From Gordonibacter massiliensis (ex Traore et al. 2017) (GTDB taxonomy: Bacteria > Actinomycetota > Coriobacteriia > Coriobacteriales > Eggerthellaceae), in the NCBI GenBank assembly GCA_900170005.1, contig LT827128.1:3344168-3408167 (forward strand): a stretch of DNA of 64,000 bases, read 5' to 3'. Numbering within the stretch: the stretch's first letter is position 1; each line of letters begins with the position of its first letter. Shown here piece after piece: positions 1-64,000 of the stretch. The notes below the pieces were generated by a model. That model searched no databases. It was given only the letters and a program-made list of their open reading frames with translations, and had not been told where the DNA came from. The position numbers and the translations under genes were made by a program.

Positions 1-1130
1 TCTCCCATCTGCTCGACCGTGACATCCGGAAGCTTTCTGGAGGTCAGCGCCAGATGGTGGCCCTTGCGTCGGTGCATGCGCTGGGCCCGGAGGTGTTCGC
101 TCTCGACGAGCCCACGGCCGCACTCGATGTGGCTTCCATGCGCGCCCTCGCGCGCCTCGTTCGACGTCTGAAAGAACTGGGGCGCACGGTGATCGTCTCC
201 GAGCATCGGCTGTGGTGGCTGCGGGGGATAGCCGATCGGGTGGTGCATATGGAGAACGGGCGCATCGCCCACGACTGGGCGGCCGCGGAATTCGAGCGCC
301 TGCCCGCGCGCGAGCTTCACCGGATGGGCCTGCGGGCCTGGCGCATCGAGGATGCCTGCGCCGAAGACGCGCCGACGGCCGGGCAGGACCCCGCCGCTCC
401 CTTGCTCGCTCCGAACGCCGCCTCCGCTGCAGCGCTCTCGTTCAGCGACCTTCGTGCGGGCTATCGTCGCGGCGGCGATGTGCTGCGCGGGGCCGCCGGC
501 GTGTTCGCGCCCCGGCGTGTCGCGGCTTTGGTGGGAGGCAACGGCGCGGGGAAGTCGACGCTTGCGCGCTGCCTGGCCGGGTTGCATCGCGAGCGCGCGG
601 GACAGGTGGCGTTCGGGGGCCGATCGGTGCCGTATCGCAGACGGGCTGGCCGGGCGTTCCTGGTGATGCAGGAGCCGGGCTACCAGCTGTTCGCCCATAC
701 GGCCGCATGCGAGCTGGAAGCGGCCGCGGCCCGCTGCCTCGGCCGCGGCAAGGCGGCGCGGGCGGCGGCCAGCGAGGCGCTCGACCGTTTCGGCCTGGCG
801 CATTTGGCCGATCGGCATCCGCTGTCGCTCTCGGGCGGCGAGCGCCAGCGATTGGCCATTGCGGCCGGGGTGCTGCAGGGGGCCCGCGTTCTGGTGCTGG
901 ACGAGCCCACGAGCGGGCTCGATTTCGCCAACATGCAGGCCGTGGCCAGGGAGCTTGCGCGCGTGCGCGATGGCGGCACGTGCGTGACGGTGATCACGCA
1001 CGACTACGAGTTCATCGTCGCCGCATGTGACGAGGTGGCCGTGGTGGCCGATGGCCGTGTGAGCGTCCAGGAGCCGCTTGCGCGAGCGAACCTGCCCGCC
1101 GTGCGCCGCATGCTCGGCTTCGACGGGTGA
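1..1130 (+). CDS. ECF-type ABC transporter, two fused ATPase domains (5'-partial)
   Basis: The gene is cut by the left edge of the window; the reading frame is open from base 3. The end of a first ATPase domain is visible: signature LSGGQRQ (nt 30-50), Walker B FALDEPTAALD and an SEH H-loop. A complete second domain follows, with Walker A GGNGAGKST (about nt 535-562), signature LSGGERQ (nt 829-849), VLVLDEP Walker B and an ITHD H-loop. Two ATPases in one chain is the arrangement of fused EcfA-type proteins that energise vitamin or metal uptake with a T and an S component. The MptD-like S component gene follows 46 nt downstream, so the two probably belong to one importer whose T component would lie upstream of the window. 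Substrate unknown. Confidence 0.88.
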   Translation, partial: SHLLDRDIRKLSGGQRQMVALASVHALGPEVFALDEPTAALDVASMRALARLVRRLKELGRTVIVSEHRLWWLRGIADRVVHMENGRIAHDWAAAEFERLPARELHRMGLRAWRIEDACAEDAPTAGQDPAAPLLAPNAASAAALSFSDLRAGYRRGGDVLRGAAGVFAPRRVAALVGGNGAGKSTLARCLAGLHRERAGQVAFGGRSVPYRRRAGRAFLVMQEPGYQLFAHTAACELEAAAARCLGRGKAARAAASEALDRFGLAHLADRHPLSLSGGERQRLAIAAGVLQGARVLVLDEPTSGLDFANMQAVARELARVRDGGTCVTVITHDYEFIVAACDEVAVVADGRVSVQEPLARANLPAVRRMLGFDG

Positions 1131-1176
1131 TGAGCTCGCGCGTTTCGGCATTACTTCCGACGAAAGGAGTTCTTGT

Positions 1177-1800
1177 ATGGAATCGACAGCAACGAAAGGG
1201 CGCACGCTCGCCCGCGGCACCCGGCTTACCGGTCGCGACTACGTGGTGCTCGCCGTATTCGGCGTGCTTCTGTTCGCGGTGTTCATGGCCTTCTCGATAG
1301 TGTGCTCCCTCAGTGCCACCACGTCATGGTTCACCCATGGGGTGGGCGCTGTTCCGGCCGGCATCGTGTGGACGTATGTGCTGGCCCGTGTTCCCAAACG
1401 CGGCGCGATGGCGCTCATGTGCCTGCTGGTGGCGCTTCTCGGCCTGGTGATGGGTATGTTCTGGACAGGTCCTCTGGGCATCGCCCTTGGCGGTGTGGCG
1501 GCCGAGCTCGTGTTGGGCGCGCCGGGCAAGCGTACCGCCTTTCGCCGTGTGGCGGCGTTCGTCGCCTTCGTCGTGTGCTTCTGGGCGGGGCACGTCTCGC
1601 TTATCTACCTCACGGGCCAGGCGTACGTGGACATGGTTGTGGCCTCGGGTATGACGGCCGAGTACGGCCAGCAGCTCGTGGATTTCATGTACGGTCCGCT
1701 CGCCCTGGTGGCGCTTGCAGCTGCCGTGGCGGGTCCCATCGTCGGCGGTCTTTTAGGAGAGCGCGTGTTCAAGAAGCATTTCGCGCGTATGGGCGCCTAG
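1177..1800 (+). CDS. MptD-family ECF transporter S component
   Basis: A 207-residue membrane protein with about five or six hydrophobic helices, an approximate family match to the MptD / Trep_Strep group of putative S components that bind substrate in the membrane. The ATG at 1177 is chosen because AAAGGAG lies 7 nt upstream (1163-1169); an in-frame start at 1078 would overlap the ATPase gene and has no ribosome site. It follows the fused ATPase and precedes two ABC half-transporters, the same order seen in loci for metal-chelate or cofactor handling. The substrate cannot be read from the sequence. Confidence 0.8.
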   Translation: MESTATKGRTLARGTRLTGRDYVVLAVFGVLLFAVFMAFSIVCSLSATTSWFTHGVGAVPAGIVWTYVLARVPKRGAMALMCLLVALLGLVMGMFWTGPLGIALGGVAAELVLGAPGKRTAFRRVAAFVAFVVCFWAGHVSLIYLTGQAYVDMVVASGMTAEYGQQLVDFMYGPLALVALAAAVAGPIVGGLLGERVFKKHFARMGA

Positions 1801-1859
1801 GCGCATCGAGGTGAGCCGACGCGGTCTCGGCAGGCTGCGTTCGAAGAAAGAAAGGAAGT

Positions 1860-3812
1860 ATGATGGCAGAAGCAACAACGGCAGCCGGCGCGCCGTATGG
1901 AACCGCCGGCTCCGATGGGACGACTCCGCTGGCGGGCGCCCCCGCCGCGGCGGGGGCGGAGAGCGGGTGCGCGCCGGCGGTTGACGGGGCGATGCCCGTG
2001 GCGCCGCCTGGCCCCAAAGAGGCCGTCGGGCGACTGCTCGGGTTCGCGGGCTCGCGCAAGAAGCTCGCGGTCCTGGGGTGCGTGCTCGCGGGCGTAAACG
2101 GCATCTTCGTGGTCATGCCCTTGGTGTGCGTGTGGTTCGTGCTGCGCGACCTCGTGGCCGCGGCTCCCAACTGGAGCGCTGCGGAGGGGCTTGCCTTCTG
2201 GGGCTGGCTTGCGTTCGCGTTCTCGGCAACGGGCCTGTTCGTGTACTTCGCGGCGCTCATGTGCACCCACCTGGCGGCGTTCCGCACGGCGGCGAACATG
2301 CGCAAGCAGGCGCTCGGCCACCTGAGCCGCGTGCCGCTCGGCTACTTCGACTCCCATGCCTCGGGACATCTGCGGCGCGTGGTGGACGGCTGCGCCGGCC
2401 AGACCGAGGACGTGCTTGCGCACAAGCTGCCCGACTTCGTGGGATCGCTCGTCACCCCGGTGGCGTTCGTGGCGGTCATGTTCGCGTTCGACTGGGTCAT
2501 GGGGCTCGTGTGCCTCGTTCCCATTGCCATCTCGGCGCTCATGATGTGGTGGATGATGGGGCGCCGGACGAAAAACGACGGCATGCCGTTCATGATGCTC
2601 TACCAAGACGCGCTCAACCGCATGAACAAGGCGGCTGTGGAATACGTGCGCGGCATCCCCGTGGTGAAGGTGTTCCAGCAGACGGTGCATTCGTTCCGCG
2701 CGTTCTCCGAGGCTATCATGAGCTACCGTGACATGGCCTGCCAGTACTCGAAGTCGTGCCAGCGCCCTCAGGTTGTTCAGCTCGTTGCCATCAACGGCAC
2801 GTTCGCCGTGCTCGTGCCCGCGGGCATCCTCCTGGCGCATGCGGCGGGCGATTTCGCAGCGTTTCTGACGGACTTCCTGTTCTACGCGGTGTTCTCGGCC
2901 ATCACTACCACCATGATGACGAAGGTGATGTACGCGAGCGAGGCCGTGATGATGGCGCAGGACTCTGTGCGCCGCATCGACGAGATACTCGCGACAAGGC
3001 CGCTGGCGGAGCCGTCGGCGGCGCAGGCCAAGCATCCGCGCGATGCCTCGATCTCCTTCGAGCATGTGGGCTTCGCGTACCCTGGCGCTTCGGGAGACGC
3101 GCTGGTGGATATGAGCTTGGAGGTGCCCGCCGGCTCCACGGTAGCGCTCGTGGGACCCTCGGGCGGAGGCAAGACGACGGCCGCCAGCCTGGTCCCCCGC
3201 TTCTGGGACGTGGGTTCGGGAAGCGTGAGCGTGGGCGGGGTGGACGTGCGCGACATCCCCGCCTCCGAGCTCATGGCGCAGGTGGCCTTCGTGTTCCAAA
3301 ACGACCGCCTGTTCAAGGCGTCGCTTTTGGAGAACATCCGCGCCGCGCGTCCGGGCGCCACGCGCGCACAGGTGGAAGCCGCAGCCCACGCCGCGCAGTG
3401 CGATGACATCATGGCGAAGTTCCCCGAAGGTTTGGACACGCAGGTAGGTGCGAAGGGCGTGTACCTCTCGGGTGGCGAGTGCCAGCGCATCGCGCTCGCC
3501 CGCGCCATCCTGAAGGACGCTCCTATCGTGGTGCTCGACGAGGCCACGGCATTCGCCGACCCGGAGAACGAGGCGCTCATCCAGCGCGCCTTGGCGAGGC
3601 TCTGCGAGGGCAAGACGGTGCTCATGATCGCGCACCGGCTATCCACCGTCACAGGCGCCGACGTCATATGCGTGTTGAACGGGGGCCGGGTGGTAGAGCG
3701 CGGGCGACACGACGAGCTGGTTGCGGCCGGCGGCCCGTATGCGAAGATGTGGGACGATTACCGCACGTCGGTAACGTGGAGGATCGAAAGGAGCGACACC
3801 CATGCTGCGTGA
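1860..3812 (+). CDS. ABC half-transporter, permease-ATPase fusion (first of pair)
   Basis: 650 residues. A hydrophilic Ala/Pro/Gly-rich N-terminus of about 50 residues is followed by six transmembrane helices (about 60-330) and a nucleotide-binding domain with Walker A GPSGGGKTT (about 431-440), signature LSGGECQ (about 536) and Walker B IVVLDEATAF. This is the exporter-type fold also used by siderophore importers of the YbtP/IrtA kind. Its stop overlaps the start of the next half-transporter by 11 nt, so the two likely form a heterodimer. AAAGGAAG precedes the start (ATGATG, either ATG possible). Being downstream of an ECF cassette supports an uptake-related role, but drug or peptide export cannot be excluded. 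Confidence 0.87.
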   Translation: MMAEATTAAGAPYGTAGSDGTTPLAGAPAAAGAESGCAPAVDGAMPVAPPGPKEAVGRLLGFAGSRKKLAVLGCVLAGVNGIFVVMPLVCVWFVLRDLVAAAPNWSAAEGLAFWGWLAFAFSATGLFVYFAALMCTHLAAFRTAANMRKQALGHLSRVPLGYFDSHASGHLRRVVDGCAGQTEDVLAHKLPDFVGSLVTPVAFVAVMFAFDWVMGLVCLVPIAISALMMWWMMGRRTKNDGMPFMMLYQDALNRMNKAAVEYVRGIPVVKVFQQTVHSFRAFSEAIMSYRDMACQYSKSCQRPQVVQLVAINGTFAVLVPAGILLAHAAGDFAAFLTDFLFYAVFSAITTTMMTKVMYASEAVMMAQDSVRRIDEILATRPLAEPSAAQAKHPRDASISFEHVGFAYPGASGDALVDMSLEVPAGSTVALVGPSGGGKTTAASLVPRFWDVGSGSVSVGGVDVRDIPASELMAQVAFVFQNDRLFKASLLENIRAARPGATRAQVEAAAHAAQCDDIMAKFPEGLDTQVGAKGVYLSGGECQRIALARAILKDAPIVVLDEATAFADPENEALIQRALARLCEGKTVLMIAHRLSTVTGADVICVLNGGRVVERGRHDELVAAGGPYAKMWDDYRTSVTWRIERSDTHAA

Positions 3813-5544
3813 TAAGTTCGCACTGACTGAACAGGGCGCGCGCGATTTCAAGCGCGGCGTGGGGGCCGCGGCGTTGGCCAACGTCGTGCTCATGGCGCCC
3901 ATCGGCGTGCTGTTCGCGGTTACGGGCGCGTTCGTGTCCCACTTGACCGACCCGTCGCAACCGTTGCCGGAGATCGGAGCGTACCTCCTGGCCATCGTTG
4001 CGGTGCTCGCCATCATGCTGCTCACGCAGAATCTCGAGTACGACAGAACCTACAACGTGGTATACAACGAAAGCGCTCGCAAGCGCATCGGCCTGGCCGA
4101 GAAGCTGCGGCAGTTGCCGTTGTCGTTCTTCGGACAGCGCGACCTGTCCGATCTCACGAGCGCGGTCATGAAGGACTGCGCCGACCACGAGCGCATGTTC
4201 TCTCATGTCATGCCGCAGCTGTTCGGTGCGGCCATCTCGACGGCGGTGGTGGCTGTTTGCCTGCTCGCATTCGACTGGCGTCTGGCGTTGGCGGCGCTGT
4301 GGCCTATCCCGGTGGCGATAGCGGTGCTGCTGTCCACCACGCGACTTCAGCAAGCGGCGGGACGCGCCCGCAACGAGGCGAACCTCGAGCTTGCCGACGG
4401 CATCCAGGAGTACCTGGAATGCGCCCGCGAGATCCGCGCCACGAACCAGGTTCCGGCGTTTCTCGGGCGCGTGGGCGAGCGGGTAGACGCCTTCGAGCAT
4501 GCGAAGATCAAGGCGGAGCTGACTGCCGGCGTGAGCGCGTCGTCGGCCCAGGCGCTTCTGCGGCTCGGCATCGGCACCACGGTGCTGGTCGGTGCGGTGC
4601 TCATTGCGGACGGGCAGGTGGACTTCATGGTGTTCTTCTGCTTCCTGCTGGCGGTCACGCGCGTGTACGATCCGGTGAACGTCATCCTGCAGACTATCAT
4701 CGAGTTGCTGGACTTGCGCCTGAACATCGCTCGGCTGCAGGCTATTGAGGACGAGCCTGTGCAAGCAGGTGCGACCGAGTTCAAGCCGGCGGGTCACGAC
4801 CTGGCTTTCGAAGGCGTGTCGTTCTCTTACGGCGACGGCGAGCGCGTGCTGAGCGACGTGACGTTCACTGCCCGCGAAGGCGAAGTGACGGCATTGGTGG
4901 GGCCCAGCGGCGGAGGCAAGTCCACCGTGGCCAAGCTGGCTGCTCGCTTCTGGGATGCCGATGCGGGGCAGGTGCGCGTGGGAGGCGTGGACGTTGCGGG
5001 CGTGGAACCGGAGGCGCTGCTGGCCGACTACGCCGAAGTGTTCCAAGAGGTGGTGCTGTTTGACGATACGGTGATGGGCAATATCCGGCTCGGTCGGGCC
5101 GGCGCTTCCGACGAGGAGGTTCTCGCCGCTGCCCACGCCGCGAACTGCGACGAGTTCGTGCTGCGCATGCCGCAGGGCTACGACACGCCCATCGGCGAGA
5201 ACGGAAGCCGTCTTTCGGGTGGCGAGCGCCAGCGCATCTCCATCGCCCGCGCCATCTTGAAGGACGCGCCCATCGTGCTGTTGGATGAGGCCACGGCCTC
5301 GCTCGACGTTGAGAACGAGACGCAGGTGCAGACGGCGCTCTCGCGGCTTCTTGCGGGCAAGACCGTGCTTGTGATCGCGCACCGCATGCGCACCGTGGCG
5401 AACGCCGACAAGGTCGTGGTGCTGAAGGAAGGCCGTGTGGCGGAGGAAGGCTCGCCGGATGAGCTCATGGCGCGCGAAGGTGGCTTGTACCGCCGCATGG
5501 TGGAGCTGCAAACCGAAACCGCCGGGTGGTCGCTGGCATCGTAA
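3802..5544 (+). CDS. ABC half-transporter, permease-ATPase fusion (second of pair)
   Basis: 580 residues: six transmembrane helices (about 20-300) then an ATPase domain with Walker A GPSGGGKST (about 366), signature LSGGERQ (about 471) and Walker B IVLLDEATASLD with the catalytic Glu. Translation is probably coupled to the preceding gene (11-nt overlap; GAAAGGAG lies just upstream of the ATG). Both partners carry apparently intact Walker and signature motifs, so neither half is an obvious degenerate site. The pair resembles YbtPQ/IrtAB-type heterodimers; direction and substrate are unproven. Confidence 0.87.
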   Translation: MLRDKFALTEQGARDFKRGVGAAALANVVLMAPIGVLFAVTGAFVSHLTDPSQPLPEIGAYLLAIVAVLAIMLLTQNLEYDRTYNVVYNESARKRIGLAEKLRQLPLSFFGQRDLSDLTSAVMKDCADHERMFSHVMPQLFGAAISTAVVAVCLLAFDWRLALAALWPIPVAIAVLLSTTRLQQAAGRARNEANLELADGIQEYLECAREIRATNQVPAFLGRVGERVDAFEHAKIKAELTAGVSASSAQALLRLGIGTTVLVGAVLIADGQVDFMVFFCFLLAVTRVYDPVNVILQTIIELLDLRLNIARLQAIEDEPVQAGATEFKPAGHDLAFEGVSFSYGDGERVLSDVTFTAREGEVTALVGPSGGGKSTVAKLAARFWDADAGQVRVGGVDVAGVEPEALLADYAEVFQEVVLFDDTVMGNIRLGRAGASDEEVLAAAHAANCDEFVLRMPQGYDTPIGENGSRLSGGERQRISIARAILKDAPIVLLDEATASLDVENETQVQTALSRLLAGKTVLVIAHRMRTVANADKVVVLKEGRVAEEGSPDELMAREGGLYRRMVELQTETAGWSLAS

Positions 5545-5559
5545 GCGGCGATATGCACC

Positions 5560-5666
5560 CTACGACGCCGGCGGCAGCGTTGTGGTGTAGTCCGTGCCGG
5601 CGACCAGTTCTCGGCCGTCTGCGCTTCCCAGGCGCACGCTCACCGAACTGGGCAGCGTATGGCCGG
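5560..5666 (-). pseudogene. Remnant of a repeat-domain protein C-terminus
   Basis: Between the ABC pair and the MFS gene, the minus strand reads in one frame HTLPSSVSVRLGSADGRE, then continues through LVAGTDYTTTLPPAS to a stop at 5560-5562. This pattern (LPSSV.V ... G.EL.AGTDYT) is typical of repeats in bacterial surface proteins. There is no start codon or ribosome site in the short open stretch, so it looks like a decayed fragment. The call rests on residue pattern only. Confidence 0.3.
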
Positions 5667-5768
5667 TGCTCCCTCATGAAGAACCCCCTTCGAGTGCGTT
5701 GACCCTCGAATGCGAGCATGGAGTCGGGATCGACCGATCGCCCTTGCGAAACCGGGCGTGCGGGGAAC

Positions 5769-5800
5769 GAAAAAGGCGGCGGCCGAAACCGGCCGCCGCC
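5769..5800 (-). terminator. Rho-independent terminator of the MFS gene
   Basis: An 11-bp GC stem (GGCGGCGGCCG / CGGCCGCCGCC) is followed on the minus strand by five T residues. It lies 30 nt after the stop of the MFS gene and fits termination in that direction; the plus-strand side has no T run. Confidence 0.8.
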
Positions 5801-5829
5801 TTGCATGTAGGGGTCTCCAACTCAGTTCG

Positions 5830-7803
5830 CTAGATGGACGATGCCACGGCCTCGTCGTCGGGGAGCGCGGCGGCTTCCTCGGCGCGCTCGAGCTTCGACA
5901 CGCCCTCGGCCTCACGTTCCTCCAGATACTTCTCCATGGAGAAGTGGGTGATGTCGGAACGGTTGATCACGCCCACCACCTGGCCCTCGTCCAGCACGGG
6001 CACCTTCTTCAAGTGGTTCTCGCCCAGCACGCGGCACACTTCGGGCAAGTCGGCGTGCACGTCCACGCCGATGATGCCCTTCGAACCGATGCTGGTGGCC
6101 GGCATACCCATGAGCGCATCGAGCTTGCGGGCGAAGTCCTTGTTGTCCACGTCGGCGTCCACGGTCTGCATGATCATGACCACCGGGTCCATGATCATCT
6201 GCGAGCGCTTCGACAGGTAGCGCATGATGTCGCCGTCCGATATGAAGCCCACGGCCTGGCCTTGATCGTTCACGAGGGGCGCGGCGCTGATGTGCTTGTC
6301 CACCAGAAGATGCATGGCCTCGGCCACGGTCGCGTTCGACGGCAGCGTGAACACGTCGCGCTTCATGATGGACTCCAGCACCGTGCGGCGCGTGTTGTCC
6401 TTGTCCTTCTCGGCGGCCTCGCCCGGCTTGTTCTTCACCAGCGCCACCACCATCACGAACCCGATGAGGCACAGCACGCCGGCCAGCGCGAACGCCACGT
6501 CGATGCCGAAGATGCTGGCCTGCAGCGACCCCATGCTCTCGGTGCTCATATTCGTGGCGATGGTGGACGCCGACACGATGATGGCGGTGCCGAGCGAACC
6601 CGCCACCTGGCGGAACGTGTTGTTGACCGACGTTCCATGGTTCACCAGCTCGTTGTCGAGCGCGTTCATGCCCCAGGTGGTGATGGGCATGTTCACCAGC
6701 GACAGCGAGAACAGGCGCACGGTGTAGAGCACGGTGAGCGTGAGGATGCCCGTTCCCGTGCCCAAAAACGCGAAGCAGAACGTGGTCACGGTGAGCACGC
6801 CCATGCCGATAAGGCTGAGCACGCGTGGGCCGTGCTTGTCGAACAGGCGGCCGGCGATGGGGCCCATGGCGCCCATGATGATGGCGCCGGGCAGGAGCAC
6901 CAGGCCCGAGATGGTGGCCGAGTAACCTATGAGCGACTGCAGGTAGATGGGCACGAGGATACCGGCCGCCAGCAGCGCGCCCTGCACGAGCATGCCGATG
7001 ATGGTGGCCACGAGGAACTTGCGGTTGGCCAGCACGCGCACCTGCAGCATGGGCTTTTCCATCTTCAGCTGGCGACGGAAGAAGAACACGAGCGCCACCA
7101 CGCCCACGAGCGTGCCGGCGATGGCGTCGGCACGCAGTCCGAACGAGCCGATGGTGGACAGGCCGTACAGCAGGCCGCCGAAGCCGAACGACGACAGGAC
7201 GACGGAGGGAATGTCGAGCGTGACGTCCTTCTTCGTCTCGCCGCCCTTTTGCAGCACGAACGCGCCGATGAGCACCACGAGGGCCGACAGCGCCGTGATG
7301 ATGTAGAACATGTCGTGCCAGGTGTAGCGGTCGATGATGACGCCGGCCACGGTGGGGCCGATGGCCGGGCCGAACGCGATGACGATGCCGAACAGGCCCA
7401 TGGCCGTGCCGCGCTTGTCCACGGGGAACGTCCACATGAGCACGGTCATTACGAGCGGCATGAGGATGCCGGCACCGGCGGCCTGCACGAGGCGGCCGCC
7501 CAGCAGCACGGCGAAGTTCGGCCCCCAACCCGCCAGGAAGCTGCCCAGCGTGAAGATGACCATGGACACCAGGAACAGCCGTTTGGTGGTGAAGCGGTCG
7601 GTGAGGAACGCCGTGATGGGGATCATGATGGCGTTCACCAAGGTGAACCCCGTGGTGAGCCACTGGGCGGTGGAGGCGTCCACGCTCATTTCCGTCATGA
7701 CCGACGGCAGGGCCGGGGTCACGACGGTCTGGTTGAGCACGGTGACGAACGTGCCGAACACAAGCACGGCCAGCATGATGATTTGTTTGCGCGTAAGACC
7801 CAT
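5830..7803 (-). CDS. DHA2-family MFS exporter with C-terminal CBS domain pair
   Basis: 657 residues. The N-terminal approximately 480 residues form a 14-helix EmrB/QacA-type transporter (opening MGLTRKQIIMLAVLVFGTF, with VLNQTVVTPALPSV in helix 1). Residues from about 500 to 620 form two CBS motifs (MKRDVFTLPSNATVAEAM..., ...GVDVHADLPEVCRVLGEN...), a fold that binds adenine nucleotides. The ATG at 7803 is preferred over an in-frame codon at 7878 because AGGAGGAAG sits 6-8 nt upstream. Divergent from the TetR gene 216 nt away, the usual layout for a repressor and its drug exporter. CBS domains on an MFS carrier are unusual and suggest gating by cellular nucleotides or ionic strength. Confidence 0.9.
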   Translation of the reverse strand: MGLTRKQIIMLAVLVFGTFVTVLNQTVVTPALPSVMTEMSVDASTAQWLTTGFTLVNAIMIPITAFLTDRFTTKRLFLVSMVIFTLGSFLAGWGPNFAVLLGGRLVQAAGAGILMPLVMTVLMWTFPVDKRGTAMGLFGIVIAFGPAIGPTVAGVIIDRYTWHDMFYIITALSALVVLIGAFVLQKGGETKKDVTLDIPSVVLSSFGFGGLLYGLSTIGSFGLRADAIAGTLVGVVALVFFFRRQLKMEKPMLQVRVLANRKFLVATIIGMLVQGALLAAGILVPIYLQSLIGYSATISGLVLLPGAIIMGAMGPIAGRLFDKHGPRVLSLIGMGVLTVTTFCFAFLGTGTGILTLTVLYTVRLFSLSLVNMPITTWGMNALDNELVNHGTSVNNTFRQVAGSLGTAIIVSASTIATNMSTESMGSLQASIFGIDVAFALAGVLCLIGFVMVVALVKNKPGEAAEKDKDNTRRTVLESIMKRDVFTLPSNATVAEAMHLLVDKHISAAPLVNDQGQAVGFISDGDIMRYLSKRSQMIMDPVVMIMQTVDADVDNKDFARKLDALMGMPATSIGSKGIIGVDVHADLPEVCRVLGENHLKKVPVLDEGQVVGVINRSDITHFSMEKYLEEREAEGVSKLERAEEAAALPDDEAVASSI

Positions 7804-8019
7804 GTAGGTGCTTCCTCCTGATGCTTCGATGCCGCGAACAAAAGCGCCTTCGAGAAAGGCCGCTCGCAGCCCGCCCACGAAGACGCTCGGTTCGCATCCG
7901 ATTGACTTGATTTACACTCAGTATAAATATTCATTCGGTAAATGAAAAGGGATCGAAACAAAAGTTGTGGTACGCTGCACGGAAATCGCACATCATTGAT
8001 CTGAAAGGTCGCGCGCATC
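7804..8019. promoter_or_regulatory. Divergent MFS/TetR control region
   Basis: The 216-nt gap contains an AT-rich island at 7902-7945. TTGACT (7902-7907), TATAAAT (7922-7928) and, on the minus strand, TATACT (RC of 7919-7924) are promoter-like. The imperfect dyad TTTAC ... GTAAA spanning about 7911-7942 is a plausible TetR operator. Exact promoters are not assigned. Confidence 0.45.
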
Positions 8020-8736
8020 GTGGAATTGGAGCAAGGGCAAACGTCAACGGAGGAAAACCCGTCGCAGGAAGGCTTGCGGTACCGCAAGAAGCTCAAGGCG
8101 CGCCTTGCGGTGGAGCGCGCCGCGCTGGAGCTGGTCATCGAGCGCGGCTACGACGGCGTCACCGTGGAGAACATCTGCGCGCGGGCCGAGATATCCAAGA
8201 AGACGTTCTTCAACTACTTCCCGTCGAAGGCCGCGGTCATCGTGGGTCGACTCGACGCGTTCCCCGACGACGAGCGCCTGGTCGAGATACTCAAGGAGCA
8301 CGACGAGGTGTGCTACCTCGACGTGCTGGTCGGAGTGGTGAGCACGACCATCACCTCGGGCGTGGACGAGGGTATCGAGAACCTGCGCCGCGAGGCGCTG
8401 CGCTCCATGCCGCAGCTGTTCTTCCACGGGCAGCGCGACCTGCTGGCCGTGCAACGCTCCATAGCCGCCGCCTTGCGCTCGTATCTGGACGAGCGCCCCG
8501 AGCGCCGCATGCTGGCAGGCGCATCGGTGGAGGAGGAGGCGCTCGTGGCGTCGTCCATCGCCATCGGCCTGGCGCGCACGCGCTCCATGCTGCACGTGTG
8601 CGGCGAGGCCGCTCCGACGGCCGTCGAAACGCGCCGGCTCATCATGGCGTACCTGTCGGCGGGGGACAAGGGGACGGGGCTAATGTCTCATTCCGCAGCG
8701 GAACAAGGGGACAAGACGGTTCTTTTCGCGGAATGA
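8020..8736 (+). CDS. TetR/AcrR family transcriptional regulator
   Basis: 238 residues with a GTG start. An N-terminal helix-turn-helix (about residues 22-68: LAVERAALELVIERGYDGVT ... ARAEISKKTFFNYFPSK) is diagnostic of TetR regulators; the rest is a helical ligand domain. It is transcribed away from the MFS exporter and probably represses it. The last 25 or so residues are encoded by a 35-bp inverted repeat and are probably an acquired tail: the stop codon lies inside the right arm of that repeat. The native C-terminus probably ended near residue 213. Confidence 0.9.
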   Translation: MELEQGQTSTEENPSQEGLRYRKKLKARLAVERAALELVIERGYDGVTVENICARAEISKKTFFNYFPSKAAVIVGRLDAFPDDERLVEILKEHDEVCYLDVLVGVVSTTITSGVDEGIENLRREALRSMPQLFFHGQRDLLAVQRSIAAALRSYLDERPERRMLAGASVEEEALVASSIAIGLARTRSMLHVCGEAAPTAVETRRLIMAYLSAGDKGTGLMSHSAAEQGDKTVLFAE

Positions 8737-8762
8737 GACATTAGCCCCGTCCCCTTGTCCCC
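8662..8762. repeat. 35-bp perfect inverted repeat overlapping the TetR 3' end
   Basis: The left arm 8662-8696 (starting GGGGACAAGGGGACGGGG) is perfectly complementary to the right arm 8728-8762, with a 31-nt spacer. The outer part is a GGGGACAA-type sequence that continues as two more CCTTGTCCC units to 8775. It separates the convergent TetR and lipoprotein genes and could terminate both. Such GGGGACAAGGGGAC palindromes resemble mobile REP-like repeats, from memory. Confidence 0.9.
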
Positions 8763-8775
8763 TTGTCCCCTTGTC

Positions 8776-9807
8776 TCACAGCCCGAATATCTCGTTCGAC
8801 ACCAAGATGCGCGATCCGTCTCGGTAGCCCTGGTCGGCGATGTATATCTTGCCACCGGCCACCGTCACGGCTGAATAGAACGTGTTGTCGCCCACGTTGC
8901 CGATGGACGCTACCGTGCTGTAGTCGGACAGCTTCAGCACCTCCACCGTGGAGCTGGCGTCGAAGTAGGTGGACACCAGCATGTAGCCGTCCGCCACGCA
9001 GATGCCGTACGCCTCGGGGACGTCGGCCACTTTCTCCGCCGATCTGCCGTCGGCGGACAGCTTCAGCACCGCATCGCCCTTGGAGCCGGCCCCCGTCTTG
9101 GCGGTCAGGTACACCGTGCCGTCGTCCATCACGGCCAGGTAGCTGCCTTCGACATCGTCGTTGCCCGTCACGGCTTTCAGATCGACGTAGCCGTCGATGC
9201 CGAACGAGTCTGACAGGACGGGGCTTTGTACGTCGGTCACGTCGTAGCAGTACACGCGGTTCGGGCCGTAGTTCGTCACCACGTACAGCAGCGTCTTGCC
9301 GTCCTTTTCCAGCACGTCCACGCCGTTCACGCCCACCTTGCCGATGATCGGTTCCTCGATGGTGGCTTCGAGCGAACCGTCCGCGTCGTTCAGGATGTAC
9401 ACGCGGACGGCCCCCTCTTCCGCGCGGATGGTGTTGCCGGCGTACACGTAGCCGCGCGAGTCGACGGCCACGCCCTTGTCGTAGCCGAAGTCCTCCTCCT
9501 GGAAGTGCCACAGCTTCTCGCCGGTGGCGGCATCTATCTTGTAGACGCCCTTCGGCCCCTCCTTGATGTAGCCGGCGTACAGGTACGCCCCGTCGGCCGA
9601 CGAGGTCAGCGCGCGCAGCGACGTCATCGGCGCCGCGTCCTCGACGAACGTGTCGAATGTCGCCGCCTTGAAGTCGATCTCTTGCGCTTGCGGCGCGGCC
9701 GTGCCCGACGGCCCGTCTGCCGTGCCGCCTGCGCTGCAGCCCGCTGCCAAAGCGCAGCACAAAAGACCCGCGCCTAAGAACACAACCGCTCGTTTTCTCA
9801 TATGCAT
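8776..9807 (-). CDS. Secreted beta-propeller lipoprotein
   Basis: 343 residues. A lipoprotein signal peptide ends at LAAGCS (Cys about 24). The mature part is rich in blade-like repeats (GAYLYAGYI, GYVYAGNTI, GTVYLTAKT, GKIYIADQG), matching the NHL / SMP-30 type of beta-propeller. No catalytic residues are evident, so a binding or scaffold role outside the membrane is more likely than an enzyme. It is the last gene of a three-gene minus-strand operon with a cyclic-di-GMP protein and a solute-binding protein fusion, 52 nt after the latter. The first of two in-frame ATGs (9807) has GAGGGGG upstream. Confidence 0.75.
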   Translation of the reverse strand: MHMRKRAVVFLGAGLLCCALAAGCSAGGTADGPSGTAAPQAQEIDFKAATFDTFVEDAAPMTSLRALTSSADGAYLYAGYIKEGPKGVYKIDAATGEKLWHFQEEDFGYDKGVAVDSRGYVYAGNTIRAEEGAVRVYILNDADGSLEATIEEPIIGKVGVNGVDVLEKDGKTLLYVVTNYGPNRVYCYDVTDVQSPVLSDSFGIDGYVDLKAVTGNDDVEGSYLAVMDDGTVYLTAKTGAGSKGDAVLKLSADGRSAEKVADVPEAYGICVADGYMLVSTYFDASSTVEVLKLSDYSTVASIGNVGDNTFYSAVTVAGGKIYIADQGYRDGSRILVSNEIFGL

Positions 9808-9859
9808 GGCAGTTCCCCCTCTTTCAGCGTTCGGGCGCCCGGCGCCCGCTTCTCTTTCG

Positions 9860-11761
9860 TCATTTCTGCTCGACCGCGTCGTTCACGCGCACCTGTTCGG
9901 GGCTTACGGTGCCGCACCGCTCGAGGTGGCTTCTCAGCGCATCGCACGCGTGGATCGACGTGGTTTCCCGCGACTCGCGCAGCGTCTGCCCCAGGTTCAT
10001 GTCGCTTGGCATGGCCACGGTGTAGGTTGCATCGGGTTCCAGCACGGCGCCTTCGGCGTCGAGCAGGTCGGCTGCCAGATAGGCGCTGCGCTCGGCGTCC
10101 CATTGATACCGCACGGAGAAGCCCGTGTAGTACAGCGTGTTCTGTCGCTCGAGCGCCTTGAGCAGTTGGCGTCCCGTCATGGTCAGCCGGGCGACGGCCT
10201 GCTCCTCTGTCGAATTGCCGTGAAACGCACTGATGCGGGTCACGTCGGTTTCGGTCACGGGCCCTTGGTACAGCTTGCCCGCGCAGCAGCTCTTCTGCTT
10301 GCCCTGGCTCCCTTCGGACACGTAGTAGGACAGGGCGAAGTCACAGCCGGCCTCCGCGCGGAACGCGTCGAGGATCAGCCCGGTGGTTTGCTCGAACGTG
10401 AAGTCTGCCGTCGTCGTGGCAAGCGCGGGTTCGGGAGCGGCGACAGACTCGGCCGTCGCCGCGGCGTTCGCCTCGTCCACGGCGGCGATCACCTCCTCGC
10501 GCGTGACCTCGCCGGCGATGAGCCTCTTCAGCATGTCGTTCAGCGTGTTGTGGCTGTAGTTGAACGTGGGCAGGGCGAGCAGCCGCTCATCGGCCAAAAG
10601 CGGGCTCACGCCGGCTAGGAACGGGTCGCCCGCCGTGTCCGTCACACCCAGCACGGGGGACACCACGCTGTTGGTGATGCCCATGATGCTCCGCTGGCCC
10701 TCTTCGCTCGTGATGAAGGCCAGCACCTCGTCCACGAGCGCCTCTTTGGCCGTGCCCTTCACCTGCGAACCCGCTGCCACGTACACCTGGGGCACGGCGA
10801 ACAGGTAGCCTTCGTCGTTCGCCGTGCCGTAATAAGGCAGCATCTCGAACGAATCGCCCTGTCGGTCGCCCGAGACCGTGTTGGCGTAGTTGCCGAAGCT
10901 CTCGATGTAGCCGATCTGCCGCGTGGCGTTGCCGTTGCGGGCAAACCAGCTGTCGCTTACCAGTTCGTCGTCGGGGTTGAGGGCGCCAGCGGCCGCCAGC
11001 GCTTCGAAGTCATCGAACACGGCGGCCAGATCCACGTCGGCGAGCGTTGCCTCCTGGGCGTTGAAGCGATCCAGCCAGGCGGCGCCCTCCAGCTTGTAGC
11101 CCACGTTCAGCATGAGCAGGCGGTAGAACATGTCGGCGGCGTAATCTTCCCCGAACGTGATGATGCCCGGCTTAATGCCCGCTTCCGCCACGGTGTCGCA
11201 CGAGGCGATCAAGTCTTCGAACGAGCCGGGTACCGGCCATCCCTGCTCTTCGAACAACGTCTTGTCGAAGGCAAGCCCCAGCGTGGTGATCTGCGATGGC
11301 AGGTAGTAGATGCCGCCGTCGATGTTCGCGGCGTTGAGGAACGAGGTCATATAGGCGGTCGTGTACTCTTTGCCCGAGAGGTCCATGAGGCCCTCGGCGA
11401 TGTTCGGCATGGAGCGGCTCAGGTTGTTCGTCAGGATGATGTCGGGCGTATCGCCGTGTTCGATGCGACGGGACATCTCGGCGGCGGCGTCGTTGCTCCT
11501 GACGCAGGTGTCTTGGAAGCTGATCTCCGGGAAGCGGGCGCGCAGCTGTTCGAACCATATGCCGTAGTCCGTGATGTCCAGGTAGACGGTCAGGGTCGGA
11601 CGGCTGTCGGCCGCATCGTCGCCCGGGGCCGCGCATCCGGCGAGGCCGCTCAAGGCGAGCGCCGCGCACAGCACGAGCGAGGCGATCTGGGGCGCGCGTC
11701 TGCGCAACGGGCGGAACGGCGTGCGGCGCGGAGTGCGTGCGCATTCCATCAGCGGTGGCAT
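9860..11761 (-). CDS. Solute-binding lipoprotein fused to a 5'-nucleotidase C-terminal-like domain
   Basis: 633 residues. The signal peptide ends in the lipobox LAGCAA. Residues about 55-440 match family 1 extracellular solute-binding proteins (TLTVYLDITDYGIWFEQLRA, DTPDIILTNN, YYLPSQITTLGLAFDKTLFE). After a short Ala-rich linker (about 445-465), residues 470-630 look like the 5'-nucleotidase C-terminal domain: a conserved ...AFHGNSTEEQAVARLTMTGRQLLKALE... stretch and a YTVAMPSD segment. The catalytic metallophosphatase domain is absent. The start is 1 nt from the stop of the GGDEF/EAL gene, with GGAG 9 nt upstream, so the two are translationally coupled. No permease genes are adjacent, suggesting a sensory rather than transport role. 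The domain assignment of the tail is by pattern. Confidence 0.75.
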   Translation of the reverse strand: MPPLMECARTPRRTPFRPLRRRAPQIASLVLCAALALSGLAGCAAPGDDAADSRPTLTVYLDITDYGIWFEQLRARFPEISFQDTCVRSNDAAAEMSRRIEHGDTPDIILTNNLSRSMPNIAEGLMDLSGKEYTTAYMTSFLNAANIDGGIYYLPSQITTLGLAFDKTLFEEQGWPVPGSFEDLIASCDTVAEAGIKPGIITFGEDYAADMFYRLLMLNVGYKLEGAAWLDRFNAQEATLADVDLAAVFDDFEALAAAGALNPDDELVSDSWFARNGNATRQIGYIESFGNYANTVSGDRQGDSFEMLPYYGTANDEGYLFAVPQVYVAAGSQVKGTAKEALVDEVLAFITSEEGQRSIMGITNSVVSPVLGVTDTAGDPFLAGVSPLLADERLLALPTFNYSHNTLNDMLKRLIAGEVTREEVIAAVDEANAAATAESVAAPEPALATTTADFTFEQTTGLILDAFRAEAGCDFALSYYVSEGSQGKQKSCCAGKLYQGPVTETDVTRISAFHGNSTEEQAVARLTMTGRQLLKALERQNTLYYTGFSVRYQWDAERSAYLAADLLDAEGAVLEPDATYTVAMPSDMNLGQTLRESRETTSIHACDALRSHLERCGTVSPEQVRVNDAVEQK

Positions 11762-11762
11762 C

Positions 11763-14699
11763 TCAGCGTTCTCCTCTCAGCCGCAGCTGCAATTCGCTTG
11801 CCGGCATGGGACGCGCGAACACGAATCCCTGCACGAGGTCGCAACCGAAGCCGCGCAGCATGTCCACCTGCCGCGTCTCCTCCACGCCTTCGGCCACCAC
11901 GCGCATGCCCAGGTTCTTGGCCAGCACGATGAATGACTGGATGGTGGTCTGCATGCGGCCCTCGTCGCCGGCGGTGGCGAAGAAGCGGCGATCCATCTTG
12001 ATGGTGTCGATGTTCAGGCTTCCCAGCATGTTGAGCGACGAGTACCCGGCACCGAAGTCGTCGAGCGAGCAGGAGAAGCCGATCTCGTGGATGCGGCTGA
12101 TCACGCGTTCGAACTGCTCGTCGTGGCTGTACAGGATGCTCTCGGTGAACTCCAGCTCCAAGAACTCAGCCGGGAAGTCGTAACGGCGCCACACGGCCTC
12201 GTAGTCGTCCAGGAAACCGTCGCGGTCGAAGCAGCGCCGCGAAAGGTTCACCGAGACGGGGATGGGCTTCATCCCCTGGTCGATGACGCCTTGCATCCAT
12301 TCGCAGGCCAGCTCGAACACGTGCAGGTCGAGCCTGGTGACGAAGCCGCTCTCCTCGAACAGGGGGATGAACCTATCGGGCGGGATCAGGCCGTCGGCGG
12401 GGTGCATCCAGCGCACGAGCGCCTCGGCGCCGGCGATGGAGCCGTGCTCCAGCTCGTGCTTCGGCTGCAGGTACATGACGAACTCGCCGTGCTCCAGCGC
12501 GTACTCCGCGCGGTCTTCCAGCGCCTTGCGGTAGTTCAGCTCCTCTTCGAACGCGTGATCGTACACGGTGCACGCAGCCTGCTTCCCCGAAGCGTCGAAC
12601 GATGGGTTTTGCCGCGCTAGGTTGGCTCGGTCGAGCATGCGGGTGACGTCCATGCGGGCGTCCTCCACCGGGTAGATGCCGCCGTTGAGCTTGACCGATA
12701 CGGCGTTGTCCCCGTTCTTGCCCAGCGCTTCCGCATGCTTCGCCCACTCGCCGAATCGGGTGACGACATGCTCGGCATCGGGCTCGCAGACCAGCACGCC
12801 GAAGTGGTCGGCCATGATGCGCCCCAGGCACTCGTCGCGGCGCAGGTTGTCCCGGATGGCGCGGTACACCTCGTTGAGCAGGCTGTCCGCCCTCTCGCGC
12901 CCCAACCGGTCGTTGATGTCCTTGAAGGAGCTGATGTTCACGTAGACGACGAAGCAGGGAACCCGCGAGGACGCGATGGTTTGACCGGCCAGCTGCTCGA
13001 AGCGCAGGCCGGTGTTGCCGCCCGTCACGGCATCGACGAACGCCGCCTGCTCGAGGCGTTTCTTGCTGCGCTGGTGCAGGGCCAGAAGCCCGCCGATCAG
13101 CGCGATGAAGATGATGCTGATGGCCACGCAGGCGATGATGGTGAGCTGCGCGAACAGGTTCGACTTCTCGTACACGAACTCGGTGGGCAGCACCGAGATC
13201 AGGTACCAGTCCTCTATGCCCACGGGCGTGAACGTGGCGAACTTGTCGATGCCGGCCAGCTGGTAGTGGATGGAGACGGAGTTTCCCTCGGCCATGGCCT
13301 GCTTGAGGGCGTCGAGGCTGCCGCCGTCGAGCAGGGTGGCGTCGCCCAGCACCTGGAACAGGTTGTACCCGGTGAACGCGGCGGTAGCCTGATCGGAACG
13401 CATGACGGCGCGGCCGTCGGACGTGACGATGTGGGCGTACCCGACGCCCTCGAAGGCTGAGAGGGAGAGCTGCTCCTTCAGGGCCTCGGGGTCCAGCGTG
13501 GACACGAGTCCCACCAGCTTCTCGCCCGCCTGCGTGGTCACCTGCAAGGGCACACCCAACGCGAGGTAGTCCTTCCCGCCGATGTTCTGCGCGGGCGACA
13601 TGCGCGTGATGTCGTTCGCGCCCACGTCGATGGAGAAGTCGCGCATGAACATCTGCTGGTTGCGTTCGCCCGGCGCCAGCCATGCGCCCGTGTCGTCGAT
13701 GACGTAGAGCTTGGAGAAGCCCTCGAGCAGGCACATGGCGTCCAGCCACTGCTCCAGCTCGTCGGCGTTCGCCCAGGTTCGCTGGCTTACGATTTCTCTG
13801 AGCACCTCGGTCTTCTCCTGCATGGTGGAGATCGTGCGCTCGGTGTTGTTCGAGAGCTGCGTGGATATCTCATGCAGGTAGGTGTACGTCTCTTCGGCCA
13901 TCACCTCTTGCAGCGAGCGCAGGTACATCACCCCGGCGCCCACGATGACGGCCAGGATGAGCAGGCCGGCAATCATGATGGGGAGGGCGCGCTTGCCACC
14001 CTGTGCGATCTGCGAAAACGCACGGCGCAGCTTCGTGCCGACGCCTTTCTTCCCGTCGGACGGCTCGAGGCCGGAAGCGTAGGCGCAACAGGCGTTCTTC
14101 CCGCTGCGCTTCGCGTCGAACAGGGCGATGTCGGCTTTTTGCAGCAGGTCTGCGTAGGTGGAGCCGTCTTGGGGGAAGCGCGCGGAGCCCACGCTCACGC
14201 TGAGGGGCTCGCCCACTTCGTCCGCCAGCTCCTTCACGCCGGCCATGAGGTCGTCCACGAACCGGGGCAGGCACTGCGGCTCGCGGCCGTTCGGGCAGCA
14301 GACGACGAACTCGTCGCCGCCGAAGCGCCCGATCACGGCGCCGGCGGGTCTGGCCTTATTCATGGTCTGGGCGATGCGCTCTATCAGGCTGTCGCCGTAG
14401 GGGTGGCCGTACCGGTCGTTGAGGTGCTTGAAGTTGTCGACGTCGATGATGGCGAAGCCGCCCTGCGCGGAGTCTTTTTGCAGCATGTCCATGGCGGCTG
14501 CTTCGAACGAGCGGCGGTTCAAGAGTCCGGTGAGGGAGTCGTGCTTGGCCAGGTAGCGGTCCTCCAGCTGCCGTTTCTTCTCGCTGTCGATGTTCTTGAT
14601 GCTGCCGTAGCTTTTGTCGCCGGACAAGACGAGCAGCGAGGTGGAATACCACTGGTATTCGCGCGCATCGGGATTCAATGCCCGGAAGTCGTTCTGCAC
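11763..14699 (-). CDS. Membrane GGDEF-dCACHE-GGDEF-EAL cyclic-di-GMP protein, start uncertain
   Basis: 978 residues counted from the GTG at 14699. Order: GGDEF domain with intact GGDEF at 127-131; transmembrane helix about 238-262; periplasmic CACHE-like sensor about 263-512; second helix about 518-541; second GGDEF-fold with the site changed to MADHF (about 629-633, inactive); EAL domain (EALVRW at about 759, LDDFGAGYSSL at about 879) with residues expected for phosphodiesterase activity. It may both make and degrade c-di-GMP. The frame stays open a further 80 codons upstream to about 14940, reading like a PAS domain, but offers no ATG, GTG or TTG there. A GGAGGA motif sits at the head of this stretch without a start codon at normal spacing. 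The 5' end may therefore be damaged or use an unusual start. Confidence 0.8.
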   Translation of the reverse strand: MQNDFRALNPDAREYQWYSTSLLVLSGDKSYGSIKNIDSEKKRQLEDRYLAKHDSLTGLLNRRSFEAAAMDMLQKDSAQGGFAIIDVDNFKHLNDRYGHPYGDSLIERIAQTMNKARPAGAVIGRFGGDEFVVCCPNGREPQCLPRFVDDLMAGVKELADEVGEPLSVSVGSARFPQDGSTYADLLQKADIALFDAKRSGKNACCAYASGLEPSDGKKGVGTKLRRAFSQIAQGGKRALPIMIAGLLILAVIVGAGVMYLRSLQEVMAEETYTYLHEISTQLSNNTERTISTMQEKTEVLREIVSQRTWANADELEQWLDAMCLLEGFSKLYVIDDTGAWLAPGERNQQMFMRDFSIDVGANDITRMSPAQNIGGKDYLALGVPLQVTTQAGEKLVGLVSTLDPEALKEQLSLSAFEGVGYAHIVTSDGRAVMRSDQATAAFTGYNLFQVLGDATLLDGGSLDALKQAMAEGNSVSIHYQLAGIDKFATFTPVGIEDWYLISVLPTEFVYEKSNLFAQLTIIACVAISIIFIALIGGLLALHQRSKKRLEQAAFVDAVTGGNTGLRFEQLAGQTIASSRVPCFVVYVNISSFKDINDRLGRERADSLLNEVYRAIRDNLRRDECLGRIMADHFGVLVCEPDAEHVVTRFGEWAKHAEALGKNGDNAVSVKLNGGIYPVEDARMDVTRMLDRANLARQNPSFDASGKQAACTVYDHAFEEELNYRKALEDRAEYALEHGEFVMYLQPKHELEHGSIAGAEALVRWMHPADGLIPPDRFIPLFEESGFVTRLDLHVFELACEWMQGVIDQGMKPIPVSVNLSRRCFDRDGFLDDYEAVWRRYDFPAEFLELEFTESILYSHDEQFERVISRIHEIGFSCSLDDFGAGYSSLNMLGSLNIDTIKMDRRFFATAGDEGRMQTTIQSFIVLAKNLGMRVVAEGVEETRQVDMLRGFGCDLVQGFVFARPMPASELQLRLRGER

Positions 14700-14939
14700 G
14701 ACCTTATTATCTTTGGGGAGGTTGGCGAGCGCGTCGCCCCACGTGTCCCACGGGTTGTCGAAGCCCGCTTCGAGGATGTCGTTGCCGAAGATGTTCGCGA
14801 TGTCCCGGTATGGGTAGCTGCGGCCTTCCTCGATGAAGCTGCTCCACGGGTCGACGCGTTGGAAGACGACCTGCCTTTGGGTGCGGTCGATCTCGAAAGC
14901 GAGGGTGTGCTCTATTTGTGCTGTCGTGGTTCCTCCAGG

Positions 14940-15270
14940 TGCCTCGCGTCTTGTGTCCCCTCTAAAGCAGGGACTCAGGAGGTTGAGCCTTTCTGCCGTT
15001 CCGGCTTGCCGACAACGCTGCGTGCGAATACCGAGGTAGCTGTACGCGTTTTTTCAATGGTAGCACAATGGGCGCATTATCGCGCCCATTGAGACTATAA
15101 AACACACCTTTCAACTGGATAAATAATGTAGCAACGGTAAATCGGGGGGGGGGGGGGATTAATGCGGTGTTTTTGGATCGGAAATCGCTCTTTTCCAGAC
15201 CTGCGGAGGAGCATGAAGCGGAAACGGAGCAAACTTTGATGAAAAAGTTCTTGACAGCCTCCCGCTCCCG
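14940..15270. other. Divergent non-coding region with a palindrome and a 14-G run
   Basis: No gene is seen. Features: an imperfect hairpin GTCCC...GGGGAC (about 14956-14975); the palindrome AATGGGCG...CGCCCATT (15067-15091), a possible operator or attenuator; an AT-rich stretch 15092-15143 suitable for promoters; a run of 14 consecutive G (15144-15157); and TTGACA at 15251-15256 before the T-box leader. TTGACA pairs at 16-19 nt with TGCTAA or TAAAGT (15273-15281), but such a promoter would start transcription inside stem I of the T-box, so the promoter is left unassigned. Confidence 0.5.
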
Positions 15271-15596
15271 TGTGCTAAAGTACGGGCCACAACTTAATAC
15301 CTTGAAACCGATGAGGCGAAAGTCAAGCCGTCATGGGCACTCACAGAGAGCGGGCGCAGCTGAGATTCCCGCAGGAAGCCGGATGGTAAATGGATCGCCG
15401 AGGGAAAGGGGAAAGGTTGGCGGTCGCGGCGCGGAAGCGCGGCGGGCGGCAACCGAGTATCTGGACCGTGAGCCTGCGTTAAGGGCGGAACATGTGTTGG
15501 CATGTTCGTGAGAGGGTTCTGCAATGCAGGATCAACTGTGAAGGTGGCACCGCAGGTCACAAGACCTGTCCTTCGATGAGAAGGACAGGTCTTTTT
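15271..15596 (+). ncRNA. Tryptophan T-box riboswitch leader with terminator
   Basis: The T-box core GAAGGTGGCACCGCAG (15540-15555) is followed by a terminator with a 13-bp stem (AGACCTGTCCTTC 15562-15574 with its complement 15580-15592) and five T. Stem I can be drawn with base GTGC (15272-15275) pairing GCAC (15337-15340), then CGG (15283-15285) with CCG (15328-15330). The internal loop between them holds AAAGTA on the 5' side and TGG (15334-15336) on the 3' side in specifier position, so uncharged tRNA-Trp is the predicted ligand. CAGAGAG-type linker sequence follows (from 15343). It should raise expression of the downstream importer when tryptophan is scarce. Confidence 0.92.
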
Positions 15597-15733
15597 CATT
15601 GTGGGGCAAGCTGCCGAAGCCATGCAGTCGATTGTGCGGGGCCGATCCTCATCCGCGAAGTTCGTGCCGGCAAACCAGACGCCCCGGGAGGGGCAACGAC
15701 CGGCGGGAACCCCGCCAAGAGAGGATGAGCATC

Positions 15734-16378
15734 ATGGCAGAGCAGAACAAGCGCGAGGTCAACGTGAAGGCGGCGGCGGGCGGTAAGGCTCCGGCGGCGC
15801 AGGGCGGAGCGCGCCAGCGCACGGTGCAGGGCGCGGACGCGCGCAAGAAGGGCTTCGACGTGTCGGCGCTCATCCTGGTGGCGGTGCTCCTGGCTGCCGG
15901 CGCCGTGCTCAAGATGACCGTGGGCAGCTTCGTGAACTTCTTCGGCATGAAGCCGAACTTCATCATCGCCATGTACTGCCTGGCCATCCTGCTGGTGCGA
16001 CCGAACATGGTGCAGGCGGGCATCATCGGCCTTCTTGCCGGCGCGGTGTGCCAGCTTTTGCCCGGCAGCCCCTACATCAACTTCGTCTCCGAGTTCTTGG
16101 GTGCGCTGTGCATGGCCGCCCTCATCCGCGTGCCCATGAAGCTGGGCCGCGCGAACCTGCAGACCATCGTGGCCACGTTCCTGTCCACGGTCGTGTCGGG
16201 CGGCATGTTCACCGTCTGCCTGTTCGTGTTCTTGGGCGCCAGCGCTTCGAGCCTCGTGGCTTACGTGCCCATCGTGCTGTGCACCGCCCTCATCAACTGC
16301 GTGATCGTGCAGGCGCTCTACATCCCGCTGGCGAAGGTTTTGAAGAAGGAGCCTGCGAAGCAAGTTGCCGCCGCGTAG
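15734..16378 (+). CDS. ECF transporter S component, probable tryptophan-specific (TrpP-like)
   Basis: 214 residues with a charged N-terminus of about 40 residues, then five or six helices (opening VSALILVAVLLAAGAVLKM). The MKPNFIIAMYCLAIL segment is typical of TrpP-type S components. Start at 15734 is chosen because GAGAGGA lies about 8 nt upstream; the ATG at 15725 overlaps that site. It lies 138 nt after the Trp T-box terminator and heads an S-A-A'-T gene set, so the substrate is inferred to be tryptophan or an indole precursor. Binding residues cannot be read directly. Confidence 0.85.
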   Translation: MAEQNKREVNVKAAAGGKAPAAQGGARQRTVQGADARKKGFDVSALILVAVLLAAGAVLKMTVGSFVNFFGMKPNFIIAMYCLAILLVRPNMVQAGIIGLLAGAVCQLLPGSPYINFVSEFLGALCMAALIRVPMKLGRANLQTIVATFLSTVVSGGMFTVCLFVFLGASASSLVAYVPIVLCTALINCVIVQALYIPLAKVLKKEPAKQVAAA

Positions 16379-16403
16379 CCGCGACCGCGAAAGGAAACCT
16401 CCC

Positions 16404-17261
16404 ATGACCACCTCCGCACCTATCATCGACGTGAAGGACGTGACGTTCTCCTACGCCGGGGCCGCCCGCCCGGCGCTCGACGGCGTGTCGCTCGCCGTGG
16501 CCGAAGGCGACTTCCTCGGCATCATCGGGCCCTCGGGAGCCGGCAAGTCCACGCTCATGTACGCCATGAACGGCGTGGTGCCGCACTACCATCAGGGCGA
16601 GTTCTACGGCGAGGTGCGCCTGGCGGGCGCGGACACGCACGAGACGAGCCTCACCGACCTTTCGCACACGGTGGCCACGGTGTTTCAGGACGTGGACGCC
16701 CAGATGGTGGCTGCGGAGGTGGAGGACGAGGTGCTGTTCGGGCTGGAGAACTTCGGCGTGCCGCACGATGAGATCCCGGCGCGCGTGGACGAGGCGTTGG
16801 CGCTGGTGGGCATCACGGATCTGCGTGAGCGCGCCATCGCGTCTCTCTCGGGCGGGCAGAAGCAGAAGGTGGCGTTGGCGGCGGTGCTGGCCCTGCGCCC
16901 GCGCGTGCTCGTGCTGGACGAGCCCACCGGCGCGCTCGACCCGGCCAGCTCGCGGCAGGTGTTCTCGCTGCTGGCCGATCTGAACGAGCGCAGCGGCATC
17001 ACCGTGGTGGTGGTGGAGCAGAAGATAGGCCTGCTGGCCGAGTACGCACGGCGGCTTGCCGTTCTGGACGAAGGAAGGCTCGCGTACTGCGGGGAGCGCC
17101 GCGAGGTGCTGGCGCACGCCGACGACCTGCTGCGCATTGGCGTGAACGTGCCGCGCGCCACCACGCTGTCGTGCATGCTGCGCGACGAGGGCTTTCCGGT
17201 GGGGCGGTTGGCGTGCAATGTGGACGAGGCGCAGGAGCTGATCGAAGGGATCGTGGCATGA
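16404..17261 (+). CDS. ECF transporter ATPase (EcfA)
   Basis: 285 residues with Walker A GPSGAGKST (about 41-49), Q-loop VFQDVDAQ, signature LSGGQKQK (about 151), Walker B VLVLDEPTGALD and the EQK segment in place of the usual H-loop His. It supplies half the ATPase dimer of the tryptophan-regulated importer. Start at 16404 has AAAGGA 9 nt upstream. Its TGA overlaps the ATG of the next ATPase (ATGA). Confidence 0.9.
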   Translation: MTTSAPIIDVKDVTFSYAGAARPALDGVSLAVAEGDFLGIIGPSGAGKSTLMYAMNGVVPHYHQGEFYGEVRLAGADTHETSLTDLSHTVATVFQDVDAQMVAAEVEDEVLFGLENFGVPHDEIPARVDEALALVGITDLRERAIASLSGGQKQKVALAAVLALRPRVLVLDEPTGALDPASSRQVFSLLADLNERSGITVVVVEQKIGLLAEYARRLAVLDEGRLAYCGERREVLAHADDLLRIGVNVPRATTLSCMLRDEGFPVGRLACNVDEAQELIEGIVA

Positions 17262-18283
17262 TGCTGTTCGGCAAGAAGAACCAGAAGGCGGTTGCAGGCG
17301 AACCGAACGCGGCGCCGCGCGAAGCCGCCCGCAAGCGCACTGCCCGCAAGCGCGACGGCGAGGCGCTCGTCGACGTGACGGCGGTGCCCCGCGAGGACGC
17401 ACCCGAGCCCGAGCCCGCGCGCGTCGGCACGCCCGCCGTGCTGGAGTGCCGGGGCGCGTCGTTCGCCTATGACGGCGCGGCGGACGGCGCGCAGGTGGTG
17501 CGCGACCTCTCGTTCGCCGTGCGCAAAGGCGAGTTCGTGGCCATCGTCGGCAGCAACGGCGCCGGCAAGACCACCACGTCGAAACTGTTGAACGGGCTGC
17601 TGAAGCCCTCGGCGGGGGAGGTGCTGGTCGACGGCGTGCCCACCGTCCAGCTGCGCACGAGCGAGCTGGCCCGCCGCGTGGGCATGCTGTTTCAGAATCC
17701 CGATCGGCAGATATGCCAGAACACCGTGGCGGACGAGCTGGCGTTCGGCCTGCGCGTCACCGGCGTCGACCCCGACGAGGCGACCCGTCGCGTGAACGCG
17801 CTCGTGGACGAGTTCGGGTTCGACGCGCAAGCCGCCCCCTACCTGCTCTCGCGCGGCGAGCGCCAGATGCTCGCGCTGGCGTCGGTCATCGCGGCCGAAC
17901 CCGAGGTGCTCATTTTGGACGAGCCCACGTGCGGGCTGGACTACCGCGAGTGCATGGACGTCATGGCCCGGGTGAAGGAGCTGAACAAGCGCGGCACCAC
18001 GGTTGTCATGATCACGCACGACATGGAGGTGGCCTTCGATTTCGCCCGTCGCGTCATCGCCATGGCCGACGGGCGCGTGGTGGCCGACGGGGCGCCCGAG
18101 ACGGTGTTCCGCAACGCCGCGGCTATGGCGGCGGCCTCGCTCGTTCCGCCGCAGATGATAGAGCTGTCCCTGCGGCTGGCACGCGAGCCGGAGAACGGCC
18201 GCGCGTTCGCCCACGTGGCGACGGCGTACGAGATGGTCCAGGTGCTCGGCGCGGCCGGGTTCCGCAAGAGGAAGGTGTCCTAA
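17258..18283 (+). CDS. ECF transporter ATPase (EcfA')
   Basis: 341 residues, longer than usual because of an N-terminal hydrophilic extension of about 55 residues rich in Lys, Arg, Pro and Ala. The ATPase core has Walker A GSNGAGKTT (about 95), Q-loop LFQNPDRQ, Walker B LILDEPTCGLD and an ITHD H-loop. The signature reads LSRGERQ rather than LSGG, so one composite ATP site may be weaker, a known asymmetry in heterodimeric ABC ATPases. It partners with the preceding ATPase; the genes overlap by 4 nt. Confidence 0.9.
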   Translation: MMLFGKKNQKAVAGEPNAAPREAARKRTARKRDGEALVDVTAVPREDAPEPEPARVGTPAVLECRGASFAYDGAADGAQVVRDLSFAVRKGEFVAIVGSNGAGKTTTSKLLNGLLKPSAGEVLVDGVPTVQLRTSELARRVGMLFQNPDRQICQNTVADELAFGLRVTGVDPDEATRRVNALVDEFGFDAQAAPYLLSRGERQMLALASVIAAEPEVLILDEPTCGLDYRECMDVMARVKELNKRGTTVVMITHDMEVAFDFARRVIAMADGRVVADGAPETVFRNAAAMAAASLVPPQMIELSLRLAREPENGRAFAHVATAYEMVQVLGAAGFRKRKVS

Positions 18284-18284
18284 C

Positions 18285-19031
18285 ATGGCCGGCATGCTCG
18301 ATTACACGGCGGGGAACACGATGCTGCACCGCTTGAACCCGCTCTCGAAGGTGGCGCTGGCGCTGGGCATCTGCGTGGCGGCGTTTTTGTCGGACAACTT
18401 CGGGTTCCTGCTGGCGCTGCTCGTGCTGGACGTGGCGCTGGGCTTCGTCGGCGGCATCCGCAAGAAAACGCTCAAACTCCTGGCGGGGCTGGCGGGCATC
18501 TGCGCGTTTCTGTTCGTGTTGCAGGTGCTGTTCATACGCTCGGGCACCCCGGTGTTCCTGTTCGCCACCGACGAGGGCCTGCGCACGGCCGGCCTCGTGG
18601 TGTTGCGCCTGATAGACGCCACCATGCCGCTCGCGCTCATGCTCGCGCTCACGCCGCTGAACGACTTGGCCGGAGCCCTGGTGAAGCGCGCTCACCTGCC
18701 CTACAAGTACGCGTTCACCGTGACCACGTCGCTGAAGTTCGTGCCCGTGTTCACCGACGAGATGGGCGCCATCATGGAGGCCCAAACGGCGCGCGGCGTG
18801 GAGTTCGACACGAGGAACCCGGTGCGGAAGCTGCGCCTCATGCTGCCGCTGTGCGCGCCTCTGCTCATCACGTCGGTGGGCAAGACCGAGCAGGCCGCCA
18901 TGGCCGCCGAGGTGCGCGGCTTCTACCTGCGCGACCGCACGTCTGGGGTACGCGACTACCCGTTCCGCGCTCTCGACGCGGGCGCCTTCGCGCTCGTCGC
19001 TGCGCTTATAGTGTTGGCGGTGGTGCTGTAG
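18285..19031 (+). CDS. ECF transporter T component (EcfT)
   Basis: 248 residues, an integral membrane scaffold with five or six helices. The two C-terminal coupling-helix motifs are present: TARGVE and EVRGFY, the Ala/Val-Arg-Gly pairs by which EcfT contacts the ATPases. HRLNPLSKVALAL near the N-terminus is typical of the family. It completes an S-A-A'-T importer starting 1 nt after the preceding gene. Confidence 0.92.
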   Translation: MAGMLDYTAGNTMLHRLNPLSKVALALGICVAAFLSDNFGFLLALLVLDVALGFVGGIRKKTLKLLAGLAGICAFLFVLQVLFIRSGTPVFLFATDEGLRTAGLVVLRLIDATMPLALMLALTPLNDLAGALVKRAHLPYKYAFTVTTSLKFVPVFTDEMGAIMEAQTARGVEFDTRNPVRKLRLMLPLCAPLLITSVGKTEQAAMAAEVRGFYLRDRTSGVRDYPFRALDAGAFALVAALIVLAVVL

Positions 19032-19041
19032 CAAGCGCTCG

Positions 19042-19710
19042 TCAATCGGGAAACCGCTTCGCGCGTATCTTCTTCAAGTACGTTTTCGTGAATTCGCCCG
19101 TGCCTTTGAAGAACCTCGCATCGTTCGGCGACAGGTCGTGGTTGATCCGCTTAAGTTCGAGCAGCTCCATGGTGCAGAGAAAGTCGGCCGCCTGGAACAG
19201 CCGGTAGTCGACGGGGTACACGTGGCGGATGTCCACCGACGAGAACACCGTGTTGAACACGATGTTGATGATGCGGGTTATTTCCGCCTGACCGTCGTCG
19301 TAGTACACGACGAGCTTGTCGAACGTTTGGAAATAGGCGATGTTCTCAAGAAGGAACGCGTGCAAATCGTGCGCAAGGCGTCCGGTAAGTTGGTAATAGT
19401 CGCCCCATTGGCGCTTCTCGACGGCGAAAGTGCGGTAAGTGATGGGGCAGTGGCGTATGAAGGCGAACATTTTGTTAAACAGGTATCGGCGATCCTCGTA
19501 ACTCCAGTGGTAATAGTCGTTTGCTTTGTGAATAAGCGGCGAGGTATGAATAGGTCTGATAGGGAAATTCTTTTGAACCATGGCTTCGTCGAGGAAAGCC
19601 AGTTCGCGAGCGATGTTTTTATCTTGTTCGTGCATTACGAGCGTCATGAGGTAGTACTTCGAGCATTCGTAAAAGTCACCGGATTCATCGATGAAGATGC
19701 TGAGTTCCAT
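19042..19710 (-). CDS. DUF3800 domain protein
   Basis: 222 residues. The N-terminal IFIDESGDF, the central VVYYDDG and a C-terminal FQAADFLCTMELLEL are hallmarks of DUF3800, a family with an RNase H-like fold and acidic residues placed as in nucleases. Members often sit in defence islands or near toxin-antitoxin genes, but the biochemical role is not established. It is convergent with the ECF T gene (10 nt between stops) and shares no operon. Composition is a little AT-richer than its neighbours, which may indicate transfer. Confidence 0.85.
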   Translation of the reverse strand: MELSIFIDESGDFYECSKYYLMTLVMHEQDKNIARELAFLDEAMVQKNFPIRPIHTSPLIHKANDYYHWSYEDRRYLFNKMFAFIRHCPITYRTFAVEKRQWGDYYQLTGRLAHDLHAFLLENIAYFQTFDKLVVYYDDGQAEITRIINIVFNTVFSSVDIRHVYPVDYRLFQAADFLCTMELLELKRINHDLSPNDARFFKGTGEFTKTYLKKIRAKRFPD

Positions 19711-20163
19711 CGCCCTCCCCCTCTTGGACCGAAACGTCGTTTGAGGAAATGGAACTCCAGAGATAGAAGTGGCGGAGAAAAACCTCCGCCTTCCCGTCAG
19801 GCCCAGATCTTTCGACCAGCCCGAATATCGCTATGATAATCGGCGCATGCTCGCAAGTCAATCGAACAAACTGTGGAAATGCCTTTGTTTTTTAGGGGTC
19901 GCTTGGACGATAGCCTTCCGAGCCACAATCCTCGCCTCCACGCCGCGTTCCTTGTGCTTAACGCAACGCTTCGCGGTCATCCTGTCGGCTTCAAGAGGGC
20001 GCCGCCCATGTTCGAACGCTCTACTCTCGAAACGATCGAGGTAGACGGTTCGGTGGCCTTTTCGTTTCCTGTTCTGCCTGCGCGGCGCGAGGGATTATGA
20101 TGGAGCGGCAGCGCTTCGCGGACGAAAGGGTCTGCGCGGCAACGAGCGAAAGGAGGCGTCGCC
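19711..20163. other. Intergenic region, no convincing gene
   Basis: A small stem GGCGGAG ... CTCCGCC lies near 19771-19790 and TATGATAAT near 19831. A 30-codon open frame (20008-20100, beginning MFERSTLETIEVDG) has no ribosome site and is not called. GAAAGGAGG just before 20164 belongs to the next gene. Confidence 0.4.
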
Positions 20164-20472
20164 ATGGCGAAGGGGTTCGAGTTGTTCATGAGCGAGGAGC
20201 CGGAATTGGGAAAGGCGTACGGCGGCTTGGTCATGCAGGTGGCGAAGTCGAGCGCGCTCGACCAGAAAACGCAGGAGCTCGCCTATCTGGCGGTGCTCTC
20301 GGCGCTCGGCATGCAGGGCGGCCTGGACTTCCACGTGGCCTCGCTCAAGAAGATGGGTGCCACGCGCGACGAGGTGCGCAGCGCCGTGCTGGTGGGTCTT
20401 CCCGCCGTGGGCATGACCGCCATCGAGTCGCTCGGGGCTGCGCTGGATGCTTACGACGGGGCTGAGGGCTGA
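20164..20472 (+). CDS. Carboxymuconolactone decarboxylase (CMD) family protein
   Basis: 102 residues matching the AhpD/CMD helical fold (TQELAYLAVLSALGMQGGLDFHV ... GATRDEVRSAVLVGL, written in two parts). The redox CxxC of AhpD is absent: the position reads GGLDFH, so peroxidase activity like AhpD is not expected. The His is kept. A ribosome site AAAGGAGG lies upstream. Function remains unknown; many such proteins are small oligomeric enzymes or chaperone-like partners. Confidence 0.85.
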   Translation: MAKGFELFMSEEPELGKAYGGLVMQVAKSSALDQKTQELAYLAVLSALGMQGGLDFHVASLKKMGATRDEVRSAVLVGLPAVGMTAIESLGAALDAYDGAEG

Positions 20473-20659
20473 AAGCGGCTTCCAGCAGTGACGTGGGGCT
20501 CCCGTTGAAGCGCCGTGCCGCAACCCGAAAAGAGTCGCACGGTTCCATGTCGATGAACCTTTCGTGCTAACGCGGAAACGATCGCGTTCGAGCGCCTTGC
20601 GTCATCCCGCAGTTTGCTACCATAGCATCCAGAAAATTGTGACTTGAAAGGATGCATAT

Positions 20660-21496
20660 ATGTTCACCATCGGATGCCACCTGTCGAGCGCGAAGGGCTA
20701 TCTCCACATGGCGAAGGACGCCGTGTCCATCGACGCCAACACGTTCCAGTTCTTCACGCGCAACCCGCGCGGCGGCAAGGCCAAGGAGATCGACCCGAAG
20801 GACGTGGCCGCCTACACGGCTTACGCCTCCGAGCACGGTATCGCGCGCATCCTGGCGCACGCGCCCTACACGCTGAACCCTGCCTCAGACAAGCAGCAGA
20901 CGCGCGACTTCGCGCTCATGGTGCTGGCCGAGGATCTGGGCCGCATGGAGGAGACGCCGCACCAGCTGTACAACATGCATCCGGGCAGCGCCGTGGGCCA
21001 GCCGCACGAGGTGGCCATCGCCAAGATCGCCGACGCGCTCAACCAGAGCCTGCTTCCGGTGCAAACCACCACGCTGCTGCTGGAGACCATGTCCGGCAAG
21101 GGCAGCGAGATCGGCGGCACGTTCGAGGAGCTGGCCGCCATCATCGCGCAGGTCGACCTCGACGACCACGTGGGCGTGTGCTTGGACACGTGTCACGTGT
21201 GGGATGCCGGCTACGACATCGTGGGCGATCTCGACGGCGTTCTTGACGAGTTCGACCGCGTGATCGGCCTGGATCGCCTGCGCGCCGTCCACTTGAACGA
21301 CAGCATGAACGCGCGCGGCTCGCACAAAGACCGCCATGCTCGCATCGGCGAGGGGGAGATCGGCTTCGAGGCCCTGGCCGCCGTGACGAATCATCCGAAG
21401 CTGCGCGACCTGCCGTTCTATCTGGAAACGCCCAACCCCACGCTCGACGGTTACGGCGAGGAGATCGCGGCGCTGCGCAAAGCGCATGCGGCATAG
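20660..21496 (+). CDS. nfo: Endonuclease IV (AP endonuclease, Nfo)
   Basis: 278 residues, the family's normal length. Opens MFTIGCHLSSAKGYLHMAK; metal ligands are placed as in Nfo: His in ILAHAPY, Glu in LLLETMSGKG, Asp and His in CLDTCHVWDAGYD, His in AVHLNDS, Asp and His in DRHARIGEG, Glu in YLETPN. It incises abasic sites in base-excision repair. AAAGGATG precedes the start. An SOS-type promoter lies just downstream, but it faces the following toxin gene, not nfo. Confidence 0.95.
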   Translation: MFTIGCHLSSAKGYLHMAKDAVSIDANTFQFFTRNPRGGKAKEIDPKDVAAYTAYASEHGIARILAHAPYTLNPASDKQQTRDFALMVLAEDLGRMEETPHQLYNMHPGSAVGQPHEVAIAKIADALNQSLLPVQTTTLLLETMSGKGSEIGGTFEELAAIIAQVDLDDHVGVCLDTCHVWDAGYDIVGDLDGVLDEFDRVIGLDRLRAVHLNDSMNARGSHKDRHARIGEGEIGFEALAAVTNHPKLRDLPFYLETPNPTLDGYGEEIAALRKAHAA

Positions 21497-21548
21497 GCCC
21501 ATTGGGCTCAGCGCTGGGCCGTTGCGCGAAAACCATAAACGTTTGTTC

Positions 21549-21577
21549 TTGAAAGACGAACATAAGTTCGCTATAAT
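21549..21577 (+). promoter_or_regulatory. SOS-type promoter with a perfect LexA box
   Basis: TTGAAA (21549-21554) and TATAAT (21572-21577) are spaced exactly 17 nt. The spacer contains CGAACATAAGTTCG (21557-21570), a perfect CGAAC-N4-GTTCG palindrome, the LexA/DinR operator of Gram-positive bacteria and actinobacteria. LexA binding would block RNA polymerase directly. The next gene on this strand is the toxin of a toxin-antitoxin pair. A small hairpin CCGCAGGC-TC-GCCTGCGG follows in the leader at about 21609-21626. Confidence 0.85.
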
Positions 21578-21711
21578 GCAACCATAGCGGCTGGACATCC
21601 ATCCTAACCGCAGGCTCGCCTGCGGGACAGTCGCCTTCCTTAATGGCAGGCAGCTGAGAGAAGGGATGGATGTATGGCTGCTTTTTCTTGTTTGTGCGCT
21701 CCTGATCCTTG

Positions 21712-21739
21712 CAGTTTACTATATATATGTAGTAAACTG
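21712..21739. promoter_or_regulatory. Perfect 10-bp palindrome upstream of the toxin, probable autoregulatory operator
   Basis: CAGTTTACTA (21712-21721) and TAGTAAACTG (21730-21739) are perfect inverted arms around TATATATG. It sits 23 nt before the toxin start and overlaps a TATATA tract that could serve as -10. Binding of the antitoxin or toxin-antitoxin complex here would give the usual autoregulation. Confidence 0.75.
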
Positions 21740-21761
21740 GGAAACAAGGCAGGAGGATCGT

Positions 21762-22109
21762 ATGAATGTTGAATGGTACGAGCTTCCTAACGGCGAAATG
21801 CCGGCTCGATCATATCTCGACGCTCTGGATAAAAAGCTGAGGAGCAAAACGCTTCGCACGATTGCCTTTCTGGAAGAAAAGGGACATCTGATTGGAGAGC
21901 CCGATTCGAAGCATCTTGAAGACGGCATCTTCGAGCTGCGTACGACGATGGGCGACAATGCCAGCCGGGTTCTATATTTCTTCTGCATTGGGGACAAAGC
22001 GGTTCTGACTCATGGCTTCAGGAAGAAGACGCAGCGAACGCCGCGGCGAGAGATCGAACGAGCGAAACGCTACCGCAAGGACTACTTGGCTCGAAACGCG
22101 AAAGAGTGA
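21762..22109 (+). CDS. RelE/HigB-type (Gp49-like) toxin
   Basis: 115 residues: basic, with MNVEWYELPNGEMPARSYLD at the N-terminus, GIFELRTTMGDNASRVLYFF in the middle and HGFRKKTQRTPRREIERAKR at the end, the pattern of phage Gp49-like/HigB ribosome-dependent mRNA interferases. The start at 21762 has AGGAGG 5-6 nt upstream. The same frame is open to 21666 and would add a membrane-helix extension (see findings). Toxin precedes antitoxin, as in HigBA, and the two overlap (TGATG). Confidence 0.88.
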   Translation: MNVEWYELPNGEMPARSYLDALDKKLRSKTLRTIAFLEEKGHLIGEPDSKHLEDGIFELRTTMGDNASRVLYFFCIGDKAVLTHGFRKKTQRTPRREIERAKRYRKDYLARNAKE

Positions 22110-22402
22110 TGCAGATGGGCGAACAACACGAAGATGACTTTACCCGGTATCTTGCAGAGCAACTGAAAGACCCCGAGTTTCGGAAGTACTGGGAGGAAGA
22201 CGAGGCGGAGTTCCAGTTGAGGCTCGCCATCATCGATGCGCGCAACGAGACGGGAATGACGCAGGAGCAGCTGGCGAGGGCGTCGGGATTGAATCAACGG
22301 GTGATCAGCCGTATTCAGACGGGCAATGCCAACCCGACGCTTCGCACGATCGGCAAGCTGGCCAAAGGGTTTGGGAAGAAGCTCGAGATCAGGTTCGTGT
22401 AG
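22109..22402 (+). CDS. HigA-like antitoxin, XRE/Cro helix-turn-helix
   Basis: 97 residues. Residues about 38-90 form an HTH_3 domain (NETGMTQEQLARASGLNQRV, ISRIQTGNANPTLRTIGKLA). It would neutralise the preceding toxin and bind the palindrome at 21712-21739. The ATG at 22109 overlaps the toxin stop; a GTG at 22106 in the same frame is an alternative start. Confidence 0.9.
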   Translation: MQMGEQHEDDFTRYLAEQLKDPEFRKYWEEDEAEFQLRLAIIDARNETGMTQEQLARASGLNQRVISRIQTGNANPTLRTIGKLAKGFGKKLEIRFV

Positions 22403-22515
22403 CTCGGCTGGAAGCGGATCGCGCGACGAACAGGTCGGCGGCGTCGAGTCGTTTCCTGTCCGTGCAGCCTGGTCGGAAGAGGTTCGAGCAGCGGTCCCTT
22501 CCGCCGCGCCGCAGC

Positions 22516-25476
22516 TCACTCCTCGTGCTGCTCCAAGGAGCCGTCGTCCAGCTGGCGGTCGGATTCGCCGCGCGGCACGGGCCGCGAGTAAAGGTACCCC
22601 TGCGCTATTATGCTGTCGTCGAGCTGCAGCAGCAGCGAGGCCTGGTCGCACGTTTCCACGCCCTCCACCACGATGGTCACGTGCAGCTTCTCCGCGATGT
22701 CCACCACGCCTTCAAGTATGGCCCGGCTGCGCTCTCCGCTCTCGCTGCTCATAAGGAACGTGCGGTCCAGCTTGAGCACGTCGATGGGCAGGTCCTGCAG
22801 CGTTCCGAGCGACGAGTAGCCGCTGCCGAAATCGTCGATGGATATGCGGAAACCCAGCTCTTTCAGCCGGCGGCATATGCGCTTGGCGCGCTCGAGGTCC
22901 TCCATGACGATGTTCTCCGTGAGCTCCAGCTCGATGAGGTCCACCGGCACCTCGTACTCGTCGACGATGGCCTTCACCTTCTCGGGGAACCCGTCGCCCT
23001 GCAGGTGCAGGCGCGAGAAGTTGCACGCGATGGGCACCACGGGCAAGCCCTGCGCCAAACGCTCTTCCAGGCGCGTGCAAGCCAAGCGCAGCACGTGCAG
23101 GTCGATCTCGGTCACGAAGCCGTTCTTCTCGAACAGCGGGATGAAATCGTTCGGCTGAACCAGGCCCCGATCGGGAGACTCCCAGCGCACGAGCGCCTCG
23201 AAGCTGACGATGCGGTTCGTGGCAAGCTCGACCTTCGGCTGATAGTACGCGGCGAACTCGCCCCGCTCCAAGGCGTCGCGCGCCAGCGCGACGAGCGCTC
23301 GCTCGGCCACGTCGCGCTCTTTCATGTCCGACGTGTAGAGCGCCGCCTCGCTCGATGACGTCTCGCCCACGCTGTCGCGCGCGTACCGGGCGCAATCCAT
23401 GAGCTCGGCCAGAGCCTGCGCGTCCAAGCGCCGAGATCCCTTCGCGCGCTCCACAACGCAGGCGCCGGCGTGCAGGAGCAGTCGATGCGAATGGGAGCGC
23501 AGCACGTCCAGCTCATTGAAGCGGCGGTCGAGCTCGGCGAACCGGTCGAGAAACGCGTCCCAGCCGTCCCACTTCATGAGCACCACGAACTCGTCCGCTG
23601 TGATGTGGGCATGGTGCTCGCCCTCTCGCGCCATATTGCCGATAAGGCGGTCGAGCTCGATGAGCAGCTGGTCTCCGGCCGCGTAGCCGAACGCGGCGTT
23701 GAAGCTCTTGAACCGCGCGATGTCCAGGTACACGATGACGTGCCCTTCCCGCTTGGGATCCTCCAGCACCTCTTCGGCCGCCGAGCGGAACCGGGCGAGG
23801 GTCCAGCCGCCCGTGAGCGGGTCGGTGAAGGACAGCTCCTCGATGCGCCGTGCCGTTCGCAGCTTCGTGCGCCCCAGGTAAAGGGCGCCTGCGAGGGCCA
23901 TCGCGAACAGCGCCACGATGCCGACGATGATCTGCAGCGGGTACTGCCTCAGGAAGTCGAGGGGGCTCGTGGGGTGCACGGCCAGCGAGCTTTGCGACAG
24001 CCAGGTGGTGATCTTGCCCTCGGCCGTGTACTGCACGCAGCGATCCAAAATGCTCAGCAGGCGCGGATCGGCGCTCGCCGCCACGCCGATGCTCATGTCG
24101 TTGGTATGGTCGGTGACGGTGATCACGGTGAGCGACTCGTACTGGGATTCCGACAGCAGGTAGTTCGCCACGTGCGTGTCGGCGTAGGCGGAGTCGGCCG
24201 CCCCCGTCAGCACGGCGTCCACGCACTGCTTAGGCGTGTCGAAGTAGATGACCTCGTCGCCTGCGTGCACGCGTTCCATCTCGGCGGCCAACGCGAAGCC
24301 CCGCGGCAGCGCGATGCGCGTGCCCGTGGGGTTCGCCCCCACAATAAGCGCCATGGGGTCGCGCAGGTACGGCCCCGTGGTCGACACGATCCCTCCCATG
24401 GCTTCGTCCGCGTCGCGGTCCACGCCGGCCACCAGGTCGACCTCGCCGCTCTCGACGAGGTCGAAGGCGTTGCCGTGCAGATCGACGGGCACGAACTCGA
24501 ACGTGAGCCCCGTGATGCTCGATATATCGTCGAACAGCCGCGCCGCAACGCCGCCGAACGCGCCGGTTTCCGGATCGGTGTAGGAAAGCGGCGTGCGGAA
24601 CGAATCGTAGGCCACCTTCAGCACCGGCGCGGATTCCAGATAGGCGTACTCCTCTTCGGTGAACACGGGGTCTTGGTCGGTGTTGATGCCGAAGTAGCGG
24701 TTGTACAGCAGCGTCGAGAAGCTCGGATCGCGCAGCTGCAGCCGGTTCATGGCGGCGTTCAGATCCTGCTCGAGCTCGACGCGGTCGACGGGCAGGGCGA
24801 AGTGGATGGGCTCCGGCGCGAACTGCGCTATGGTGCGGAAGCGGGAATTGCTGCCCAAATAGGTGATGGCGATGGCGTCCAGCTCGCCCCGGTCGAGCGC
24901 GGTCAGCAGATCGTCGGTTTCCAGGTATTCGACCGCGTCCACGTCGAAATCGTTTTCTTGGCTGTACCGGACGAACGCCTGCGCATCCTGGCTGTCCTGA
25001 ATCACGCCCACGCGCATGCCCGAGAACGCTTCGAAGTCCTCGTAAGCGTAGCGCCGGTCGTCCGTGCGCACGTTGAGCGTGGTGTAGATGCTGCACATGG
25101 GCACGGCCGAGAACAGCATGCGGTCGGCGCGATCGTCGGTGTAGTAGACGGCGGGCAGCAGGTCGATGTCGCCCGTTTCGAGCGCGTCGTAGGCGTCGGC
25201 CCAGCCGGCGAAGTCGACGTACTCGTACGTCCAGCCGGCATAGCGCCGTATTTCCTCGAGGTAGTCGATGTTGTAGCCGATGTGCTCGCCGGTGTCGTCG
25301 ACCGACATGTAGTCGCCGTCTTCGTAGCAGCCCACGCGCACGACGCGCTTGTCGCTTGAGGCGGTGTCGTCCGCGTATGCGGCGGATCCGCCGGTTCCGG
25401 ATGTCGCGTACAGGAACACGGCGAGCGCAAGAAGGCAGAGCCCTTGAAACGCTCTTCCCAAATGCCGTTTTCGCAC
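22516..25476 (-). CDS. Tandem SBP_bac_3 sensor - GGDEF(degenerate) - EAL protein
   Basis: 986 residues. Signal anchor at 10-30; two tandem family 3 solute-binding domains in the periplasm (about 45-265, VRVGCYEDGDYMSVDDTGEH...; and 290-515, LKVAYDSFRTPLSYTDPETG...); transmembrane helix about 530-552; GGDEF-fold whose site reads HITADEF (not GGDEF, so synthesis unlikely); EAL domain with FEALVRW, LELTEN and DDFGSGYSSL, expected to be an active c-di-GMP phosphodiesterase. The protein likely reads an amino acid or similar ligand outside the membrane and sets c-di-GMP inside. It stands alone, convergent with the HigBA pair. Confidence 0.9.
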   Translation of the reverse strand: MRKRHLGRAFQGLCLLALAVFLYATSGTGGSAAYADDTASSDKRVVRVGCYEDGDYMSVDDTGEHIGYNIDYLEEIRRYAGWTYEYVDFAGWADAYDALETGDIDLLPAVYYTDDRADRMLFSAVPMCSIYTTLNVRTDDRRYAYEDFEAFSGMRVGVIQDSQDAQAFVRYSQENDFDVDAVEYLETDDLLTALDRGELDAIAITYLGSNSRFRTIAQFAPEPIHFALPVDRVELEQDLNAAMNRLQLRDPSFSTLLYNRYFGINTDQDPVFTEEEYAYLESAPVLKVAYDSFRTPLSYTDPETGAFGGVAARLFDDISSITGLTFEFVPVDLHGNAFDLVESGEVDLVAGVDRDADEAMGGIVSTTGPYLRDPMALIVGANPTGTRIALPRGFALAAEMERVHAGDEVIYFDTPKQCVDAVLTGAADSAYADTHVANYLLSESQYESLTVITVTDHTNDMSIGVAASADPRLLSILDRCVQYTAEGKITTWLSQSSLAVHPTSPLDFLRQYPLQIIVGIVALFAMALAGALYLGRTKLRTARRIEELSFTDPLTGGWTLARFRSAAEEVLEDPKREGHVIVYLDIARFKSFNAAFGYAAGDQLLIELDRLIGNMAREGEHHAHITADEFVVLMKWDGWDAFLDRFAELDRRFNELDVLRSHSHRLLLHAGACVVERAKGSRRLDAQALAELMDCARYARDSVGETSSSEAALYTSDMKERDVAERALVALARDALERGEFAAYYQPKVELATNRIVSFEALVRWESPDRGLVQPNDFIPLFEKNGFVTEIDLHVLRLACTRLEERLAQGLPVVPIACNFSRLHLQGDGFPEKVKAIVDEYEVPVDLIELELTENIVMEDLERAKRICRRLKELGFRISIDDFGSGYSSLGTLQDLPIDVLKLDRTFLMSSESGERSRAILEGVVDIAEKLHVTIVVEGVETCDQASLLLQLDDSIIAQGYLYSRPVPRGESDRQLDDGSLEQHEE

Positions 25477-25687
25477 GTATGTCTCCCGTCGCGTTACGGT
25501 TGCTCCGATCAGCTTCCCCCAGCGCCGCGGCGTCGCGGCGTGTTAAACGATACCACATTTGCCGCTCAGGGTACGCGAAGGCGGGCTCCTCTTGCGCCGG
25601 GAGTTCCGCATGCGACGCGCTTCGGCCTATAACCCGCATAACAGGCTTGGGAACGCCTTGCGCGCCGCGGGTCCTCCGAGAAAAGAA

Positions 25688-25718
25688 AGCGAGCCGGACG
25701 ATGATCGTCCGGCTCGCG
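25688..25718 (-). terminator. Terminator after tRNA-Ala
   Basis: A 14-bp perfect stem (GCGAGCCGGACGAT and its complement) is followed on the minus strand by a T-rich tail (TTTCTTTTC). It lies 8 nt after the tRNA 3' end. Confidence 0.9.
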
Positions 25719-25725
25719 TAGTAAG

Positions 25726-25801
25726 TGGTGGAGCCTAGGGGGATCGAACCCCTGACCTCATGGCTGCCAGCCATGCGCTCTCCCAGCTGAGCTAAGGCCC
25801 C
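25726..25801 (-). tRNA. tRNA-Ala (anticodon GGC)
   Basis: On the minus strand the sequence folds into a canonical cloverleaf: acceptor GGGGCCT/AGGCTCC, D arm GCTC...GAGC, anticodon stem CATGG/CCATG with loop CTGGCAG (anticodon GGC, reading GCC), T arm AGGGG-TTCGATC-CCCCT, and an encoded CCA end at 25726-25728. Confidence 0.97.
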
Positions 25802-25842
25802 GAAAAAGTGCGAAACCTAGTATAGCGGAAGAGAGCGGGGGG

Positions 25843-27336
25843 TCAAGCGCCATTTTCGAGAATTTCATCGTTTTCGGAAGACGACGAGAACGTGCGTCCC
25901 CGGTCGTTCACGCAGGCGCGAAGATCGTGCACGTTGTGCACGTCCAGTTTCGCGTAAACGGCGTGCAGGTGGGTCTTCACCGTGTTCGGCGCGATGAAGA
26001 GCTCCCTGGCCACGTCCGCGCGCGAATCGCCCGCCATGATGCGTCTCAGGACGTCGAACTCGCGTTGGGTGAGGCCGAAATCCTCGGCGACGATCTGGCA
26101 GGCGCGAAGCTCGTTCTCGTCCTCGTCGGGATCGCCGGGATGCACGAAGCCCCATCCCGTGCGCAGGTTTTCGCCGTTGGACAGCAGAAGCGCCACCACG
26201 ACGATGCAGAACGCCGCGACGCACGGGATCGCGGTTCGCCCCGCTTCGTCGGGCAGTAGGCTCAGAGCCGCGCATCCCAGCACCACCCCCAGCGTCCTGC
26301 CCGCCATGAGCGAGGCGGTGGGGCACGAGGCAACCCAGGTGGCCGGTTGCCCGCAGTTCTTTATGAGGTACGACCCCAGCCCCCACAGCACCAAGTCCAA
26401 GTACAGGAAACCCGCGATCTGCAGCACGGAACTTGCGGTTTCAAGCGACGCGCCCGCCACGCCGGCCAGCAGCAGCCCCAGGCCCACGAGCGGAAACCCG
26501 ATCTGGTACACCGAGCGGTTGAAGTCGAGCTTGCACACCAGCACCGTGGCCAGGGTGAGCCCTGCGGCGAGCAAGTAGCCCGCTGCGGCCCACGAGGGCC
26601 TGAACGTTCCGCTCGAGCTCAACAGGGCCATGAGCAACCCCGCCGCGGCTCCCTGCGCCACGGAGGTGGCGATGAACCGGTACGGCACGAGCACCTCGGC
26701 CTCCGGCTCACCGTAGCTCGTCTTGCGGGACCGGCGCACGGTTTGCCGAGCTCGCTGGAACGCAGCGGCGAGCACGAAGGGAAGCACGAGCACCGCGGCC
26801 CAGCGACCCTGCGGCACGGGCGCGGCGGCCAGGCCCAGATACAGCACGGCGGCGGCGAACGCGGCGGCCACGCCGAACGTGAGCGTTTGCGTCATGCCCA
26901 ATGCTCCCATGATGCGGGCGATCTCGATGTGCACGCCGATGAGCCCCGCTGCGGTCAGCGCTATGCCCAGCCCGCGGCATACCGCCGCCAGCGTCTCGTT
27001 GCCCACGCCTCCCAGCTCCCTGAGCAGCAACAGGAACACCCCGAACACGATGCACGCTGTGAGCAGGCCAAGATACCAGCCGCTGTCGAAGAACGTGAGG
27101 CGCCTGAACAGCACGGCGAACAAAAGGCATACCAGCGTGCAGGCGAAGAACAGCAACGTGCAGGCGGGCAGCGCCAAGCCGCCCAGGTCGAAGGTGCCCG
27201 GCAGCAGGAACGTTTCCATGAACAGAAGTACCGCAAGCAGCTTGTACGAGGTCAAAGCGATGAACAGGGATGGAATGGTGCGCATGCCGAGGACCATCCG
27301 CTTCAAGTCGCTTTGCCGGTGACGAGCGCGCTCCAT
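25843..27336 (-). CDS. LuxR-family regulator with 12-helix membrane N-terminus
   Basis: 497 residues. About 400 residues of hydrophobic helices (11-12 predicted by eye) precede a C-terminal LuxR helix-turn-helix: FGLTQREFDVLRRIMAGDSR, VARELFIAPNTVKTHLHAVYAKLDVHN (broken here). No receiver or kinase domain is present. This membrane-LuxR design is common in Eggerthellaceae, where such regulators often control adjacent operons. The start at 27336 is supported by AAGGAGG 6 nt upstream; a longer frame from 27414 lacks one. It is separated from the membrane protein gene at 27624 by a divergent region. Confidence 0.88.
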   Translation of the reverse strand: MERARHRQSDLKRMVLGMRTIPSLFIALTSYKLLAVLLFMETFLLPGTFDLGGLALPACTLLFFACTLVCLLFAVLFRRLTFFDSGWYLGLLTACIVFGVFLLLLRELGGVGNETLAAVCRGLGIALTAAGLIGVHIEIARIMGALGMTQTLTFGVAAAFAAAVLYLGLAAAPVPQGRWAAVLVLPFVLAAAFQRARQTVRRSRKTSYGEPEAEVLVPYRFIATSVAQGAAAGLLMALLSSSGTFRPSWAAAGYLLAAGLTLATVLVCKLDFNRSVYQIGFPLVGLGLLLAGVAGASLETASSVLQIAGFLYLDLVLWGLGSYLIKNCGQPATWVASCPTASLMAGRTLGVVLGCAALSLLPDEAGRTAIPCVAAFCIVVVALLLSNGENLRTGWGFVHPGDPDEDENELRACQIVAEDFGLTQREFDVLRRIMAGDSRADVARELFIAPNTVKTHLHAVYAKLDVHNVHDLRACVNDRGRTFSSSSENDEILENGA

Positions 27337-27623
27337 AATAGCCTCCTTAGAGAGAGCGTGCGGCCGGCTTGCGCTTGGAACATCCCCATCCCATACGCGA
27401 CGGCGTTTATTCAACTTTCCTTAGTATACGGCATACGGCTTTCGCTCGCAGGCTATTTCTCCGGCTCGCGCTGCTCGCCGCCCGACATGTTACGGTTTTC
27501 GGGCGTGGCCGCGCCGTGCTCTATAATGGCAAGCGAACGAATCGTTGAGCGAAGGCGGGCCGTCGGAAATTTACCGAGGCGGTCTGCCGGGCATGAGCGC
27601 GTTTGCGCGCAGGCGGAGGAAAC

Positions 27624-28145
27624 ATGGCGGTTGGACAGGGAACGAGCGCGGTCGGCGTGGGCAAGGCGGGAGCGCTTCAGACGGTGGGCGGCGCGGCTTT
27701 TATCGGCGCGGACGGCCTGCCCATGTCGGTGTGGCAGGTGTGGCTGAGGCGGCTGTGCATCGTCATGATCGTGTGGGCGGTGCTGGAGTTGGCGTTCGGC
27801 GTGGTGTTCTGGACCGTGGGGTCCTTGGTCGAAGGCGCGCGGATAGCCGGTGTGGAGCTGCGCTCCATCGCGGCGTCGGTGGGGTCCACCGCGCTGGTGA
27901 GCGCGGCGTTCAATCTGGTCATCGGCTTGCTGGGCATTCGCGGGGCGAGGAACCCCTACAAGATATCGCTGTTCTTCTGGATCACGCTGGCCGACGCCGT
28001 GCTCACCGCTTGGGCCATGGCCAGCAACATCTCGTCGGGCATCATCGACGTCACGGGCATCGTGAGCGGCCTGTTCATCATCGCCTTGGCCGTATGCACC
28101 TGGCAAGTGCGCGGCCAAACGGGCTACTTCGACGAGCACCCGTAG
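27624..28145 (+). CDS. Small four-helix membrane protein of unknown function
   Basis: 173 residues. A short hydrophilic N-terminus (about 40) precedes four transmembrane helices, including LCIVMIVWAVLELAFGVVFW, STALVSAAFNLVIGLLGIRG and ISLFFWITLADAVLTAWAM. No family is recognised. GGAGGA lies 7 nt before the ATG. It is divergent from the LuxR gene and may be its target. Confidence 0.7.
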   Translation: MAVGQGTSAVGVGKAGALQTVGGAAFIGADGLPMSVWQVWLRRLCIVMIVWAVLELAFGVVFWTVGSLVEGARIAGVELRSIAASVGSTALVSAAFNLVIGLLGIRGARNPYKISLFFWITLADAVLTAWAMASNISSGIIDVTGIVSGLFIIALAVCTWQVRGQTGYFDEHP

Positions 28146-28182
28146 GAGCATAGGCGCGAGCGAACGGGCCGGGTCGACTTCG

Positions 28183-28284
28183 TAGGGGCGCTCTCCAGAG
28201 CGCCCGCTCGCGCGTAGCGCGAGAACGCGGGTCCCGGTTGCTTTTCCGGCTTCGCCGGAACGGGCGCTCTGGAGAGCGCCCTTA
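28183..28284. repeat. TAGGG palindromic element, copy 1
   Basis: The 5' arm 28183-28206 (TAGGGGCGCTCTCCAGAGCG...) pairs with the 3' arm 28261-28284 (...GAGAGCGCCCTTA) over 24 bp with one G-U-type mismatch. Each arm is itself palindromic (GGCGCTCT-CC-AGAGCGCC). The interior carries smaller stems (CTCGCGCG..CGCGAG; CCGGCTTCGCCGG). Related copies lie at 36646-36725 and 54511-54611. Confidence 0.85.
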
Positions 28285-28330
28285 CGGGGGGGTCCCGCCA
28301 GTTAGACCCCCGGCATTCGACCATCGCACC

Positions 28331-28363
28331 AAAAAGGGCCTCGGGATCGTCTCCCGAGGCCCT
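28331..28363 (-). terminator. Terminator of the Mrp gene
   Basis: A 12-bp stem (AGGGCCTCGGGA / TCCCGAGGCCCT) is followed by five T on the minus strand, 30 nt after the Mrp stop. Confidence 0.9.
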
Positions 28364-28392
28364 TTCGTTCTTCGCGTTCGCGAACTGCCGGC

Positions 28393-29247
28393 CTATTCGG
28401 CGTCCGCCTTGCCGCAGGCTTCCACCTGCGCGATGATGGGGTCGAGCGCGCCGGCCACATCGTACTCCTCCACCTTGCCCTCGTCGCACAGGCGCGCGAA
28501 CGACGGGTCGATGGGCAGCGTGGCGAACGACGGGATCTCGTAGCGCTTCGCCACGGCCTCGCCCTGGGGCTCGCCGAAGATGAAGTGCTCCTTGCCGCAC
28601 TCGTCGCACTTGAAGTAGGCCATGTTCTCCACCAGGCCCACCACGGGCACGTTCAGGTCGTGCGCCAGGTTCACGGCCTTGCCCACGATCATGGCCACGA
28701 GCTCCTGCGGGGCCGACACGGTGACGATGCCGTCCACGGGCAGCGACTGGAACACGGTCAGGAACACGTCGGAGGTTCCCGGGGGCATGTCCACGAACAG
28801 GTAGTCGATCTCGCCCCAGCTCACCTCGCCCCAGAACTGCTTGATGATGCCGGACACCACCGGGCCGCGCCATGCGACCGGGATGTCGTCTTTCGGCAGC
28901 ATGAGGTTCACGGACACCACTTTGATGCCGCTGGTCGTTTGGGCGGGCACGATGCCGTCCTTGTCGGCCGTGAGGGGGTTCGTGATGCCGAACGTCTTGG
29001 GAATGGACGGGCCGGTGACGTCGGCGTCCAGGATGCCCACCTTGAAGCCCTTCTTCTGCATCTGGCTGGCCAGCAGGCTGGTCACGAGCGACTTGCCCAC
29101 GCCGCCCTTGCCGGACACCACGCCGATGACGTGCTTGATGTTCGTGTTGACGTTCGTCGGGAACGTGGACGGGCCCGCGTCCTCACGGTCGCCGCAGCCG
29201 GCGACGCCGCAGCTGCCGCATTCGTGCGTGCATTCTTCTTCTGCCAT
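28393..29247 (-). CDS. mrp: Mrp/NBP35-type Fe-S cluster carrier ATPase
   Basis: 284 residues. The deviant Walker A VSGKGGVGKS is at about 44-53; DADVTGPS and FVDMPPGTSD follow as switch motifs. A C-terminal CDECG (CxxC) supplies the cluster ligands shared across the homodimer. A Cys-rich N-terminus (CTHECGSCGVAGCG) adds further possible ligands, a feature of Nbp35-like and some anaerobe Mrp proteins. It delivers Fe-S clusters to apoproteins in the cytoplasm. GAAAGAAGG precedes the start. Confidence 0.93.
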   Translation of the reverse strand: MAEEECTHECGSCGVAGCGDREDAGPSTFPTNVNTNIKHVIGVVSGKGGVGKSLVTSLLASQMQKKGFKVGILDADVTGPSIPKTFGITNPLTADKDGIVPAQTTSGIKVVSVNLMLPKDDIPVAWRGPVVSGIIKQFWGEVSWGEIDYLFVDMPPGTSDVFLTVFQSLPVDGIVTVSAPQELVAMIVGKAVNLAHDLNVPVVGLVENMAYFKCDECGKEHFIFGEPQGEAVAKRYEIPSFATLPIDPSFARLCDEGKVEEYDVAGALDPIIAQVEACGKADAE

Positions 29248-29462
29248 GTCTCCTTCTTTCCTCGAAAGGCCGCCGCGTCATGCGGCGGCCCGTCGTCTCG
29301 TCTCCCCGGCATGATAGCATATATAAGGTACGGTCAAGGAAGATTGCCGGCGGAGCGGCAGATAGGGAAGATTGCCGTCGGCAATTACTAGATGTAGTCT
29401 TATAATGTGCGGAAGAAAACGGCGCGCCCGCCAACGAGGGCGCCTTCGAGGAAGGAGAGCCC

Positions 29463-30764
29463 ATGCTGTTCGCAGACATCGACATCTTGGACGAGAACTT
29501 GGACCACCGGTCGCATCGCTGGGTGGGCGTGAAGGACGGCCGCATCGCCTATATCGGAGATGCGGCTCCCGCTGGGGCCGAGGCGGACGCGTACGGCGAG
29601 GTGTACGACGGCCGCGGCAAGCTGCTCATGCCCGCCTTCTACAACGCCCACGCCCATGCGCCCATGACGCTGCTGCGCGGCTACGCCGAGAACCTGCCTT
29701 TGCAGGCATGGCTCAACGACATGGTCTGGCCGTTCGAGGCCAAGATGACGCCCGAGGACAACTACTGGGGAACGCTGCTGTCGTGCGCCGAGATGGCGCG
29801 CTACGGCGTGGTGAGCTTCTCCGACATGTACTACCACACCGACGAGCGCGTGCGCGCGGTGGTGGAGTCGGGCTTGAAGGCGAACATCTGCGAGAGCGAG
29901 CTGTATTTCGAGCCCAAGCCGTTCTCCCAGTACAACGCCTACGCGCTGTGCGAGGAGTACGTGGACAAGTACCACGGCGCGGCGGACGGGCGCATCCTCA
30001 TCGACTACAACATCCACGCCGAGTACACGTCGAACCCGCAGACCTGCGCCGACATCGCGGCCGTGACGAAGGAGAAGGGCCTGCGCATGCACCTGCACGC
30101 CTCGGAGACGAGAAGCGAGCACGAGGAATGCAAGCAGCGCCACGACGGCATGACGCCCATCCAGTACTTCGAGAGCATCGGCGTGCTCGATTCGCCCACC
30201 ACCGCCGCGCACTGCACGTGGTGCGAGCCCGCCGACTTCGACATCATGGTGGAGCACGGGGTGTTCGTGGCGGCGAACCCGGCGTCGAACATGAAGCTGG
30301 GCAGCGGCTACGCCCCCGTTCCGGCCATGCTCGAGCGCAGCGTGAACGTGTGCCTGGGCACCGACGGCATGGCCTCGAACAACAACCACGACATGATGCA
30401 GGACCTGTACCTGCTGGCCCTGCTGTACAAGGGCTCCACGAACGACCCGTCCGTGGTCACGCCGAAGCAGGCGCTCGCGGCCGCCACGCGCATGGGCGCG
30501 CTCTCGCAGGGGCGTGAGGACTGCGGCCAGGTAAAAGAGGGCATGAAGGCCGACCTCTGCGTGCTGGACGTGGCGGGTCCCTCGTGGGCTCCCATGACGA
30601 ACCCGCTGGTGAACGTGGTGTACGCCGGCCACGGCTCCGACGTGTGCCTCACCATGAGCGACGGCGCGGTGGTGTACCGCGACGGCGCCTTCCCGACCAT
30701 CGACGTGGAGCGCGCCAAAGCCGAGGTGGGCGAGCGCACGAAGCGCATCATCGCGGAGGTGTAG
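29463..30764 (+). CDS. Amidohydrolase, 5'-deoxyadenosine/SAH/MTA deaminase-like
   Basis: 433 residues of the metallo-dependent amidohydrolase fold. Metal and catalytic residues: HAHAP (N-terminal pair), HLHASE (His and Glu), AAHCTW (His) and LGTDG (Asp). This set matches the cytosine-deaminase-like branch that deaminates adenosine derivatives (MtaD/SahD). C-terminal residues GQVKEGMKADLCVLD close the beta-sandwich. GAAGGAGAG lies before the ATG. No operon partner; the purine-deaminase assignment is by family resemblance. Confidence 0.82.
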   Translation: MLFADIDILDENLDHRSHRWVGVKDGRIAYIGDAAPAGAEADAYGEVYDGRGKLLMPAFYNAHAHAPMTLLRGYAENLPLQAWLNDMVWPFEAKMTPEDNYWGTLLSCAEMARYGVVSFSDMYYHTDERVRAVVESGLKANICESELYFEPKPFSQYNAYALCEEYVDKYHGAADGRILIDYNIHAEYTSNPQTCADIAAVTKEKGLRMHLHASETRSEHEECKQRHDGMTPIQYFESIGVLDSPTTAAHCTWCEPADFDIMVEHGVFVAANPASNMKLGSGYAPVPAMLERSVNVCLGTDGMASNNNHDMMQDLYLLALLYKGSTNDPSVVTPKQALAAATRMGALSQGREDCGQVKEGMKADLCVLDVAGPSWAPMTNPLVNVVYAGHGSDVCLTMSDGAVVYRDGAFPTIDVERAKAEVGERTKRIIAEV

Positions 30765-30802
30765 CTTTTCGGACGCGATTCCTGCGCGTCGGCGGCTTGC
30801 GC

Positions 30803-30841
30803 AGGAGGGAGTGTCGGCTATGGCCGACACTCCCTCCTTGC
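30803..30841 (+). terminator. Hairpin after the amidohydrolase gene
   Basis: A 15-bp stem (AGGAGGGAGTGTCGG and its complement) with loop CTATGG lies 39 nt after the stop. The tail is not T-rich, so it is a stable hairpin that may end transcription or act as an operator (see CCATAGCCG repeats downstream). Confidence 0.6.
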
Positions 30842-30945
30842 GAGCGGCGGTTTGTCTTCCATAGCCGACATATTCGATGCTTTCGTGCTATTATGTCCTC
30901 CATAGCCGTCAAAAAATAGTGCTCGTCGATGCAAAAGGAGGGCGC

Positions 30946-32151
30946 ATGGAATTCGTCATCAGGGAAGACTATCTGAAGAAGATCCGTCCCTTCATCGACA
31001 AAGACGTCGTCAAGGTTCTTGTAGGCATGCGCCGCTCGGGGAAAAGCACCTTGCTTCTGCAGGTGAGAGACGGGCTTGCCGAACGAGGCGTGGCTCCGGG
31101 GAACATGATCGCCATGAACTTCGAATCCGAAGCGCTTGCCCCTTTCCGCACGCACGATGCCCTCTATCGCGAGATCGTGCGACGGATCGAGGGCGCGGTT
31201 GGCCGTGTGTACCTGTTCTTCGACGAGATACAGCGCGTAGCGTCATGGGAGCTGTGCGTGAACTCCCTGCGCGTGGATATCGACTGCGACATCTACCTTA
31301 CCGGTTCGAACGCTCACTTGCTTTCAGGTGAGCTTGCCACCCATCTTGCTGGAAGGTATCTGTCCATCATGGTGCAGCCGTTTTCGTACCGCGAGGCGCT
31401 TCTAGCCATGCCGAATCGCACTCCGCGCGAAGTTTTCTCCAGCTATCGCGTCCTCGGCGGCATGCCGTTTCTGGCCCAAACCGATTTCGTTCGCGAAGAG
31501 AGCATGGCCTATCTGCGCGACATCTATAACTCGATCGTGCTCAAAGACATCGTTCAGCGGTACTCGTTTCGCGATATCGACCAGCTCGAGCGCGTGATAG
31601 CCTACTTCTTCTCCGAAATAGGGACGACGTTCTCCGCGAAGAACATCGTGAACGTGCTTGCCGACGAGAAAAGACCGGCGTCTCGCGAGAGCATCTACCG
31701 CTATATCGAGGCATGCGAGAGCGCTTTGCTGATCTCGCGCGTTCGGCGGCAAGACGTTATGGGGAAGGAGCTTCTGCGAGCCCAAGAGAAGTTGTACGTG
31801 ACCGATGTGGGCATTCGCGAGGCCCTGCTGGGCACGAACGAATCGCGCGTGGACTGCGTTTTGGAGAACATCGTGTACAACGAAATGGTCAGGCGGGGCT
31901 GGCGCGTGACGATAGGAAAGGTGGGGACAAGGGAGATCGATTTCGTGGGCGACCGCGCTGGAGAGCGTATGTACGTGCAGGTGGCCTACCTCATGGAGTC
32001 GGAGGCCACGCGCCAAAGGGAGTTCGGAGCGTACGAATCTGTGCCCGACAACTATCCGAAGTACGTGGTGAGCATGGACGAAGTCGATTTCTCGCAAAAC
32101 GGCATCCTCCATTTGAACGTGCGGGATTTCCTCCTTGCCGAAAGCTGGTGA
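30946..32151 (+). CDS. AAA ATPase with DUF4143 C-terminal domain
   Basis: 401 residues. Walker A GMRRSGKST (about 26-34) and Walker B VYLFFDEIQ in an AAA_14 domain; LTGSNAHLLSGE is the sensor segment. The C-terminal DUF4143 part ends with REIDFV...MYVQVAYLM, resembling a degenerate PD-(D/E)xK nuclease core. Such proteins are abundant in anaerobes, and their role is unknown. Start at 30946 is supported by AAAGGAGGGC. The gene is AT-richer than its neighbours and stands alone between hairpins, consistent with horizontal acquisition. Confidence 0.88.
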   Translation: MEFVIREDYLKKIRPFIDKDVVKVLVGMRRSGKSTLLLQVRDGLAERGVAPGNMIAMNFESEALAPFRTHDALYREIVRRIEGAVGRVYLFFDEIQRVASWELCVNSLRVDIDCDIYLTGSNAHLLSGELATHLAGRYLSIMVQPFSYREALLAMPNRTPREVFSSYRVLGGMPFLAQTDFVREESMAYLRDIYNSIVLKDIVQRYSFRDIDQLERVIAYFFSEIGTTFSAKNIVNVLADEKRPASRESIYRYIEACESALLISRVRRQDVMGKELLRAQEKLYVTDVGIREALLGTNESRVDCVLENIVYNEMVRRGWRVTIGKVGTREIDFVGDRAGERMYVQVAYLMESEATRQREFGAYESVPDNYPKYVVSMDEVDFSQNGILHLNVRDFLLAESW

Positions 32152-32189
32152 CGCGGGTGGCGAGCGCATGGAAATTCTTCGGCCGCACA

Positions 32190-32218
32190 GGGAAGCTGTA
32201 CCCAAAGTACAGCTTCCC
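32190..32218 (+). terminator. Hairpin after the DUF4143 ATPase gene
   Basis: A 12-bp stem GGGAAGCTGTAC / GTACAGCTTCCC with a CCAAA loop and CTTGAA tail, 38 nt after the stop. Weak T tail. Confidence 0.6.
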
Positions 32219-32438
32219 CTTGAAGCTTGAATTGGTTATTCTATAACAGCGATATTCCCAATAGAGAATATCGTGCGCGGGACGGCGGCGGCCTCTCCCT
32301 GGTTCGCCGGCGCTGCCCCGCGCGGTTTTCGTCCGTGCCGCGTTTGCAGGTGCGGTTTTTTGGATCGCGCCACGTGCGGGCGCGGTTCGGCCCGCGTTGC
32401 GCGGGCGCTTTGCGACAACGAGAGGTGGAAGGGGAAGC

Positions 32439-33281
32439 ATGCTGCGAATATCCGACGCGCGCATCGACGGCTTCATAGCCGAGGACGTGCCCTACGTCGA
32501 TCTGACGTGCGCGGTGCTGGGCATTGGCGACGAGCCCGGACAGATGGACTACTTCACGCGCGAGGACTGCGTGCTGGCCGGCACGGAGATCGTCCGCCGC
32601 ATCATGGGCAAGCTGGGGTGCGAGGTCGTATCGGCGGTGCCGAGCGGCACGCGCGTGGCGGCCGGCGACACGTTCATGAGCGTGCGCGGCGCTTCGGCCG
32701 ACCTGCACGCGGCGTGGAAGGTGTGCTTGAACGTGTTCGACCACGGGTCGGCCGTGGCCACCAAGACGCGCGCCATGGTGGATGCGGCGCACGGCGCGAA
32801 CCCGCGCTGCGAGGTGCTCACCACGCGCAAGAGCCAGCCCGGCGCGAAGGACCTGCTCACCGAGGCCGTTATGGCGGGCGGCGCGTTTCCGCACCGGCTG
32901 GGGTTGTCGGAGACGGTGCTCGTGTTCGACCATCACCTCACGTTTTTCGGCGGCTTCGACAAGTTCGTGGAGCAGCTGCCGGCCATCAAGAGCCGCTGCA
33001 TCGAGAAGAAGCTGTTCGTGGAAGCCGATGCCGAGCGCGCCCGCGTGCTCGCGGCCGCCGGAGTGGACGGCATCCAATTCGACAAGGTGCCCGCAGACGA
33101 GCTGGCCTTGCTAGTGCGCGAGCTGCGCGCCGTCGACCCGCATGTCACGCTCATCGCCGCAGGGGGCATCAACCCCGGCAACGCCGCAGTCTACGCCGCC
33201 ACCGGCGTCGACGGCCTGGCCACCACCGCTCCCTTTGCCGCCAAGCCCCTGGACATGAGCGTGCGCATGCACGCACGGTAG
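32439..33281 (+). CDS. modD: ModD, NadC-like phosphoribosyltransferase-family protein
   Basis: 280 residues with the quinolinate phosphoribosyltransferase fold (TRKSQPGAKDLLTEAVMAGG, VEADAERARVLAAAGVDGIQ, AAGGINPGNAAVYAATGVDG). ModD is a NadC relative found in molybdate loci; its reaction is uncertain. Its place upstream of modABC supports ModD over NadC, as no nadA or nadB is nearby. GGAAGGGGAAGC precedes the ATG. The approximately 220-nt upstream region (32219-32438) holds no further gene. Confidence 0.8.
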   Translation: MLRISDARIDGFIAEDVPYVDLTCAVLGIGDEPGQMDYFTREDCVLAGTEIVRRIMGKLGCEVVSAVPSGTRVAAGDTFMSVRGASADLHAAWKVCLNVFDHGSAVATKTRAMVDAAHGANPRCEVLTTRKSQPGAKDLLTEAVMAGGAFPHRLGLSETVLVFDHHLTFFGGFDKFVEQLPAIKSRCIEKKLFVEADAERARVLAAAGVDGIQFDKVPADELALLVRELRAVDPHVTLIAAGGINPGNAAVYAATGVDGLATTAPFAAKPLDMSVRMHAR

Positions 33282-33288
33282 GGAAGGG

Positions 33289-33417
33289 CGGATGCGGGGC
33301 GACGGCGCACCGCATCCGCCATCTTGGACGGAGGCAGTGCAACGACGGCGCACCGCCTCTGTCATCCTGAGCGGAGGCCGCGCAGCGGCCGCAGTCGAAG
33401 GATCTCCCCGCGGCGCC
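33289..33417. repeat. Hairpin and GTCATCCTGAGCGG-type dispersed repeat
   Basis: A stem GGATGCGG/CCGCATCC (33290-33320) follows modD. GTCATCCTGAGCGGAGGCCG (33361 on) with the stem GGCCGCGCAGCGGCC and the ending GTCGAAGGATC is a copy of the repeat also present at 53595 and 53754. The rest of 33282-33517 shows no gene. Confidence 0.75.
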
Positions 33418-33517
33418 AGCGAAGCGCGCCGACGAGGGCGTCGGCGCAGGACCCTCGTCGGCGCGTTTCGCACGAACCACGTGCACGACAAACAAAACGA
33501 AAGAAGGAGCGAACATC

Positions 33518-33727
33518 ATGACTGTTGCAACATTGAAGGTGACGGGCATGCACTGCCCGAAGTGCACGGCCCGCGTCGAGAAGGCCGTGGGCGTGCTGGA
33601 GGGCGTCATGGGCGTCTCGGCCGACTTCGAGGCCGACAAGGTCGATCTGACCTACGACGGCCAGCCGTCCACGCTGGACGCCGTGAAAGCCGCCATCACC
33701 GCCGAGGAGTTCGTCGTAGAGGGCTAG
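33518..33727 (+). CDS. CopZ-like heavy-metal-associated (HMA) domain protein
   Basis: 69 residues forming one HMA domain: VTGMHCPKCTARVEKAV holds the Cys pair (MxCxxC) that binds Cu(I) or a similar soft metal; the beta-alpha-beta-beta-alpha-beta pattern is complete. A small cytosolic metal carrier. AGAAGGAG lies 8 nt upstream. No copper ATPase is in the window; it sits between modD and modABC, and copper-molybdenum antagonism is only a speculation. A terminator follows. Confidence 0.9.
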   Translation: MTVATLKVTGMHCPKCTARVEKAVGVLEGVMGVSADFEADKVDLTYDGQPSTLDAVKAAITAEEFVVEG

Positions 33728-33850
33728 GCGGCGTAGGCGAAGGCGCGCGCCAAGACGTTGAGTGCGGCGTGGCGCCCGGCACTCTGCGTGCGAGCAGGCT
33801 CGGGTTTGCCCCCTGGCTTCAATCGGGAAAACTTAAGAGGGAAAACGCGC

Positions 33851-33890
33851 AAGGCGGACGGAGGTTGCCAAAGCCTCCGTCCGCCTTTAT
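33851..33890 (+). terminator. Terminator after the HMA gene
   Basis: A 14-bp stem AAGGCGGACGGAGG / CCTCCGTCCGCCTT followed by TTATG. The following 33891-34072 is AT-rich, with TATTATAAAAT (33998-34008) as a likely -10 region for modABC; no clear ModE box was found. Confidence 0.8.
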
Positions 33891-34072
33891 GTGCCGAAGT
33901 GCAGCTTTCTGCAGGTTTCGGAGTTGGTGCGAGCGGCAATCTTATTCATACTCTCATCAGTATATTAGACTTAAATATATATACTTCAAAATGAAAATAT
34001 TATAAAATGGGAATAATTGGTCGAACGAAGGCCGATCGACGAGGATAGGGAGAACGTTCCAAGGAGGAAACT

Positions 34073-34912
34073 ATGGACTCAATGCGTAAAAGCCCACGTT
34101 ATCGCTGGAAAATAGCGAGAGGGATTGCAGCCGCGGCCTGCCTGTGCGTGGCACTTCTCTGCGGCGTGGCGGGGTGCGCTTCGCAGTCGCAGGGCGAGGC
34201 CGACGGCAAGCAGGAACCGGCAGCCGAGAAAGTGCTCGAGGGGAAGACGCTCGACATCTATTGCGGTGCTGGTATGACCGATCCGTTCCAGAAGATAGCC
34301 GAGGCGTTCGAGGCCGAGACCGGCTGCGCCATGAACGTGACGTACGCCAACGCGGCGCAGATACAAACGCAGATCACCACCACCGAGCAGGGCGACTTCT
34401 TCATCGCCGGCTCGGCCGACGAGTTGAAGCCGGTTGAGGCCTTCGTGGAATCGAGCACCGATCTGGTGAAGCACATTCCGGTTCTGGCCGTTCCCGCGAG
34501 CAATCCCGAAAACATCGCCGGTTTGGCCGACCTGGCCGGCGCGCAGCGCGTGCTGGTGGGCGATCCTGAGTCCACCCCCATCGGCAAAATCGCCAAGAAC
34601 GCGCTCACCAAGGCTGGGCTCTGGGACGAGCTCATGGCAGCCAACGTCCTCACCACCACGACCACCGCTCCGCAGATCGCCACGGCGCTGGCGAACGGCG
34701 AGGGCGACGCGGGTATTGTATGGAAGGAGAACGTGAAGGGCGAGGGCGTTACCATCGTGGCGACGTCCGATTTGGACGCGTTCGTGAAAACCGTTCCGGC
34801 TGCGCAGCTGACCTGCGCGAAGGATGCCGAAGCCGTCAAGGCGTTCAGCGAGTTCCTGGAGACCAGCGCTGCGTGGGATATCTGGGCCGAGTACGGATAC
34901 GAACGAGTTTAG
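34073..34912 (+). CDS. modA: Molybdate/tungstate-type ABC transporter binding lipoprotein
   Basis: 279 residues. Lipoprotein signal ending GVAGCAS (Cys about 36). The mature part follows the ModA pattern: LDIYCGAGMTDPFQKIAEAF, ANAAQIQTQI, FFIAGSADELKPVE, and a GDAGIVWKENV segment near the C-terminus. Binds an oxyanion outside the membrane and delivers it to ModB. CAAGGAGG precedes the ATG. Molybdate versus tungstate cannot be decided by eye. Confidence 0.88.
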   Translation: MDSMRKSPRYRWKIARGIAAAACLCVALLCGVAGCASQSQGEADGKQEPAAEKVLEGKTLDIYCGAGMTDPFQKIAEAFEAETGCAMNVTYANAAQIQTQITTTEQGDFFIAGSADELKPVEAFVESSTDLVKHIPVLAVPASNPENIAGLADLAGAQRVLVGDPESTPIGKIAKNALTKAGLWDELMAANVLTTTTTAPQIATALANGEGDAGIVWKENVKGEGVTIVATSDLDAFVKTVPAAQLTCAKDAEAVKAFSEFLETSAAWDIWAEYGYERV

Positions 34913-34916
34913 CGTC

Positions 34917-35912
34917 GTGGAAGCGCAGAAGGCCGCCGCGTCGGGCGCAAGCCCCGCAGCGGCGGCCCGCGCCAAGAAAGGATCGAGAAAGCACCGCGGG
35001 CGGAAGCGCGATTGGTTCTCGGGCGTTTCCGTGGCCGTTGCCACGGCGGTGCTGCTTTTCGTGGGCAGCGCCATCGTTGCCATCGTTGCTGGCGGCATCG
35101 CCCATTTCGGGGAGGCTGTGACTTCAGCCGAGGTGCTGTTTTCGCTCAGGATGAGCGTGATAACGTCCAGCATATCCACGGTGCTGTGCCTGGTTTTGGC
35201 GCTGCCCACGGCGTACGCGCTGTCGCGAACGAGCATGCCGTTCAAGCGCGTGGCCGAGGTGCTCATGGAGCTCACGCTGTCGCTTCCCTATATCTTGCTG
35301 GGTTTCGCGCTGCTGCTCATATTCTCATCTCCGTTCGGCAAGGCGCTCAAAGAAGCCGGGTTCGCGGTGGTGTTCGAGCCAACGGGTATCGTATTCGCCC
35401 AGCTCATCGTTAATCTTCCGTTCGCCGTTCGCATGGTGCGCACCGCGTTCGCCGACGTGAGCTCGCGCATGGAGTTCGTGGCGAAGACGCTGGGCGCCTC
35501 GCCGGGCGACGTGTTCCGCACCATTATCTTGCCGCAGTGCCGCAACGCGCTTATCAGCACGTTCGTGCTCACGTGGGCACGCGGCATGGGCGAGTTCGGG
35601 GCCACCCTCATGCTGGTGGGGGTGACGCGCATGAAAACCGAGACACTACCCGGCAGCATTTACCTGAGCATATCGACCGGCAACAACGAAACCGCCATGG
35701 CCACGGCCATGATCATGCTCTTGCTGTCGGCGGCCACGCTGGTGGTGGCGAACGTGCTGAACTGCCCGGTGGGGGCATCGCGCGTAGGGCCGAGCAGAAG
35801 GACTTCGCAATGGCGCGCCAAGCGCGCCACGTGCTTGGGAGCCGACAGCGTCGAACGAGCCGGTGGCGCGGGCGTGGCAGAGAAGGAGGCGGATGGTGGC
35901 CGGAAGCGTTGA
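34917..35912 (+). CDS. modB: Molybdate ABC transporter permease
   Basis: About 331 residues from the GTG at 34917, 4 nt after modA; the frame is also open upstream inside modA. A basic N-terminal region of about 40 residues precedes six helices. The EAA-type loop EFVAKTLGASPGDVFRTIIL and GEFGATLMLVG are the ModB family hallmarks. After the last helix (ends LVVANVLN) there is an unusual hydrophilic tail of about 45 residues that overlaps modC by 20 nt; typical ModB proteins stop near the helix, so a past frameshift or extension is possible. Confidence 0.87.
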   Translation: MEAQKAAASGASPAAAARAKKGSRKHRGRKRDWFSGVSVAVATAVLLFVGSAIVAIVAGGIAHFGEAVTSAEVLFSLRMSVITSSISTVLCLVLALPTAYALSRTSMPFKRVAEVLMELTLSLPYILLGFALLLIFSSPFGKALKEAGFAVVFEPTGIVFAQLIVNLPFAVRMVRTAFADVSSRMEFVAKTLGASPGDVFRTIILPQCRNALISTFVLTWARGMGEFGATLMLVGVTRMKTETLPGSIYLSISTGNNETAMATAMIMLLLSAATLVVANVLNCPVGASRVGPSRRTSQWRAKRATCLGADSVERAGGAGVAEKEADGGRKR

Positions 35913-36612
35913 GATACGCGATTTGCGCGTGCAACGGGGATCCTTCGCGCTTCGGGTTCCTCTCCTGACCATCGAGCCGCGCGAGGTGTTCGCCATTCTG
36001 GGCTCCACCGGATCGGGCAAGACGGTGCTCATGGAGTCGATAGCCGGTGCGTTCCCGCTTGACGAGGGTTGCATCCTTTTGGACGGCAAGGATGTCGAGC
36101 TGTTGCCGGTGCAGCAGCGCCATCTGGGCATACTGTACCAGGATTACGCTCTGTTCCCCCACATGACGGTGCGCGAGAACATTGCGTACGGCCTGAAGAT
36201 GAACGACTGTCCGGCGCGCGAGCGGGACAGTCGCGTGCAGGCTATGCTGTCGCTTTTCTCGATAGAGCATATTGCCGAGCGCTATCCCGGCATCATCAGC
36301 GGTGGCGAGTCGCAGCGCGCCGCGTTGGCGCGCGCATTGGTGCTGGAGCCGGAGATACTGTTGCTTGACGAGCCTTTTTCGGCGCTCGACCCGGCCACCA
36401 AGGAGCGCATGTACGCCACTTTGCGCGACGTGCATGCGCGGTTCGATTGCACCATCGTGTTCGTCACGCACGACTTCAACGAGGCGCGCACGCTGGCCGA
36501 CCGCGTGGGCGTGGTGCTGGACGGCCGTTTGCGAACGGTGCGGAAGGCAAGCGAGCTGTTCGACCCCGAAGGTCTCGACGCCGACGTTCGATTCTTCCTA
36601 GGATTGCGGTAG
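35893..36612 (+). CDS. modC: Molybdate ABC transporter ATPase
   Basis: 239 residues: Walker A GSTGSGKT (about 37-44), Q-loop YQDYALFPHMTV, signature SGGESQRAALARAL, Walker B ILLLDEPFSALDP and H-loop VTHDFNE. The C-terminal molybdate-binding Mop domain of long ModC proteins is missing; a separate two-domain molbindin gene lies at 38341-38766 beyond the insertion element. Start at 35893 has GAAGGAGG 3-4 nt upstream and overlaps modB. Confidence 0.9.
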   Translation: MVAGSVEIRDLRVQRGSFALRVPLLTIEPREVFAILGSTGSGKTVLMESIAGAFPLDEGCILLDGKDVELLPVQQRHLGILYQDYALFPHMTVRENIAYGLKMNDCPARERDSRVQAMLSLFSIEHIAERYPGIISGGESQRAALARALVLEPEILLLDEPFSALDPATKERMYATLRDVHARFDCTIVFVTHDFNEARTLADRVGVVLDGRLRTVRKASELFDPEGLDADVRFFLGLR

Positions 36613-36645
36613 GGGCTGCGTCGAACGCACCAATTCGCTTGTCTC

Positions 36646-36725
36646 GTAGGGCAAGGGCTCTGCCCTTGCCGTCGACCTGCGGAAACGTTGCCTGTTGAGC
36701 GGCAAGGTCAGAGCCCTTGCCCTCA
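36646..36725. repeat. TAGGG palindromic element, copy 3
   Basis: GTAGGGCAAGGGCTCTGCCC... at 36646 pairs with ...CAGAGCCCTTGCCCTCA ending about 36725. Each arm is self-complementary (GGCAAGGGC-TCT-GCCCTTGCC). Same plan as the elements at 28183 and 54511 but a different stem sequence. Confidence 0.75.
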
Positions 36726-36765
36726 TATGACCGATGTCTTGTCAACAACGAGATCATGGCAAAAA

Positions 36766-36801
36766 GGCCCCCGGCCCGTCTGGCCGGACGGGCCGGGGGC
36801 C
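36766..36801 (-). terminator. Strong terminator facing the minus strand
   Basis: A 15-bp GC stem (GGCCCCCGGCCCGTC and its complement, loop TGGCC) followed by five T on the minus strand. It would stop transcripts of the transposase or of the molbindin gene before they run into modC. Confidence 0.8.
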
Positions 36802-37078
36802 GCCGCTTTGCATCTTGCCGGATGTCAGACGCGTTTTCCTGCGTCAAGCACTGTGAACAGTCTCATATCCGCGTGTCGCCGCCCCGAGGACGGGGCTTGG
36901 TTGCCGCATTTAGATGCCTTCGGCTGGACGGTTTCCGCTTGTTGATCGGATCATGCGAGCCGATTCTACGATCGCACGCGGCCCTTGAGGGGGGCTGTGC
37001 ATAGGGCAATCGCGGGTCGTCCGAGGCGCCATCGACAAACGAACAGGATGCAAAAGGCTCTATGGGAACGGCGCTGTC

Positions 37079-38161
37079 TTAGGCGGGCACCACCATTATG
37101 TAGTAGATCCACTCGCACAGCTCCCGCGCGACGGCCACCTTGGCCTTGTTGGCCGGGACCTTCCGCTCCCTCAGACGCTCCCTTCTCTTCTTGAGGCGGG
37201 AGGCGCACTTCTCCACCTTGGCGCGCACGGCTTCGGGGATGCGCCCGTCCTCCAGCTTCACCGCCTTCACGCGGTTGGAGTAGCATCCGGCCGCCTCCAT
37301 GAGCAGGCGCCGCAGGTGCGAGTTGCCGGTTTTCGCGATAGGGCCCCGCGCCTCTTTGGCCCCGCTGGAGCTCTCGGAGGGGACGAGGCCGACGAACGAG
37401 GCGAAGGCCGAGCCTTTCGAGAATCGGTGGAAGTCGTAGACCTCGCACACGAGCGCGAACGCGGTGACCTTGCCGATGCCGTGGATGCACAAAAGCCGCT
37501 CCATGGCCTTGGACACGTCGGGCGAGCCGGCCGCCGCCCGTTCCATCTCGTCCTCGATCTCGCGCAAGCGCTCCTCGCAGCGCAGGGCGGCGTTGACCTT
37601 CGAGCGGAATGCGAACGTGTCCCCCTCGCAGGGGAACTCGTAGGCGGCCGACCACTCGTAGAACCTCTTGGTCCAGCGCTTCTTGGTGAGCGTGTAGGAG
37701 GTGCGGGTGAGCAGCAGGAACGAGGCGACCCGTTGCCGCGCCCGCTTGAGGTCGCGCGCCGCCTCGTCTCGCAGCCTCGAGAGGTGGCACAGGGACTCCT
37801 GCTCGGGCGTGGGGATGTAGACCGCCCTTACCGAGCCCGCCGCCGCCATGCGGGCGAGCCACTGGGCGTCGCGCTTGTCGTTTTTCTGCTTGTCGGTCCT
37901 TCGGGGGAGCTTGGAGGCGGCGGCCACCGTGCAGGGGACGCCCGCCTCGACGAGCGCGCGGGCGAGGCCGAAGCCGGTGGGCCCCGACTCGTAGACGCAA
38001 TGCACGGGTTTGGCGAAGCCGCCCTTTTCAATCCAAGAGACGAGCTGGTCCGGATCGGCGGAAAGGGTGGCCTGGGTGATCTCGCCTGTCTTGGTATCCA
38101 GCGCGCAGACGGGGTTCTTCCTTGCATGCGTGTCGATGCCGACAATGGTAGAATACCTCAT
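37079..38161 (-). CDS. IS110-family transposase (DEDD recombinase)
   Basis: 360 residues, full length. The N-terminal RuvC-like domain shows the DEDD residues: VGIDTHARKN (Asp), YESGPTGFG (Glu), KNDKRDAQWLA (two Asp). A coiled region follows. The C-terminal Transposase_20 domain has LLCIHGIGKVTAFAL (helix-hairpin-helix) and LVPSESSSGAK with the Ser that acts as nucleophile in this family, then GNSHLRRLLMEAA. No frameshift, so it looks intact. AAGGAGG stands 5 nt before the ATG but is paired to an upstream complement (see regulatory entry). Confidence 0.93.
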   Translation of the reverse strand: MRYSTIVGIDTHARKNPVCALDTKTGEITQATLSADPDQLVSWIEKGGFAKPVHCVYESGPTGFGLARALVEAGVPCTVAAASKLPRRTDKQKNDKRDAQWLARMAAAGSVRAVYIPTPEQESLCHLSRLRDEAARDLKRARQRVASFLLLTRTSYTLTKKRWTKRFYEWSAAYEFPCEGDTFAFRSKVNAALRCEERLREIEDEMERAAAGSPDVSKAMERLLCIHGIGKVTAFALVCEVYDFHRFSKGSAFASFVGLVPSESSSGAKEARGPIAKTGNSHLRRLLMEAAGCYSNRVKAVKLEDGRIPEAVRAKVEKCASRLKKRRERLRERKVPANKAKVAVARELCEWIYYIMVVPA

Positions 38162-38163
38162 CG

Positions 38164-38254
38164 GAGCCTCCTTCTCTTTGTATGTGGTAATCGACTGCGC
38201 TTTCTTTGACGAAAACGATTGTCGCCTAACCCACGACCTACATAAAGGAGGCTC
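38164..38254 (-). promoter_or_regulatory. Ribosome-site-sequestering inverted repeat of the transposase
   Basis: On the minus strand GAGCCTCCTT (38254-38245) is perfectly complementary to AAGGAGGCTC (38173-38164), which contains the Shine-Dalgarno sequence of the transposase. If both are in the same transcript, the ribosome site is masked. A further small stem ACCGATGAAAATCGGT lies at about 38256-38271. Confidence 0.65.
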
Positions 38255-38290
38255 TACCGATTTTCATCGGTCATATCTTCTACGGGGACG

Positions 38291-38328
38291 GCCTCCTGCG
38301 GGCATGCTAGGCCCGCAGGAGGCTCTGC
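38291..38328 (-). terminator. Hairpin behind the molbindin gene
   Basis: A 12-13 bp stem (GCCTCCTGCGGG and its complement GGCCCGCAGGAGGC) just after the molbindin stop. There is no T tail on either side; the tail may have been lost when the IS110 element inserted. Confidence 0.55.
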
Positions 38329-38340
38329 GCTCGTGTGCGG

Positions 38341-38766
38341 TTATTCCACGCCTACGATGACGTCGGTGGACTTGACCACGGCCAGCGCCTCGGCGCCCTC
38401 GGTCAGGCCCAGGTCCTCGATGGCCTCGTTGGTGATGGAGCCCATGATGCGGTTGCCATCGGCCAGCTCGAGGGCCACGTGGCCGTTCACGGCGCCCTTC
38501 TTCACGGACACGACCTTGCCGGCCAGCTGGTTGCGGGCGGACAGGCCCTTGATGCGCTCGGTGCCGGCGGCGAACATGACGTTGCTGGCCTTGATGACGG
38601 CCACGGCGTCCACGCCCTCTTTCAGGCCCAGGTCCTTGATGGCCTCCATGGTGATGTCGGCCTTGATGGTAGCGTCGCCCAGATCGATGGCGACAACGCC
38701 GTTGACGGCGCCGTCGGTGACGGACGAGACGGTGCCCTTGAGCTGGTTGCGTGCGGAGATCTTCAT
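38341..38766 (-). CDS. Molbindin with two Mop (TOBE) domains
   Basis: 141 residues made of two homologous Mop domains: 1-68 (SARNQLKGTVSSVTDGAVNG...) and 73-141 (SARNQLAGKVVSVKKGAVNG...). Each carries the SARNQL start and the ...NxV hydrophobic pattern of oxyanion-binding molbindins, which assemble into ring-like oligomers storing molybdate or tungstate. AAGGAGCGCATC precedes the ATG. It was probably part of the modABC locus before IS110 entered. Confidence 0.93.
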   Translation of the reverse strand: MKISARNQLKGTVSSVTDGAVNGVVAIDLGDATIKADITMEAIKDLGLKEGVDAVAVIKASNVMFAAGTERIKGLSARNQLAGKVVSVKKGAVNGHVALELADGNRIMGSITNEAIEDLGLTEGAEALAVVKSTDVIVGVE

Positions 38767-38971
38767 GATGCGCTCCTTCTTGGTTGGAGGAGGGCCGCCG
38801 ACCTTTTCGGCGAACCCGTGGGTACGCTTGCCATTATGGATGGTTTCGCCAGGAAGGGAAGGTCTTGCGGCGAATCGCCCCCGGTTCGTTTCGTTTCGCC
38901 CCTTCTCGTCACATCTCGTACAATGAAACGGCGGGGCCGAGAGGCGTCGGGGCGGTTGCTTCGGCGAAAAA

Positions 38972-40495
38972 CTACCGCTCCGAGAACATTTGCATGAGTT
39001 CCTTCTTGTTGTGCACGCCCAGCTTGTCGTAGGCGTTCTTGCTGTGGAACTTCACCGTGCGCTCGGTGATGAACAGCTCCTCGGCTATGCCTCCCAACGT
39101 CTGCCCGTCGATGATCATGGCCACGATCTCGCGCTCGCGCTCCGTCAACCCGTAGGGCTCCATCAGCTTCAGCTGGTGCGCGCGCAACGCCTCGCGGATA
39201 TCCTCGAGCGAAAGCGGCTCGGGTTCCGCGGCGGACTCGGCCGCGCGCTGCTCGGCTCCCAGCTGCCTGATGCGCAGCACCATGTAGAGGATGGCCAGCA
39301 CGGCCACGAAGGCGATGACGACCGTGGCCGTGCTGGTGAGGGTTTCGAACCCTATCCCCAGACTCTTGTTGATCCATGCGCCCAGGTACGGCACGTACAG
39401 GGTGCCGCTGCCCAGGATAAGCAGGGCGAAGCAGGGCACGAAGGGCAGGCGCGCATCGGCTATCTCGCGCGGGAACACGATCCAGCAGAGGATGACCAGG
39501 CAGTTCTTCGCGCTCAGCACCATGCCGAGCGCCGTGGTCATGGTGCCCGGCAGCTTCATGGAGAACAGCAGCAGCCCGCCGACGAGCAGGATGAGGGCGA
39601 TGCCCGCCATGAGCTGCATGAGCAGCGCGGGGTTGCGGGGCTTGGCCGGTTCCGAGGAGCCGTCCGGCTCTGCAAGCTCGTCGGTCGGCGCCCCTTTCCG
39701 CCCCGCTTCGGCCTTCTTGGAAGGGAAGTACAGCAAGCCTCCCGCGCCGATAAGCAGCAGCCCCGCGACGGTGAGGGCCAGCATGCTGGTTGTGACGATG
39801 TTCGAATTCGTGAGATAGGGGTTCGCCGTCAGGCCGCTGAAGAGCGAGGCCGCGAACGTGCACAGGCACAGAACGACGATGAGCATCCACGGCAATCGGC
39901 GCAGCGCGTCGGGGTCGATCGGCTCGAATGTGAAGAACCCGTTGCTGGCCGTGTGGAGCGCGCGATCGGCCTCGTCTCCCACGGCCTCCGTCCCGTCTTT
40001 TCCCAGCGCGCGGAACAGGCAGATGCCGGAGCAGGCGGGAAGCGCTATCGCGGCCAAAGGCGTCATCTGGGAACTCAGAAGCGAGCACGCGAAGAGCAGG
40101 GCTGCCGAGCAGAGTCCCGCCGCGCACGCCAGAGGGATGAGGGCGCGATAGCTGAACAGGGTAAGCCGCTCGCCCCACGCCACGACGAGCAGGGCCCCGC
40201 AGCCCATCTGCAGGCAGAAGAACAGCAGCCGGACGCCCTCGCTTCCGGCGAACGCGTATCCGAACCCGCAGGCGCTCGCAACAAGGGAGGCCCCCAACAA
40301 GAACTTTCGTCCGGGCTCCACGGCCAACAGTCGGTTCAGAAGCCCGTGCAACAGCAACGTGATGGCGAACACGGCGCAGACCGCCGCGCTGCCGTTATGC
40401 ACGGCGGCATCGCGCGCAAGGCACAGGTAGTCACTCGTTTGCAGCCAAGCGAGCAGACTCGAGAAGCCAAGAAATGTCACCAGGTTGTAAGGCAT
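38972..40495 (-). CDS. LuxR-family regulator with 12-helix membrane N-terminus
   Basis: 507 residues: about 12 hydrophobic helices with a charged loop (about 225-250), then a LuxR helix-turn-helix (YGLTEREREIVAMIIDGQTL; ELFITERTVKFHSKNAYDKL). Start at 40495 is preferred: TATACT lies exactly 6 nt before it with no ribosome site, suggesting a leaderless message; a longer frame begins at 40522. It is divergent from the large surface-protein locus and is its most likely local regulator. Confidence 0.85.
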   Translation of the reverse strand: MPYNLVTFLGFSSLLAWLQTSDYLCLARDAAVHNGSAAVCAVFAITLLLHGLLNRLLAVEPGRKFLLGASLVASACGFGYAFAGSEGVRLLFFCLQMGCGALLVVAWGERLTLFSYRALIPLACAAGLCSAALLFACSLLSSQMTPLAAIALPACSGICLFRALGKDGTEAVGDEADRALHTASNGFFTFEPIDPDALRRLPWMLIVVLCLCTFAASLFSGLTANPYLTNSNIVTTSMLALTVAGLLLIGAGGLLYFPSKKAEAGRKGAPTDELAEPDGSSEPAKPRNPALLMQLMAGIALILLVGGLLLFSMKLPGTMTTALGMVLSAKNCLVILCWIVFPREIADARLPFVPCFALLILGSGTLYVPYLGAWINKSLGIGFETLTSTATVVIAFVAVLAILYMVLRIRQLGAEQRAAESAAEPEPLSLEDIREALRAHQLKLMEPYGLTEREREIVAMIIDGQTLGGIAEELFITERTVKFHSKNAYDKLGVHNKKELMQMFSER

Positions 40496-40591
40496 GGAGC
40501 CAGTATAGCGCCTGACGCCCATTGTTCGCCACTAACATTATTCTTTTACTCGAATAGTCAAAATACTGTCCCTAAAGTACAGGGCACGTTT

Positions 40592-40720
40592 TATACTCTC
40601 ATGGCTATTATTCTTCCGTGGGTACGCATGGGGTGCTAGCCTCAAGGGGTCTCCACCCATGCACGAAAGGGAATGCCTGTGCCCAAGGACAGGTAAAAGT
40701 AATAGAAAGGAGTGCAAGGG
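40592..40720 (+). promoter_or_regulatory. Promoter and structured leader of the six-cysteine locus
   Basis: TATACT (40592-40597) is a likely -10. The leader of about 115 nt can form GCATGGG/CCCATGC (40646-40652 with 40676-40682 by my count of the two arms, loop holding AAGGGGTCTCC) and CCTGT/ACAGG hairpins close to the ribosome site AAAGGAG (40705-40711). No known riboswitch class was recognised. Confidence 0.5.
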
Positions 40721-43700
40721 ATGAGTCATTCCAAGCAGAAGAGTCATTGCGGAGGGGGTGCGATGAAAAGAGAGATCGCGGTATCGACGTCTCGAATGCC
40801 GGCGTTGTTCCGAGCGTTCGTAGCGCTGGTGCTGTGCATGGGGCTCATGGTCCCGTCCACGCTGACGACCAACAAGGCGTACGCGGCGACCGACGCGACC
40901 TACGAGGGCGTCAAAGCCCAACTTCTTCCCGATTACAACCACGGGACGATCAGCGTATCGTCTGTCGATGCCCAGGATGATGTGATCGAGCTCGAAGTGG
41001 GCGAAACGGCCACGATCACCGTGGACCCGTACCAGCATGTGCAGTACAAGGGCTGCCGGATGTGGGACAAACCCTGTCCGAGCGGGTGCGAGGATATGGT
41101 ACCCGGCGGCGGCGAGTGTTTTGTTCCGGGTCTCGGTTGCAAGTGTGACCAGACTCCTTCGCTTGAGACCGCCGATGTGACGGCGACGCCCGGCGACGGC
41201 TCCATTATCGCCGTTGGTTCGCCTGTTGCCGACGGCGATATCGCCGCGTCAGAGGCGGGGACGAAGAACAAGGCTTCCGTCACGGTTACGGCCGAGGCTC
41301 CCGGAGAGACGACGTTGAACGTGGGAGCCGACGGCCTGTACTTCTGGTATGGGGCAAGCAAGACGTACACGGTCAGGGTTGCCGAGCGTGACACGACGGC
41401 TCCCACCGTCAAGGCCGACCAGAAAATCCAGCTGCGCCAGGCCGGCGACACCGGCACCGCTCGTGTTTCGCTGGAGGGCGCGAGCCAAGAGTGGGCAGAC
41501 AAGGTCGAGTCGGTGTCCGTCGAAGCCCTCAGCGGCGACGACGCGGGTTCCGTGAGCGCTCTGTCCGCCGAGCAGTACGCGGTGGATGCCAAGAACGGCC
41601 GCATCACTTTCAACCGCACCGAGGCAAACCCGGTCTTCTCCGTCGCGCCGGGCGAGGGTGACCCGATCGACGTTGCCGCATGGGGCAGCACCACGACCTA
41701 TCCGCAGTCCAAGCAGTACAAGGTGACCGTCGAAGCCGACGGCTACGCCGATGTGGTAGGCGACGTGACGGTGTATACGGGCGCTGCCACCACTTTCTCT
41801 ATCGTGGTGGACGAGGACGGTAGCGACGAGACGACCGACGACCGCACGGTCGTGAAGACCTACACCAAAGACGAGATCGAGCGGATGTCTACGTTCCAGA
41901 ACGGCTCGTCGCAGTGTGGTATGACCGGTTTCCGCACGTTCTCCGCCAAGGGCGTCGCCCTGGCCGACCTCATCGCGAGCGCTGGCGTCGAAGTGAGCGA
42001 CAAAGATGCGTTCAAGCTCGACACGACCGACGACTTCGGTCGCATGTGGAGCTACTCGCAGCTGTTCGGCGACCGCTACTTCCTGCAAAGCATCTACGAC
42101 GACCCGGACATGAAGGCCGCTTATGCCGAGCTCGTCGCTTCCGACGACGAGGCGGGTGCAACCGTCGAGCTTCGCAAGCTGTTGGCGAGCAAGGCCGTGG
42201 AGGACAACTCCATCGCCAAGCCCATGATTTCGGCGAACTACGCCGAGACCATGATCTCGTCCGACCAAGTGGCTAGTGCGGTGCTTCCCACCGAGGACAA
42301 CACGAAGATCAACGAGCTCGTTGGTGCCGAGAACCAGTATCGCTTCACCTACGGCATATCCCTGGTGCAGGAGGACTGCACGGTGTCGTTCGCGGGCGAG
42401 GGTGTCGACGTGGAGCCCCAGACGGTGAAGAGCCACCTGATGACCTCCACCGAGAACACCACCATCCGTTCGACCTACTGGAACAACGCGCTCGTTATCT
42501 ACAAGAACGCAGCCGAGCCCGTCGAGCCCAGCACGGCGGCCGACAGGATCGCCAAGCCGGCCGACCCGGTGCGCGAGGGCTACGCCTTCGGCGGCTGGTA
42601 CACCGACGAGGCCTGCACCGACGGCAACGAGTTCGACTTCGAGGCCAACGACGGCACGGTGGAAGCGTCCACCACGCTCTACGCCAAGTGGGTGCAGGAC
42701 GGACTCGAAGGCCTGGAGAGCCCGCATGACTACCCGTCGAACTTCGATCAAACCTATACCTACACCATGGCTGACGCCGGCGAGTTCGGCATGGCTGTGA
42801 CCTTCGACGCCAAGACCGCGACCGAGTCGAACTACGACTTCATCTACGTTTACGACGGCAATGACAACCTGCTCGGCACGTACTCGGGCACCGAGCTTGC
42901 CGGCAAGACGGTCTACGTGCCGCAGTCCGACACCGTCAAGATCCGTCTTACCTCCGACTCGTCGGGCAACAAGTGGGGCTTCAAGGTGACGGGCGTTCAA
43001 GCGCTCACCGAGAACAACATCGGGCTTGTTGGGGCCGTCGCCCCCATCTCGGCCCAGTTCATGACCGATGGGGCCGCAAAGCCCGAGCCTGTGGTCACCT
43101 ATGGCGCCAAGACGCTGGTCAAGGGCGACGACTACACCGTGACCTACCAGGACAACACCGCGGTCGGTACGGCCAAGGTCGTCGTGACCGGTGCGGGCAT
43201 CTACACCGGCTCCATCGACCGCGAGTTCCAAGTGGTCGACGCCGATCATCCGGCCGAAGGCGCCACCGTCAAGGCCGGCCAGAAGGTCCTGCTTCGCCAG
43301 GCCGGCGACACCGGCACGGCGCGCGTGTCCCTGGAGGGCGCGACCCCCGAGTGGGCCAACGCGGTCGAGTCCGTCACGGTGACCCCCGTCGTGGACGGCG
43401 TCAAGGGCGAGCCCCAGACGCTCTCCGACGGCCAGTACTCCGTGGACGCCGCCAGCGGCCGTGTGACCTTCACGCGCACCGCGGACGAACCGGTGTTCTT
43501 CATCGCCGCCGGCGAGGGCGAGCCGATCGACATCGCGGGCATGCGCGGCACGACCACCTATCCGCAGTCCAAGGTCTACGAGGTTTCCGTCAAGGCCGCC
43601 GGCTACGCTGACGCGGCCGGCGAGGTGTCGTTCTACACCGGCACCTCTGAGAAGTTCTCCATCATCGTGGACGAGGACGGCAACCCCGACACCACCGGCG

Positions 43701-46561
43701 ACCAGACGGTTGCCGGGTCCTGGACCGCCGACGAACTCAAGGACCTCGGCGGCTTCGGCTTCCAGAACGGCTCGTCGCAGTGCGGCATGACCGGCTTCCG
43801 CACGTTCTCCGGCAACGGCGTCTCGCTGGCGGACCTGCTCGAGGAGTGCGGCGTCACGGTGTCCGAGAGCGACGCCTTCCTGCTGGACACGTCCGACCAC
43901 TACGGCAACAACTTCACCTACGACAGCCTGTTCGGCGCCCAGCGCTACTTCCTGGCGGGCATCTACGACGACGACTTCAAGGCGAAGTACGCCGAGCTCG
44001 TCACCTCCGACGACGAGGCCGGCGCCACCGTCGAGCTGCGCCGCCTGCTGGCGGCCAAGGCCCTGGAGGACGGCTCCACCGTCGAGCCGATGGTGTCCAC
44101 CGGCTACGCCGAGACCATGATCTCGTCCGACCAGGTGGCCGACGCGGTGCTGCCGACCGAGGAGAACACGGCCATCAACCCTCTGGTGTCCCTGGAGAAC
44201 CAGTTCCGCTTCATCTACGGCATCAAGCTCGCCCAGGACGACTGCACGGTCACGTTCGCGACCGGCGACGGCTCGGCGGTCGAGCCCCAGACGGTGAAGA
44301 GCCACCTGATGACCTCCACCGAGAACACCACCATCAAGTCCAGCTACTGGGCCAACGCCCTGTACGTCTACCGCGGCAAGGGCGCGCCCGTCGAGCCCAG
44401 CACGGCGGCCGACAGAATCGCCAAGCCGGCCGACCCGGTGCGCGAGGGCTACGCCTTCGGCGGCTGGTACACCGACGAGGCCTGCACCGACGGCAACGAG
44501 TTCGACTTCGAGGCCAACGACGGCACGGTGGACGCGAGCACCACGCTCTACGCCAAGTGGGTCGAAGCCGAGCCGGTCGAGGATATCGACCTCGGCATGA
44601 CGTTCCCCGCCGATCCCGGCACGGTATCGACCGACATGGGTCGCAACCCGGCTGGCAAGGTGAATTTCAGCCTGAAGCCGTCCGACGACGCTTTCGCTGC
44701 CTACCAGGCGGCGCATGCCGACGCGACGAAGAAGGACATGCTGCAGGCATGGATCGACGGCATCACGTCCGTGACCATCGACGGGGTTAAGCTCGAGGGC
44801 AAAGCCTTCAGCGAGTGGAAAAACGAGCTGACCAACGCCGCCGATGACGCGGGCAAGCTCAAGTACTACGAGATTACGGCCGGCACTTCGTCGGCATCGG
44901 TGGCGCTACCCGTCGCGCTCTTCGACACCACGTCGAGCGAGACCGACACCAAGACGCTCGCCGTGGAGTCCACGGGCTTCGCGGCCGTGTCGGGCGACGT
45001 GACGTATCGCAACATCGGTGCGGAGGACCTCGTCGTGCGCGTGCTCGACGAGAACGGCGCCGTCCAGTCCACGAAGGTGCTCACTCAGGACCAGTTGAAG
45101 AGCCTGAACGTGCAGAAGCGCTACAACACCAGCGCCAACTGCGGCATGGCGGGCCTGCGCTCCTATACGAGCGAGGGCGTGCTGCTGACCGACGTGCTTG
45201 ACGCGGCCGGTGTCGAGTTCGGTCCCGGTATGACGCTCAAGCTGCGCGTGAACGACCAGCTTGATGCGAACGGCGATGCGTCGACCGCCGAGGACGGCTA
45301 TATCGGCAACGCCCAGTTCTCGTACGACTACCTGTTCGGCCAGCCGCGCTACTATTATCCAGCCGGGTGGGACGACGCCACGACGTATCCCGAACTGGGA
45401 GGCAAGACCATCTACAGCTTCCTTTCCCAGGACATGCGCGCCTGGAAGGGCGACGACGAGCAGTCCAAGACGCTTGCCAAGCTCATAGGTGCAACCAAGG
45501 AGGAAGTGCAGCCGATTCTCGCTTGGTCGTGGAACGAAGGCGTTGTGGCTTGGGACGGCGCGAACCCGTCTGCGGTCAACGGCTACAACGGCTACACGGA
45601 TCAGGAAACGTATCGCTTCCTCTTCGGCATGAAGGCGGCCGATGACGGTTCCATCACCGACGACAACACCACGTTCTCCAACACGTACGCCGTGTTCGGC
45701 ATGGACGTCGTGGCCGGTGAAGTCGACGAGCCCGGAACGTACGGCATCACCTACAACCTCGACGGAGGCGTGAACGCGACCTCCAACCCGGCCACGTACA
45801 CGGTTGGCACGGCCGTGCAGCTGGCGGCTCCGACCAAGGACGGCTACACGTTCGACGGTTGGTACACCGATGCGTCGTTCTCCAATCGGGTGACCGAGAT
45901 AGCCGCAGGCGTGTCCGGCGATGTCACGCTTTACGCGAAGTGGGTCAAGAACGCCGATCCGACTCCCGAGCAGCCTGCTACCGGCACCAAGACCGATCCG
46001 GCGACGGGCGTTGCGGCGAGCGGCTCCGTGCTCGCTCCTGGCGGCAGCGCCGCCGACGGCAGCTTGAAGGTGTCGGAGATGCTGTCCTCGAGCGACCGCT
46101 TCCAGGAGTTGAAGTCGAAGTACGCACCGGCGAACAACCTGCTGTTCAAGGTGTTCGACGTGTCCCTGCAGAACCTGAACGGCGTTGAGATCACCGACTT
46201 GGGCGCCGACGGGCTCACGCTCACGTTCCCTGTAGGGGCCGAATACAACGGCAAGCCGGGCACGATCATCCATCTGCACAAGAACGCAGACGGCACGGTG
46301 TCCGAGCAGCGCAGCGCCGACGGCCAGAAGGTGGTCGACGGCAAGCTGTCCATCTCGGGCGTCAAGAACTTCTCCGAGTTCGTGGTGATGGTGAACGACA
46401 GCATCGCGACCGCAGGAGGAAACGCGTCCGGTACGACGTTGACGAAGACGGGCGACAGCCTGCCGATAGTGCCCATCGCCTGCTTCGGTGGAGCGGCCGC
46501 GCTGCTGTTGGCGCTGGCCGTGCTCGCCCGCCGTCGCGACGGCATGGACGAGAGGGGCTAG
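40721..46561 (+). CDS. 1946-residue modular surface protein (six-Cys domain, HID-like, CUB-like and InlB-type repeats)
   Basis: Signal peptide about 1-55 (ends NKAYA). Order: six-cysteine Ig-like domain about 75-225 (C-R-M-WDKP-C start); HID/DUF1533-like domain (ending YKVTVEADGYADV); a first large module with the motif QCGMTGFRTF; InlB-type repeat (FGGWYTDEACTDGNEF); CUB-like domain (YDFIYVYDGND); a tandem-repeat Ig domain (LVKGDDYTVTYQDNT); second HID-like, second CGM module and InlB repeat; a third, more diverged set (NCGMAGLRSY); C-terminal sandwich domain; TLTKTGDSLP, one helix and RRR. The end resembles a cell-wall or membrane anchor without a canonical LPxTG. HID domains bind hemoproteins in streptococcal Shr, so hemoprotein capture is a hypothesis. 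First gene of the locus. ATG at 40721 has AAAGGAG 9 nt upstream. Confidence 0.85.
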   Translation: MSHSKQKSHCGGGAMKREIAVSTSRMPALFRAFVALVLCMGLMVPSTLTTNKAYAATDATYEGVKAQLLPDYNHGTISVSSVDAQDDVIELEVGETATITVDPYQHVQYKGCRMWDKPCPSGCEDMVPGGGECFVPGLGCKCDQTPSLETADVTATPGDGSIIAVGSPVADGDIAASEAGTKNKASVTVTAEAPGETTLNVGADGLYFWYGASKTYTVRVAERDTTAPTVKADQKIQLRQAGDTGTARVSLEGASQEWADKVESVSVEALSGDDAGSVSALSAEQYAVDAKNGRITFNRTEANPVFSVAPGEGDPIDVAAWGSTTTYPQSKQYKVTVEADGYADVVGDVTVYTGAATTFSIVVDEDGSDETTDDRTVVKTYTKDEIERMSTFQNGSSQCGMTGFRTFSAKGVALADLIASAGVEVSDKDAFKLDTTDDFGRMWSYSQLFGDRYFLQSIYDDPDMKAAYAELVASDDEAGATVELRKLLASKAVEDNSIAKPMISANYAETMISSDQVASAVLPTEDNTKINELVGAENQYRFTYGISLVQEDCTVSFAGEGVDVEPQTVKSHLMTSTENTTIRSTYWNNALVIYKNAAEPVEPSTAADRIAKPADPVREGYAFGGWYTDEACTDGNEFDFEANDGTVEASTTLYAKWVQDGLEGLESPHDYPSNFDQTYTYTMADAGEFGMAVTFDAKTATESNYDFIYVYDGNDNLLGTYSGTELAGKTVYVPQSDTVKIRLTSDSSGNKWGFKVTGVQALTENNIGLVGAVAPISAQFMTDGAAKPEPVVTYGAKTLVKGDDYTVTYQDNTAVGTAKVVVTGAGIYTGSIDREFQVVDADHPAEGATVKAGQKVLLRQAGDTGTARVSLEGATPEWANAVESVTVTPVVDGVKGEPQTLSDGQYSVDAASGRVTFTRTADEPVFFIAAGEGEPIDIAGMRGTTTYPQSKVYEVSVKAAGYADAAGEVSFYTGTSEKFSIIVDEDGNPDTTGDQTVAGSWTADELKDLGGFGFQNGSSQCGMTGFRTFSGNGVSLADLLEECGVTVSESDAFLLDTSDHYGNNFTYDSLFGAQRYFLAGIYDDDFKAKYAELVTSDDEAGATVELRRLLAAKALEDGSTVEPMVSTGYAETMISSDQVADAVLPTEENTAINPLVSLENQFRFIYGIKLAQDDCTVTFATGDGSAVEPQTVKSHLMTSTENTTIKSSYWANALYVYRGKGAPVEPSTAADRIAKPADPVREGYAFGGWYTDEACTDGNEFDFEANDGTVDASTTLYAKWVEAEPVEDIDLGMTFPADPGTVSTDMGRNPAGKVNFSLKPSDDAFAAYQAAHADATKKDMLQAWIDGITSVTIDGVKLEGKAFSEWKNELTNAADDAGKLKYYEITAGTSSASVALPVALFDTTSSETDTKTLAVESTGFAAVSGDVTYRNIGAEDLVVRVLDENGAVQSTKVLTQDQLKSLNVQKRYNTSANCGMAGLRSYTSEGVLLTDVLDAAGVEFGPGMTLKLRVNDQLDANGDASTAEDGYIGNAQFSYDYLFGQPRYYYPAGWDDATTYPELGGKTIYSFLSQDMRAWKGDDEQSKTLAKLIGATKEEVQPILAWSWNEGVVAWDGANPSAVNGYNGYTDQETYRFLFGMKAADDGSITDDNTTFSNTYAVFGMDVVAGEVDEPGTYGITYNLDGGVNATSNPATYTVGTAVQLAAPTKDGYTFDGWYTDASFSNRVTEIAAGVSGDVTLYAKWVKNADPTPEQPATGTKTDPATGVAASGSVLAPGGSAADGSLKVSEMLSSSDRFQELKSKYAPANNLLFKVFDVSLQNLNGVEITDLGADGLTLTFPVGAEYNGKPGTIIHLHKNADGTVSEQRSADGQKVVDGKLSISGVKNFSEFVVMVNDSIATAGGNASGTTLTKTGDSLPIVPIACFGGAAALLLALAVLARRRDGMDERG
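42521..42663 (+). repeat. 143-bp internal direct repeat, copy 1
   Basis: Identical to 44390-44532 except for one base (AGGATC against AGAATC). It encodes EPSTAADRIAKPADPVREGY and the InlB-type repeat. Recombination between copies would delete about 1.87 kb in frame. Confidence 0.95.
44390..44532 (+). repeat. 143-bp internal direct repeat, copy 2
   Basis: Second copy of the 42521-42663 repeat, one mismatch. The neighbouring GTGAAGAGCCACCTGATGAC segments before each copy are also nearly identical. Confidence 0.95.
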
Positions 46562-46705
46562 CTCCTTCGCCGGGTTTTGGCGAAAGGCGGCATGGAGGTT
46601 GTCTCGGAGGGCGGGACGCGGCCAGCGTTTCGCCCTCCCGGGGCGCATCGAGGGCCTGCGCGGTGTCTCGCGCGGGCAAGGCGAAGAAAGCTTAGGGGGA
46701 TTCAC

Positions 46706-48064
46706 GTGGTTTCGAAAACAGCCGTCAGAAGGGCTCGTCCCGACGCACGCGCATCGGCGCTTGGAATAGGGTTGGCGATCATGCTGGCGCTCGCGATGCT
46801 TCCGGCGCAGGCGTTCGCCTACTACAACCGGGGCAGCGTGTCGGTTGCTTTGGGAACCACGGCCATCGAGGTGCAGGCGGGGGCCACGGCGAGCGCGACC
46901 GTGTCCATCACGCCGTCGTCGGACGATCAGACCGAGGGGTGCGGCATGCCCAAGTGCCCGCAGGGGTGCGCCGAATCCTGCGCCGACGAGAACGGGCAGT
47001 GCCGTTGCTCCGGCCCCGACTACAAAACGTACTATCCCACGGCCGTGGCGTCGTCCAGCAACGCGAGCGTGGCCGTGGCCACCTACAGCGGAGGCGCGCT
47101 CACCGTGTACGGCAAGTCCGAAGGAGAGGCCGTCATCACCGTACGGGCCTCGCTGCGCCAGTTCACCGATGCCGAGGCTGCGCTCAAGGTGACGGTGTCG
47201 GGCACGGCTGTCGGTGCCCAAACGAGTTCGACGGCCTTCGTCGATGTGCCCGAAACGGCCACGGCAGACCAGGAGGACAAAGCCGCCTTCGTGGAGAAAA
47301 CTGTCATGGGCCGTCCCGTGCACAACGTGCGCATCGTCGACGGGTGCGACGCGGCCGGCCGCCTTGCGGAGATGGCCGGCGTCGACGGCGACGTGACGTT
47401 TTGGGAAGGCGACACGTACTACCATCCGAACTACTCGCTCACGTTCAACGGCACCACCTACGTTGCGTCCGCCGTGCAGCCCTTCGATGTGAGCCTTGCG
47501 GTGTCGACCGAGGCTGCGGGCGTGCTGAACCAGCCGCTTTCCGGCGTGCAGAACTTCGTGGCGGTCGATTTCGCCTGCAAGGGCGCGCTGCCCGCTCCCG
47601 CAACCGTGTACGCCCTGGCCGGAACCGCGCTCTCCGACGACGACGCCGTGGCGTTGTTCTCGTACGACAGCGCGGCGAAGGCGTTCGTGAAAGAAGACGC
47701 GCCCGCCGCCATGGTGGGCGGCTACGCCACGTTCACGGTGCAGGAAGGCAAGACCTACGTGGTTTCGTCGCGCGACCTGACGACGGAGGCCAAGGCCATC
47801 GTCATGGGCGGTTCGACCTCCGCCCAGCAGGGCGGCAGCTGCTGCGATCCCACGCCGGCCGCAGCGGCCACGACCGACGGCGCGTCGTGCTGCGACACGC
47901 CGAGCACCGCCATGGCCCCGATGGTTCCCCTTGCCATCGGCGTCATCGTGGTGGCGGCCGCGGCGGCCATCGTCGTGATCATCATGACCCAGCGCAAGGG
48001 CAAGGGCGCGGTGGAAGCTCCTGCTTCCCCGGCGGCCGACGCGAACGAGGAAGAAGGTCGTTAA
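46706..48064 (+). CDS. Membrane-anchored six-Cys domain protein with CC motifs (paralogue B)
   Basis: 452 residues from a GTG with AGGGGG 7 nt upstream. Signal peptide ends AQAFAYYN. The six-cysteine Ig-like domain covers about 50-170 (GCGMPKCPQGCAESC, then CRC). Residues about 195-365 form a second beta-rich domain (FWEGDTYYHPNYS, ATVYALAGTALSDDDAVALF) shared with the next protein. Then GGSCCDP and GASCCDT, two vicinal Cys pairs, one transmembrane helix (about 400-425) and a Lys/Arg-rich cytoplasmic tail. Probably anchored outside the membrane; the CC pairs could bind metal. Two nt before the next gene. Confidence 0.75.
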   Translation: MVSKTAVRRARPDARASALGIGLAIMLALAMLPAQAFAYYNRGSVSVALGTTAIEVQAGATASATVSITPSSDDQTEGCGMPKCPQGCAESCADENGQCRCSGPDYKTYYPTAVASSSNASVAVATYSGGALTVYGKSEGEAVITVRASLRQFTDAEAALKVTVSGTAVGAQTSSTAFVDVPETATADQEDKAAFVEKTVMGRPVHNVRIVDGCDAAGRLAEMAGVDGDVTFWEGDTYYHPNYSLTFNGTTYVASAVQPFDVSLAVSTEAAGVLNQPLSGVQNFVAVDFACKGALPAPATVYALAGTALSDDDAVALFSYDSAAKAFVKEDAPAAMVGGYATFTVQEGKTYVVSSRDLTTEAKAIVMGGSTSAQQGGSCCDPTPAAAATTDGASCCDTPSTAMAPMVPLAIGVIVVAAAAAIVVIIMTQRKGKGAVEAPASPAADANEEEGR

Positions 48065-48066
48065 CA

Positions 48067-49509
48067 ATGAACGGCATGAAACACCAGCGCGCGAATGCGC
48101 AGAGGGAAGGCGCGACGAAGTCGTATCGTGCCTGGACCGCCCCGGCGGCCATGTTGGCGGCTGCTTTGGCTCTCGCGCTTGCAGCCTGCCTCGTTCCCAC
48201 TACGAAGGCGGCTGCCTACTACAACTTCGGTACGGTGGGGGTGTACCCCGGCGGATCGTATCTGAGCGTGCAGGCTGGGCAGTCCACCAGCACCAGCATC
48301 AGCGTCGATCCGTCGTCGAGCGACCAGACGCTCGGCTGTGGCATGGCTAAGTGCCCGCAGGTTTGCACGAGCGAGGGAGCCACCGAGGCAGGATACACGT
48401 GCTTCGACGTGAACGGACAGTGCACGTGTGCCGGCACCTCGTATTCCACGTACTATCCCGAGGTGTACGCCTCGTCCAGCAACAGCGGCGTGGCAACCGC
48501 GTACGTGAGCGGCGGCACGTTGGTCGTCACGGGGAACTCGGCGGGATCCGCCACCATCACGGTGACGGCGTCGCTGCGTCAGTGGACGACGAACTCGGCT
48601 TCCATTCAGGTTGACGTGGTCGCACCGCCCACGTCGGGCGGGTCGACTTCGAGCGGCGGAGGCGGCGAGTCCCCGAGCTCGGAGGCTCCGGCCACGTCCC
48701 TTCCCGCAGCCAGCACGCCGTCGGCGGCGGGCGTACCTCAGGAGGCGACGGCCACCGAGTCCAAGGACGATGCGCTGAACGAAACCGTCATAGAGACGGT
48801 GGCCGGCAAGGTCATCGTGGTGGAGAAGAACAGCTTCCTCGAAACGCGCGTGCAATTCGAGAAGATCATCGGCACGAAAGACCAGGTCGTTTTCTGGTCC
48901 GGCTCCTCGTCCGATCGCCCCGACTACTCGTGGACGTTCGTGGGGGAAGACGTGTCCGCCGACAGCCCCTTTTTGGACTTCGATCCCACCATCACGGTGT
49001 CGAAGCTGGGCACCGGCAACGTGTCCAACATCATGAAGCAGGCCAAAGACGGTTTGGTTATGGAGTTCGCCCACGAGGGCGACCTCCCTGGCGAGGCGTC
49101 CGTCTACGTCAAGGTGGGCGACGCGTTCGCCGACGGTACCGAGTTGGGTTTGTTCTGCTTCGATGACAAGAGCAAGCGTTTCGAGCGCGTGCAGGATGGT
49201 CTGAAGGTCCAGGACGGCTATGTGTCGTTCAAGACCAACCACTGCTCCACCTGGGCGTTCTCCACCGACGATCTGGCGAGCTACGAAGTGGAGGAGACGA
49301 ACACGCCCGGCGCCGTCTCCGTGAACAAGCAAGACAACATCGCCGACGAGGGCTCGAACGGTTGGATCGTGCCGGTGGCCGTGGGCATCGTCGTCGTCGC
49401 GGCGGCGGTCGTCGTCGTCGTCGTGCTCGTGCGGCGCCGCAAGCGCGCCGACAACGAGGCGGCCGAGATGCCGTCGGTTGCCAAGGACGAGCCCGATGAC
49501 GCCCGCTAG
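48067..49509 (+). CDS. Membrane-anchored six-Cys domain protein (paralogue C)
   Basis: 480 residues. Signal peptide ends TTKAAAYYN; the six-cysteine Ig-like domain covers about 50-180 (GCGMAKCPQVC ... CTCAG). A Ser/Gly/Pro linker (about 195-240) leads to the second beta domain (FWSGSSSDRPDYSWTF, EASVYVKVGDAF, VSFKTNHCSTWAFSTDDL), then one transmembrane helix rich in Val (about 430-455) and RRRKR. It is a clear paralogue of the preceding protein but has no CC pairs. Its 3' end overlaps the next gene by 14 nt. Confidence 0.75.
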   Translation: MNGMKHQRANAQREGATKSYRAWTAPAAMLAAALALALAACLVPTTKAAAYYNFGTVGVYPGGSYLSVQAGQSTSTSISVDPSSSDQTLGCGMAKCPQVCTSEGATEAGYTCFDVNGQCTCAGTSYSTYYPEVYASSSNSGVATAYVSGGTLVVTGNSAGSATITVTASLRQWTTNSASIQVDVVAPPTSGGSTSSGGGGESPSSEAPATSLPAASTPSAAGVPQEATATESKDDALNETVIETVAGKVIVVEKNSFLETRVQFEKIIGTKDQVVFWSGSSSDRPDYSWTFVGEDVSADSPFLDFDPTITVSKLGTGNVSNIMKQAKDGLVMEFAHEGDLPGEASVYVKVGDAFADGTELGLFCFDDKSKRFERVQDGLKVQDGYVSFKTNHCSTWAFSTDDLASYEVEETNTPGAVSVNKQDNIADEGSNGWIVPVAVGIVVVAAAVVVVVVLVRRRKRADNEAAEMPSVAKDEPDDAR

Positions 49510-52500
49510 CGGGCGTGCAGCCGCCGCATGCGCGGCGGCTGCACGCCTTTGCCAAACGCTGCTCATAGCCTTGCTCGTCGCCTGCGCCGTCTCGACTCCG
49601 TCGCCCGCGTTCGCGGCGATGGGCGGCATGGGCGGTTCCGGCTCGTTTGAGGGCATGTCCTCGGACGGCGCCGTCGCGCAAAGCGCGAACGACGACCCGA
49701 ACGCGGAGCAGCTCGGCCTCATGCCGAAGCTCTTCCGCCTCACCGGCGAGAGCCGCGCGTCCCAGGGCGAGGGCAGCCTGCCCGTCGAGGGCGTGGGTGC
49801 CGTCTTCCCGAACCTGCTGTCTGTGAACACCACGCCCGCGTCCATCAACACGGGTATCGAGTGCCACATGGACGAGGTGTGCGGCTTCGACCCCTGCACC
49901 TGCGGCAAGCCCGACGCGTGGGGCCACTGCGCGTGCGGCGGCTTCCGCGAGACCGCCCCCACCGTGACCATATCCACGAGCGACGCCAACGTGGCGCAGA
50001 TCGTGCAGGCGTTCGGCCAGACGTGGATCCTGCCCGTCGGGCCCGGCACGGCCACGGTGCAGATCACGGCCGACCTCGTGCACTACCGAAGCGCCAGCTA
50101 CGCGTTCGACGTGGAGGTGGCGCCGTTCGGCGCGGTGGACGCCCTGCTCATCGCGGCGGCGTTCCTGTTGGCGGTGGGCGTTCTGGTGGGCCTGTTCTTC
50201 CTCGTGCGGCTCATCGTGCGCCTCGTGCGACGCAAGCTGGCCGAGCGCCGCGCCTGGAAGGCGCGCGGCGACGAGCTGAAGGAGGAGTTCCCTTTGACGT
50301 GGCGCGCCAAGCTCCAGTCCGAGAAATACGCGAAGTCCCCTCGCGGCCGGCGTCGGCGCGCGGGGCATCGCCGTCCGTTCGCGCACGACTTCCTGTTCTC
50401 GCTGCGCCAGGCGGCCCCGGTGCTCGTGGCCGCGCTCGCGCTGTTCGCCGTGCTCGTGCCGGTGTCCACCTCGGTGGTGAACGACATATCCGTGTTCAAC
50501 GTGAACTACACGCACGAGCAGTTGAAGTTCCAGTTCTACGCGCAGGAGCTCGCGCCCGTCGTCAACGCGGCGTGCGTGCTGTTTGGCGCCGTGCTGGCCG
50601 TGGTGCTGTTCCGCTTCCTGCTGGTGAAACGCGCCACCACGGCGTTCTTCTCGGTGGGCTTGTCGCGCGTGAAGCTGTTCTTCTCGCGCTACCTGGCCGG
50701 CGCCGTGTGCATCGTGGTCGGCATCGCCGTGCCGTTCGCCGTGTCGCTGTTGCTGAACCATCTGGCGCTCGGGCTCTACGACGGCGAGGTCCACGAGTTC
50801 TTCTATGTCACCTGCGGTTATATCACGGTGGCGCTCGCGGCGTTCGCGCTCGCGGGCATCGCCGTCATCTGCGCCGGCACGCTGTTCGAGACGTGCACGT
50901 TCGGCGTGGCGCTGCTGGCCAGCGTCAGCGTGGTGCTGTGGGGCGTGGGCGTGCTGGCCGACTACCTGCTGGTGGGCAACGCCTCGGGGGCGGCGCTCTA
51001 CGGCCAGGCGGTGCAGGTCGAGCCGTCGTTTTTGTCCCAGCTGTCGTATCTGAACCCGCTGCTGTTCTTCTCCGACGCGGGCGGTTCGCACCAGTTCTTC
51101 ATGGCGCTGCATCCCGTGTACTATCCCGTGTTCGGATCGTGGTCGCTCATCATCGGCTGGTTCGCGGCGTACCTGGCGCTCTCGGCGCTGGGGCTGGCGG
51201 CGTTCTGCCGCCGTCGCGGCGAGCAGGCCGAGATGGCGGGCAAGGCTCCCGTGTTCTCGCTCTTCTCCGTGGCCGTGCTGGGCCTGGCCGCCTTCGCCGC
51301 CGCCGTGGCCCTGCTGGGCTCGGTGGACGTGGCGGTGGCGCTCGTGGTGGGCGCGGCGCTGTTCGTGCTCGTGTCCCTCGTGCTGCTGTTCGGCCCCCTG
51401 CGCGGTCGCACTGCGCGCCGCACGACGCTCGCGTGCGTGGGCGGCGAGCTCGCAGCCATGGCGGCCGTTGTGACGGTGGTGGCCGGCGGGGCTTTCGGGT
51501 ACGCGGGCTTCGTCCCCGCCGCCGAGGACGTGGAGAGCGTGGAAGTGTCCTACAACGGCTCGCCCAGCTATCTCACGCAAGGCTTCTCGGGCGTGGCCAG
51601 CGGCTCGTCCTACTACTACACGTCGTACCGCAGCTACGGCCAGGAGTCGTCCGTCGACATCGTGCGCTCGCTGCACGGCCAGCTCATCGACTCGGCGCGC
51701 GCGGCGCGCGAGACGAACTACGAGGACTTCCAAAGCTCGGTCGTGCCCTACGACGTGGTGCTGCGCTACCGCATGAAGGACGGCGGGGACGTGGTGCGCT
51801 ACTACAACCAGGCCACGGTGGGCGAGCTTTCCGCCCTGCTGGCCCTGGACAACAACGCGCACACCCACGAGCTGGAGAACGCCGTGGTCACGGGCGATAC
51901 GAGCGGCTTGTCCGACGAGGAGCGCGAGGCGCTGTCGAAGTCGCCCTCGTACAACGCCTATCGCGCTGGCTACGTCTACCTGGGCGACGGCGCGCTCAAC
52001 CGCATCATGCAGGTGGAGTGCACCGACGAGGAGCGTGCCCAGCTCGTTGCCGCCTTGGCGCACGATTTGGCGAACACGAATGCGAACGAGCGCTACCTGC
52101 CGTCCAAGCCGGCCCGCGCCGCGCTCATGTTCACGCTGTCGCCCGAGCTGGACGTGGCCTCGTTCGGCTATTCGTTCAGCAACGCCGTCACCTACGTCAC
52201 GGACGACTGGACCGAGACCATGGCGTGGCTCGAGGGCAAGGGCCTCATCGACGCGTTGGGCGGGCAGCTGGACTCCAAGGTCATCGAGCAGCTCACGTTC
52301 CAGCTCGACGACCCCTACGCGTCCATCAACAAGGTCACGCAGCCGGTGAGCCGCTACTTCATGGCCTACCGCAGCGAAACGGCCGGCCAGTACTGGATCA
52401 CGCAGGACTACGGCGCCCTCAAGGTGGTCGACGAGCAGAGCAAGATCGCCGAGATCGTGCCGAACCTGCGCATGGGCTGCTACATGACGGGCGGCTACCT

Positions 52501-52579
52501 GGTGCAGGCGAAGCTGCGCGGCATCGAGGCGTACGTGTACTTCTACCTGCCGGCGGAGCTCGCGCCGTCGTATCTGTAA
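49496..52579 (+). CDS. ABC-2-like permease with N-terminal six-Cys domain (paralogue D)
   Basis: 1027 residues. Signal sequence about 1-35; six-cysteine Ig-like domain about 85-210 (ECHMDEVC, CTCGKPDAWG, CACGG); transmembrane helix about 215-240; basic cytoplasmic loop (about 245-300); then a multi-helix permease region (about 305-680) resembling ABC-2 or MacB-like proteins; a final extracellular domain of about 340 residues (starting about 685, VESVEVSYNGSPSYLTQ). The matching ATPase gene starts 10 nt downstream. The fusion of the shared domain to a permease argues that it takes part in ligand handling by this transporter. ATG at 49496 overlaps the previous gene. Confidence 0.75.
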   Translation: MTPASGRAAAACAAAARLCQTLLIALLVACAVSTPSPAFAAMGGMGGSGSFEGMSSDGAVAQSANDDPNAEQLGLMPKLFRLTGESRASQGEGSLPVEGVGAVFPNLLSVNTTPASINTGIECHMDEVCGFDPCTCGKPDAWGHCACGGFRETAPTVTISTSDANVAQIVQAFGQTWILPVGPGTATVQITADLVHYRSASYAFDVEVAPFGAVDALLIAAAFLLAVGVLVGLFFLVRLIVRLVRRKLAERRAWKARGDELKEEFPLTWRAKLQSEKYAKSPRGRRRRAGHRRPFAHDFLFSLRQAAPVLVAALALFAVLVPVSTSVVNDISVFNVNYTHEQLKFQFYAQELAPVVNAACVLFGAVLAVVLFRFLLVKRATTAFFSVGLSRVKLFFSRYLAGAVCIVVGIAVPFAVSLLLNHLALGLYDGEVHEFFYVTCGYITVALAAFALAGIAVICAGTLFETCTFGVALLASVSVVLWGVGVLADYLLVGNASGAALYGQAVQVEPSFLSQLSYLNPLLFFSDAGGSHQFFMALHPVYYPVFGSWSLIIGWFAAYLALSALGLAAFCRRRGEQAEMAGKAPVFSLFSVAVLGLAAFAAAVALLGSVDVAVALVVGAALFVLVSLVLLFGPLRGRTARRTTLACVGGELAAMAAVVTVVAGGAFGYAGFVPAAEDVESVEVSYNGSPSYLTQGFSGVASGSSYYYTSYRSYGQESSVDIVRSLHGQLIDSARAARETNYEDFQSSVVPYDVVLRYRMKDGGDVVRYYNQATVGELSALLALDNNAHTHELENAVVTGDTSGLSDEEREALSKSPSYNAYRAGYVYLGDGALNRIMQVECTDEERAQLVAALAHDLANTNANERYLPSKPARAALMFTLSPELDVASFGYSFSNAVTYVTDDWTETMAWLEGKGLIDALGGQLDSKVIEQLTFQLDDPYASINKVTQPVSRYFMAYRSETAGQYWITQDYGALKVVDEQSKIAEIVPNLRMGCYMTGGYLVQAKLRGIEAYVYFYLPAELAPSYL

Positions 52580-52589
52580 GGGGGCGCCC

Positions 52590-53321
52590 ATGATAGAGGT
52601 GGCGAACATATCGAAGCGCTTCGGGGCCTTCACGGCGCTCGAGGACATCACGCTCACCGTGGCCGACGGCATGGTGTACGGCTTGGTGGGCTACAACGGG
52701 GCGGGCAAGACCACGCTGCTGAAGATCATCGCCGGCGTGTACAAGCCCGACGCCGGCGAGGTGCATATCGACGGCGTGCCCATGCACAGCGACCGGGTGA
52801 GCCACGACTCGCTGTTCATCGTGGCCGACGAGCCGTACTTCCTGCCCCAGGCCACGCCCGAGACCATGCGCTCGTTCTACCGCGGCTACTACCCGCACTG
52901 GTCCGACGACGTCTACGAGCGCATGCTGGCCCTGTTCGGCCTGGACCCCTTGGCGAAGGTCACGGGCTTCTCGAAGGGCATGCAGCGCCAGCTGGGCATT
53001 CTGCTGGGTTTCGCCACGGGCGTGAAGACCATGCTTTTGGACGAGAGCTTCGACGGGCTGGACCTGGGGAAGCGCAACCTGCTGAAGCGGTTGCTGAAGA
53101 CGTACGCGCACGAGCGCGGGGCCTCGGTCATCCTGTCGTCGCACAACCTGCGCGAGCTGGAGGACGCGGCCGACCATCTGGGCATGATAAAGGGATGCCG
53201 GTTGACGTTCGACGGCAGCGTGGCGGACGTGCACGAGCAGTATCCGGGGTCGTCTTTAGAGGAGATATTCCTGTCCGAGGGCGGGAATAGGGTTGAGGAA
53301 ATCGATGGCATTTTCGCTTGA
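52590..53321 (+). CDS. ABC transporter ATPase, partner of the six-Cys permease
   Basis: 243 residues. Walker A GYNGAGKTT (about 36-44), Q-loop region replaced by FIVADEPYFLP, signature FSKGMQRQ, Walker B MLLDESFDGLDLG and H-loop LSSHN. This GxSKGMQRQ signature is usual in ATPases of ABC-2-type exporters such as bacitracin or YtrB-like systems. It likely drives the permease encoded immediately upstream. Confidence 0.92.
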   Translation: MIEVANISKRFGAFTALEDITLTVADGMVYGLVGYNGAGKTTLLKIIAGVYKPDAGEVHIDGVPMHSDRVSHDSLFIVADEPYFLPQATPETMRSFYRGYYPHWSDDVYERMLALFGLDPLAKVTGFSKGMQRQLGILLGFATGVKTMLLDESFDGLDLGKRNLLKRLLKTYAHERGASVILSSHNLRELEDAADHLGMIKGCRLTFDGSVADVHEQYPGSSLEEIFLSEGGNRVEEIDGIFA

Positions 53322-54513
53322 AAATCGGGTGGTGGCCGCAGGGGTCTGGGACTCGGGGGCACGGCGCTCGGGCAGTCCTGGCTCGCACGAACAGCCCGCA
53401 GGGCTGTTCGGCTCGTGCGGAATCTCGCGGCGCGCCCCCGAGTCCCAGACCCCTGCGGGGGGCCCGCTTTGTCGGCTGGGTGAGGGGAGAATACAGCGGA
53501 GCGCCTTCGGCGCTTGTTTTGGAAGGATGTTCCGTCCTGCACTGGGCCAAGGTTCTGCGGCCCGTCATCCCGCACGGAGCCGAAGCGCCACCCCCTGTCA
53601 TCCTGAGCGGAGCGCGTCAGCGCGGAGTCGAAGGATCCCGCGCGGTGCCAACTGCGACGCTCCCGAGCAAAACCAAAGCGCCGCCCCCTGTCGTTTCGGG
53701 GAAAGCAAAAACGCCATCCCCTGTCCTCCCAAGGGAAGCCGCAGCTCCACCCTTTGTCATCCTGAGCGGAGCGCGTCGGCGCGGAGTCGAAGGATCCCGC
53801 GCGGCGTCAGCCATGGCGTTTCCTCAGGGGGCCGCCACGGTTGCGCAGCCCTCGCGGGCGGTTTCGCGGCCTGGCGCCTCTTCTTCCTCGCTCTCGTCTT
53901 GGCGTTCGCGACCTGCTTGGCGTTCGCCTCGCCGGCTTTCGCGCTTTCCTCCACGGCGGATCGCGTTGTGGAGCCGGTCGAGGTGCTGCGGGTCAGTGCC
54001 GGGGCGTTCGGCTCGGAGTCGGCGGCGGTCGTCGCCGACAGGGCGGGGGAGCTGGCGTTGCCGCGGTTTTGCCCGACGGCGCTTTCGGCGGAGTGCGACC
54101 CCGCGTCCATCGAGGCGGGCGTCGATTGCGGCATGGATTGGATGTGCGGCATCGAACCTTGCCTGTGCGGCTCGGCAGACGCGTGGGGCGGGTGCTCGTG
54201 CAACGGGCTGGAGACGACGTCGCCCACCGTGTCTTACGCATCGTCCGACGAGGGCGTCGTGCGGGTGGAGGAGGCGGCGGGGCGGGTGTGGCTCGTGCCC
54301 GTCGCGCCCGGCACCGCCACCGTCACCTGCACGGCTTCGCTCAAGCACTTCGCCGATACCGAAGCGCGCCTTGCGGTGACCGTGGGCGGTCCGACGCTCG
54401 CCGACGGCGTGCTCGCGGGCCTGTGCTTGCTGACGATCGCGCTGATCGCGGCGTGCGTGCTGCTCGTCCATCGCGCGATGAAGCGGAGGAGGCGCCATGC
54501 GAGCCTTTCGTAG
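53305..54513 (+). CDS. Short anchored six-Cys domain protein with repeat-encoded N-terminus (paralogue E)
   Basis: 402 residues if read from the ATG at 53305, which overlaps the ATPase gene by 17 nt and has GAGGAA 6 nt upstream. Residues 1 to about 170 are a translation of palindromic and dispersed repeats (two PERSASARSRRIPRG units), not a recognisable domain. The functional part starts with a signal helix (LFFLALVLAFATCLAFASPAFA split: LFFLALVLAFATC, LAFASPAFA), then the six-cysteine domain (about 268-355: DCGMDWMCGIEPCLCG, CSCNG), one helix and a KRRRR tail. No ATG, GTG or TTG lies close before the signal helix in frame. The TAG stop is supplied by the TAGGG element. It may be fused to repeats or be a decaying gene. 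Confidence 0.6.
   Translation: MAFSLENRVVAAGVWDSGARRSGSPGSHEQPAGLFGSCGISRRAPESQTPAGGPLCRLGEGRIQRSAFGACFGRMFRPALGQGSAARHPARSRSATPCHPERSASARSRRIPRGANCDAPEQNQSAAPCRFGESKNAIPCPPKGSRSSTLCHPERSASARSRRIPRGVSHGVSSGGRHGCAALAGGFAAWRLFFLALVLAFATCLAFASPAFALSSTADRVVEPVEVLRVSAGAFGSESAAVVADRAGELALPRFCPTALSAECDPASIEAGVDCGMDWMCGIEPCLCGSADAWGGCSCNGLETTSPTVSYASSDEGVVRVEEAAGRVWLVPVAPGTATVTCTASLKHFADTEARLAVTVGGPTLADGVLAGLCLLTIALIAACVLLVHRAMKRRRRHASLS
53336..53458. repeat. Palindrome with 25-bp perfect arms
   Basis: The arm 53336-53360 (CCGCAGGGGTCTGGGACTCG...) is perfectly complementary to 53434-53458. The interior has a second hairpin (CGCACGAACAGCCC...GGGCTGTTCG...CGTGCG). It begins 15 nt after the ATPase stop yet is open in the frame of the next protein. 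Confidence 0.9.
53595..53647 (+). repeat. GTCATCCTGAGCGG dispersed repeat, copy
   Basis: TGTCATCCTGAGCGGAGCGC, stem GCGCG-TCA-GCGCG, then GTCGAAGGATCCCGCGCGG. Near-identical to 53754-53811; related to 33361-33417 with a different, still self-complementary stem. Confidence 0.85.
53754..53811 (+). repeat. GTCATCCTGAGCGG dispersed repeat, copy
   Basis: Second copy in this gene; differs from the first by one base in the loop (TCG against TCA). Both are read in the same frame by the overlying gene. Confidence 0.85.
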
Positions 54514-54611
54514 GGGCGATCTCCTGATCGCCCGTTCGCGCGCAGCGCGAAAAGCAACTTCTGCCGGGTTTGCCGGCTTCGCCGGAACGGGCGATCGGGA
54601 GATCGCCCTTA
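54511..54611. repeat. TAGGG palindromic element, copy 2
   Basis: The arm 54511-54534 (TAGGGGCGATCTCCTGATCG...) pairs with 54588-54611 (...GAGATCGCCCTTA). The interior GTTCGCGCGCAGCGCGAA and CCGGCTTCGCCGG stems match copy 1 at 28183. The stem core is GCGATCT where copy 1 has GCGCTCT, with compensating changes in both arms. Confidence 0.85.
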
Positions 54612-54633
54612 CAGGTTCAAGGGGGTTGGGGGA

Positions 54634-55497
54634 ATGGTGATGAAAAGCGTTGTGAAGACGGCTTGCGCGGCCGTTGCGCTCGCGCTTTGCGCGCTCGCGC
54701 TCGTCGGCTGCGCGCAGGCGAAGGTGGCGGACGATTCGCCGCGCGTCGCCGACGTGCGGCTCTCCAGCACGAGCGCCATGACGGAGCCTTCGCAGGACGT
54801 GGAGGTCAAGCTCGTGTTCGACCAACCCGTGTCCGTGGCGGCCGACGCGGCCGACGACTTCGAGGTGCTGCTCAACGGCAGCCCGCTCGACGGCGGCGCC
54901 GTGGCGCTCGACGTGCGCGGCTCGGCCGACGGCGTCACGTTCGTGCTGCATCCCGCGTCCGGCGCCAGCACGGCCGGGGGCAAGGGCACGTTCTTCGCGC
55001 TGTACCAAAGCGGTTTCTCCGTGGCGGCCAAGCGGGCCGACGGCGCGTTGCCGTCCGTCACGGCGGCGTCCGGGTCGTGCGCCGTGCTCGACGCGCCGGT
55101 GACGGGCACGCTGCCCAGCGGCTTGGCCATCGAGGTCATCGACGCCCGCGTCGGCTCGGCGCAGGACAACCTGCCGGCCCAGACCTCCTTCAAGGTGACG
55201 TCCTCGGCGCTCGTGCGCGCCATCACCTGGTTCTCGCCCGACGGAGGCGCGACGAAGCTGCTCAAGCACAACCACACGTTCGCCGACGCCGACGCGCAGG
55301 ACTGCGCGGCCGACTTGGCGAAGGTGGTGGGCGAGACGACCGGGCTCGGCATCGTGGCCAAGGCTTCGGGCGACACGGTCACGCTCACGGCCACGGCGGT
55401 AAGCGACGGGCAGACCATCGACCCCGTGGTCGTGGAAGGCGTGGGCGTGGAAGGCGGGACGTACGACGCTTCCCAGGGCACGGGGGAGGGGGCCTGA
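54634..55497 (+). CDS. Lipoprotein of unknown function in the six-Cys locus
   Basis: 287 residues. Signal peptide with lipobox ALVGCAQ (Cys about 26). The mature part looks like two beta-sandwich domains (about 40-165, VRLSSTSAMTEPSQDVEVKL...; 165-280, ITWFSPDGGATKLLKHNHTF...). The HNH-type cluster KLLKHNHTF and paired Cys are notable, but no family is recognised. Its stop overlaps the permease ATG (TGATG), so it is probably a dedicated surface partner of the importer. Confidence 0.75.
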   Translation: MVMKSVVKTACAAVALALCALALVGCAQAKVADDSPRVADVRLSSTSAMTEPSQDVEVKLVFDQPVSVAADAADDFEVLLNGSPLDGGAVALDVRGSADGVTFVLHPASGASTAGGKGTFFALYQSGFSVAAKRADGALPSVTAASGSCAVLDAPVTGTLPSGLAIEVIDARVGSAQDNLPAQTSFKVTSSALVRAITWFSPDGGATKLLKHNHTFADADAQDCAADLAKVVGETTGLGIVAKASGDTVTLTATAVSDGQTIDPVVVEGVGVEGGTYDASQGTGEGA

Positions 55498-56681
55498 TGG
55501 CCGCCGAGCCGCTGGCCGCCGCAGCCGCGGTCGACGAGCTTCCGGCCGCGCGCTCCGCCGCGCCCGCTTGCGGCTCCACCGAAAACCCCGTCCGCGCCGC
55601 TTCCGATCACACGTCGGGAACCGCTCCCGCGAAGGCGTCCGGGCGCGCCCTCAGCGCCGCCGACGGCACGCCCGCCGCGCGCCGTCGCAAGGCGCTCGTG
55701 CTGATCGCGCTCGCCGCGCTCGTGGTCGCGAGCTTTCTGTTCTCGCTCACGCTCGGGCGCTACGACATGGACTTCGGGCAGGTGCTCGCCTTGTTCGCCG
55801 CCCCGTTTTCGGGCGCGGCCGAAGCGACGGACGCCAACGTGTTCTTCACCATCCGGCTGCCCCGCGTGCTGGCGGCGCTCGTGGTGGGGGCCGCCCTATC
55901 GGGGGCGGGCTGCGCGTTCCAGGGCATCTTCAAGAACCCCATGGTGTCGCCCGATTTGCTGGGCGCGTCGGCGGGCGCCTGCTTCGGCGCCGCGCTCGGC
56001 ATCCTGCTGTCGTTCGGGAGCTTGGGGGTGGAGATCGCCGCGTTCGTAGCCGGCGTGGCGGCCGTGCTCGTAAGCTACGGGCTTTCCAGCGTCATCGGGC
56101 GGCGCATGAGCGGCGTGCTCGTGCTCGTGCTGTCGGGCCTGGTGGTGGGCAACCTCTTCCAGGCGTTCACCTCGGCCGTGAAGTTCTTGGCCGATCCGAA
56201 CTCTCAGCTGCCCGAGATCACGTTCTGGCTCATGGGCGGCCTGTCGTCCGTGCGCGAAGGCGACCTCGCAGGTCTTCTGGCCGCGTTCGCGGTGGGAGCG
56301 GTGGGCATCATGGTGCTGCGCTGGAGGCTGAACGTCATGGCCCTCGGCGACGAGGAGGCGCTCTCGCTCGGCGTGAACGTGAAGCGCACGCGCCTGGCCG
56401 TCATCGCCTGCGCCACGCTGCTCACCTCGGCCTCGGTGGCCGTGGCGGGCATGGTGGGCTGGGTGGGCCTCATCGTGCCGCATCTGGCGCGCTTTTTGGT
56501 GGGTTCGGACCATCGCGCGCTCGTGCCGGCGTCCATGCTGCTCGGCGGCGCGTTCCTCATGCTGGTGGACGACGTGTGCCGCAGCATCTACACCACCGAG
56601 ATACCGCTGTCCATCCTCACGGCCATCCTGGGCGCGCCGTTGTTCGTGTACCTGATCTGCCGGCAGAGGAAATCGCTGTGA
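55497..56681 (+). CDS. FecCD-family ABC importer permease
   Basis: 394 residues. An Ala/Pro-rich N-terminus of about 60 residues, then nine or ten helices. Family landmarks: RLPRVLAALVVGAALSGAGC, FQGIFKNPMVSPDLLGASAG (the loop contacting the ATPase), GWVGLIVPHLARFLVG, and PLSILTAILGAPLFVYL. This family imports iron-siderophores, heme and cobalamin with an ATPase and a binding protein, which follow directly. No cobalamin riboswitch was found before the operon. Confidence 0.93.
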   Translation: MAAEPLAAAAAVDELPAARSAAPACGSTENPVRAASDHTSGTAPAKASGRALSAADGTPAARRRKALVLIALAALVVASFLFSLTLGRYDMDFGQVLALFAAPFSGAAEATDANVFFTIRLPRVLAALVVGAALSGAGCAFQGIFKNPMVSPDLLGASAGACFGAALGILLSFGSLGVEIAAFVAGVAAVLVSYGLSSVIGRRMSGVLVLVLSGLVVGNLFQAFTSAVKFLADPNSQLPEITFWLMGGLSSVREGDLAGLLAAFAVGAVGIMVLRWRLNVMALGDEEALSLGVNVKRTRLAVIACATLLTSASVAVAGMVGWVGLIVPHLARFLVGSDHRALVPASMLLGGAFLMLVDDVCRSIYTTEIPLSILTAILGAPLFVYLICRQRKSL

Positions 56682-57532
56682 GCGCCCGCGAAACGGCGCC
56701 GGCCGTGTCCGAACGCATCGAGGCCCGCGCCCTTGCCCTCGAAGTCAGCCATCTGGCCTGCGGCTACGGCGGCGATCCCGTGCTCGACGACGTGTCGTTC
56801 TCGCTCGCGTGCGGCCGGGCGCTCGTGCTGCTGGGCCCCAACGGCGTGGGCAAGACCACGCTGTTCAAAACCGTTCTGGGCTTCTTGCCGCGCCTTGCCG
56901 GCGACGTGCGCATCGAAGGCGAGGACGTGCGCGGCTGGACGCGCAAGCGCTACGCGCGCTCGGTCGCCTACGTGCCGCAGACGCACGATTCCGCGTTCGG
57001 CTTCACCGTGCGCGAGATGGTGCTCATGGGCCGCACGCCCTCGCTCGACGGCTTCGCCGGCCCCGGCCGCGAAGACGAGCGCATCGCCGACGCGGCCATC
57101 GACGAGCTGGGCCTGGCCGCGCTGGCCGACCGCGACTGCACCACGCTCTCGGGCGGCGAGCGCCAGATGGTGCTCATCGCCCGGGCGCTCGCCCAAGAGC
57201 CGCGCCTGCTGGTCATGGACGAGCCCTGCGCGAACCTCGATCTGGGCAACCAGGTCATCGTGCTCAAGCGCATCCTCGCGCTCGTGGAGCGGGGGCTCGC
57301 CGTGGTCATCACGTCCCACGATCCGAACCATGCGTTTTTGCTGGGCAGCGACGTGGTGTGCGTGGGGCGGAGTTCGGGCGTCACGGCGGGCGCGGCGCGC
57401 GACGTGCTCACGGCCGAGGCGCTGGGCGCGCTGTACGGCATCGAGGTGGGCGTGGGCGAAGTGCGGGGTTCCGGAGGGAAGAGGGGCGTGGCCTGCACGC
57501 CGTTTTTGGAGAGCGAGAGGATCGTCCCATGA
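56678..57532 (+). CDS. FecE/BtuD-like ABC importer ATPase
   Basis: 284 residues from a GTG overlapping the permease stop. Walker A GPNGVGKTT (about 52-60), Q-loop YVPQTHDSAFGFTV, signature LSGGERQ, Walker B LLVMDEPCANLDLG and H-loop TSHDPNH match the siderophore/heme/cobalamin importer class. It energises the preceding FecCD permease. Confidence 0.93.
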   Translation: MSARETAPAVSERIEARALALEVSHLACGYGGDPVLDDVSFSLACGRALVLLGPNGVGKTTLFKTVLGFLPRLAGDVRIEGEDVRGWTRKRYARSVAYVPQTHDSAFGFTVREMVLMGRTPSLDGFAGPGREDERIADAAIDELGLAALADRDCTTLSGGERQMVLIARALAQEPRLLVMDEPCANLDLGNQVIVLKRILALVERGLAVVITSHDPNHAFLLGSDVVCVGRSSGVTAGAARDVLTAEALGALYGIEVGVGEVRGSGGKRGVACTPFLESERIVP

Positions 57533-58839
57533 AAAACAAGCAACGCGATAACTGCTACGCCGACCGTGTCCGCGGAAACACCCGAGGGAAGGGGCGCGAG
57601 CGCGCCCTGCCTATCAAGGCCGCGCCTTCGTGCGACGGCGGGCTTGAGGGCGCTTCCGCATGCTTGTCCGCCGCGCGTCCGTCCCGCGCGCCGCGCGCCT
57701 TCACGCGCCGGAGCTTCCTCGGCTTGGCGGCCGTCGCGGCGGCGAGCGCGTGCGCGGGCGGCCTGCTCGACGGATGCGCCGGTGCCGGTTTCGCGCAGGG
57801 CAACCTGCGCAACGTCGCCGACATGGGCGGGCGCAGCGTCATGGTGCCCGAGCAGATCGATCGCGTGTTCTGCACGAACCCCATCGGCACGGTCGATTTG
57901 TTCGCCCTCGCGCCCGAGAAGCTGGCGGGTTGGAACTTCCGGCCGGCCGGCGACAACAAGAAGTACATCCCCGACGAGTACTTCGCCCTGCCGTCGCTGG
58001 GCGTGTGGATGGGCGCGGGCTCGGTGCCCAACGCCGAGGAGATCGCCGCCCAGGATCCCGACGTGCTGCTGTGCTACTGGACGGCGGACGAGGTGGGCGG
58101 CGGCATGGCCGACGACATCCGTGACGAGACGGGCCTGCCCGTGGTGCTTGTGGACTACGACGTGCGCAGCGCCCCCGAGATGTTCCGCTACGTGGGCGGC
58201 CTCGTCGGCTGCGAGGAGCGGGGCGAGGAGCTGGCCGCCTTCTGCGAGCGGAAGCTCGCGCGCATCGAGCGCATCGCCGCCAGCATTCCGGAATCGGAGC
58301 GCAAGTCCGTGTTCTTGGCCCAGGGCAACGACGGCCTCACCACCGATCCGGTGGGCAGCATGCACGCCACCGACGCGCTCGAGCTCATCAAGACGGGCAA
58401 CGTGGCCGATATGCCCGGCACCGAGGGCAAGGGCATGGGCATGCCCAGCGTGAACCTGGAGCAGATCATCACCTGGAACCCCGACGCCGTGCTCGTGGCC
58501 GAGTTCAACATGAGCGACTCGGAGAGTTCCGACATCTACGGCGCCATCCAGCAGGACGCGCACTGGAACAACGTGCCGTGCGTGAGGGCGGGCGAGATAT
58601 ACCGCATCCCCCAGTCGCCGTTCTCGTGGTTCGGCCGTCCCCCTTCGGCCGCACGCGTGCTCGGCTGCCTTTGGGTGCTGAAGGTGCTCTACCCCCAGTA
58701 CGCCTCCGACATCAACATGCGCGACGAGACCGTCGAGTTCTACCGCACGTTCTACCGCTACGACGGTTTCGACGAGTACACGCTCGACCAGCTTCTGGGG
58801 GCCGCCGGCATCGACAGCGTCACCGGGGAGAAGCGCTAG
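57529..58839 (+). CDS. Tat-exported iron-complex-type substrate-binding protein
   Basis: 436 residues. A long N-region carries the twin-arginine motif RRSFLGLAA at about residue 61 followed by a hydrophobic stretch and LLDGCAG, so the protein may be Tat-exported and lipid-modified. The mature part is a FepB/BtuF-type (class III) binding protein: MVPEQIDRVFCTNPIGTVDL, QDPDVLLCYWTADEVGG, and a C-terminal AARVLGCLWVLKVLYPQYA. ATG overlaps the ATPase stop (ATGA). It is the last gene of the importer and likely its ligand-delivery subunit. Confidence 0.9.
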   Translation: MKNKQRDNCYADRVRGNTRGKGRERALPIKAAPSCDGGLEGASACLSAARPSRAPRAFTRRSFLGLAAVAAASACAGGLLDGCAGAGFAQGNLRNVADMGGRSVMVPEQIDRVFCTNPIGTVDLFALAPEKLAGWNFRPAGDNKKYIPDEYFALPSLGVWMGAGSVPNAEEIAAQDPDVLLCYWTADEVGGGMADDIRDETGLPVVLVDYDVRSAPEMFRYVGGLVGCEERGEELAAFCERKLARIERIAASIPESERKSVFLAQGNDGLTTDPVGSMHATDALELIKTGNVADMPGTEGKGMGMPSVNLEQIITWNPDAVLVAEFNMSDSESSDIYGAIQQDAHWNNVPCVRAGEIYRIPQSPFSWFGRPPSAARVLGCLWVLKVLYPQYASDINMRDETVEFYRTFYRYDGFDEYTLDQLLGAAGIDSVTGEKR

Positions 58840-59090
58840 ACGGCCCGCCGCTCCCTCTCGGCCTCGATGCGCTCGGCGAGCCATACTTTTATAACGGCTT
58901 GCCGGTTGATAGAGAGGCGAGCCGCCTCTTCGTCGAGTGCGTCTATCATCCATAGGGGCATGTCCACGTTCACTTTGCGCGTGTCCCTATTCGGACGGGT
59001 TGCTCGGTCGAAGTCGAAAACGTCGGACATGTCTTCACCGGCGTCGAATCTTTCGACAAGATTGTCGGCGTTCGTTTCAGGCGTCGCCAT
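58836..59090 (-). CDS. brnA: BrnA-like antitoxin (CopG-type)
   Basis: 84 residues. An acidic N-terminus is followed by a ribbon-helix-helix region: RKVNVDMPLWMIDALDEEAA, then SINRQAVIKVWLAERIEAER. The type follows BrnT toxins. It overlaps the toxin gene by 14 nt and ends convergent with the binding-protein gene, 4 nt overlap. Confidence 0.85.
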   Translation of the reverse strand: MATPETNADNLVERFDAGEDMSDVFDFDRATRPNRDTRKVNVDMPLWMIDALDEEAARLSINRQAVIKVWLAERIEAERERRAV

Positions 59091-59397
59091 ATCGCTTTGC
59101 CTCCTTTTCGCTGGCGCGACGAGCCGATATGATACGGATCGCGTCGCCCCGCTCGGTTGCGACGGCCGCTAGGCACCGACCGTCCACCATGCCGAGGGCC
59201 ATGAATCGTTTCTCCCCCTTCTTCTTGGCGGGAATCCTCAAGTAGTCGGGGTCGTCCCATATTCTCCGGGCCTCTTCGAATGTGACGCCATGCTTGGCCT
59301 CGTTAGCGGTATTTTTTCCCGCATCGTATTCGAATCGGCGTGGCCTATTATCGATAGGTATCAAGTATATACCCTTTGGGTATCCATCGCTATCCAT
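59077..59397 (-). CDS. brnT: BrnT-like toxin (RelE-fold ribonuclease)
   Basis: 106 residues. The family hallmark FEYDAGKNTANEAKHGVTFE is at about 22-41, followed by EARRIWDDPDYL, GEKRFMALGMVDGR and IRIISARRASEKEAKRY. BrnT cleaves RNA and is neutralised by BrnA, which represses the operon. The start at 59397 has GAAGGCG upstream; a later TTG start is possible, because other BrnT proteins begin close to the FEYD motif. Confidence 0.88.
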   Translation of the reverse strand: MDSDGYPKGIYLIPIDNRPRRFEYDAGKNTANEAKHGVTFEEARRIWDDPDYLRIPAKKKGEKRFMALGMVDGRCLAAVATERGDAIRIISARRASEKEAKRYGDA

Positions 59398-59487
59398 TTA
59401 TCGCCTTCTTCGCTTAAGGAAACGATTGCCTTGTTACACCGTGGGAATCTCGTTCACCTGCGACGCCGCCTATCCAACTATAGCAAC

Positions 59488-59650
59488 GCGACCTTGCACG
59501 GCGACCGTAATCGAACCGTCGCGAAACCGCGCAGACCTTGCCCGTTTCATGCGCAGGCACCGTGCGAACCTTGCTCGAATCTCGCACGGGTGCCGCCCCT
59601 ATCTTGCACGATTTCAACGCAAAAGCCGTGCGAACCTTGCGCCGCCGGTG
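59488..59650 (+). repeat. 33-bp period tandem repeats
   Basis: ACCTTGC(A/C/T)CG-type units begin at 59491, 59535, 59568, 59601 (ATCTTGCACG) and 59634; the last four are exactly 33 bp apart. Read forward they give an 11-residue repeat (RANLARFxRx-like). The region 59398-59785 has no supported gene, as no ribosome site or good start precedes the repeat. Confidence 0.7.
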
Positions 59651-59724
59651 CGGGGCCGGGTTTCCGTCCGTTCGCACCGCCCGCCTCCACCGCACGGCCC
59701 TTTCCAGGTTTTTTCAAAATCGCC

Positions 59725-59751
59725 TGTAACCTTTTCCGCTTCCGGCGCGTC
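59725..59751 (+). promoter_or_regulatory. ECF sigma-type promoter before the sigma gene
   Basis: TGTAACC (59725-59731) and CGTC (59748-59751) are separated by 16 nt, the AAC-N16-CGTC pattern of ECF sigma promoters. It lies 35 nt before the sigma factor start and suggests autoregulation. Confidence 0.75.
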
Positions 59752-59785
59752 TAATAAACAATCGACGCGAAAAGGAGGTCCCTGC

Positions 59786-60373
59786 GTGAACGAACTCGTG
59801 ATACGCGCCAAGCAGGGCGACAGCGATGCGTTCGTGGAATTGTTCGAGCGGCACAAACTCGCCCTATGGAAGGCCGCGATGGCGGTGCTCGACAACGCCG
59901 ACGATGCGGCCGACGCGCTGCAGGAGACCGCCGTCAAGGCGTGGAAGGCGATCCCCCTGTTCGAGGGCCGCAGCGCCGTGGGCACCTGGCTCACGCGCAT
60001 TCTGCTGCGAACCTGCTCCGACGTTGCGCGCAGGCGCCGCCGCGAGACTCCGTGCTCCATGGACGACGGCTTCTTCAGCGAAGCCTTCGGCGCGGCGGGC
60101 GAGGAGCGGAGCTCAAACGGGCGCAACGCCGTCGGAGGCGTTTCTGCCATCGACCACGACATCGTGCTCGACGTGCGCGACGCCGTCGACCGGCTCTCTG
60201 CCGACGATCGTTTGCTGCTCACGTTCTTCTATGTGGACGATTACCCCACGCGCCACATCGCCGAGATACTGAACGTATCCGAAGGCGCTGTGCGCACCCG
60301 GTTGTCGAGGGCGCGGGACCGGTTCAAGGCACTGTACCTAGGAAAGAGGCAAGAGGAGGTCGAGGCGGTATGA
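59786..60373 (+). CDS. ECF-type RNA polymerase sigma factor
   Basis: 195 residues. Region 2 (about 10-75: AFVELFERHKLALWKAAMAV, DAADALQETAVKAWKAIPLF) and region 4 (about 125-185: RLSADDRLLLTFFYVDDYPT, IAEILNVSEGAVRTRLSRAR) are complete. The GTG at 59786 follows AAAGGAGG by 7 nt. Its stop overlaps the start of the next gene, a membrane protein likely to act as its anti-sigma partner. Confidence 0.93.
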   Translation: MNELVIRAKQGDSDAFVELFERHKLALWKAAMAVLDNADDAADALQETAVKAWKAIPLFEGRSAVGTWLTRILLRTCSDVARRRRRETPCSMDDGFFSEAFGAAGEERSSNGRNAVGGVSAIDHDIVLDVRDAVDRLSADDRLLLTFFYVDDYPTRHIAEILNVSEGAVRTRLSRARDRFKALYLGKRQEEVEAV

Positions 60374-62058
60374 CAGGCTCCAGCAGTCAGGACGGCTCCA
60401 GCAAACGGGGCGCCCGCAACAACGAAGACGAGCTCGGACGGGAGGTGCGCCGCCGCTACGACGTGCAGCGCATACCGCCCAAGGCCCAGGTCAAGCTTGA
60501 AGAGGCGTACGCGGCGCTCAGGACGACGCCGCAGAATCGGCCCGCCTCTCAGCCGGCCGCTTCTACGGAGAGTCGCAACGCCCGAGAAGGCGTCGGCCGT
60601 CACGCGCCTGCGCGCAGGGCCGTTCCCGCGCGCGGCAAGGGCAGGGCGCCCCGCGTCGTCAAGCGCGGCGTGGTCGTCGCGGTGGCGGCCGTGCTCGTGG
60701 TCTTGCTGTGCGGCACGGCCTTCGCGGCCTCGCGTCTTTTGCAGATGCAGCCGGGCGAGACGGGCTTCTTCGAAACCGGCGGCAACCTGCCGGTGTACGA
60801 CAGCCTCAAACCGGGCGTGTCCAGCCTGAACGCCCCGGTGGGCGACACGGTCGACGTCGAAGGCGTGCAGGTGACGCTCGACTCGGTGTCGTGCGACCGC
60901 AACGTCGTGAACCTGTTCTTCACCCTCACGAAGGAGGGCGGCTTCGATCTGGCCGAACAGTCGAACTACGAGGGCTCGCAGGAGAACGAGTGGTCGCGTC
61001 TGCAAAGGCTTTCGCCCCGCTTCGGGTACGCGCTCACCAGCAACGGCGAGGCCGTCGGCACCGGCTCGGTCAACCTGCTGGACGCGTACCGGGAAGGCGA
61101 CGCGGTGAAGGTCATGCAGCGCATCGTTCCGGAAACGACGCTGCCCGACCAGGTGGACATCGCGCTGGAAGGCTGGGCTCCCTGGGCCGTCGACGCGGCG
61201 AACGGGAAACCGAGCTTCTCCCTGGCGGTTGGCATGGATCTGAGCACGGTCGCCCAGCCGCGCGAGCTGGGCGCGCAAGATCTCGTGTTCAGCACGAGTG
61301 AGGGCGACAAGACCATAGGCATCCAACGCTTCACCGCGTCCGAGTTGGGCTGCGTCATGGTGGTGCGCAACGACAACGCATGGACGGGCGAGCCTGGGAC
61401 CGAAGGATCGTCCTACGGGCCGCCCGACAACGTGCTGAGCCCCCACGCGCTCAAGGTGGTTGACGATCAGGGCAACGTGCTCACTCCGGTGGGCGCCGGT
61501 GACGGGTCGGGAGGCACGAGCATGGACGGGCCCCAGGTGATCGAGTTCGCGAACCTCTCTCCCGATGCGAAGGCCGTCACGTTCACGCCCATGACCTCCA
61601 TCGATTGGGAATCGCTTTCAGTCGACGAGCGCAAAGCGCGCAACGAGGCGAACGTGCAGCACGTCGACGTGTCGCAGGTGGGCGCGCAGCTTCCCACGAG
61701 CGAGTACGGCGGCTACGAGCTCACGGGCTGGGACGTGAGCGACGGCACGGTGAGCATCTCGCTCGAGCCGTACGGCTGGCAGGCGAACGGCAGCTATATG
61801 GAACTCGTGTCCGAACAAGAAGCCACCCTGCTGGAAAGCACATGGACGGACCCCGACACCGGCGAGACGGGCAAAGGCTACCATTCGGGCATCTTGTTCC
61901 GCAAGCGCGACTACCTGACAGGTGCGTTCGTGCAGATGGTCTCGTACTACGCGGCGCAGGACGAAGAGCTGCGCGGGCTCACGCAGTACTCCTACCTGTC
62001 CGCCTTCGACACCTATCGCGAGGAAACGGACGCGGCGGTTGCGGTGCCGTTCGCATAG
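60370..62058 (+). CDS. Membrane protein, probable anti-sigma partner (DUF4179-like)
   Basis: 562 residues. A cytoplasmic N-terminus of about 95 charged residues, one transmembrane helix (about 98-122), and a large extracytoplasmic part. The first outer domain (about 140-280: VGDTVDVEGVQVTLDSVSCD, NVVNLFFTLTKEGGF) follows the DUF4179 pattern seen in proteins coded beside ECF sigma factors. ATG overlaps the sigma stop by 4 nt. The cytoplasmic tail may hold the sigma factor until an envelope signal; no zinc anti-sigma motif (HxxxCxxC) is present. Confidence 0.82.
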   Translation: MTGSSSQDGSSKRGARNNEDELGREVRRRYDVQRIPPKAQVKLEEAYAALRTTPQNRPASQPAASTESRNAREGVGRHAPARRAVPARGKGRAPRVVKRGVVVAVAAVLVVLLCGTAFAASRLLQMQPGETGFFETGGNLPVYDSLKPGVSSLNAPVGDTVDVEGVQVTLDSVSCDRNVVNLFFTLTKEGGFDLAEQSNYEGSQENEWSRLQRLSPRFGYALTSNGEAVGTGSVNLLDAYREGDAVKVMQRIVPETTLPDQVDIALEGWAPWAVDAANGKPSFSLAVGMDLSTVAQPRELGAQDLVFSTSEGDKTIGIQRFTASELGCVMVVRNDNAWTGEPGTEGSSYGPPDNVLSPHALKVVDDQGNVLTPVGAGDGSGGTSMDGPQVIEFANLSPDAKAVTFTPMTSIDWESLSVDERKARNEANVQHVDVSQVGAQLPTSEYGGYELTGWDVSDGTVSISLEPYGWQANGSYMELVSEQEATLLESTWTDPDTGETGKGYHSGILFRKRDYLTGAFVQMVSYYAAQDEELRGLTQYSYLSAFDTYREETDAAVAVPFA

Positions 62059-62090
62059 CCGGACCGGGTCGCATCGTTCCCTCCGTGAAA

Positions 62091-62120
62091 AGCGGGGCCC
62101 GTCATGTGACGGGCCCCGCT
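62091..62120. terminator. Terminator between convergent genes
   Basis: A 13-bp stem (AGCGGGGCCCGTC / GACGGGCCCCGCT) with loop ATGT. The minus-strand side has a T4 tail, favouring termination of the small gene at 62155; it also lies 33 nt after the plus-strand stop. Confidence 0.75.
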
Positions 62121-62154
62121 CGTGTTCGACGTGCTGCCGAGCGTCGGCGACGCC

Positions 62155-62520
62155 CTACTTCCCTCGCAGCTTCTTCACGCCGCCGGCTGCGATGACGGCC
62201 CCGCCGCCGATGGCGAGCAGGCCCGGGCCGGGCAGGATGAGCATGGGCACGCCCGCGAGCATGACGACGCCGCCCACGGCCGTCTGGACCGCGCCAGCCA
62301 ACCGGCTCGGCTTCTTCGCCGCGCCCTTGCCGTCGATCACCGTCGCCTTCGCCACGCCACGCGCCGCATCGGCGGCCTTGGACGCGGCCTTCCCGGCTGC
62401 CTTGCGACCGTAGGAGGGAGCTTTGAAAGCGGCCTTGGCGGTGGACTTCGCCGCGCTCGCCGCTTTGTCGCGGACGCTCGCCACCGGGTCGACGTCGATG
62501 ATGGGATCGTGCTTGCTCAT
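62155..62520 (-). CDS. Small Ala/Lys-rich protein with hydrophobic C-terminus
   Basis: 121 residues. The first 75 are charged and rich in Ala and Lys (AASAAKSTAKAAFKAP), then a hydrophobic hairpin (VGGVVMLAGVPMLILPGPG, LLAIGGGAVIAAGGVKKL). The PGPG turn between two hydrophobic runs recurs in PGPGW-type membrane proteins. A TATAAT (62562-62567, minus strand) about 45 nt before the start is a probable -10. Function unknown. Confidence 0.7.
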   Translation of the reverse strand: MSKHDPIIDVDPVASVRDKAASAAKSTAKAAFKAPSYGRKAAGKAASKAADAARGVAKATVIDGKGAAKKPSRLAGAVQTAVGGVVMLAGVPMLILPGPGLLAIGGGAVIAAGGVKKLRGK

Positions 62521-62800
62521 GGGGCACCTCGCTCGTTCGCGCTCGCGTTTCGTTCTTTCCGATTATACCGCCTTGCCCTCAAGCGGGCTTTCGCCGCACC
62601 CGTTCGTCATCTCGCGGCGACGAATTCTCCGCAGTCCCTCCGCCTGCAGGTTGGCACTGCCCGGCAAGCGCGCCTTCCGCCCCGTCCAGCCGCTCCCGGT
62701 TCTTCGTGCTGCGCCTGAGCACGTAGCGCGGCGGGGCCGCTCCGACTATTTCCATGCACGCAATTCTTCAAAATCAGCCGAACTTGCTGCAAAAAGGCGT
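62521..62800. other. Intergenic region before the IS3-like element
   Basis: Apart from the TATAAT for the minus-strand gene, no gene is supported. The stretch 62754-62800 (ATGCACGCAATTCTTCAAAA...) is AT-rich next to GC-rich DNA and may be target or element-flank sequence. Confidence 0.4.
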
Positions 62801-64000
62801 TTGGGGGTGCGGACAAAAAGTTGGACCGGTTTCCGGTCCGGAAGGGAGTCCGCATCGTGTACTCGAGGGAAGAGAAGGTCGAGATCGTGGAGGCGTTCCT
62901 CGCGAGCGGCCTGACCATGGCCGAGGCCGGCCGCAGGCCGGGCTGGCCCGCCAGGGCCACGCTGTCGAGGTGGGCGGAGGAGGCCCGCCGCGGGGAGCTC
63001 CCCGTCTCCGCGGCGGTCCCGAGGGGCCATGCGGGCGCGCGCAAGCGCCACGAGCGCTACCCCGACGGGACGAGGGCGCGCGCGGTCGCGCTCTACGAGC
63101 GGGGCCGCCGCCCCGCCGAGATCGCGCGCCTGCTCGGGATCGACTGCGGCGCGAGCGTGCGGACGTGGTGGAAGAGGGCGCGGGAGTCTGGTAGGCTTGC
63201 GGGGGACCCGTTCGAGCCGAAGCCCCCCGCGGGCGGAAGGGAGGCCCCCGCCGTGGCCGCGAAGAGGAAGAGGGAGGTCCCGCCCGAGGTCGCCGCGCTC
63301 TCGGAGGCGGAGCTGGAGAACGCGTGCCTGAGGGCGGTGTTGGCCGATTTAAAAGCGGGCGGCTGGGACCCGGCTTCGATCTCGAACAGGAGGAAGTGCG
63401 AGCTCGGCGAGAGATTGAGGCGGGAGACCGGCCGGCCCCTCCGAGAGATCACCCGTTTCTCGGGGATATCGACAAGCTCCTACGAGTACTGCCGCGCCCG
63501 CCTCTCGGCCCCTGACCCCCTCGCGGCGACGAGGGCGCGCGTGCGGGAGCTGTTCTGCGCGAGCCGCGCCCGCTACGGCTACCGCCGCATATGGGCGCTG
63601 CTGCGCCGGGAGGGAAGGCGCGTCTCGGAGAAGGTCGTGCGCAGGGTCATGCGCGAGGAGGGCCTGGTCGTGCGCTACGAGCCCAAGCGCAAGAGGTGGA
63701 GCTCCTACGCCGGGGAGGCGTCCTGGGCCCCTCCCAACCTGGTGGGCCGGGACTTCCGCGCGGGGCTGCCGAACTTCCTGTGGCTCACGGACGTGACCGA
63801 GTTCGGGCTCCCCTCGTTCAAGTGCTACCTCTCCGCCGTCGTGGACTGCTTCGACGGGCGGGTGGCGGGCTGGCGGGTCTCCGAGCGCCCCGACGCCGCG
63901 CTCGCGAACTCCTCGCTCGACGACGCGGTCGCCTCCCTCGCCCCCGGCGAGCGCCCCGTCGTCCATTCGGACCGGGGCGGGCACTACCGCTGGCCGGGCT
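62801..64000 (+). mobile_element. IS3-like insertion element, right end outside the window
   Basis: The left end is placed at about 62801 (TTGGGGGTGCGGACAAAAAG), resembling the GTGCGGACAAAAAGTTGGAC ends of IS3-type elements. A small hairpin GGACCGG-TTT-CCGGTCC (62823-62839) lies before the coding region. The right end is beyond base 64000. Confidence 0.65.
62857..64000 (+). CDS. IS3-like transposase, single fused frame, 3'-partial
   Basis: The frame is open without a stop from a GTG at 62857 (GAAGGGAG upstream) to the window end, 381 codons. The first approximately 140 residues are OrfA-like helix-turn-helix repeats (VYSREEKVEIVEAFLASG; RARAVALYERGRRPAEIARL). The rest is OrfB-like: HTH_21 (RARYGYRRIWALLRREGRRV) and an rve integrase core with LTDVTEF (first Asp) and VVDCFDGRVAGW (second Asp), then HSDRGGHY; the catalytic Glu lies past the edge. 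Classical IS3 elements join OrfA and OrfB by -1 frameshifting; here both are in one frame. Confidence 0.85.
   Translation, partial: MYSREEKVEIVEAFLASGLTMAEAGRRPGWPARATLSRWAEEARRGELPVSAAVPRGHAGARKRHERYPDGTRARAVALYERGRRPAEIARLLGIDCGASVRTWWKRARESGRLAGDPFEPKPPAGGREAPAVAAKRKREVPPEVAALSEAELENACLRAVLADLKAGGWDPASISNRRKCELGERLRRETGRPLREITRFSGISTSSYEYCRARLSAPDPLAATRARVRELFCASRARYGYRRIWALLRREGRRVSEKVVRRVMREEGLVVRYEPKRKRWSSYAGEASWAPPNLVGRDFRAGLPNFLWLTDVTEFGLPSFKCYLSAVVDCFDGRVAGWRVSERPDAALANSSLDDAVASLAPGERPVVHSDRGGHYRWPG

Follow-up and report, generated by a model that had tools for sequence, protein, structure and literature searches.

The Isd (NEAT-based) and HtaA-HmuTUV heme systems of Gram-positive bacteria each use one ligand-binding family in wall, membrane, and importer-linked proteins, which together feed a FecCD importer. 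The Shr-Shp-HtsABC system of Streptococcus pyogenes (sia/hts) relays heme through several envelope proteins (PMC2266757, PMC3359286, PMC10912661). Here, we compare these and other described systems with a locus from Gordonibacter, which lies within a 64-kb window (the whole stretch of DNA that was analyzed) and consists of ten genes, g1-g10, with a divergent LuxR-family regulator gene beside them. As in Shr-Shp-HtsABC, proteins with HID domains at the surface are followed by the binding protein, permease, and ATPase of a FecCD-type importer, and as in the Isd and HtaA-HmuTUV systems, domain families are repeated at several envelope levels next to a FecCD importer. Unlike in those systems, a Pfam scan of the ten proteins up to E 1 found neither NEAT nor HtaA domains. 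Thus, the locus is not a member of the Shr-Shp-HtsABC or Isd class, though it would work in a similar, relay-like way. It further differs from Shr-Shp-HtsABC in that HID occurs in the Gordonibacter version of g1 only, in its new six-Cys and H-x-H families, in its Tat-exported binding protein, and in its membrane LuxR regulator.

Three other systems resemble parts of the locus or of its sister loci. Of the solved relatives whose ligand is known, the binding protein of MolBCA from Haemophilus influenzae is the nearest, with partial similarity; unlike our locus, MolBCA has no surface proteins. The FtsX permeases and ATPase of the bfeUO/sifABCDE system of Bifidobacterium breve (PMC5449479) resemble extra genes in two sister loci, but the cassette is without FTR1/P19 and the FtsX module is absent from the window copy. 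Lastly, DadR, HcdR, and CadR of Eggerthella are, like the regulator here, membrane LuxR proteins encoded beside the operon that they probably control, but their targets are molybdenum catechol dehydroxylases rather than a transport cassette (PMC9734109). Within the open-access literature searched, we found no description of a locus of this kind, in agreement with the original prediction.

The ten genes occupy positions 40721-58839 on the + strand, and both the open reading frames and Pfam (FecCD, ABC_tran twice, Peripla_BP_2, and Shr-like_HID three times in g1) bear out their predicted content. The first, g1 (40721..46561), encodes a large surface protein with a six-Cys domain, three Shr-like HID domains, Listeria-Bacteroides repeats, a CUB-like region, and a C-terminal anchor (LTKTGD, a hydrophobic stretch, and RRR). 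It is followed by g2 (46706..48064, start approximate), which has a signal peptide, a six-Cys Ig-like domain, a second beta domain, and a C-terminal transmembrane (TM) segment, and shares 70-95% identity with the copies in relatives. Its paralogue g3 (48067..49509), also with a C-terminal TM segment, begins after 2 bp and overlaps by 14 bp with g4 (49496..52579), an ABC-2-like permease with an N-terminal six-Cys domain and a large extracellular region. The partner ATPase of g4 is encoded 10 bp further on by g5 (52590..53321; ABC_tran 2.7e-22). A repeat-rich spacer (53322..53860) then holds an inverted repeat with 32-nt arms (53336-53367/53427-53458), along with two copies of a REP-like element that occurs 76 times genome-wide. 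Beyond this repeat are g6 (53527..54513, start uncertain), a six-Cys protein with a single C-terminal TM segment, and g7 (54634..55497), a lipoprotein of the H-x-H family. The last three genes overlap with their neighbors (g7/g8 by 1 bp, g8/g9 and g9/g10 by 4 bp each) and encode a FecCD permease (g8, 55497..56681; PF01032 7.5e-83), its ATPase (g9, 56678..57532; ABC_tran, PF00005, 4.7e-32), and a solute-binding protein with a Tat-type signal and lipobox (g10, 57529..58839; PF01497, Peripla_BP_2, 1.4e-19). The short gaps or overlaps originally described thus hold for most junctions but not for g5/g6 or for g1/g2, where the gap measures about 145-210 bp according to which g2 start is used. Because these two gaps are not tight, a single transcript for g1-g10 is not assured.

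The regulator gene (38972..40522, - strand) is divergent from g1. Its C-terminal GerE domain (Pfam 1.7e-17) and 11 hydrophobic segments, or about 11-12 TM segments, identify it as a LuxR protein of the 10-12-TM type. In E. lenta, related 10-12-TM LuxR proteins activate neighboring genes (PMC9734109). An ortholog is present in all four cassette-bearing close genomes and in none of the five that are cassette-free (three Gordonibacter and two Eggerthella-type). The promoter region between the regulator and g1 contains an operator-like inverted repeat, CTGTCCCTAAAGTACAGGG (40566..40584), which is the same or one base off in Gordonibacter sp. 28C, in the Eggerthella sinensis-type genome G202, and in E. 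sinensis. Together, the co-occurrence and the conserved repeat support the prediction that this LuxR protein may control the locus. The complete 3.95 Mb genome has a sole exact copy of CCCTAAAGTACAGGG, so there is no wider LuxR regulon from which function could be read.

As predicted, five proteins share the six-Cys domain: g1, g2, g3, the N-terminus of g4, and g6. We find it to be a Big_2-like Ig domain whose first half carries an inserted Cys-rich loop, and it comes in two patterns, type A in g1, g2, and g3 (C..MxxCPxxC...C...GxCxC) and type B in g4 and g6 (CxM...CGxxPCxCGxxDxxGxCxC). We searched 397 genomes of the order with a profile and found matches in 52. Eleven of them are strong, with the Cys region covered and a best E of 1e-28 or better; the remaining 41 match the generic Ig half only (mostly positions 50-111) at E 1e-7 or weaker. 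Transporter genes adjoin the domain in all 11 strong genomes; one locus is split over two contigs and two are on short contigs. The single-system idea had been said to fail if six-Cys proteins occurred mostly without these transporters; with 0 of 11 strong genomes showing the domain alone, that refutation fails. In a phylum sample of 296 genomes, strong matches were restricted to the genome studied here and an E. sinensis-type relative. A structure model of g3 is Ig-like, and a fold search with it returned generic Ig or S-layer matches. Its Cys loop, which could form disulfides or bind metal, is modeled at low confidence. Neither the six-Cys nor the H-x-H domain matched a solved relative.

The H-x-H proteins are a second new family that goes beyond the original prediction, and g7 is not a generic lipoprotein. 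The AlphaFold model of g7 has two confident domains (pLDDT 84.8): an Ig-like N-terminal domain and a C-terminal domain in which H-N-H-x-F is invariant (n=10 sequences). A fold search with this model found the generic Ig-fold only (best Z 5.6), a result that barely probes the C-terminal H-x-H domain. Both domains of g7 are related to secreted proteins that open sister loci (hhalign probability 97.9, E 6e-13), as well as to the C-terminal part of an HMA-DsbD_2 protein and other surface proteins in two genomes, G463 and G382 (hhalign 97.5, E 6e-12). Most other locus copies have the motif again in secreted or surface proteins, including the product of the first surface gene in the E. sinensis-type locus (as HQH); the two Gordonibacter copies showed no second, outer H-x-H protein. 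A relationship of the family to P19 was also considered and found no support (hhalign probability 10). In a class sample, close g7 relatives (E below 1e-80) are present in nine genomes, the same nine that have the g4 permease. Altogether, two domain families repeated at several envelope depths beside an importer suggest the logic of a relay. The cell-surface relay of the original prediction is therefore made likelier by the paralogous H-x-H family, while its direction and ligand stay at the level of inference.

The importer itself is as predicted: Pfam and the g10 signal motif, with its RR-x-F and lipobox Cys invariant in 7 homologues, identify a complete FecCD permease/ATPase/Tat binding-protein set. 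All components of a FecCD-type ABC importer (permease, ABC_tran ATPase, and Peripla_BP_2) are found in one set of overlapping genes. The FecCD importer class itself points to a metal complex, as do the H-x-H and Cys motifs. Heme had been proposed by homology to Shr, and this argument did not survive: the three HID stretches (PF07550, 2.3e-11) are particular to Gordonibacter g1 and are replaced in other genera, and a PDB search with a 200-aa g1 stretch that includes part of the first HID matched no chain. For these two reasons, we dropped the Shr homology as evidence. The paralogous FecCD loci of the same genome gave no substrate clue.

Other hints to the ligand come from solved relatives, profile models, and neighboring genes. 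Among solved binding proteins, those closest to g10 are without an informative ligand, and the nearest with a known ligand is the molybdate-binding MolA (E 1.4e-16). The FecCD genes could thus encode a MolBCA-like molybdate/tungstate importer that serves the many molybdoenzymes of these bacteria, with the surface proteins as accessories. In keeping with this, the window cassette adjoins modABC and a TOBE molbindin gene, molbindin is adjacent in sp. 28C too, and a molybdopterin oxidoreductase adjoins one sister locus. We nevertheless regard an oxyanion ligand as quite unlikely, as the best g10-MolA stretch covers residues 279-387, the C-terminal third only, sp. 28C and G202 lack modABC at the corresponding site, and a freely diffusing oxyanion needs no elaborate surface proteins. 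Corrinoid uptake of the BtuCDF kind, part of the original prediction, appears to be the least probable option of all. The BtuC model scores best for g8 and the corrinoid-ATPase model second best for g9, yet both are far under the equivalog cut-offs (217.8 vs 461 bits and 206.7 vs 537, respectively). Moreover, Rfam matched no cobalamin or other riboswitch, whether in the window or in any of eight sister loci (a cobalamin riboswitch is usual but not obligatory), and BtuF is missing from the solved-structure matches of the binding protein up to E 10.

Metal-linked extra genes accompany 3 of the 11 loci only. A DUF4418/FtsX/LolD set lies inside two sister loci and, in another genome, less than 8 kb from FTR1/P19; the DUF4418/FtsX set of the Gordonibacter genome studied here adjoins non-iron genes. 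This module resembles sifBCD of B. breve, which is needed under (ferrous-)iron limitation (PMC5449479). FTR1 permease and P19 are not among the ten genes, and P19 is also absent from the whole genome. A further locus, in G463, encodes the HMA and DsbD_2 protein bearing an H-x-H domain, which raises the question of whether the system handles copper or another thiophilic metal instead of iron, through Cu-chelate uptake or metal detoxification. Cys-rich domains with Met, the CC motifs in g2, and the H-x-H motif fit this reading. It is nonetheless very unlikely, given that the HMA/DsbD_2 gene is found in one genome only and that FecCD importers are not known to take part in copper detoxification. 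Taken together, the ligand would most likely be a metal complex of the iron or heme type, to which we assign about half of the probability.

It is also conceivable that the locus combines two units: g1-g6 as an ABC system for envelope sensing or defense, similar to YtrBC or lantibiotic protection, and g7-g10 as an ordinary FecCD importer. The nearest NCBIfam models of g5 are lantibiotic-protection and PmtA exporters, with scores below cut-off, and between g5 and g6 lies the repeat-rich spacer with its large inverted repeat. For g4, which had zero Pfam matches, the label ABC-2-like is based on topology (about 11 hydrophobic segments) and on its YtrB/lantibiotic-type ATPase partner. Its homologues are confined to this locus bar one weak match in a class sample of 398 genomes. 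Against a division at the spacer, six-Cys g6 and H-x-H g7 homologues form one fused protein in three genomes (G382, G463, and G465), all parts co-occur at every locus with complete contigs, and G202 has no spacer, its g5 and g6 overlapping instead. Two separate units are therefore unlikely, if somewhat less so than the alternative ligands above.

The argument for one unit is strengthened by the distribution of the block. Its nearest relatives are in Gordonibacter sp. 28C (permease identity 96%) and Eggerthella sinensis (82%). The arrangement is not a chance one, for gene order is kept in sp. 28C and an E. sinensis-type genome and is rearranged in seven other genera. The variable gene is g1, with LRR_5 (leucine-rich-repeat) or H-x-H surface proteins taking its place in other genera. 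Three of the five cassette-free close genomes have an empty site, in which the genes found on either side of the block in the window (at ~33.3 kb and ~59.7 kb) are directly adjacent. The same site holds LuxR and g1-g10 in G202, these plus molbindin in sp. 28C, and in the window also modABC, an IS110-type transposase gene, and molbindin. From these contents, the core unit is LuxR plus the ten genes, and since LuxR tracks the block and the flanks meet at empty sites, the eleven genes make up one insertable cassette. With the six-Cys domain confined to the locus, this supports the prediction of a single co-inherited system: the block is inherited or lost as one unit.

On balance, we lean toward a self-contained, horizontally variable acquisition cassette, LuxR plus g1-g10, that relays a metal-containing ligand to the FecCD importer. 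The membrane LuxR protein would sense a signal and act at the CCTGT-N9-ACAGG-type site to control transcription. Wall- or membrane-anchored six-Cys proteins (g1, g2, g3, and g6) and H-x-H proteins would capture the ligand extracellularly and hand it, via paralogous domains, to two lipoproteins at the membrane, the H-x-H protein g7 and the Tat-exported g10, from which g8/g9 would import it. The six-Cys ABC-2-like pair g4/g5 may act on the same surface assembly, for example to power ligand release or to export a partner. More tentatively, and with somewhat less than even confidence, we propose a Gram-positive relay in which two new extracellular families, six-Cys Ig-like and H-x-H, replace NEAT/HtaA around an ATP-driven surface complex, carried on a mobile cassette among gut Eggerthellales.

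The cassette is real and conserved, has no description in the open literature that we searched, and brings two new extracellular domain families. Gordonibacter and Eggerthella have a wealth of molybdenum and iron-sulfur enzymes that alter drugs and dietary compounds, and our search of the open literature found no metal or heme surface-uptake system described in either genus. If the proposal is true, a mobile, strain-variable cassette would explain between-strain differences in nutrient competition. Its domains are concrete targets, each purifiable for ligand-binding work, and genetic tools exist for Eggerthella (PMC9734109).

A sigma/DUF4179 gene pair (59.7-62 kb) was also considered as part of the system. 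It was ruled out because relatives without the cassette have it, the downstream DUF4179 member being present in three of the five cassette-free close genomes.

Compared with three close genomes, the whole of 33300-59700 (26 kb) is inserted sequence. Besides the cassette, the insertion in the window strain carries modABC (34073-36612), together with genes for an IS110-type transposase (37079-38161) and a TOBE molbindin (38341-38766). Downstream of the cassette are genes for an ECF sigma factor and a DUF4179 protein (59700-62058); because the DUF4179 protein is found in relatives both with and without the cassette, we ruled it out as a cassette member.

Between the ATPase gene g5 and the six-Cys protein gene g6, at 53322-53860, are REP-like elements (GTCATCCTGAGCGGAGCG...; 76 near-identical copies across the genome) and an inverted repeat with 32-nt arms. 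The g6 reading frame is open throughout these repeats, so g6 may have a repeat-encoded N-terminal extension.

The sister locus in G260 contains an insertion encoding DUF4418, an FtsX permease, and a LolD-type ATPase (L033:8981-12116). All three are also present in G314 (L035), and in G383 (L110) their genes are close to FTR1/P19. The G463 sister locus encodes an HMA + DsbD_2 protein (L080:14250-16556) with a C-terminal H-x-H domain, the family of the g7 lipoprotein; this protein is possibly linked to copper.

Follow-up and report, generated by a model that had tools for sequence, protein, structure and literature searches.

PruR is a periplasmic protein with a sulfite oxidase (SUOX)-type fold which lacks the molybdenum-ligand cysteine, carries a tryptophan at that position, and binds small pterins. 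As reviewed in PMC13259868, this molybdenum-free fold can use a shortened cleft to bind a small pterin, with Asn/Asp102, Tyr/Phe104, and Trp160 at the pterin site, and can signal to a partner protein; extracellular pterins are described there as common around bacteria. Like the modules that we describe here, which we call CGM modules, PruR (7kom, 7kos, 7rkb, and 7kp2) is exported and, as is probable for these modules, stands outside the enzymology of the molybdenum cofactor (Moco). PruR, however, consists of one domain of ∼170 residues, is encoded together with a DcpA/DTB regulator in an operon of two genes, and has a Trp where the enzymes have the ligand Cys, whereas the surface protein of this locus, SURF, has three copies in one anchored protein and the CGM modules have Cys in all eight cases. 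The SUOX enzymes themselves (sulfite oxidase, MsrP, and SorT; PF00174) share the fold and the KGVxLxDLL helix with the CGM modules, but the latter score under the Pfam cutoff, contain inserts that lie after the RYF strand but ahead of the last strand, and sit in multidomain surface proteins in which no RR export motif was seen.

Two further systems resemble other parts of SURF. Shr of Streptococcus pyogenes, for whose second HID an Arg-Tyr heme-contact dyad is described (PMC10912661), has PF07550 HID-like domains, as SURF does before copies 1 and 2, but SURF has no NEAT family at E ≤ 1 in Pfam scans and no heme uptake genes were found among the neighbors scanned. Internalin B has InlB-type repeats, of which SURF also has three, although no leucine-rich repeats were found in SURF by Pfam. 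In the open-access literature we found no paper on SURF or on Gram-positive surface modules with a SUOX fold.

Layout and repeats of the surface protein

SURF is encoded in a window of 64,000 nucleotides, the whole stretch of DNA that was analyzed, from a Gordonibacter genome that consists of a single contig of 3.95 Mb. Its frame of 1946 residues reads from the first ATG to the end as originally predicted (Table 1); a second possible start, the ATG at 40763, would give 1932 residues, and all residue numbers given here count from that ATG. Pfam recognizes InlB repeats, one CUB, and a Shr-like HID in this protein, with a weak match to PEGA besides. The putative C-terminal sorting signal reads LTKTGD instead of LPXTG, and the genome has one sortase over the cutoff.

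Table 1. Positions of the features of SURF and of neighboring genes in the window
Feature	Position	Strand	Basis
IS110-family transposase, between modC and mop	37079..38161	-	
Divergent membrane-bound LuxR-type regulator	38972..40522	-	next to SURF in 4 genomes
SURF, surface protein, 1946 aa	40721..46561	+	ORF opened by ATG 40721
N-terminal secretion signal, without RR (twin-arginine) motif	40721..40885	+	sequence reading and RR check
Cys-rich Ig/Big_2-like domain, common to SURF and downstream genes	40934..41383	+	alignment, motif scan
HID-like domain 1	41393..41782	+	PF07550, own profile
SUOX-fold module copy 1 (CGM), residues 341-582	41783..42508	+	own-genome search, profile, hhalign
Invariant Cys385 of copy 1	41915..41917	+	sequence, alignments
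InlB-type repeat 1	42515..42694	+	PF09479
CUB-like domain, within insert of ∼185 residues	42716..42991	+	PF00431, comparison with L004
HID-like domain 2	43259..43642	+	Pfam, own profile
SUOX-fold module copy 2 (CGM), residues 961-1205	43643..44377	+	own-genome search, profile, hhalign
Invariant Cys1007 of copy 2	43781..43783	+	sequence, alignments
InlB-type repeat 2 (97% identity with repeat 1)	44384..44563	+	Pfam, DNA repeats
Domain before copy 3, HID-like by position only, not significant	44588..45019	+	own profile
SUOX-fold module copy 3 (CGM), residues 1418-1653	45014..45721	+	profile, predicted structure
Invariant Cys1460 of copy 3	45140..45142	+	sequence, alignments
InlB-type repeat 3	45734..45946	+	PF09479
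Sortase-signal-like LTKTGD, followed by a hydrophobic segment and an RRR tail	46439..46456	+	sequence reading
g2, Cys-rich membrane-anchored surface protein	46577..48064	+	
g3, relative of g2, Cys-rich surface protein anchored in the membrane	48061..49509	+	
g4, ABC permease whose extracellular domain is Cys-rich	49478..52579	+	
ABC transporter ATPase, best matches exporter-like	52590..53321	+	
g6, open frame with fifth copy of Cys-rich motif at 54127	53293..54513	+	motif scan

The feature itself, three related modules of ∼240 residues predicted from the motifs QCGMTGFRTF, found at residue 384 and again at 1006, and NCGMAGLRSY, found at residue 1459, is real. One profile, A2, finds all three at full length with per-module E values of 1.1e-78, 2e-79, and 5.8e-80, scores that show extent and not independent detection since the A2 alignment included the three SURF modules; the rows of A1, too, include copies of the query protein. 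With copy 1 alone as the query, a search of its own genome returned copy 2 (69% identity, E 9.5e-94) and copy 3 (36%, E 2.9e-6) and nothing beyond them. By alignment, copies 1 and 2 are 67% identical, and they share the stretch PMxSxxYAETMISSDQV, present in these two only as had been noticed before; the identity of copy 3 to each of them is 33%. Also as predicted, each copy is followed by an InlB-type repeat (PF09479, three stretches, E 2.1e-40), and a CUB domain occurs once, between copies 1 and 2 (PF00431, E 1.5e-5, over the cutoff). Together with the ∼85-residue stretch that follows it, the CUB domain makes up the insert, which is absent from Gordonibacter sp. 28C.

The likeness of the first two units is far beyond chance because their DNA repeats are 71-97% identical and spaced 1860-1869 bases apart. 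InlB repeats 1 and 2 are 97% identical in this genome and 98% identical in 28C, with 88-90% identity between the genomes, whereas HIDs and modules 1 and 2 are 60-68% alike within the genomes and 91-93% alike between them. Since the InlB repeats, unlike the HIDs and modules, are more alike within than between genomes, this pattern points to gene conversion that would be confined to the spacer.

An HID-like domain had been placed ahead of each copy, and this holds for copies 1 and 2 but not for copy 3. A profile built from HIDs 1 and 2 plus those of 28C and of a further genome, G234, gave 231-233 bits to HIDs 1 and 2. The region ahead of copy 3 reached 1.2 bits (i-E 0.074), and a reversed sequence up to 4.2 bits. 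When the region before copy 3 was compared with the HIDs by hhalign, the probability was 4% and the score 20.6, and unrelated alignments scored 12.6 and 16.6.

Fold of the CGM module and its invariant cysteine

The original prediction had likened the module to a molybdopterin-oxidoreductase-like (SUOX) fold, and that guess was right. Two independent kinds of evidence, profile-profile comparison and predicted structure, agree, and to our mind this settles that the CGM module has the SUOX fold, although the model is too modest for residue detail. Against seven bona fide PF00174 domains, the eight-member CGM clade had an hhalign score of 32.1 (E 2.7e-4, probability 42%), compared to 10.9-16.3 for ten column-shuffled alignments of the clade. 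The 23 relatives without the CGM Cys scored 50.9 against PF00174 (E 6.5e-8, probability 95%; shuffles, 7.8-13.1), and unrelated HID, Cys-rich, and C-terminal alignments scored 10.8-17.1. Furthermore, a profile of 31 modules with no PF00174 enzyme in it found two cytochrome-linked PF00174 proteins (3.3e-8 and 1.7e-7) in the small frame set of collected loci. Left out of the 31-module set were L033, L036, and L038, which have long inserts, the bona fide PF00174 proteins L045 and L046, the own-genome paralogue L055 with its 28C counterpart L056, and second matches without a locus.

AlphaFold2 was run on copy 3 with an input of six sequences, drawn from the window and from L004. The best of the five models had a mean pLDDT of 62.6 and a pTM of 0.69, with pLDDT values of 34-44 for the other four, and its best structural matches were sulfite-oxidase-like chains. 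Foldseek placed PruR 7kom first (E 1.3e-3, probability 0.97), rows 1-12 being all of the SUOX fold. In VIA, plant sulfite oxidase (1ogp) reached a Z of 10.0 over 142 residues at 3.7 Å and PruR 7kom a Z of 9.8 with 127 of 134 residues aligned at 3.5 Å; the first 20 rows, from Z 10.0 to 5.4, were all of the SUOX fold, and the next had a Z of 4.6. For this predicted structure, plant sulfite oxidase and PruR are tied as the best matches.

By direct sequence search, PF00174 (Oxidored_molyb) reached 13.9 bits on SURF against a cutoff of 24 (E 0.04), the genome had no PF00174 matches at E ≤ 0.001, and profiles A1, A3, and A10 found no solved SUOX relative of the module. A match of A10 to dipeptidyl-peptidase (E 3.4e-4) was discarded, as it is confined to the N-terminal part of the profile and is not to a SUOX protein, and so were matches of A4 to sulfite dehydrogenases (2.6e-4 to 5e-3), since A4 contained two bona fide PF00174 rows. 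The broad A5 profile, made without such rows, found only a sulfite dehydrogenase among the solved structures (E 0.59).

The module was also said to have lost its cofactor site, which is too strong, since the invariant CGM Cys is at or next to the molybdenum-ligand position. In all eight CGM modules (three here, three in 28C, and one each in G035 and G234) this Cys lies exactly 12 residues ahead of the glycine of the GVxLxDLL helix. In the K-12 record of Escherichia coli MsrP, Cys146 of the precursor, which we take to be the molybdenum-ligand Cys102 of the mature protein, lies 12 residues ahead of GFPL, and seven Coriobacteriia PF00174 domains have a Cys 17 or 18 residues ahead of the helix glycine. 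MAFFT under four settings put the CGM and PF00174 cysteines in one column, or 0-2 columns apart with all 31 modules, an exact identity of column that is partly drawn by the aligner, which tends to pair Cys with Cys; unguided hhalign also pairs the two. Among the other relatives, 22 of 23 have no Cys at 9-20 residues ahead of the helix, and the remaining one (G075) has a Cys 18 residues ahead, the spacing of the Coriobacteriia PF00174 enzymes. Because the CGM clade forms one group in the tree (support 100/98), one gain or one retention would suffice to explain this distribution.

The part of that claim which probably stands concerns the cofactor itself. Folded, cofactor-loaded enzymes leave the cell by the Tat (twin-arginine) route. 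No RR was found by a plain RR search, as distinct from a Tat predictor, in the first 67-75 residues of the surface proteins of this genome (G000), 28C, and G234, while E. coli MsrP has an RR in its signal region. Since these signal regions have no RR, SURF should, judging from Tat biology, leave the cell unfolded, and it is likely that no molybdenum cofactor is loaded in the cytoplasm. In the G035 surface protein, the MNHxK...GG N terminus and the signal peptide are in different frames (L015, about 7600-7900), which may reflect a frameshift, an assembly error, or another start.

Relatives of the module and the conserved operon

Relatives were found in 6 of 60 near-relative genomes with the A1 profile and in 28 of 396 Coriobacteriia genomes, or 22 of 153 genera, with A2; in two of the 28, what matched was a bona fide PF00174 protein. 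Across the phylum, relatives turned up in 15 of 396 genomes sampled, and one scan of viral contigs returned none. No dedicated family for them was found in Pfam scans. Most relatives that were read as proteins are secreted and multidomain, with ricin-B lectin, CWB2, chitobiase-C-like, dockerin-like, and Big_2 domains beside them in other Coriobacteriia, and in G108, G382, and G074 the module is itself repeated 2-3 times. NF041762, the NCBIfam family of a GEGP-motif dihaem protein, has matches, far under its cutoff, to the SUOX-like part of L041, L043, and L044, three distant relatives, but none in SURF.

Several other proteins came to light in these searches. The genome encodes a second secreted protein with a SUOX-like module, without the CGM Cys (L055, 3812500-3819500 of the genome, at 1845-3908), which has PASTA-like and Big_2 domains and adjoins another LuxR-type membrane regulator. 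In other Actinomycetota (L078-L086), membrane or secreted proteins with tandem, seemingly cofactor-less SUOX-like domains make up a wide unnamed family. In L045, L046, L049, L050, and L052, multihaem c-type cytochromes form fusions with PF00174 domains in which the molybdenum-ligand Cys is retained; their cofactor state is puzzling because different routes of export are required for the attachment of heme and for the loading of Moco.

The same locus is found in Gordonibacter sp. 28C, where the neighboring proteins are 90-99% identical. The LuxR-type regulator, SURF, g2, and g3 are syntenic in four genomes (this one, 28C, G035, and G234), and the permease and ATPase as well as the upstream Mrp, amidohydrolase, and ModD are also kept in the other three, as far as the stretches reach. 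The permease occurs at an identity of at least 81% in 4 of 138 genomes of the family, the same four that carry SURF; three other genomes of the family have homologues of 38-44%, and three other Gordonibacter genomes have neither permease nor SURF. Synteny in four genomes and the co-occurrence of permease and SURF argue that SURF and its neighbors form a working unit. SURF is the variable part of this unit, G035 and G234 having one module and 36-39% identity while the flanking proteins are 57-93% identical.

A motif of six cysteines, set into a Big_2-like domain, recurs on the plus strand in SURF (41054), g2 (46940), g3 (∼48370), g4 (49862), and g6; the four domains of SURF, g2, g3, and g4 were aligned, the g3 copy being seen in the alignment only and that of g6 by motif scan. 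The motif scan did not find it in the SURF of G035 or G234, and no family names this motif in the scans made. Further downstream, a lipoprotein (54634-55497, plus strand) has a C-terminal half related (E 4e-6) to an N-terminal region of the G234 surface protein.

All four loci have ModD, and Mop occurs in both Gordonibacter loci. Between modD and mop, this window contains modABC and the IS110 element; because modABC is not adjacent in the other three loci, we give the molybdate genes little weight.

Likely function of the modules

We consider it probable that the CGM modules are SUOX-fold domains which are no longer molybdenum enzymes and which serve as extracellular binding domains within a conserved operon. 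A secreted, membrane- or wall-anchored receptor or adhesin would present the three domains on Ig-like and InlB spacers and would work with the Cys-rich surface proteins and ABC transporter of the operon. By analogy with PruR, the ligand might sit in the old pterin cleft, and a signal could then be passed to partners, either the Cys-rich proteins or the transporter. Binding is preferred over catalysis because relatives adjoin lectin or cell wall domains and are themselves repeated; ligand binding as such is likely, be it of a small molecule, a protein, or a glycan, bound molybdopterin is presumably absent, and a pterin as the ligand is a guess with the odds well against it. Against this reading stand the modest model of copy 3, the poor one of HID 1 with copy 1, and the failure of copy 1 and its kin to match a solved SUOX structure by sequence, and a simple loss of the site is at variance with the Cys that the CGM modules, unlike PruR, retain at the ligand position.

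The main alternative, a possibility of some substance though we would not bet on it, is that SURF is a plain adhesin whose modules are structural or bind protein or glycan, with no small ligand and the SUOX fold as a scaffold only. The InlB repeats, CUB, Ig-like domains, and anchor fit this, as do the lectin and cell wall domains beside relatives and a module number that changes fast, from three in Gordonibacter to one in G035 and G234, next to flanking proteins of 57-93% identity; what suggests a specific site, however, is the Cys of the CGxxGxR-type motif, invariant in all eight modules. We are more doubtful that each module acts as a PruR-like receptor that holds a small, tetrahydromonapterin-like pterin in a truncated SUOX cleft, so that SURF or its operon partners would respond to gut pterins. 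PruR is the best match in Foldseek and tied best in VIA, where sulfite oxidase nevertheless scores as well, and pterins are described as common around bacteria (PMC13259868). The seven A2 rows all have an Asp after the helix and second strand, where PruR would have Asn/Asp102 and Tyr/Phe104, copies 1 and 2 reading DDF and DHY at the supposed 102-104 site, and a W stands ahead of the last strand in six of eight CGM modules (A in copy 3), equivalences that are assumed and not taken from an alignment to PruR. Against a pterin receptor, PruR has Trp and not Cys at the ligand position, and no DcpA-type regulator adjoins SURF among the neighbors scanned; Pfam found no GGDEF/EAL or kinase among the neighboring genes, the GGDEF-EAL gene of the window being 26 kb away. 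Searches for PruR sequences (tblastn of plasmids and PF00174 on six rhizobial/Ruegeria replicons) returned at most ordinary PF00174 proteins over the cutoff.

Three readings that involve a metal or heme appear improbable. The invariant Cys could be a working ligand with which the modules, after Sec export, capture thiolate-bound molybdopterin, tungstopterin, heme, or a metal from the cell's surroundings, making SURF a receptor that scavenges or senses released cofactor; SURF does lie near molybdate genes, with modD in all four loci, yet we would give this little credence. Even less can be said for a heme or hemoglobin receptor of the Shr kind, the link that had been suggested for the HIDs and which we find to be without support beyond the Pfam name. 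PF07550 scores 44.5 bits on SURF against a cutoff of 22.3, with three stretches at E ≤ 1 and a place given for the best only, but the G035 HID falls under the cutoff and the G234 protein has no match at E ≤ 1, no NEAT domain was found in SURF at E ≤ 1, and the HID profile found no Shr chain among solved structures. A poor model of HID 1 with copy 1 (53.4, pTM 0.49), in which the absence of Shr chains from the best 50 VIA rows excludes nothing, gave Tp47 (residues 208-332, Z 7.7) as the best match of the HID part. A link to Tp47 has no sequence support either, and a Z under 8 may reflect a common arrangement; in the open-access literature we found no connection of Tp47 with sulfite oxidase. It is most unlikely, finally, that the modules are working molybdo- or tungstoenzymes in which the Cys ligates a Mo/W-pterin for redox chemistry on a surface substrate. 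The Cys at the ligand column with its MsrP-like spacing, ModD, Mop, and the ModABC of the window would agree with such an enzyme, but the signal region lacks RR, PF00174 stays under its cutoff, Pfam found no redox partner domain in SURF, and ModABC is not beside SURF in the other three loci.

The binding domains that we favor would provide, besides PruR, a second setting, this one Gram-positive, in which a molybdenum-enzyme fold serves outside catalysis, with the fold serving surface proteins as a repeated module. In one clade, a Cys at or next to the metal position was retained or has been recovered, and this poses a sharp experimental question. Should pterins be what the modules bind, an extracellular pterin receptor would exist in Gordonibacter of the gut and in its relatives.
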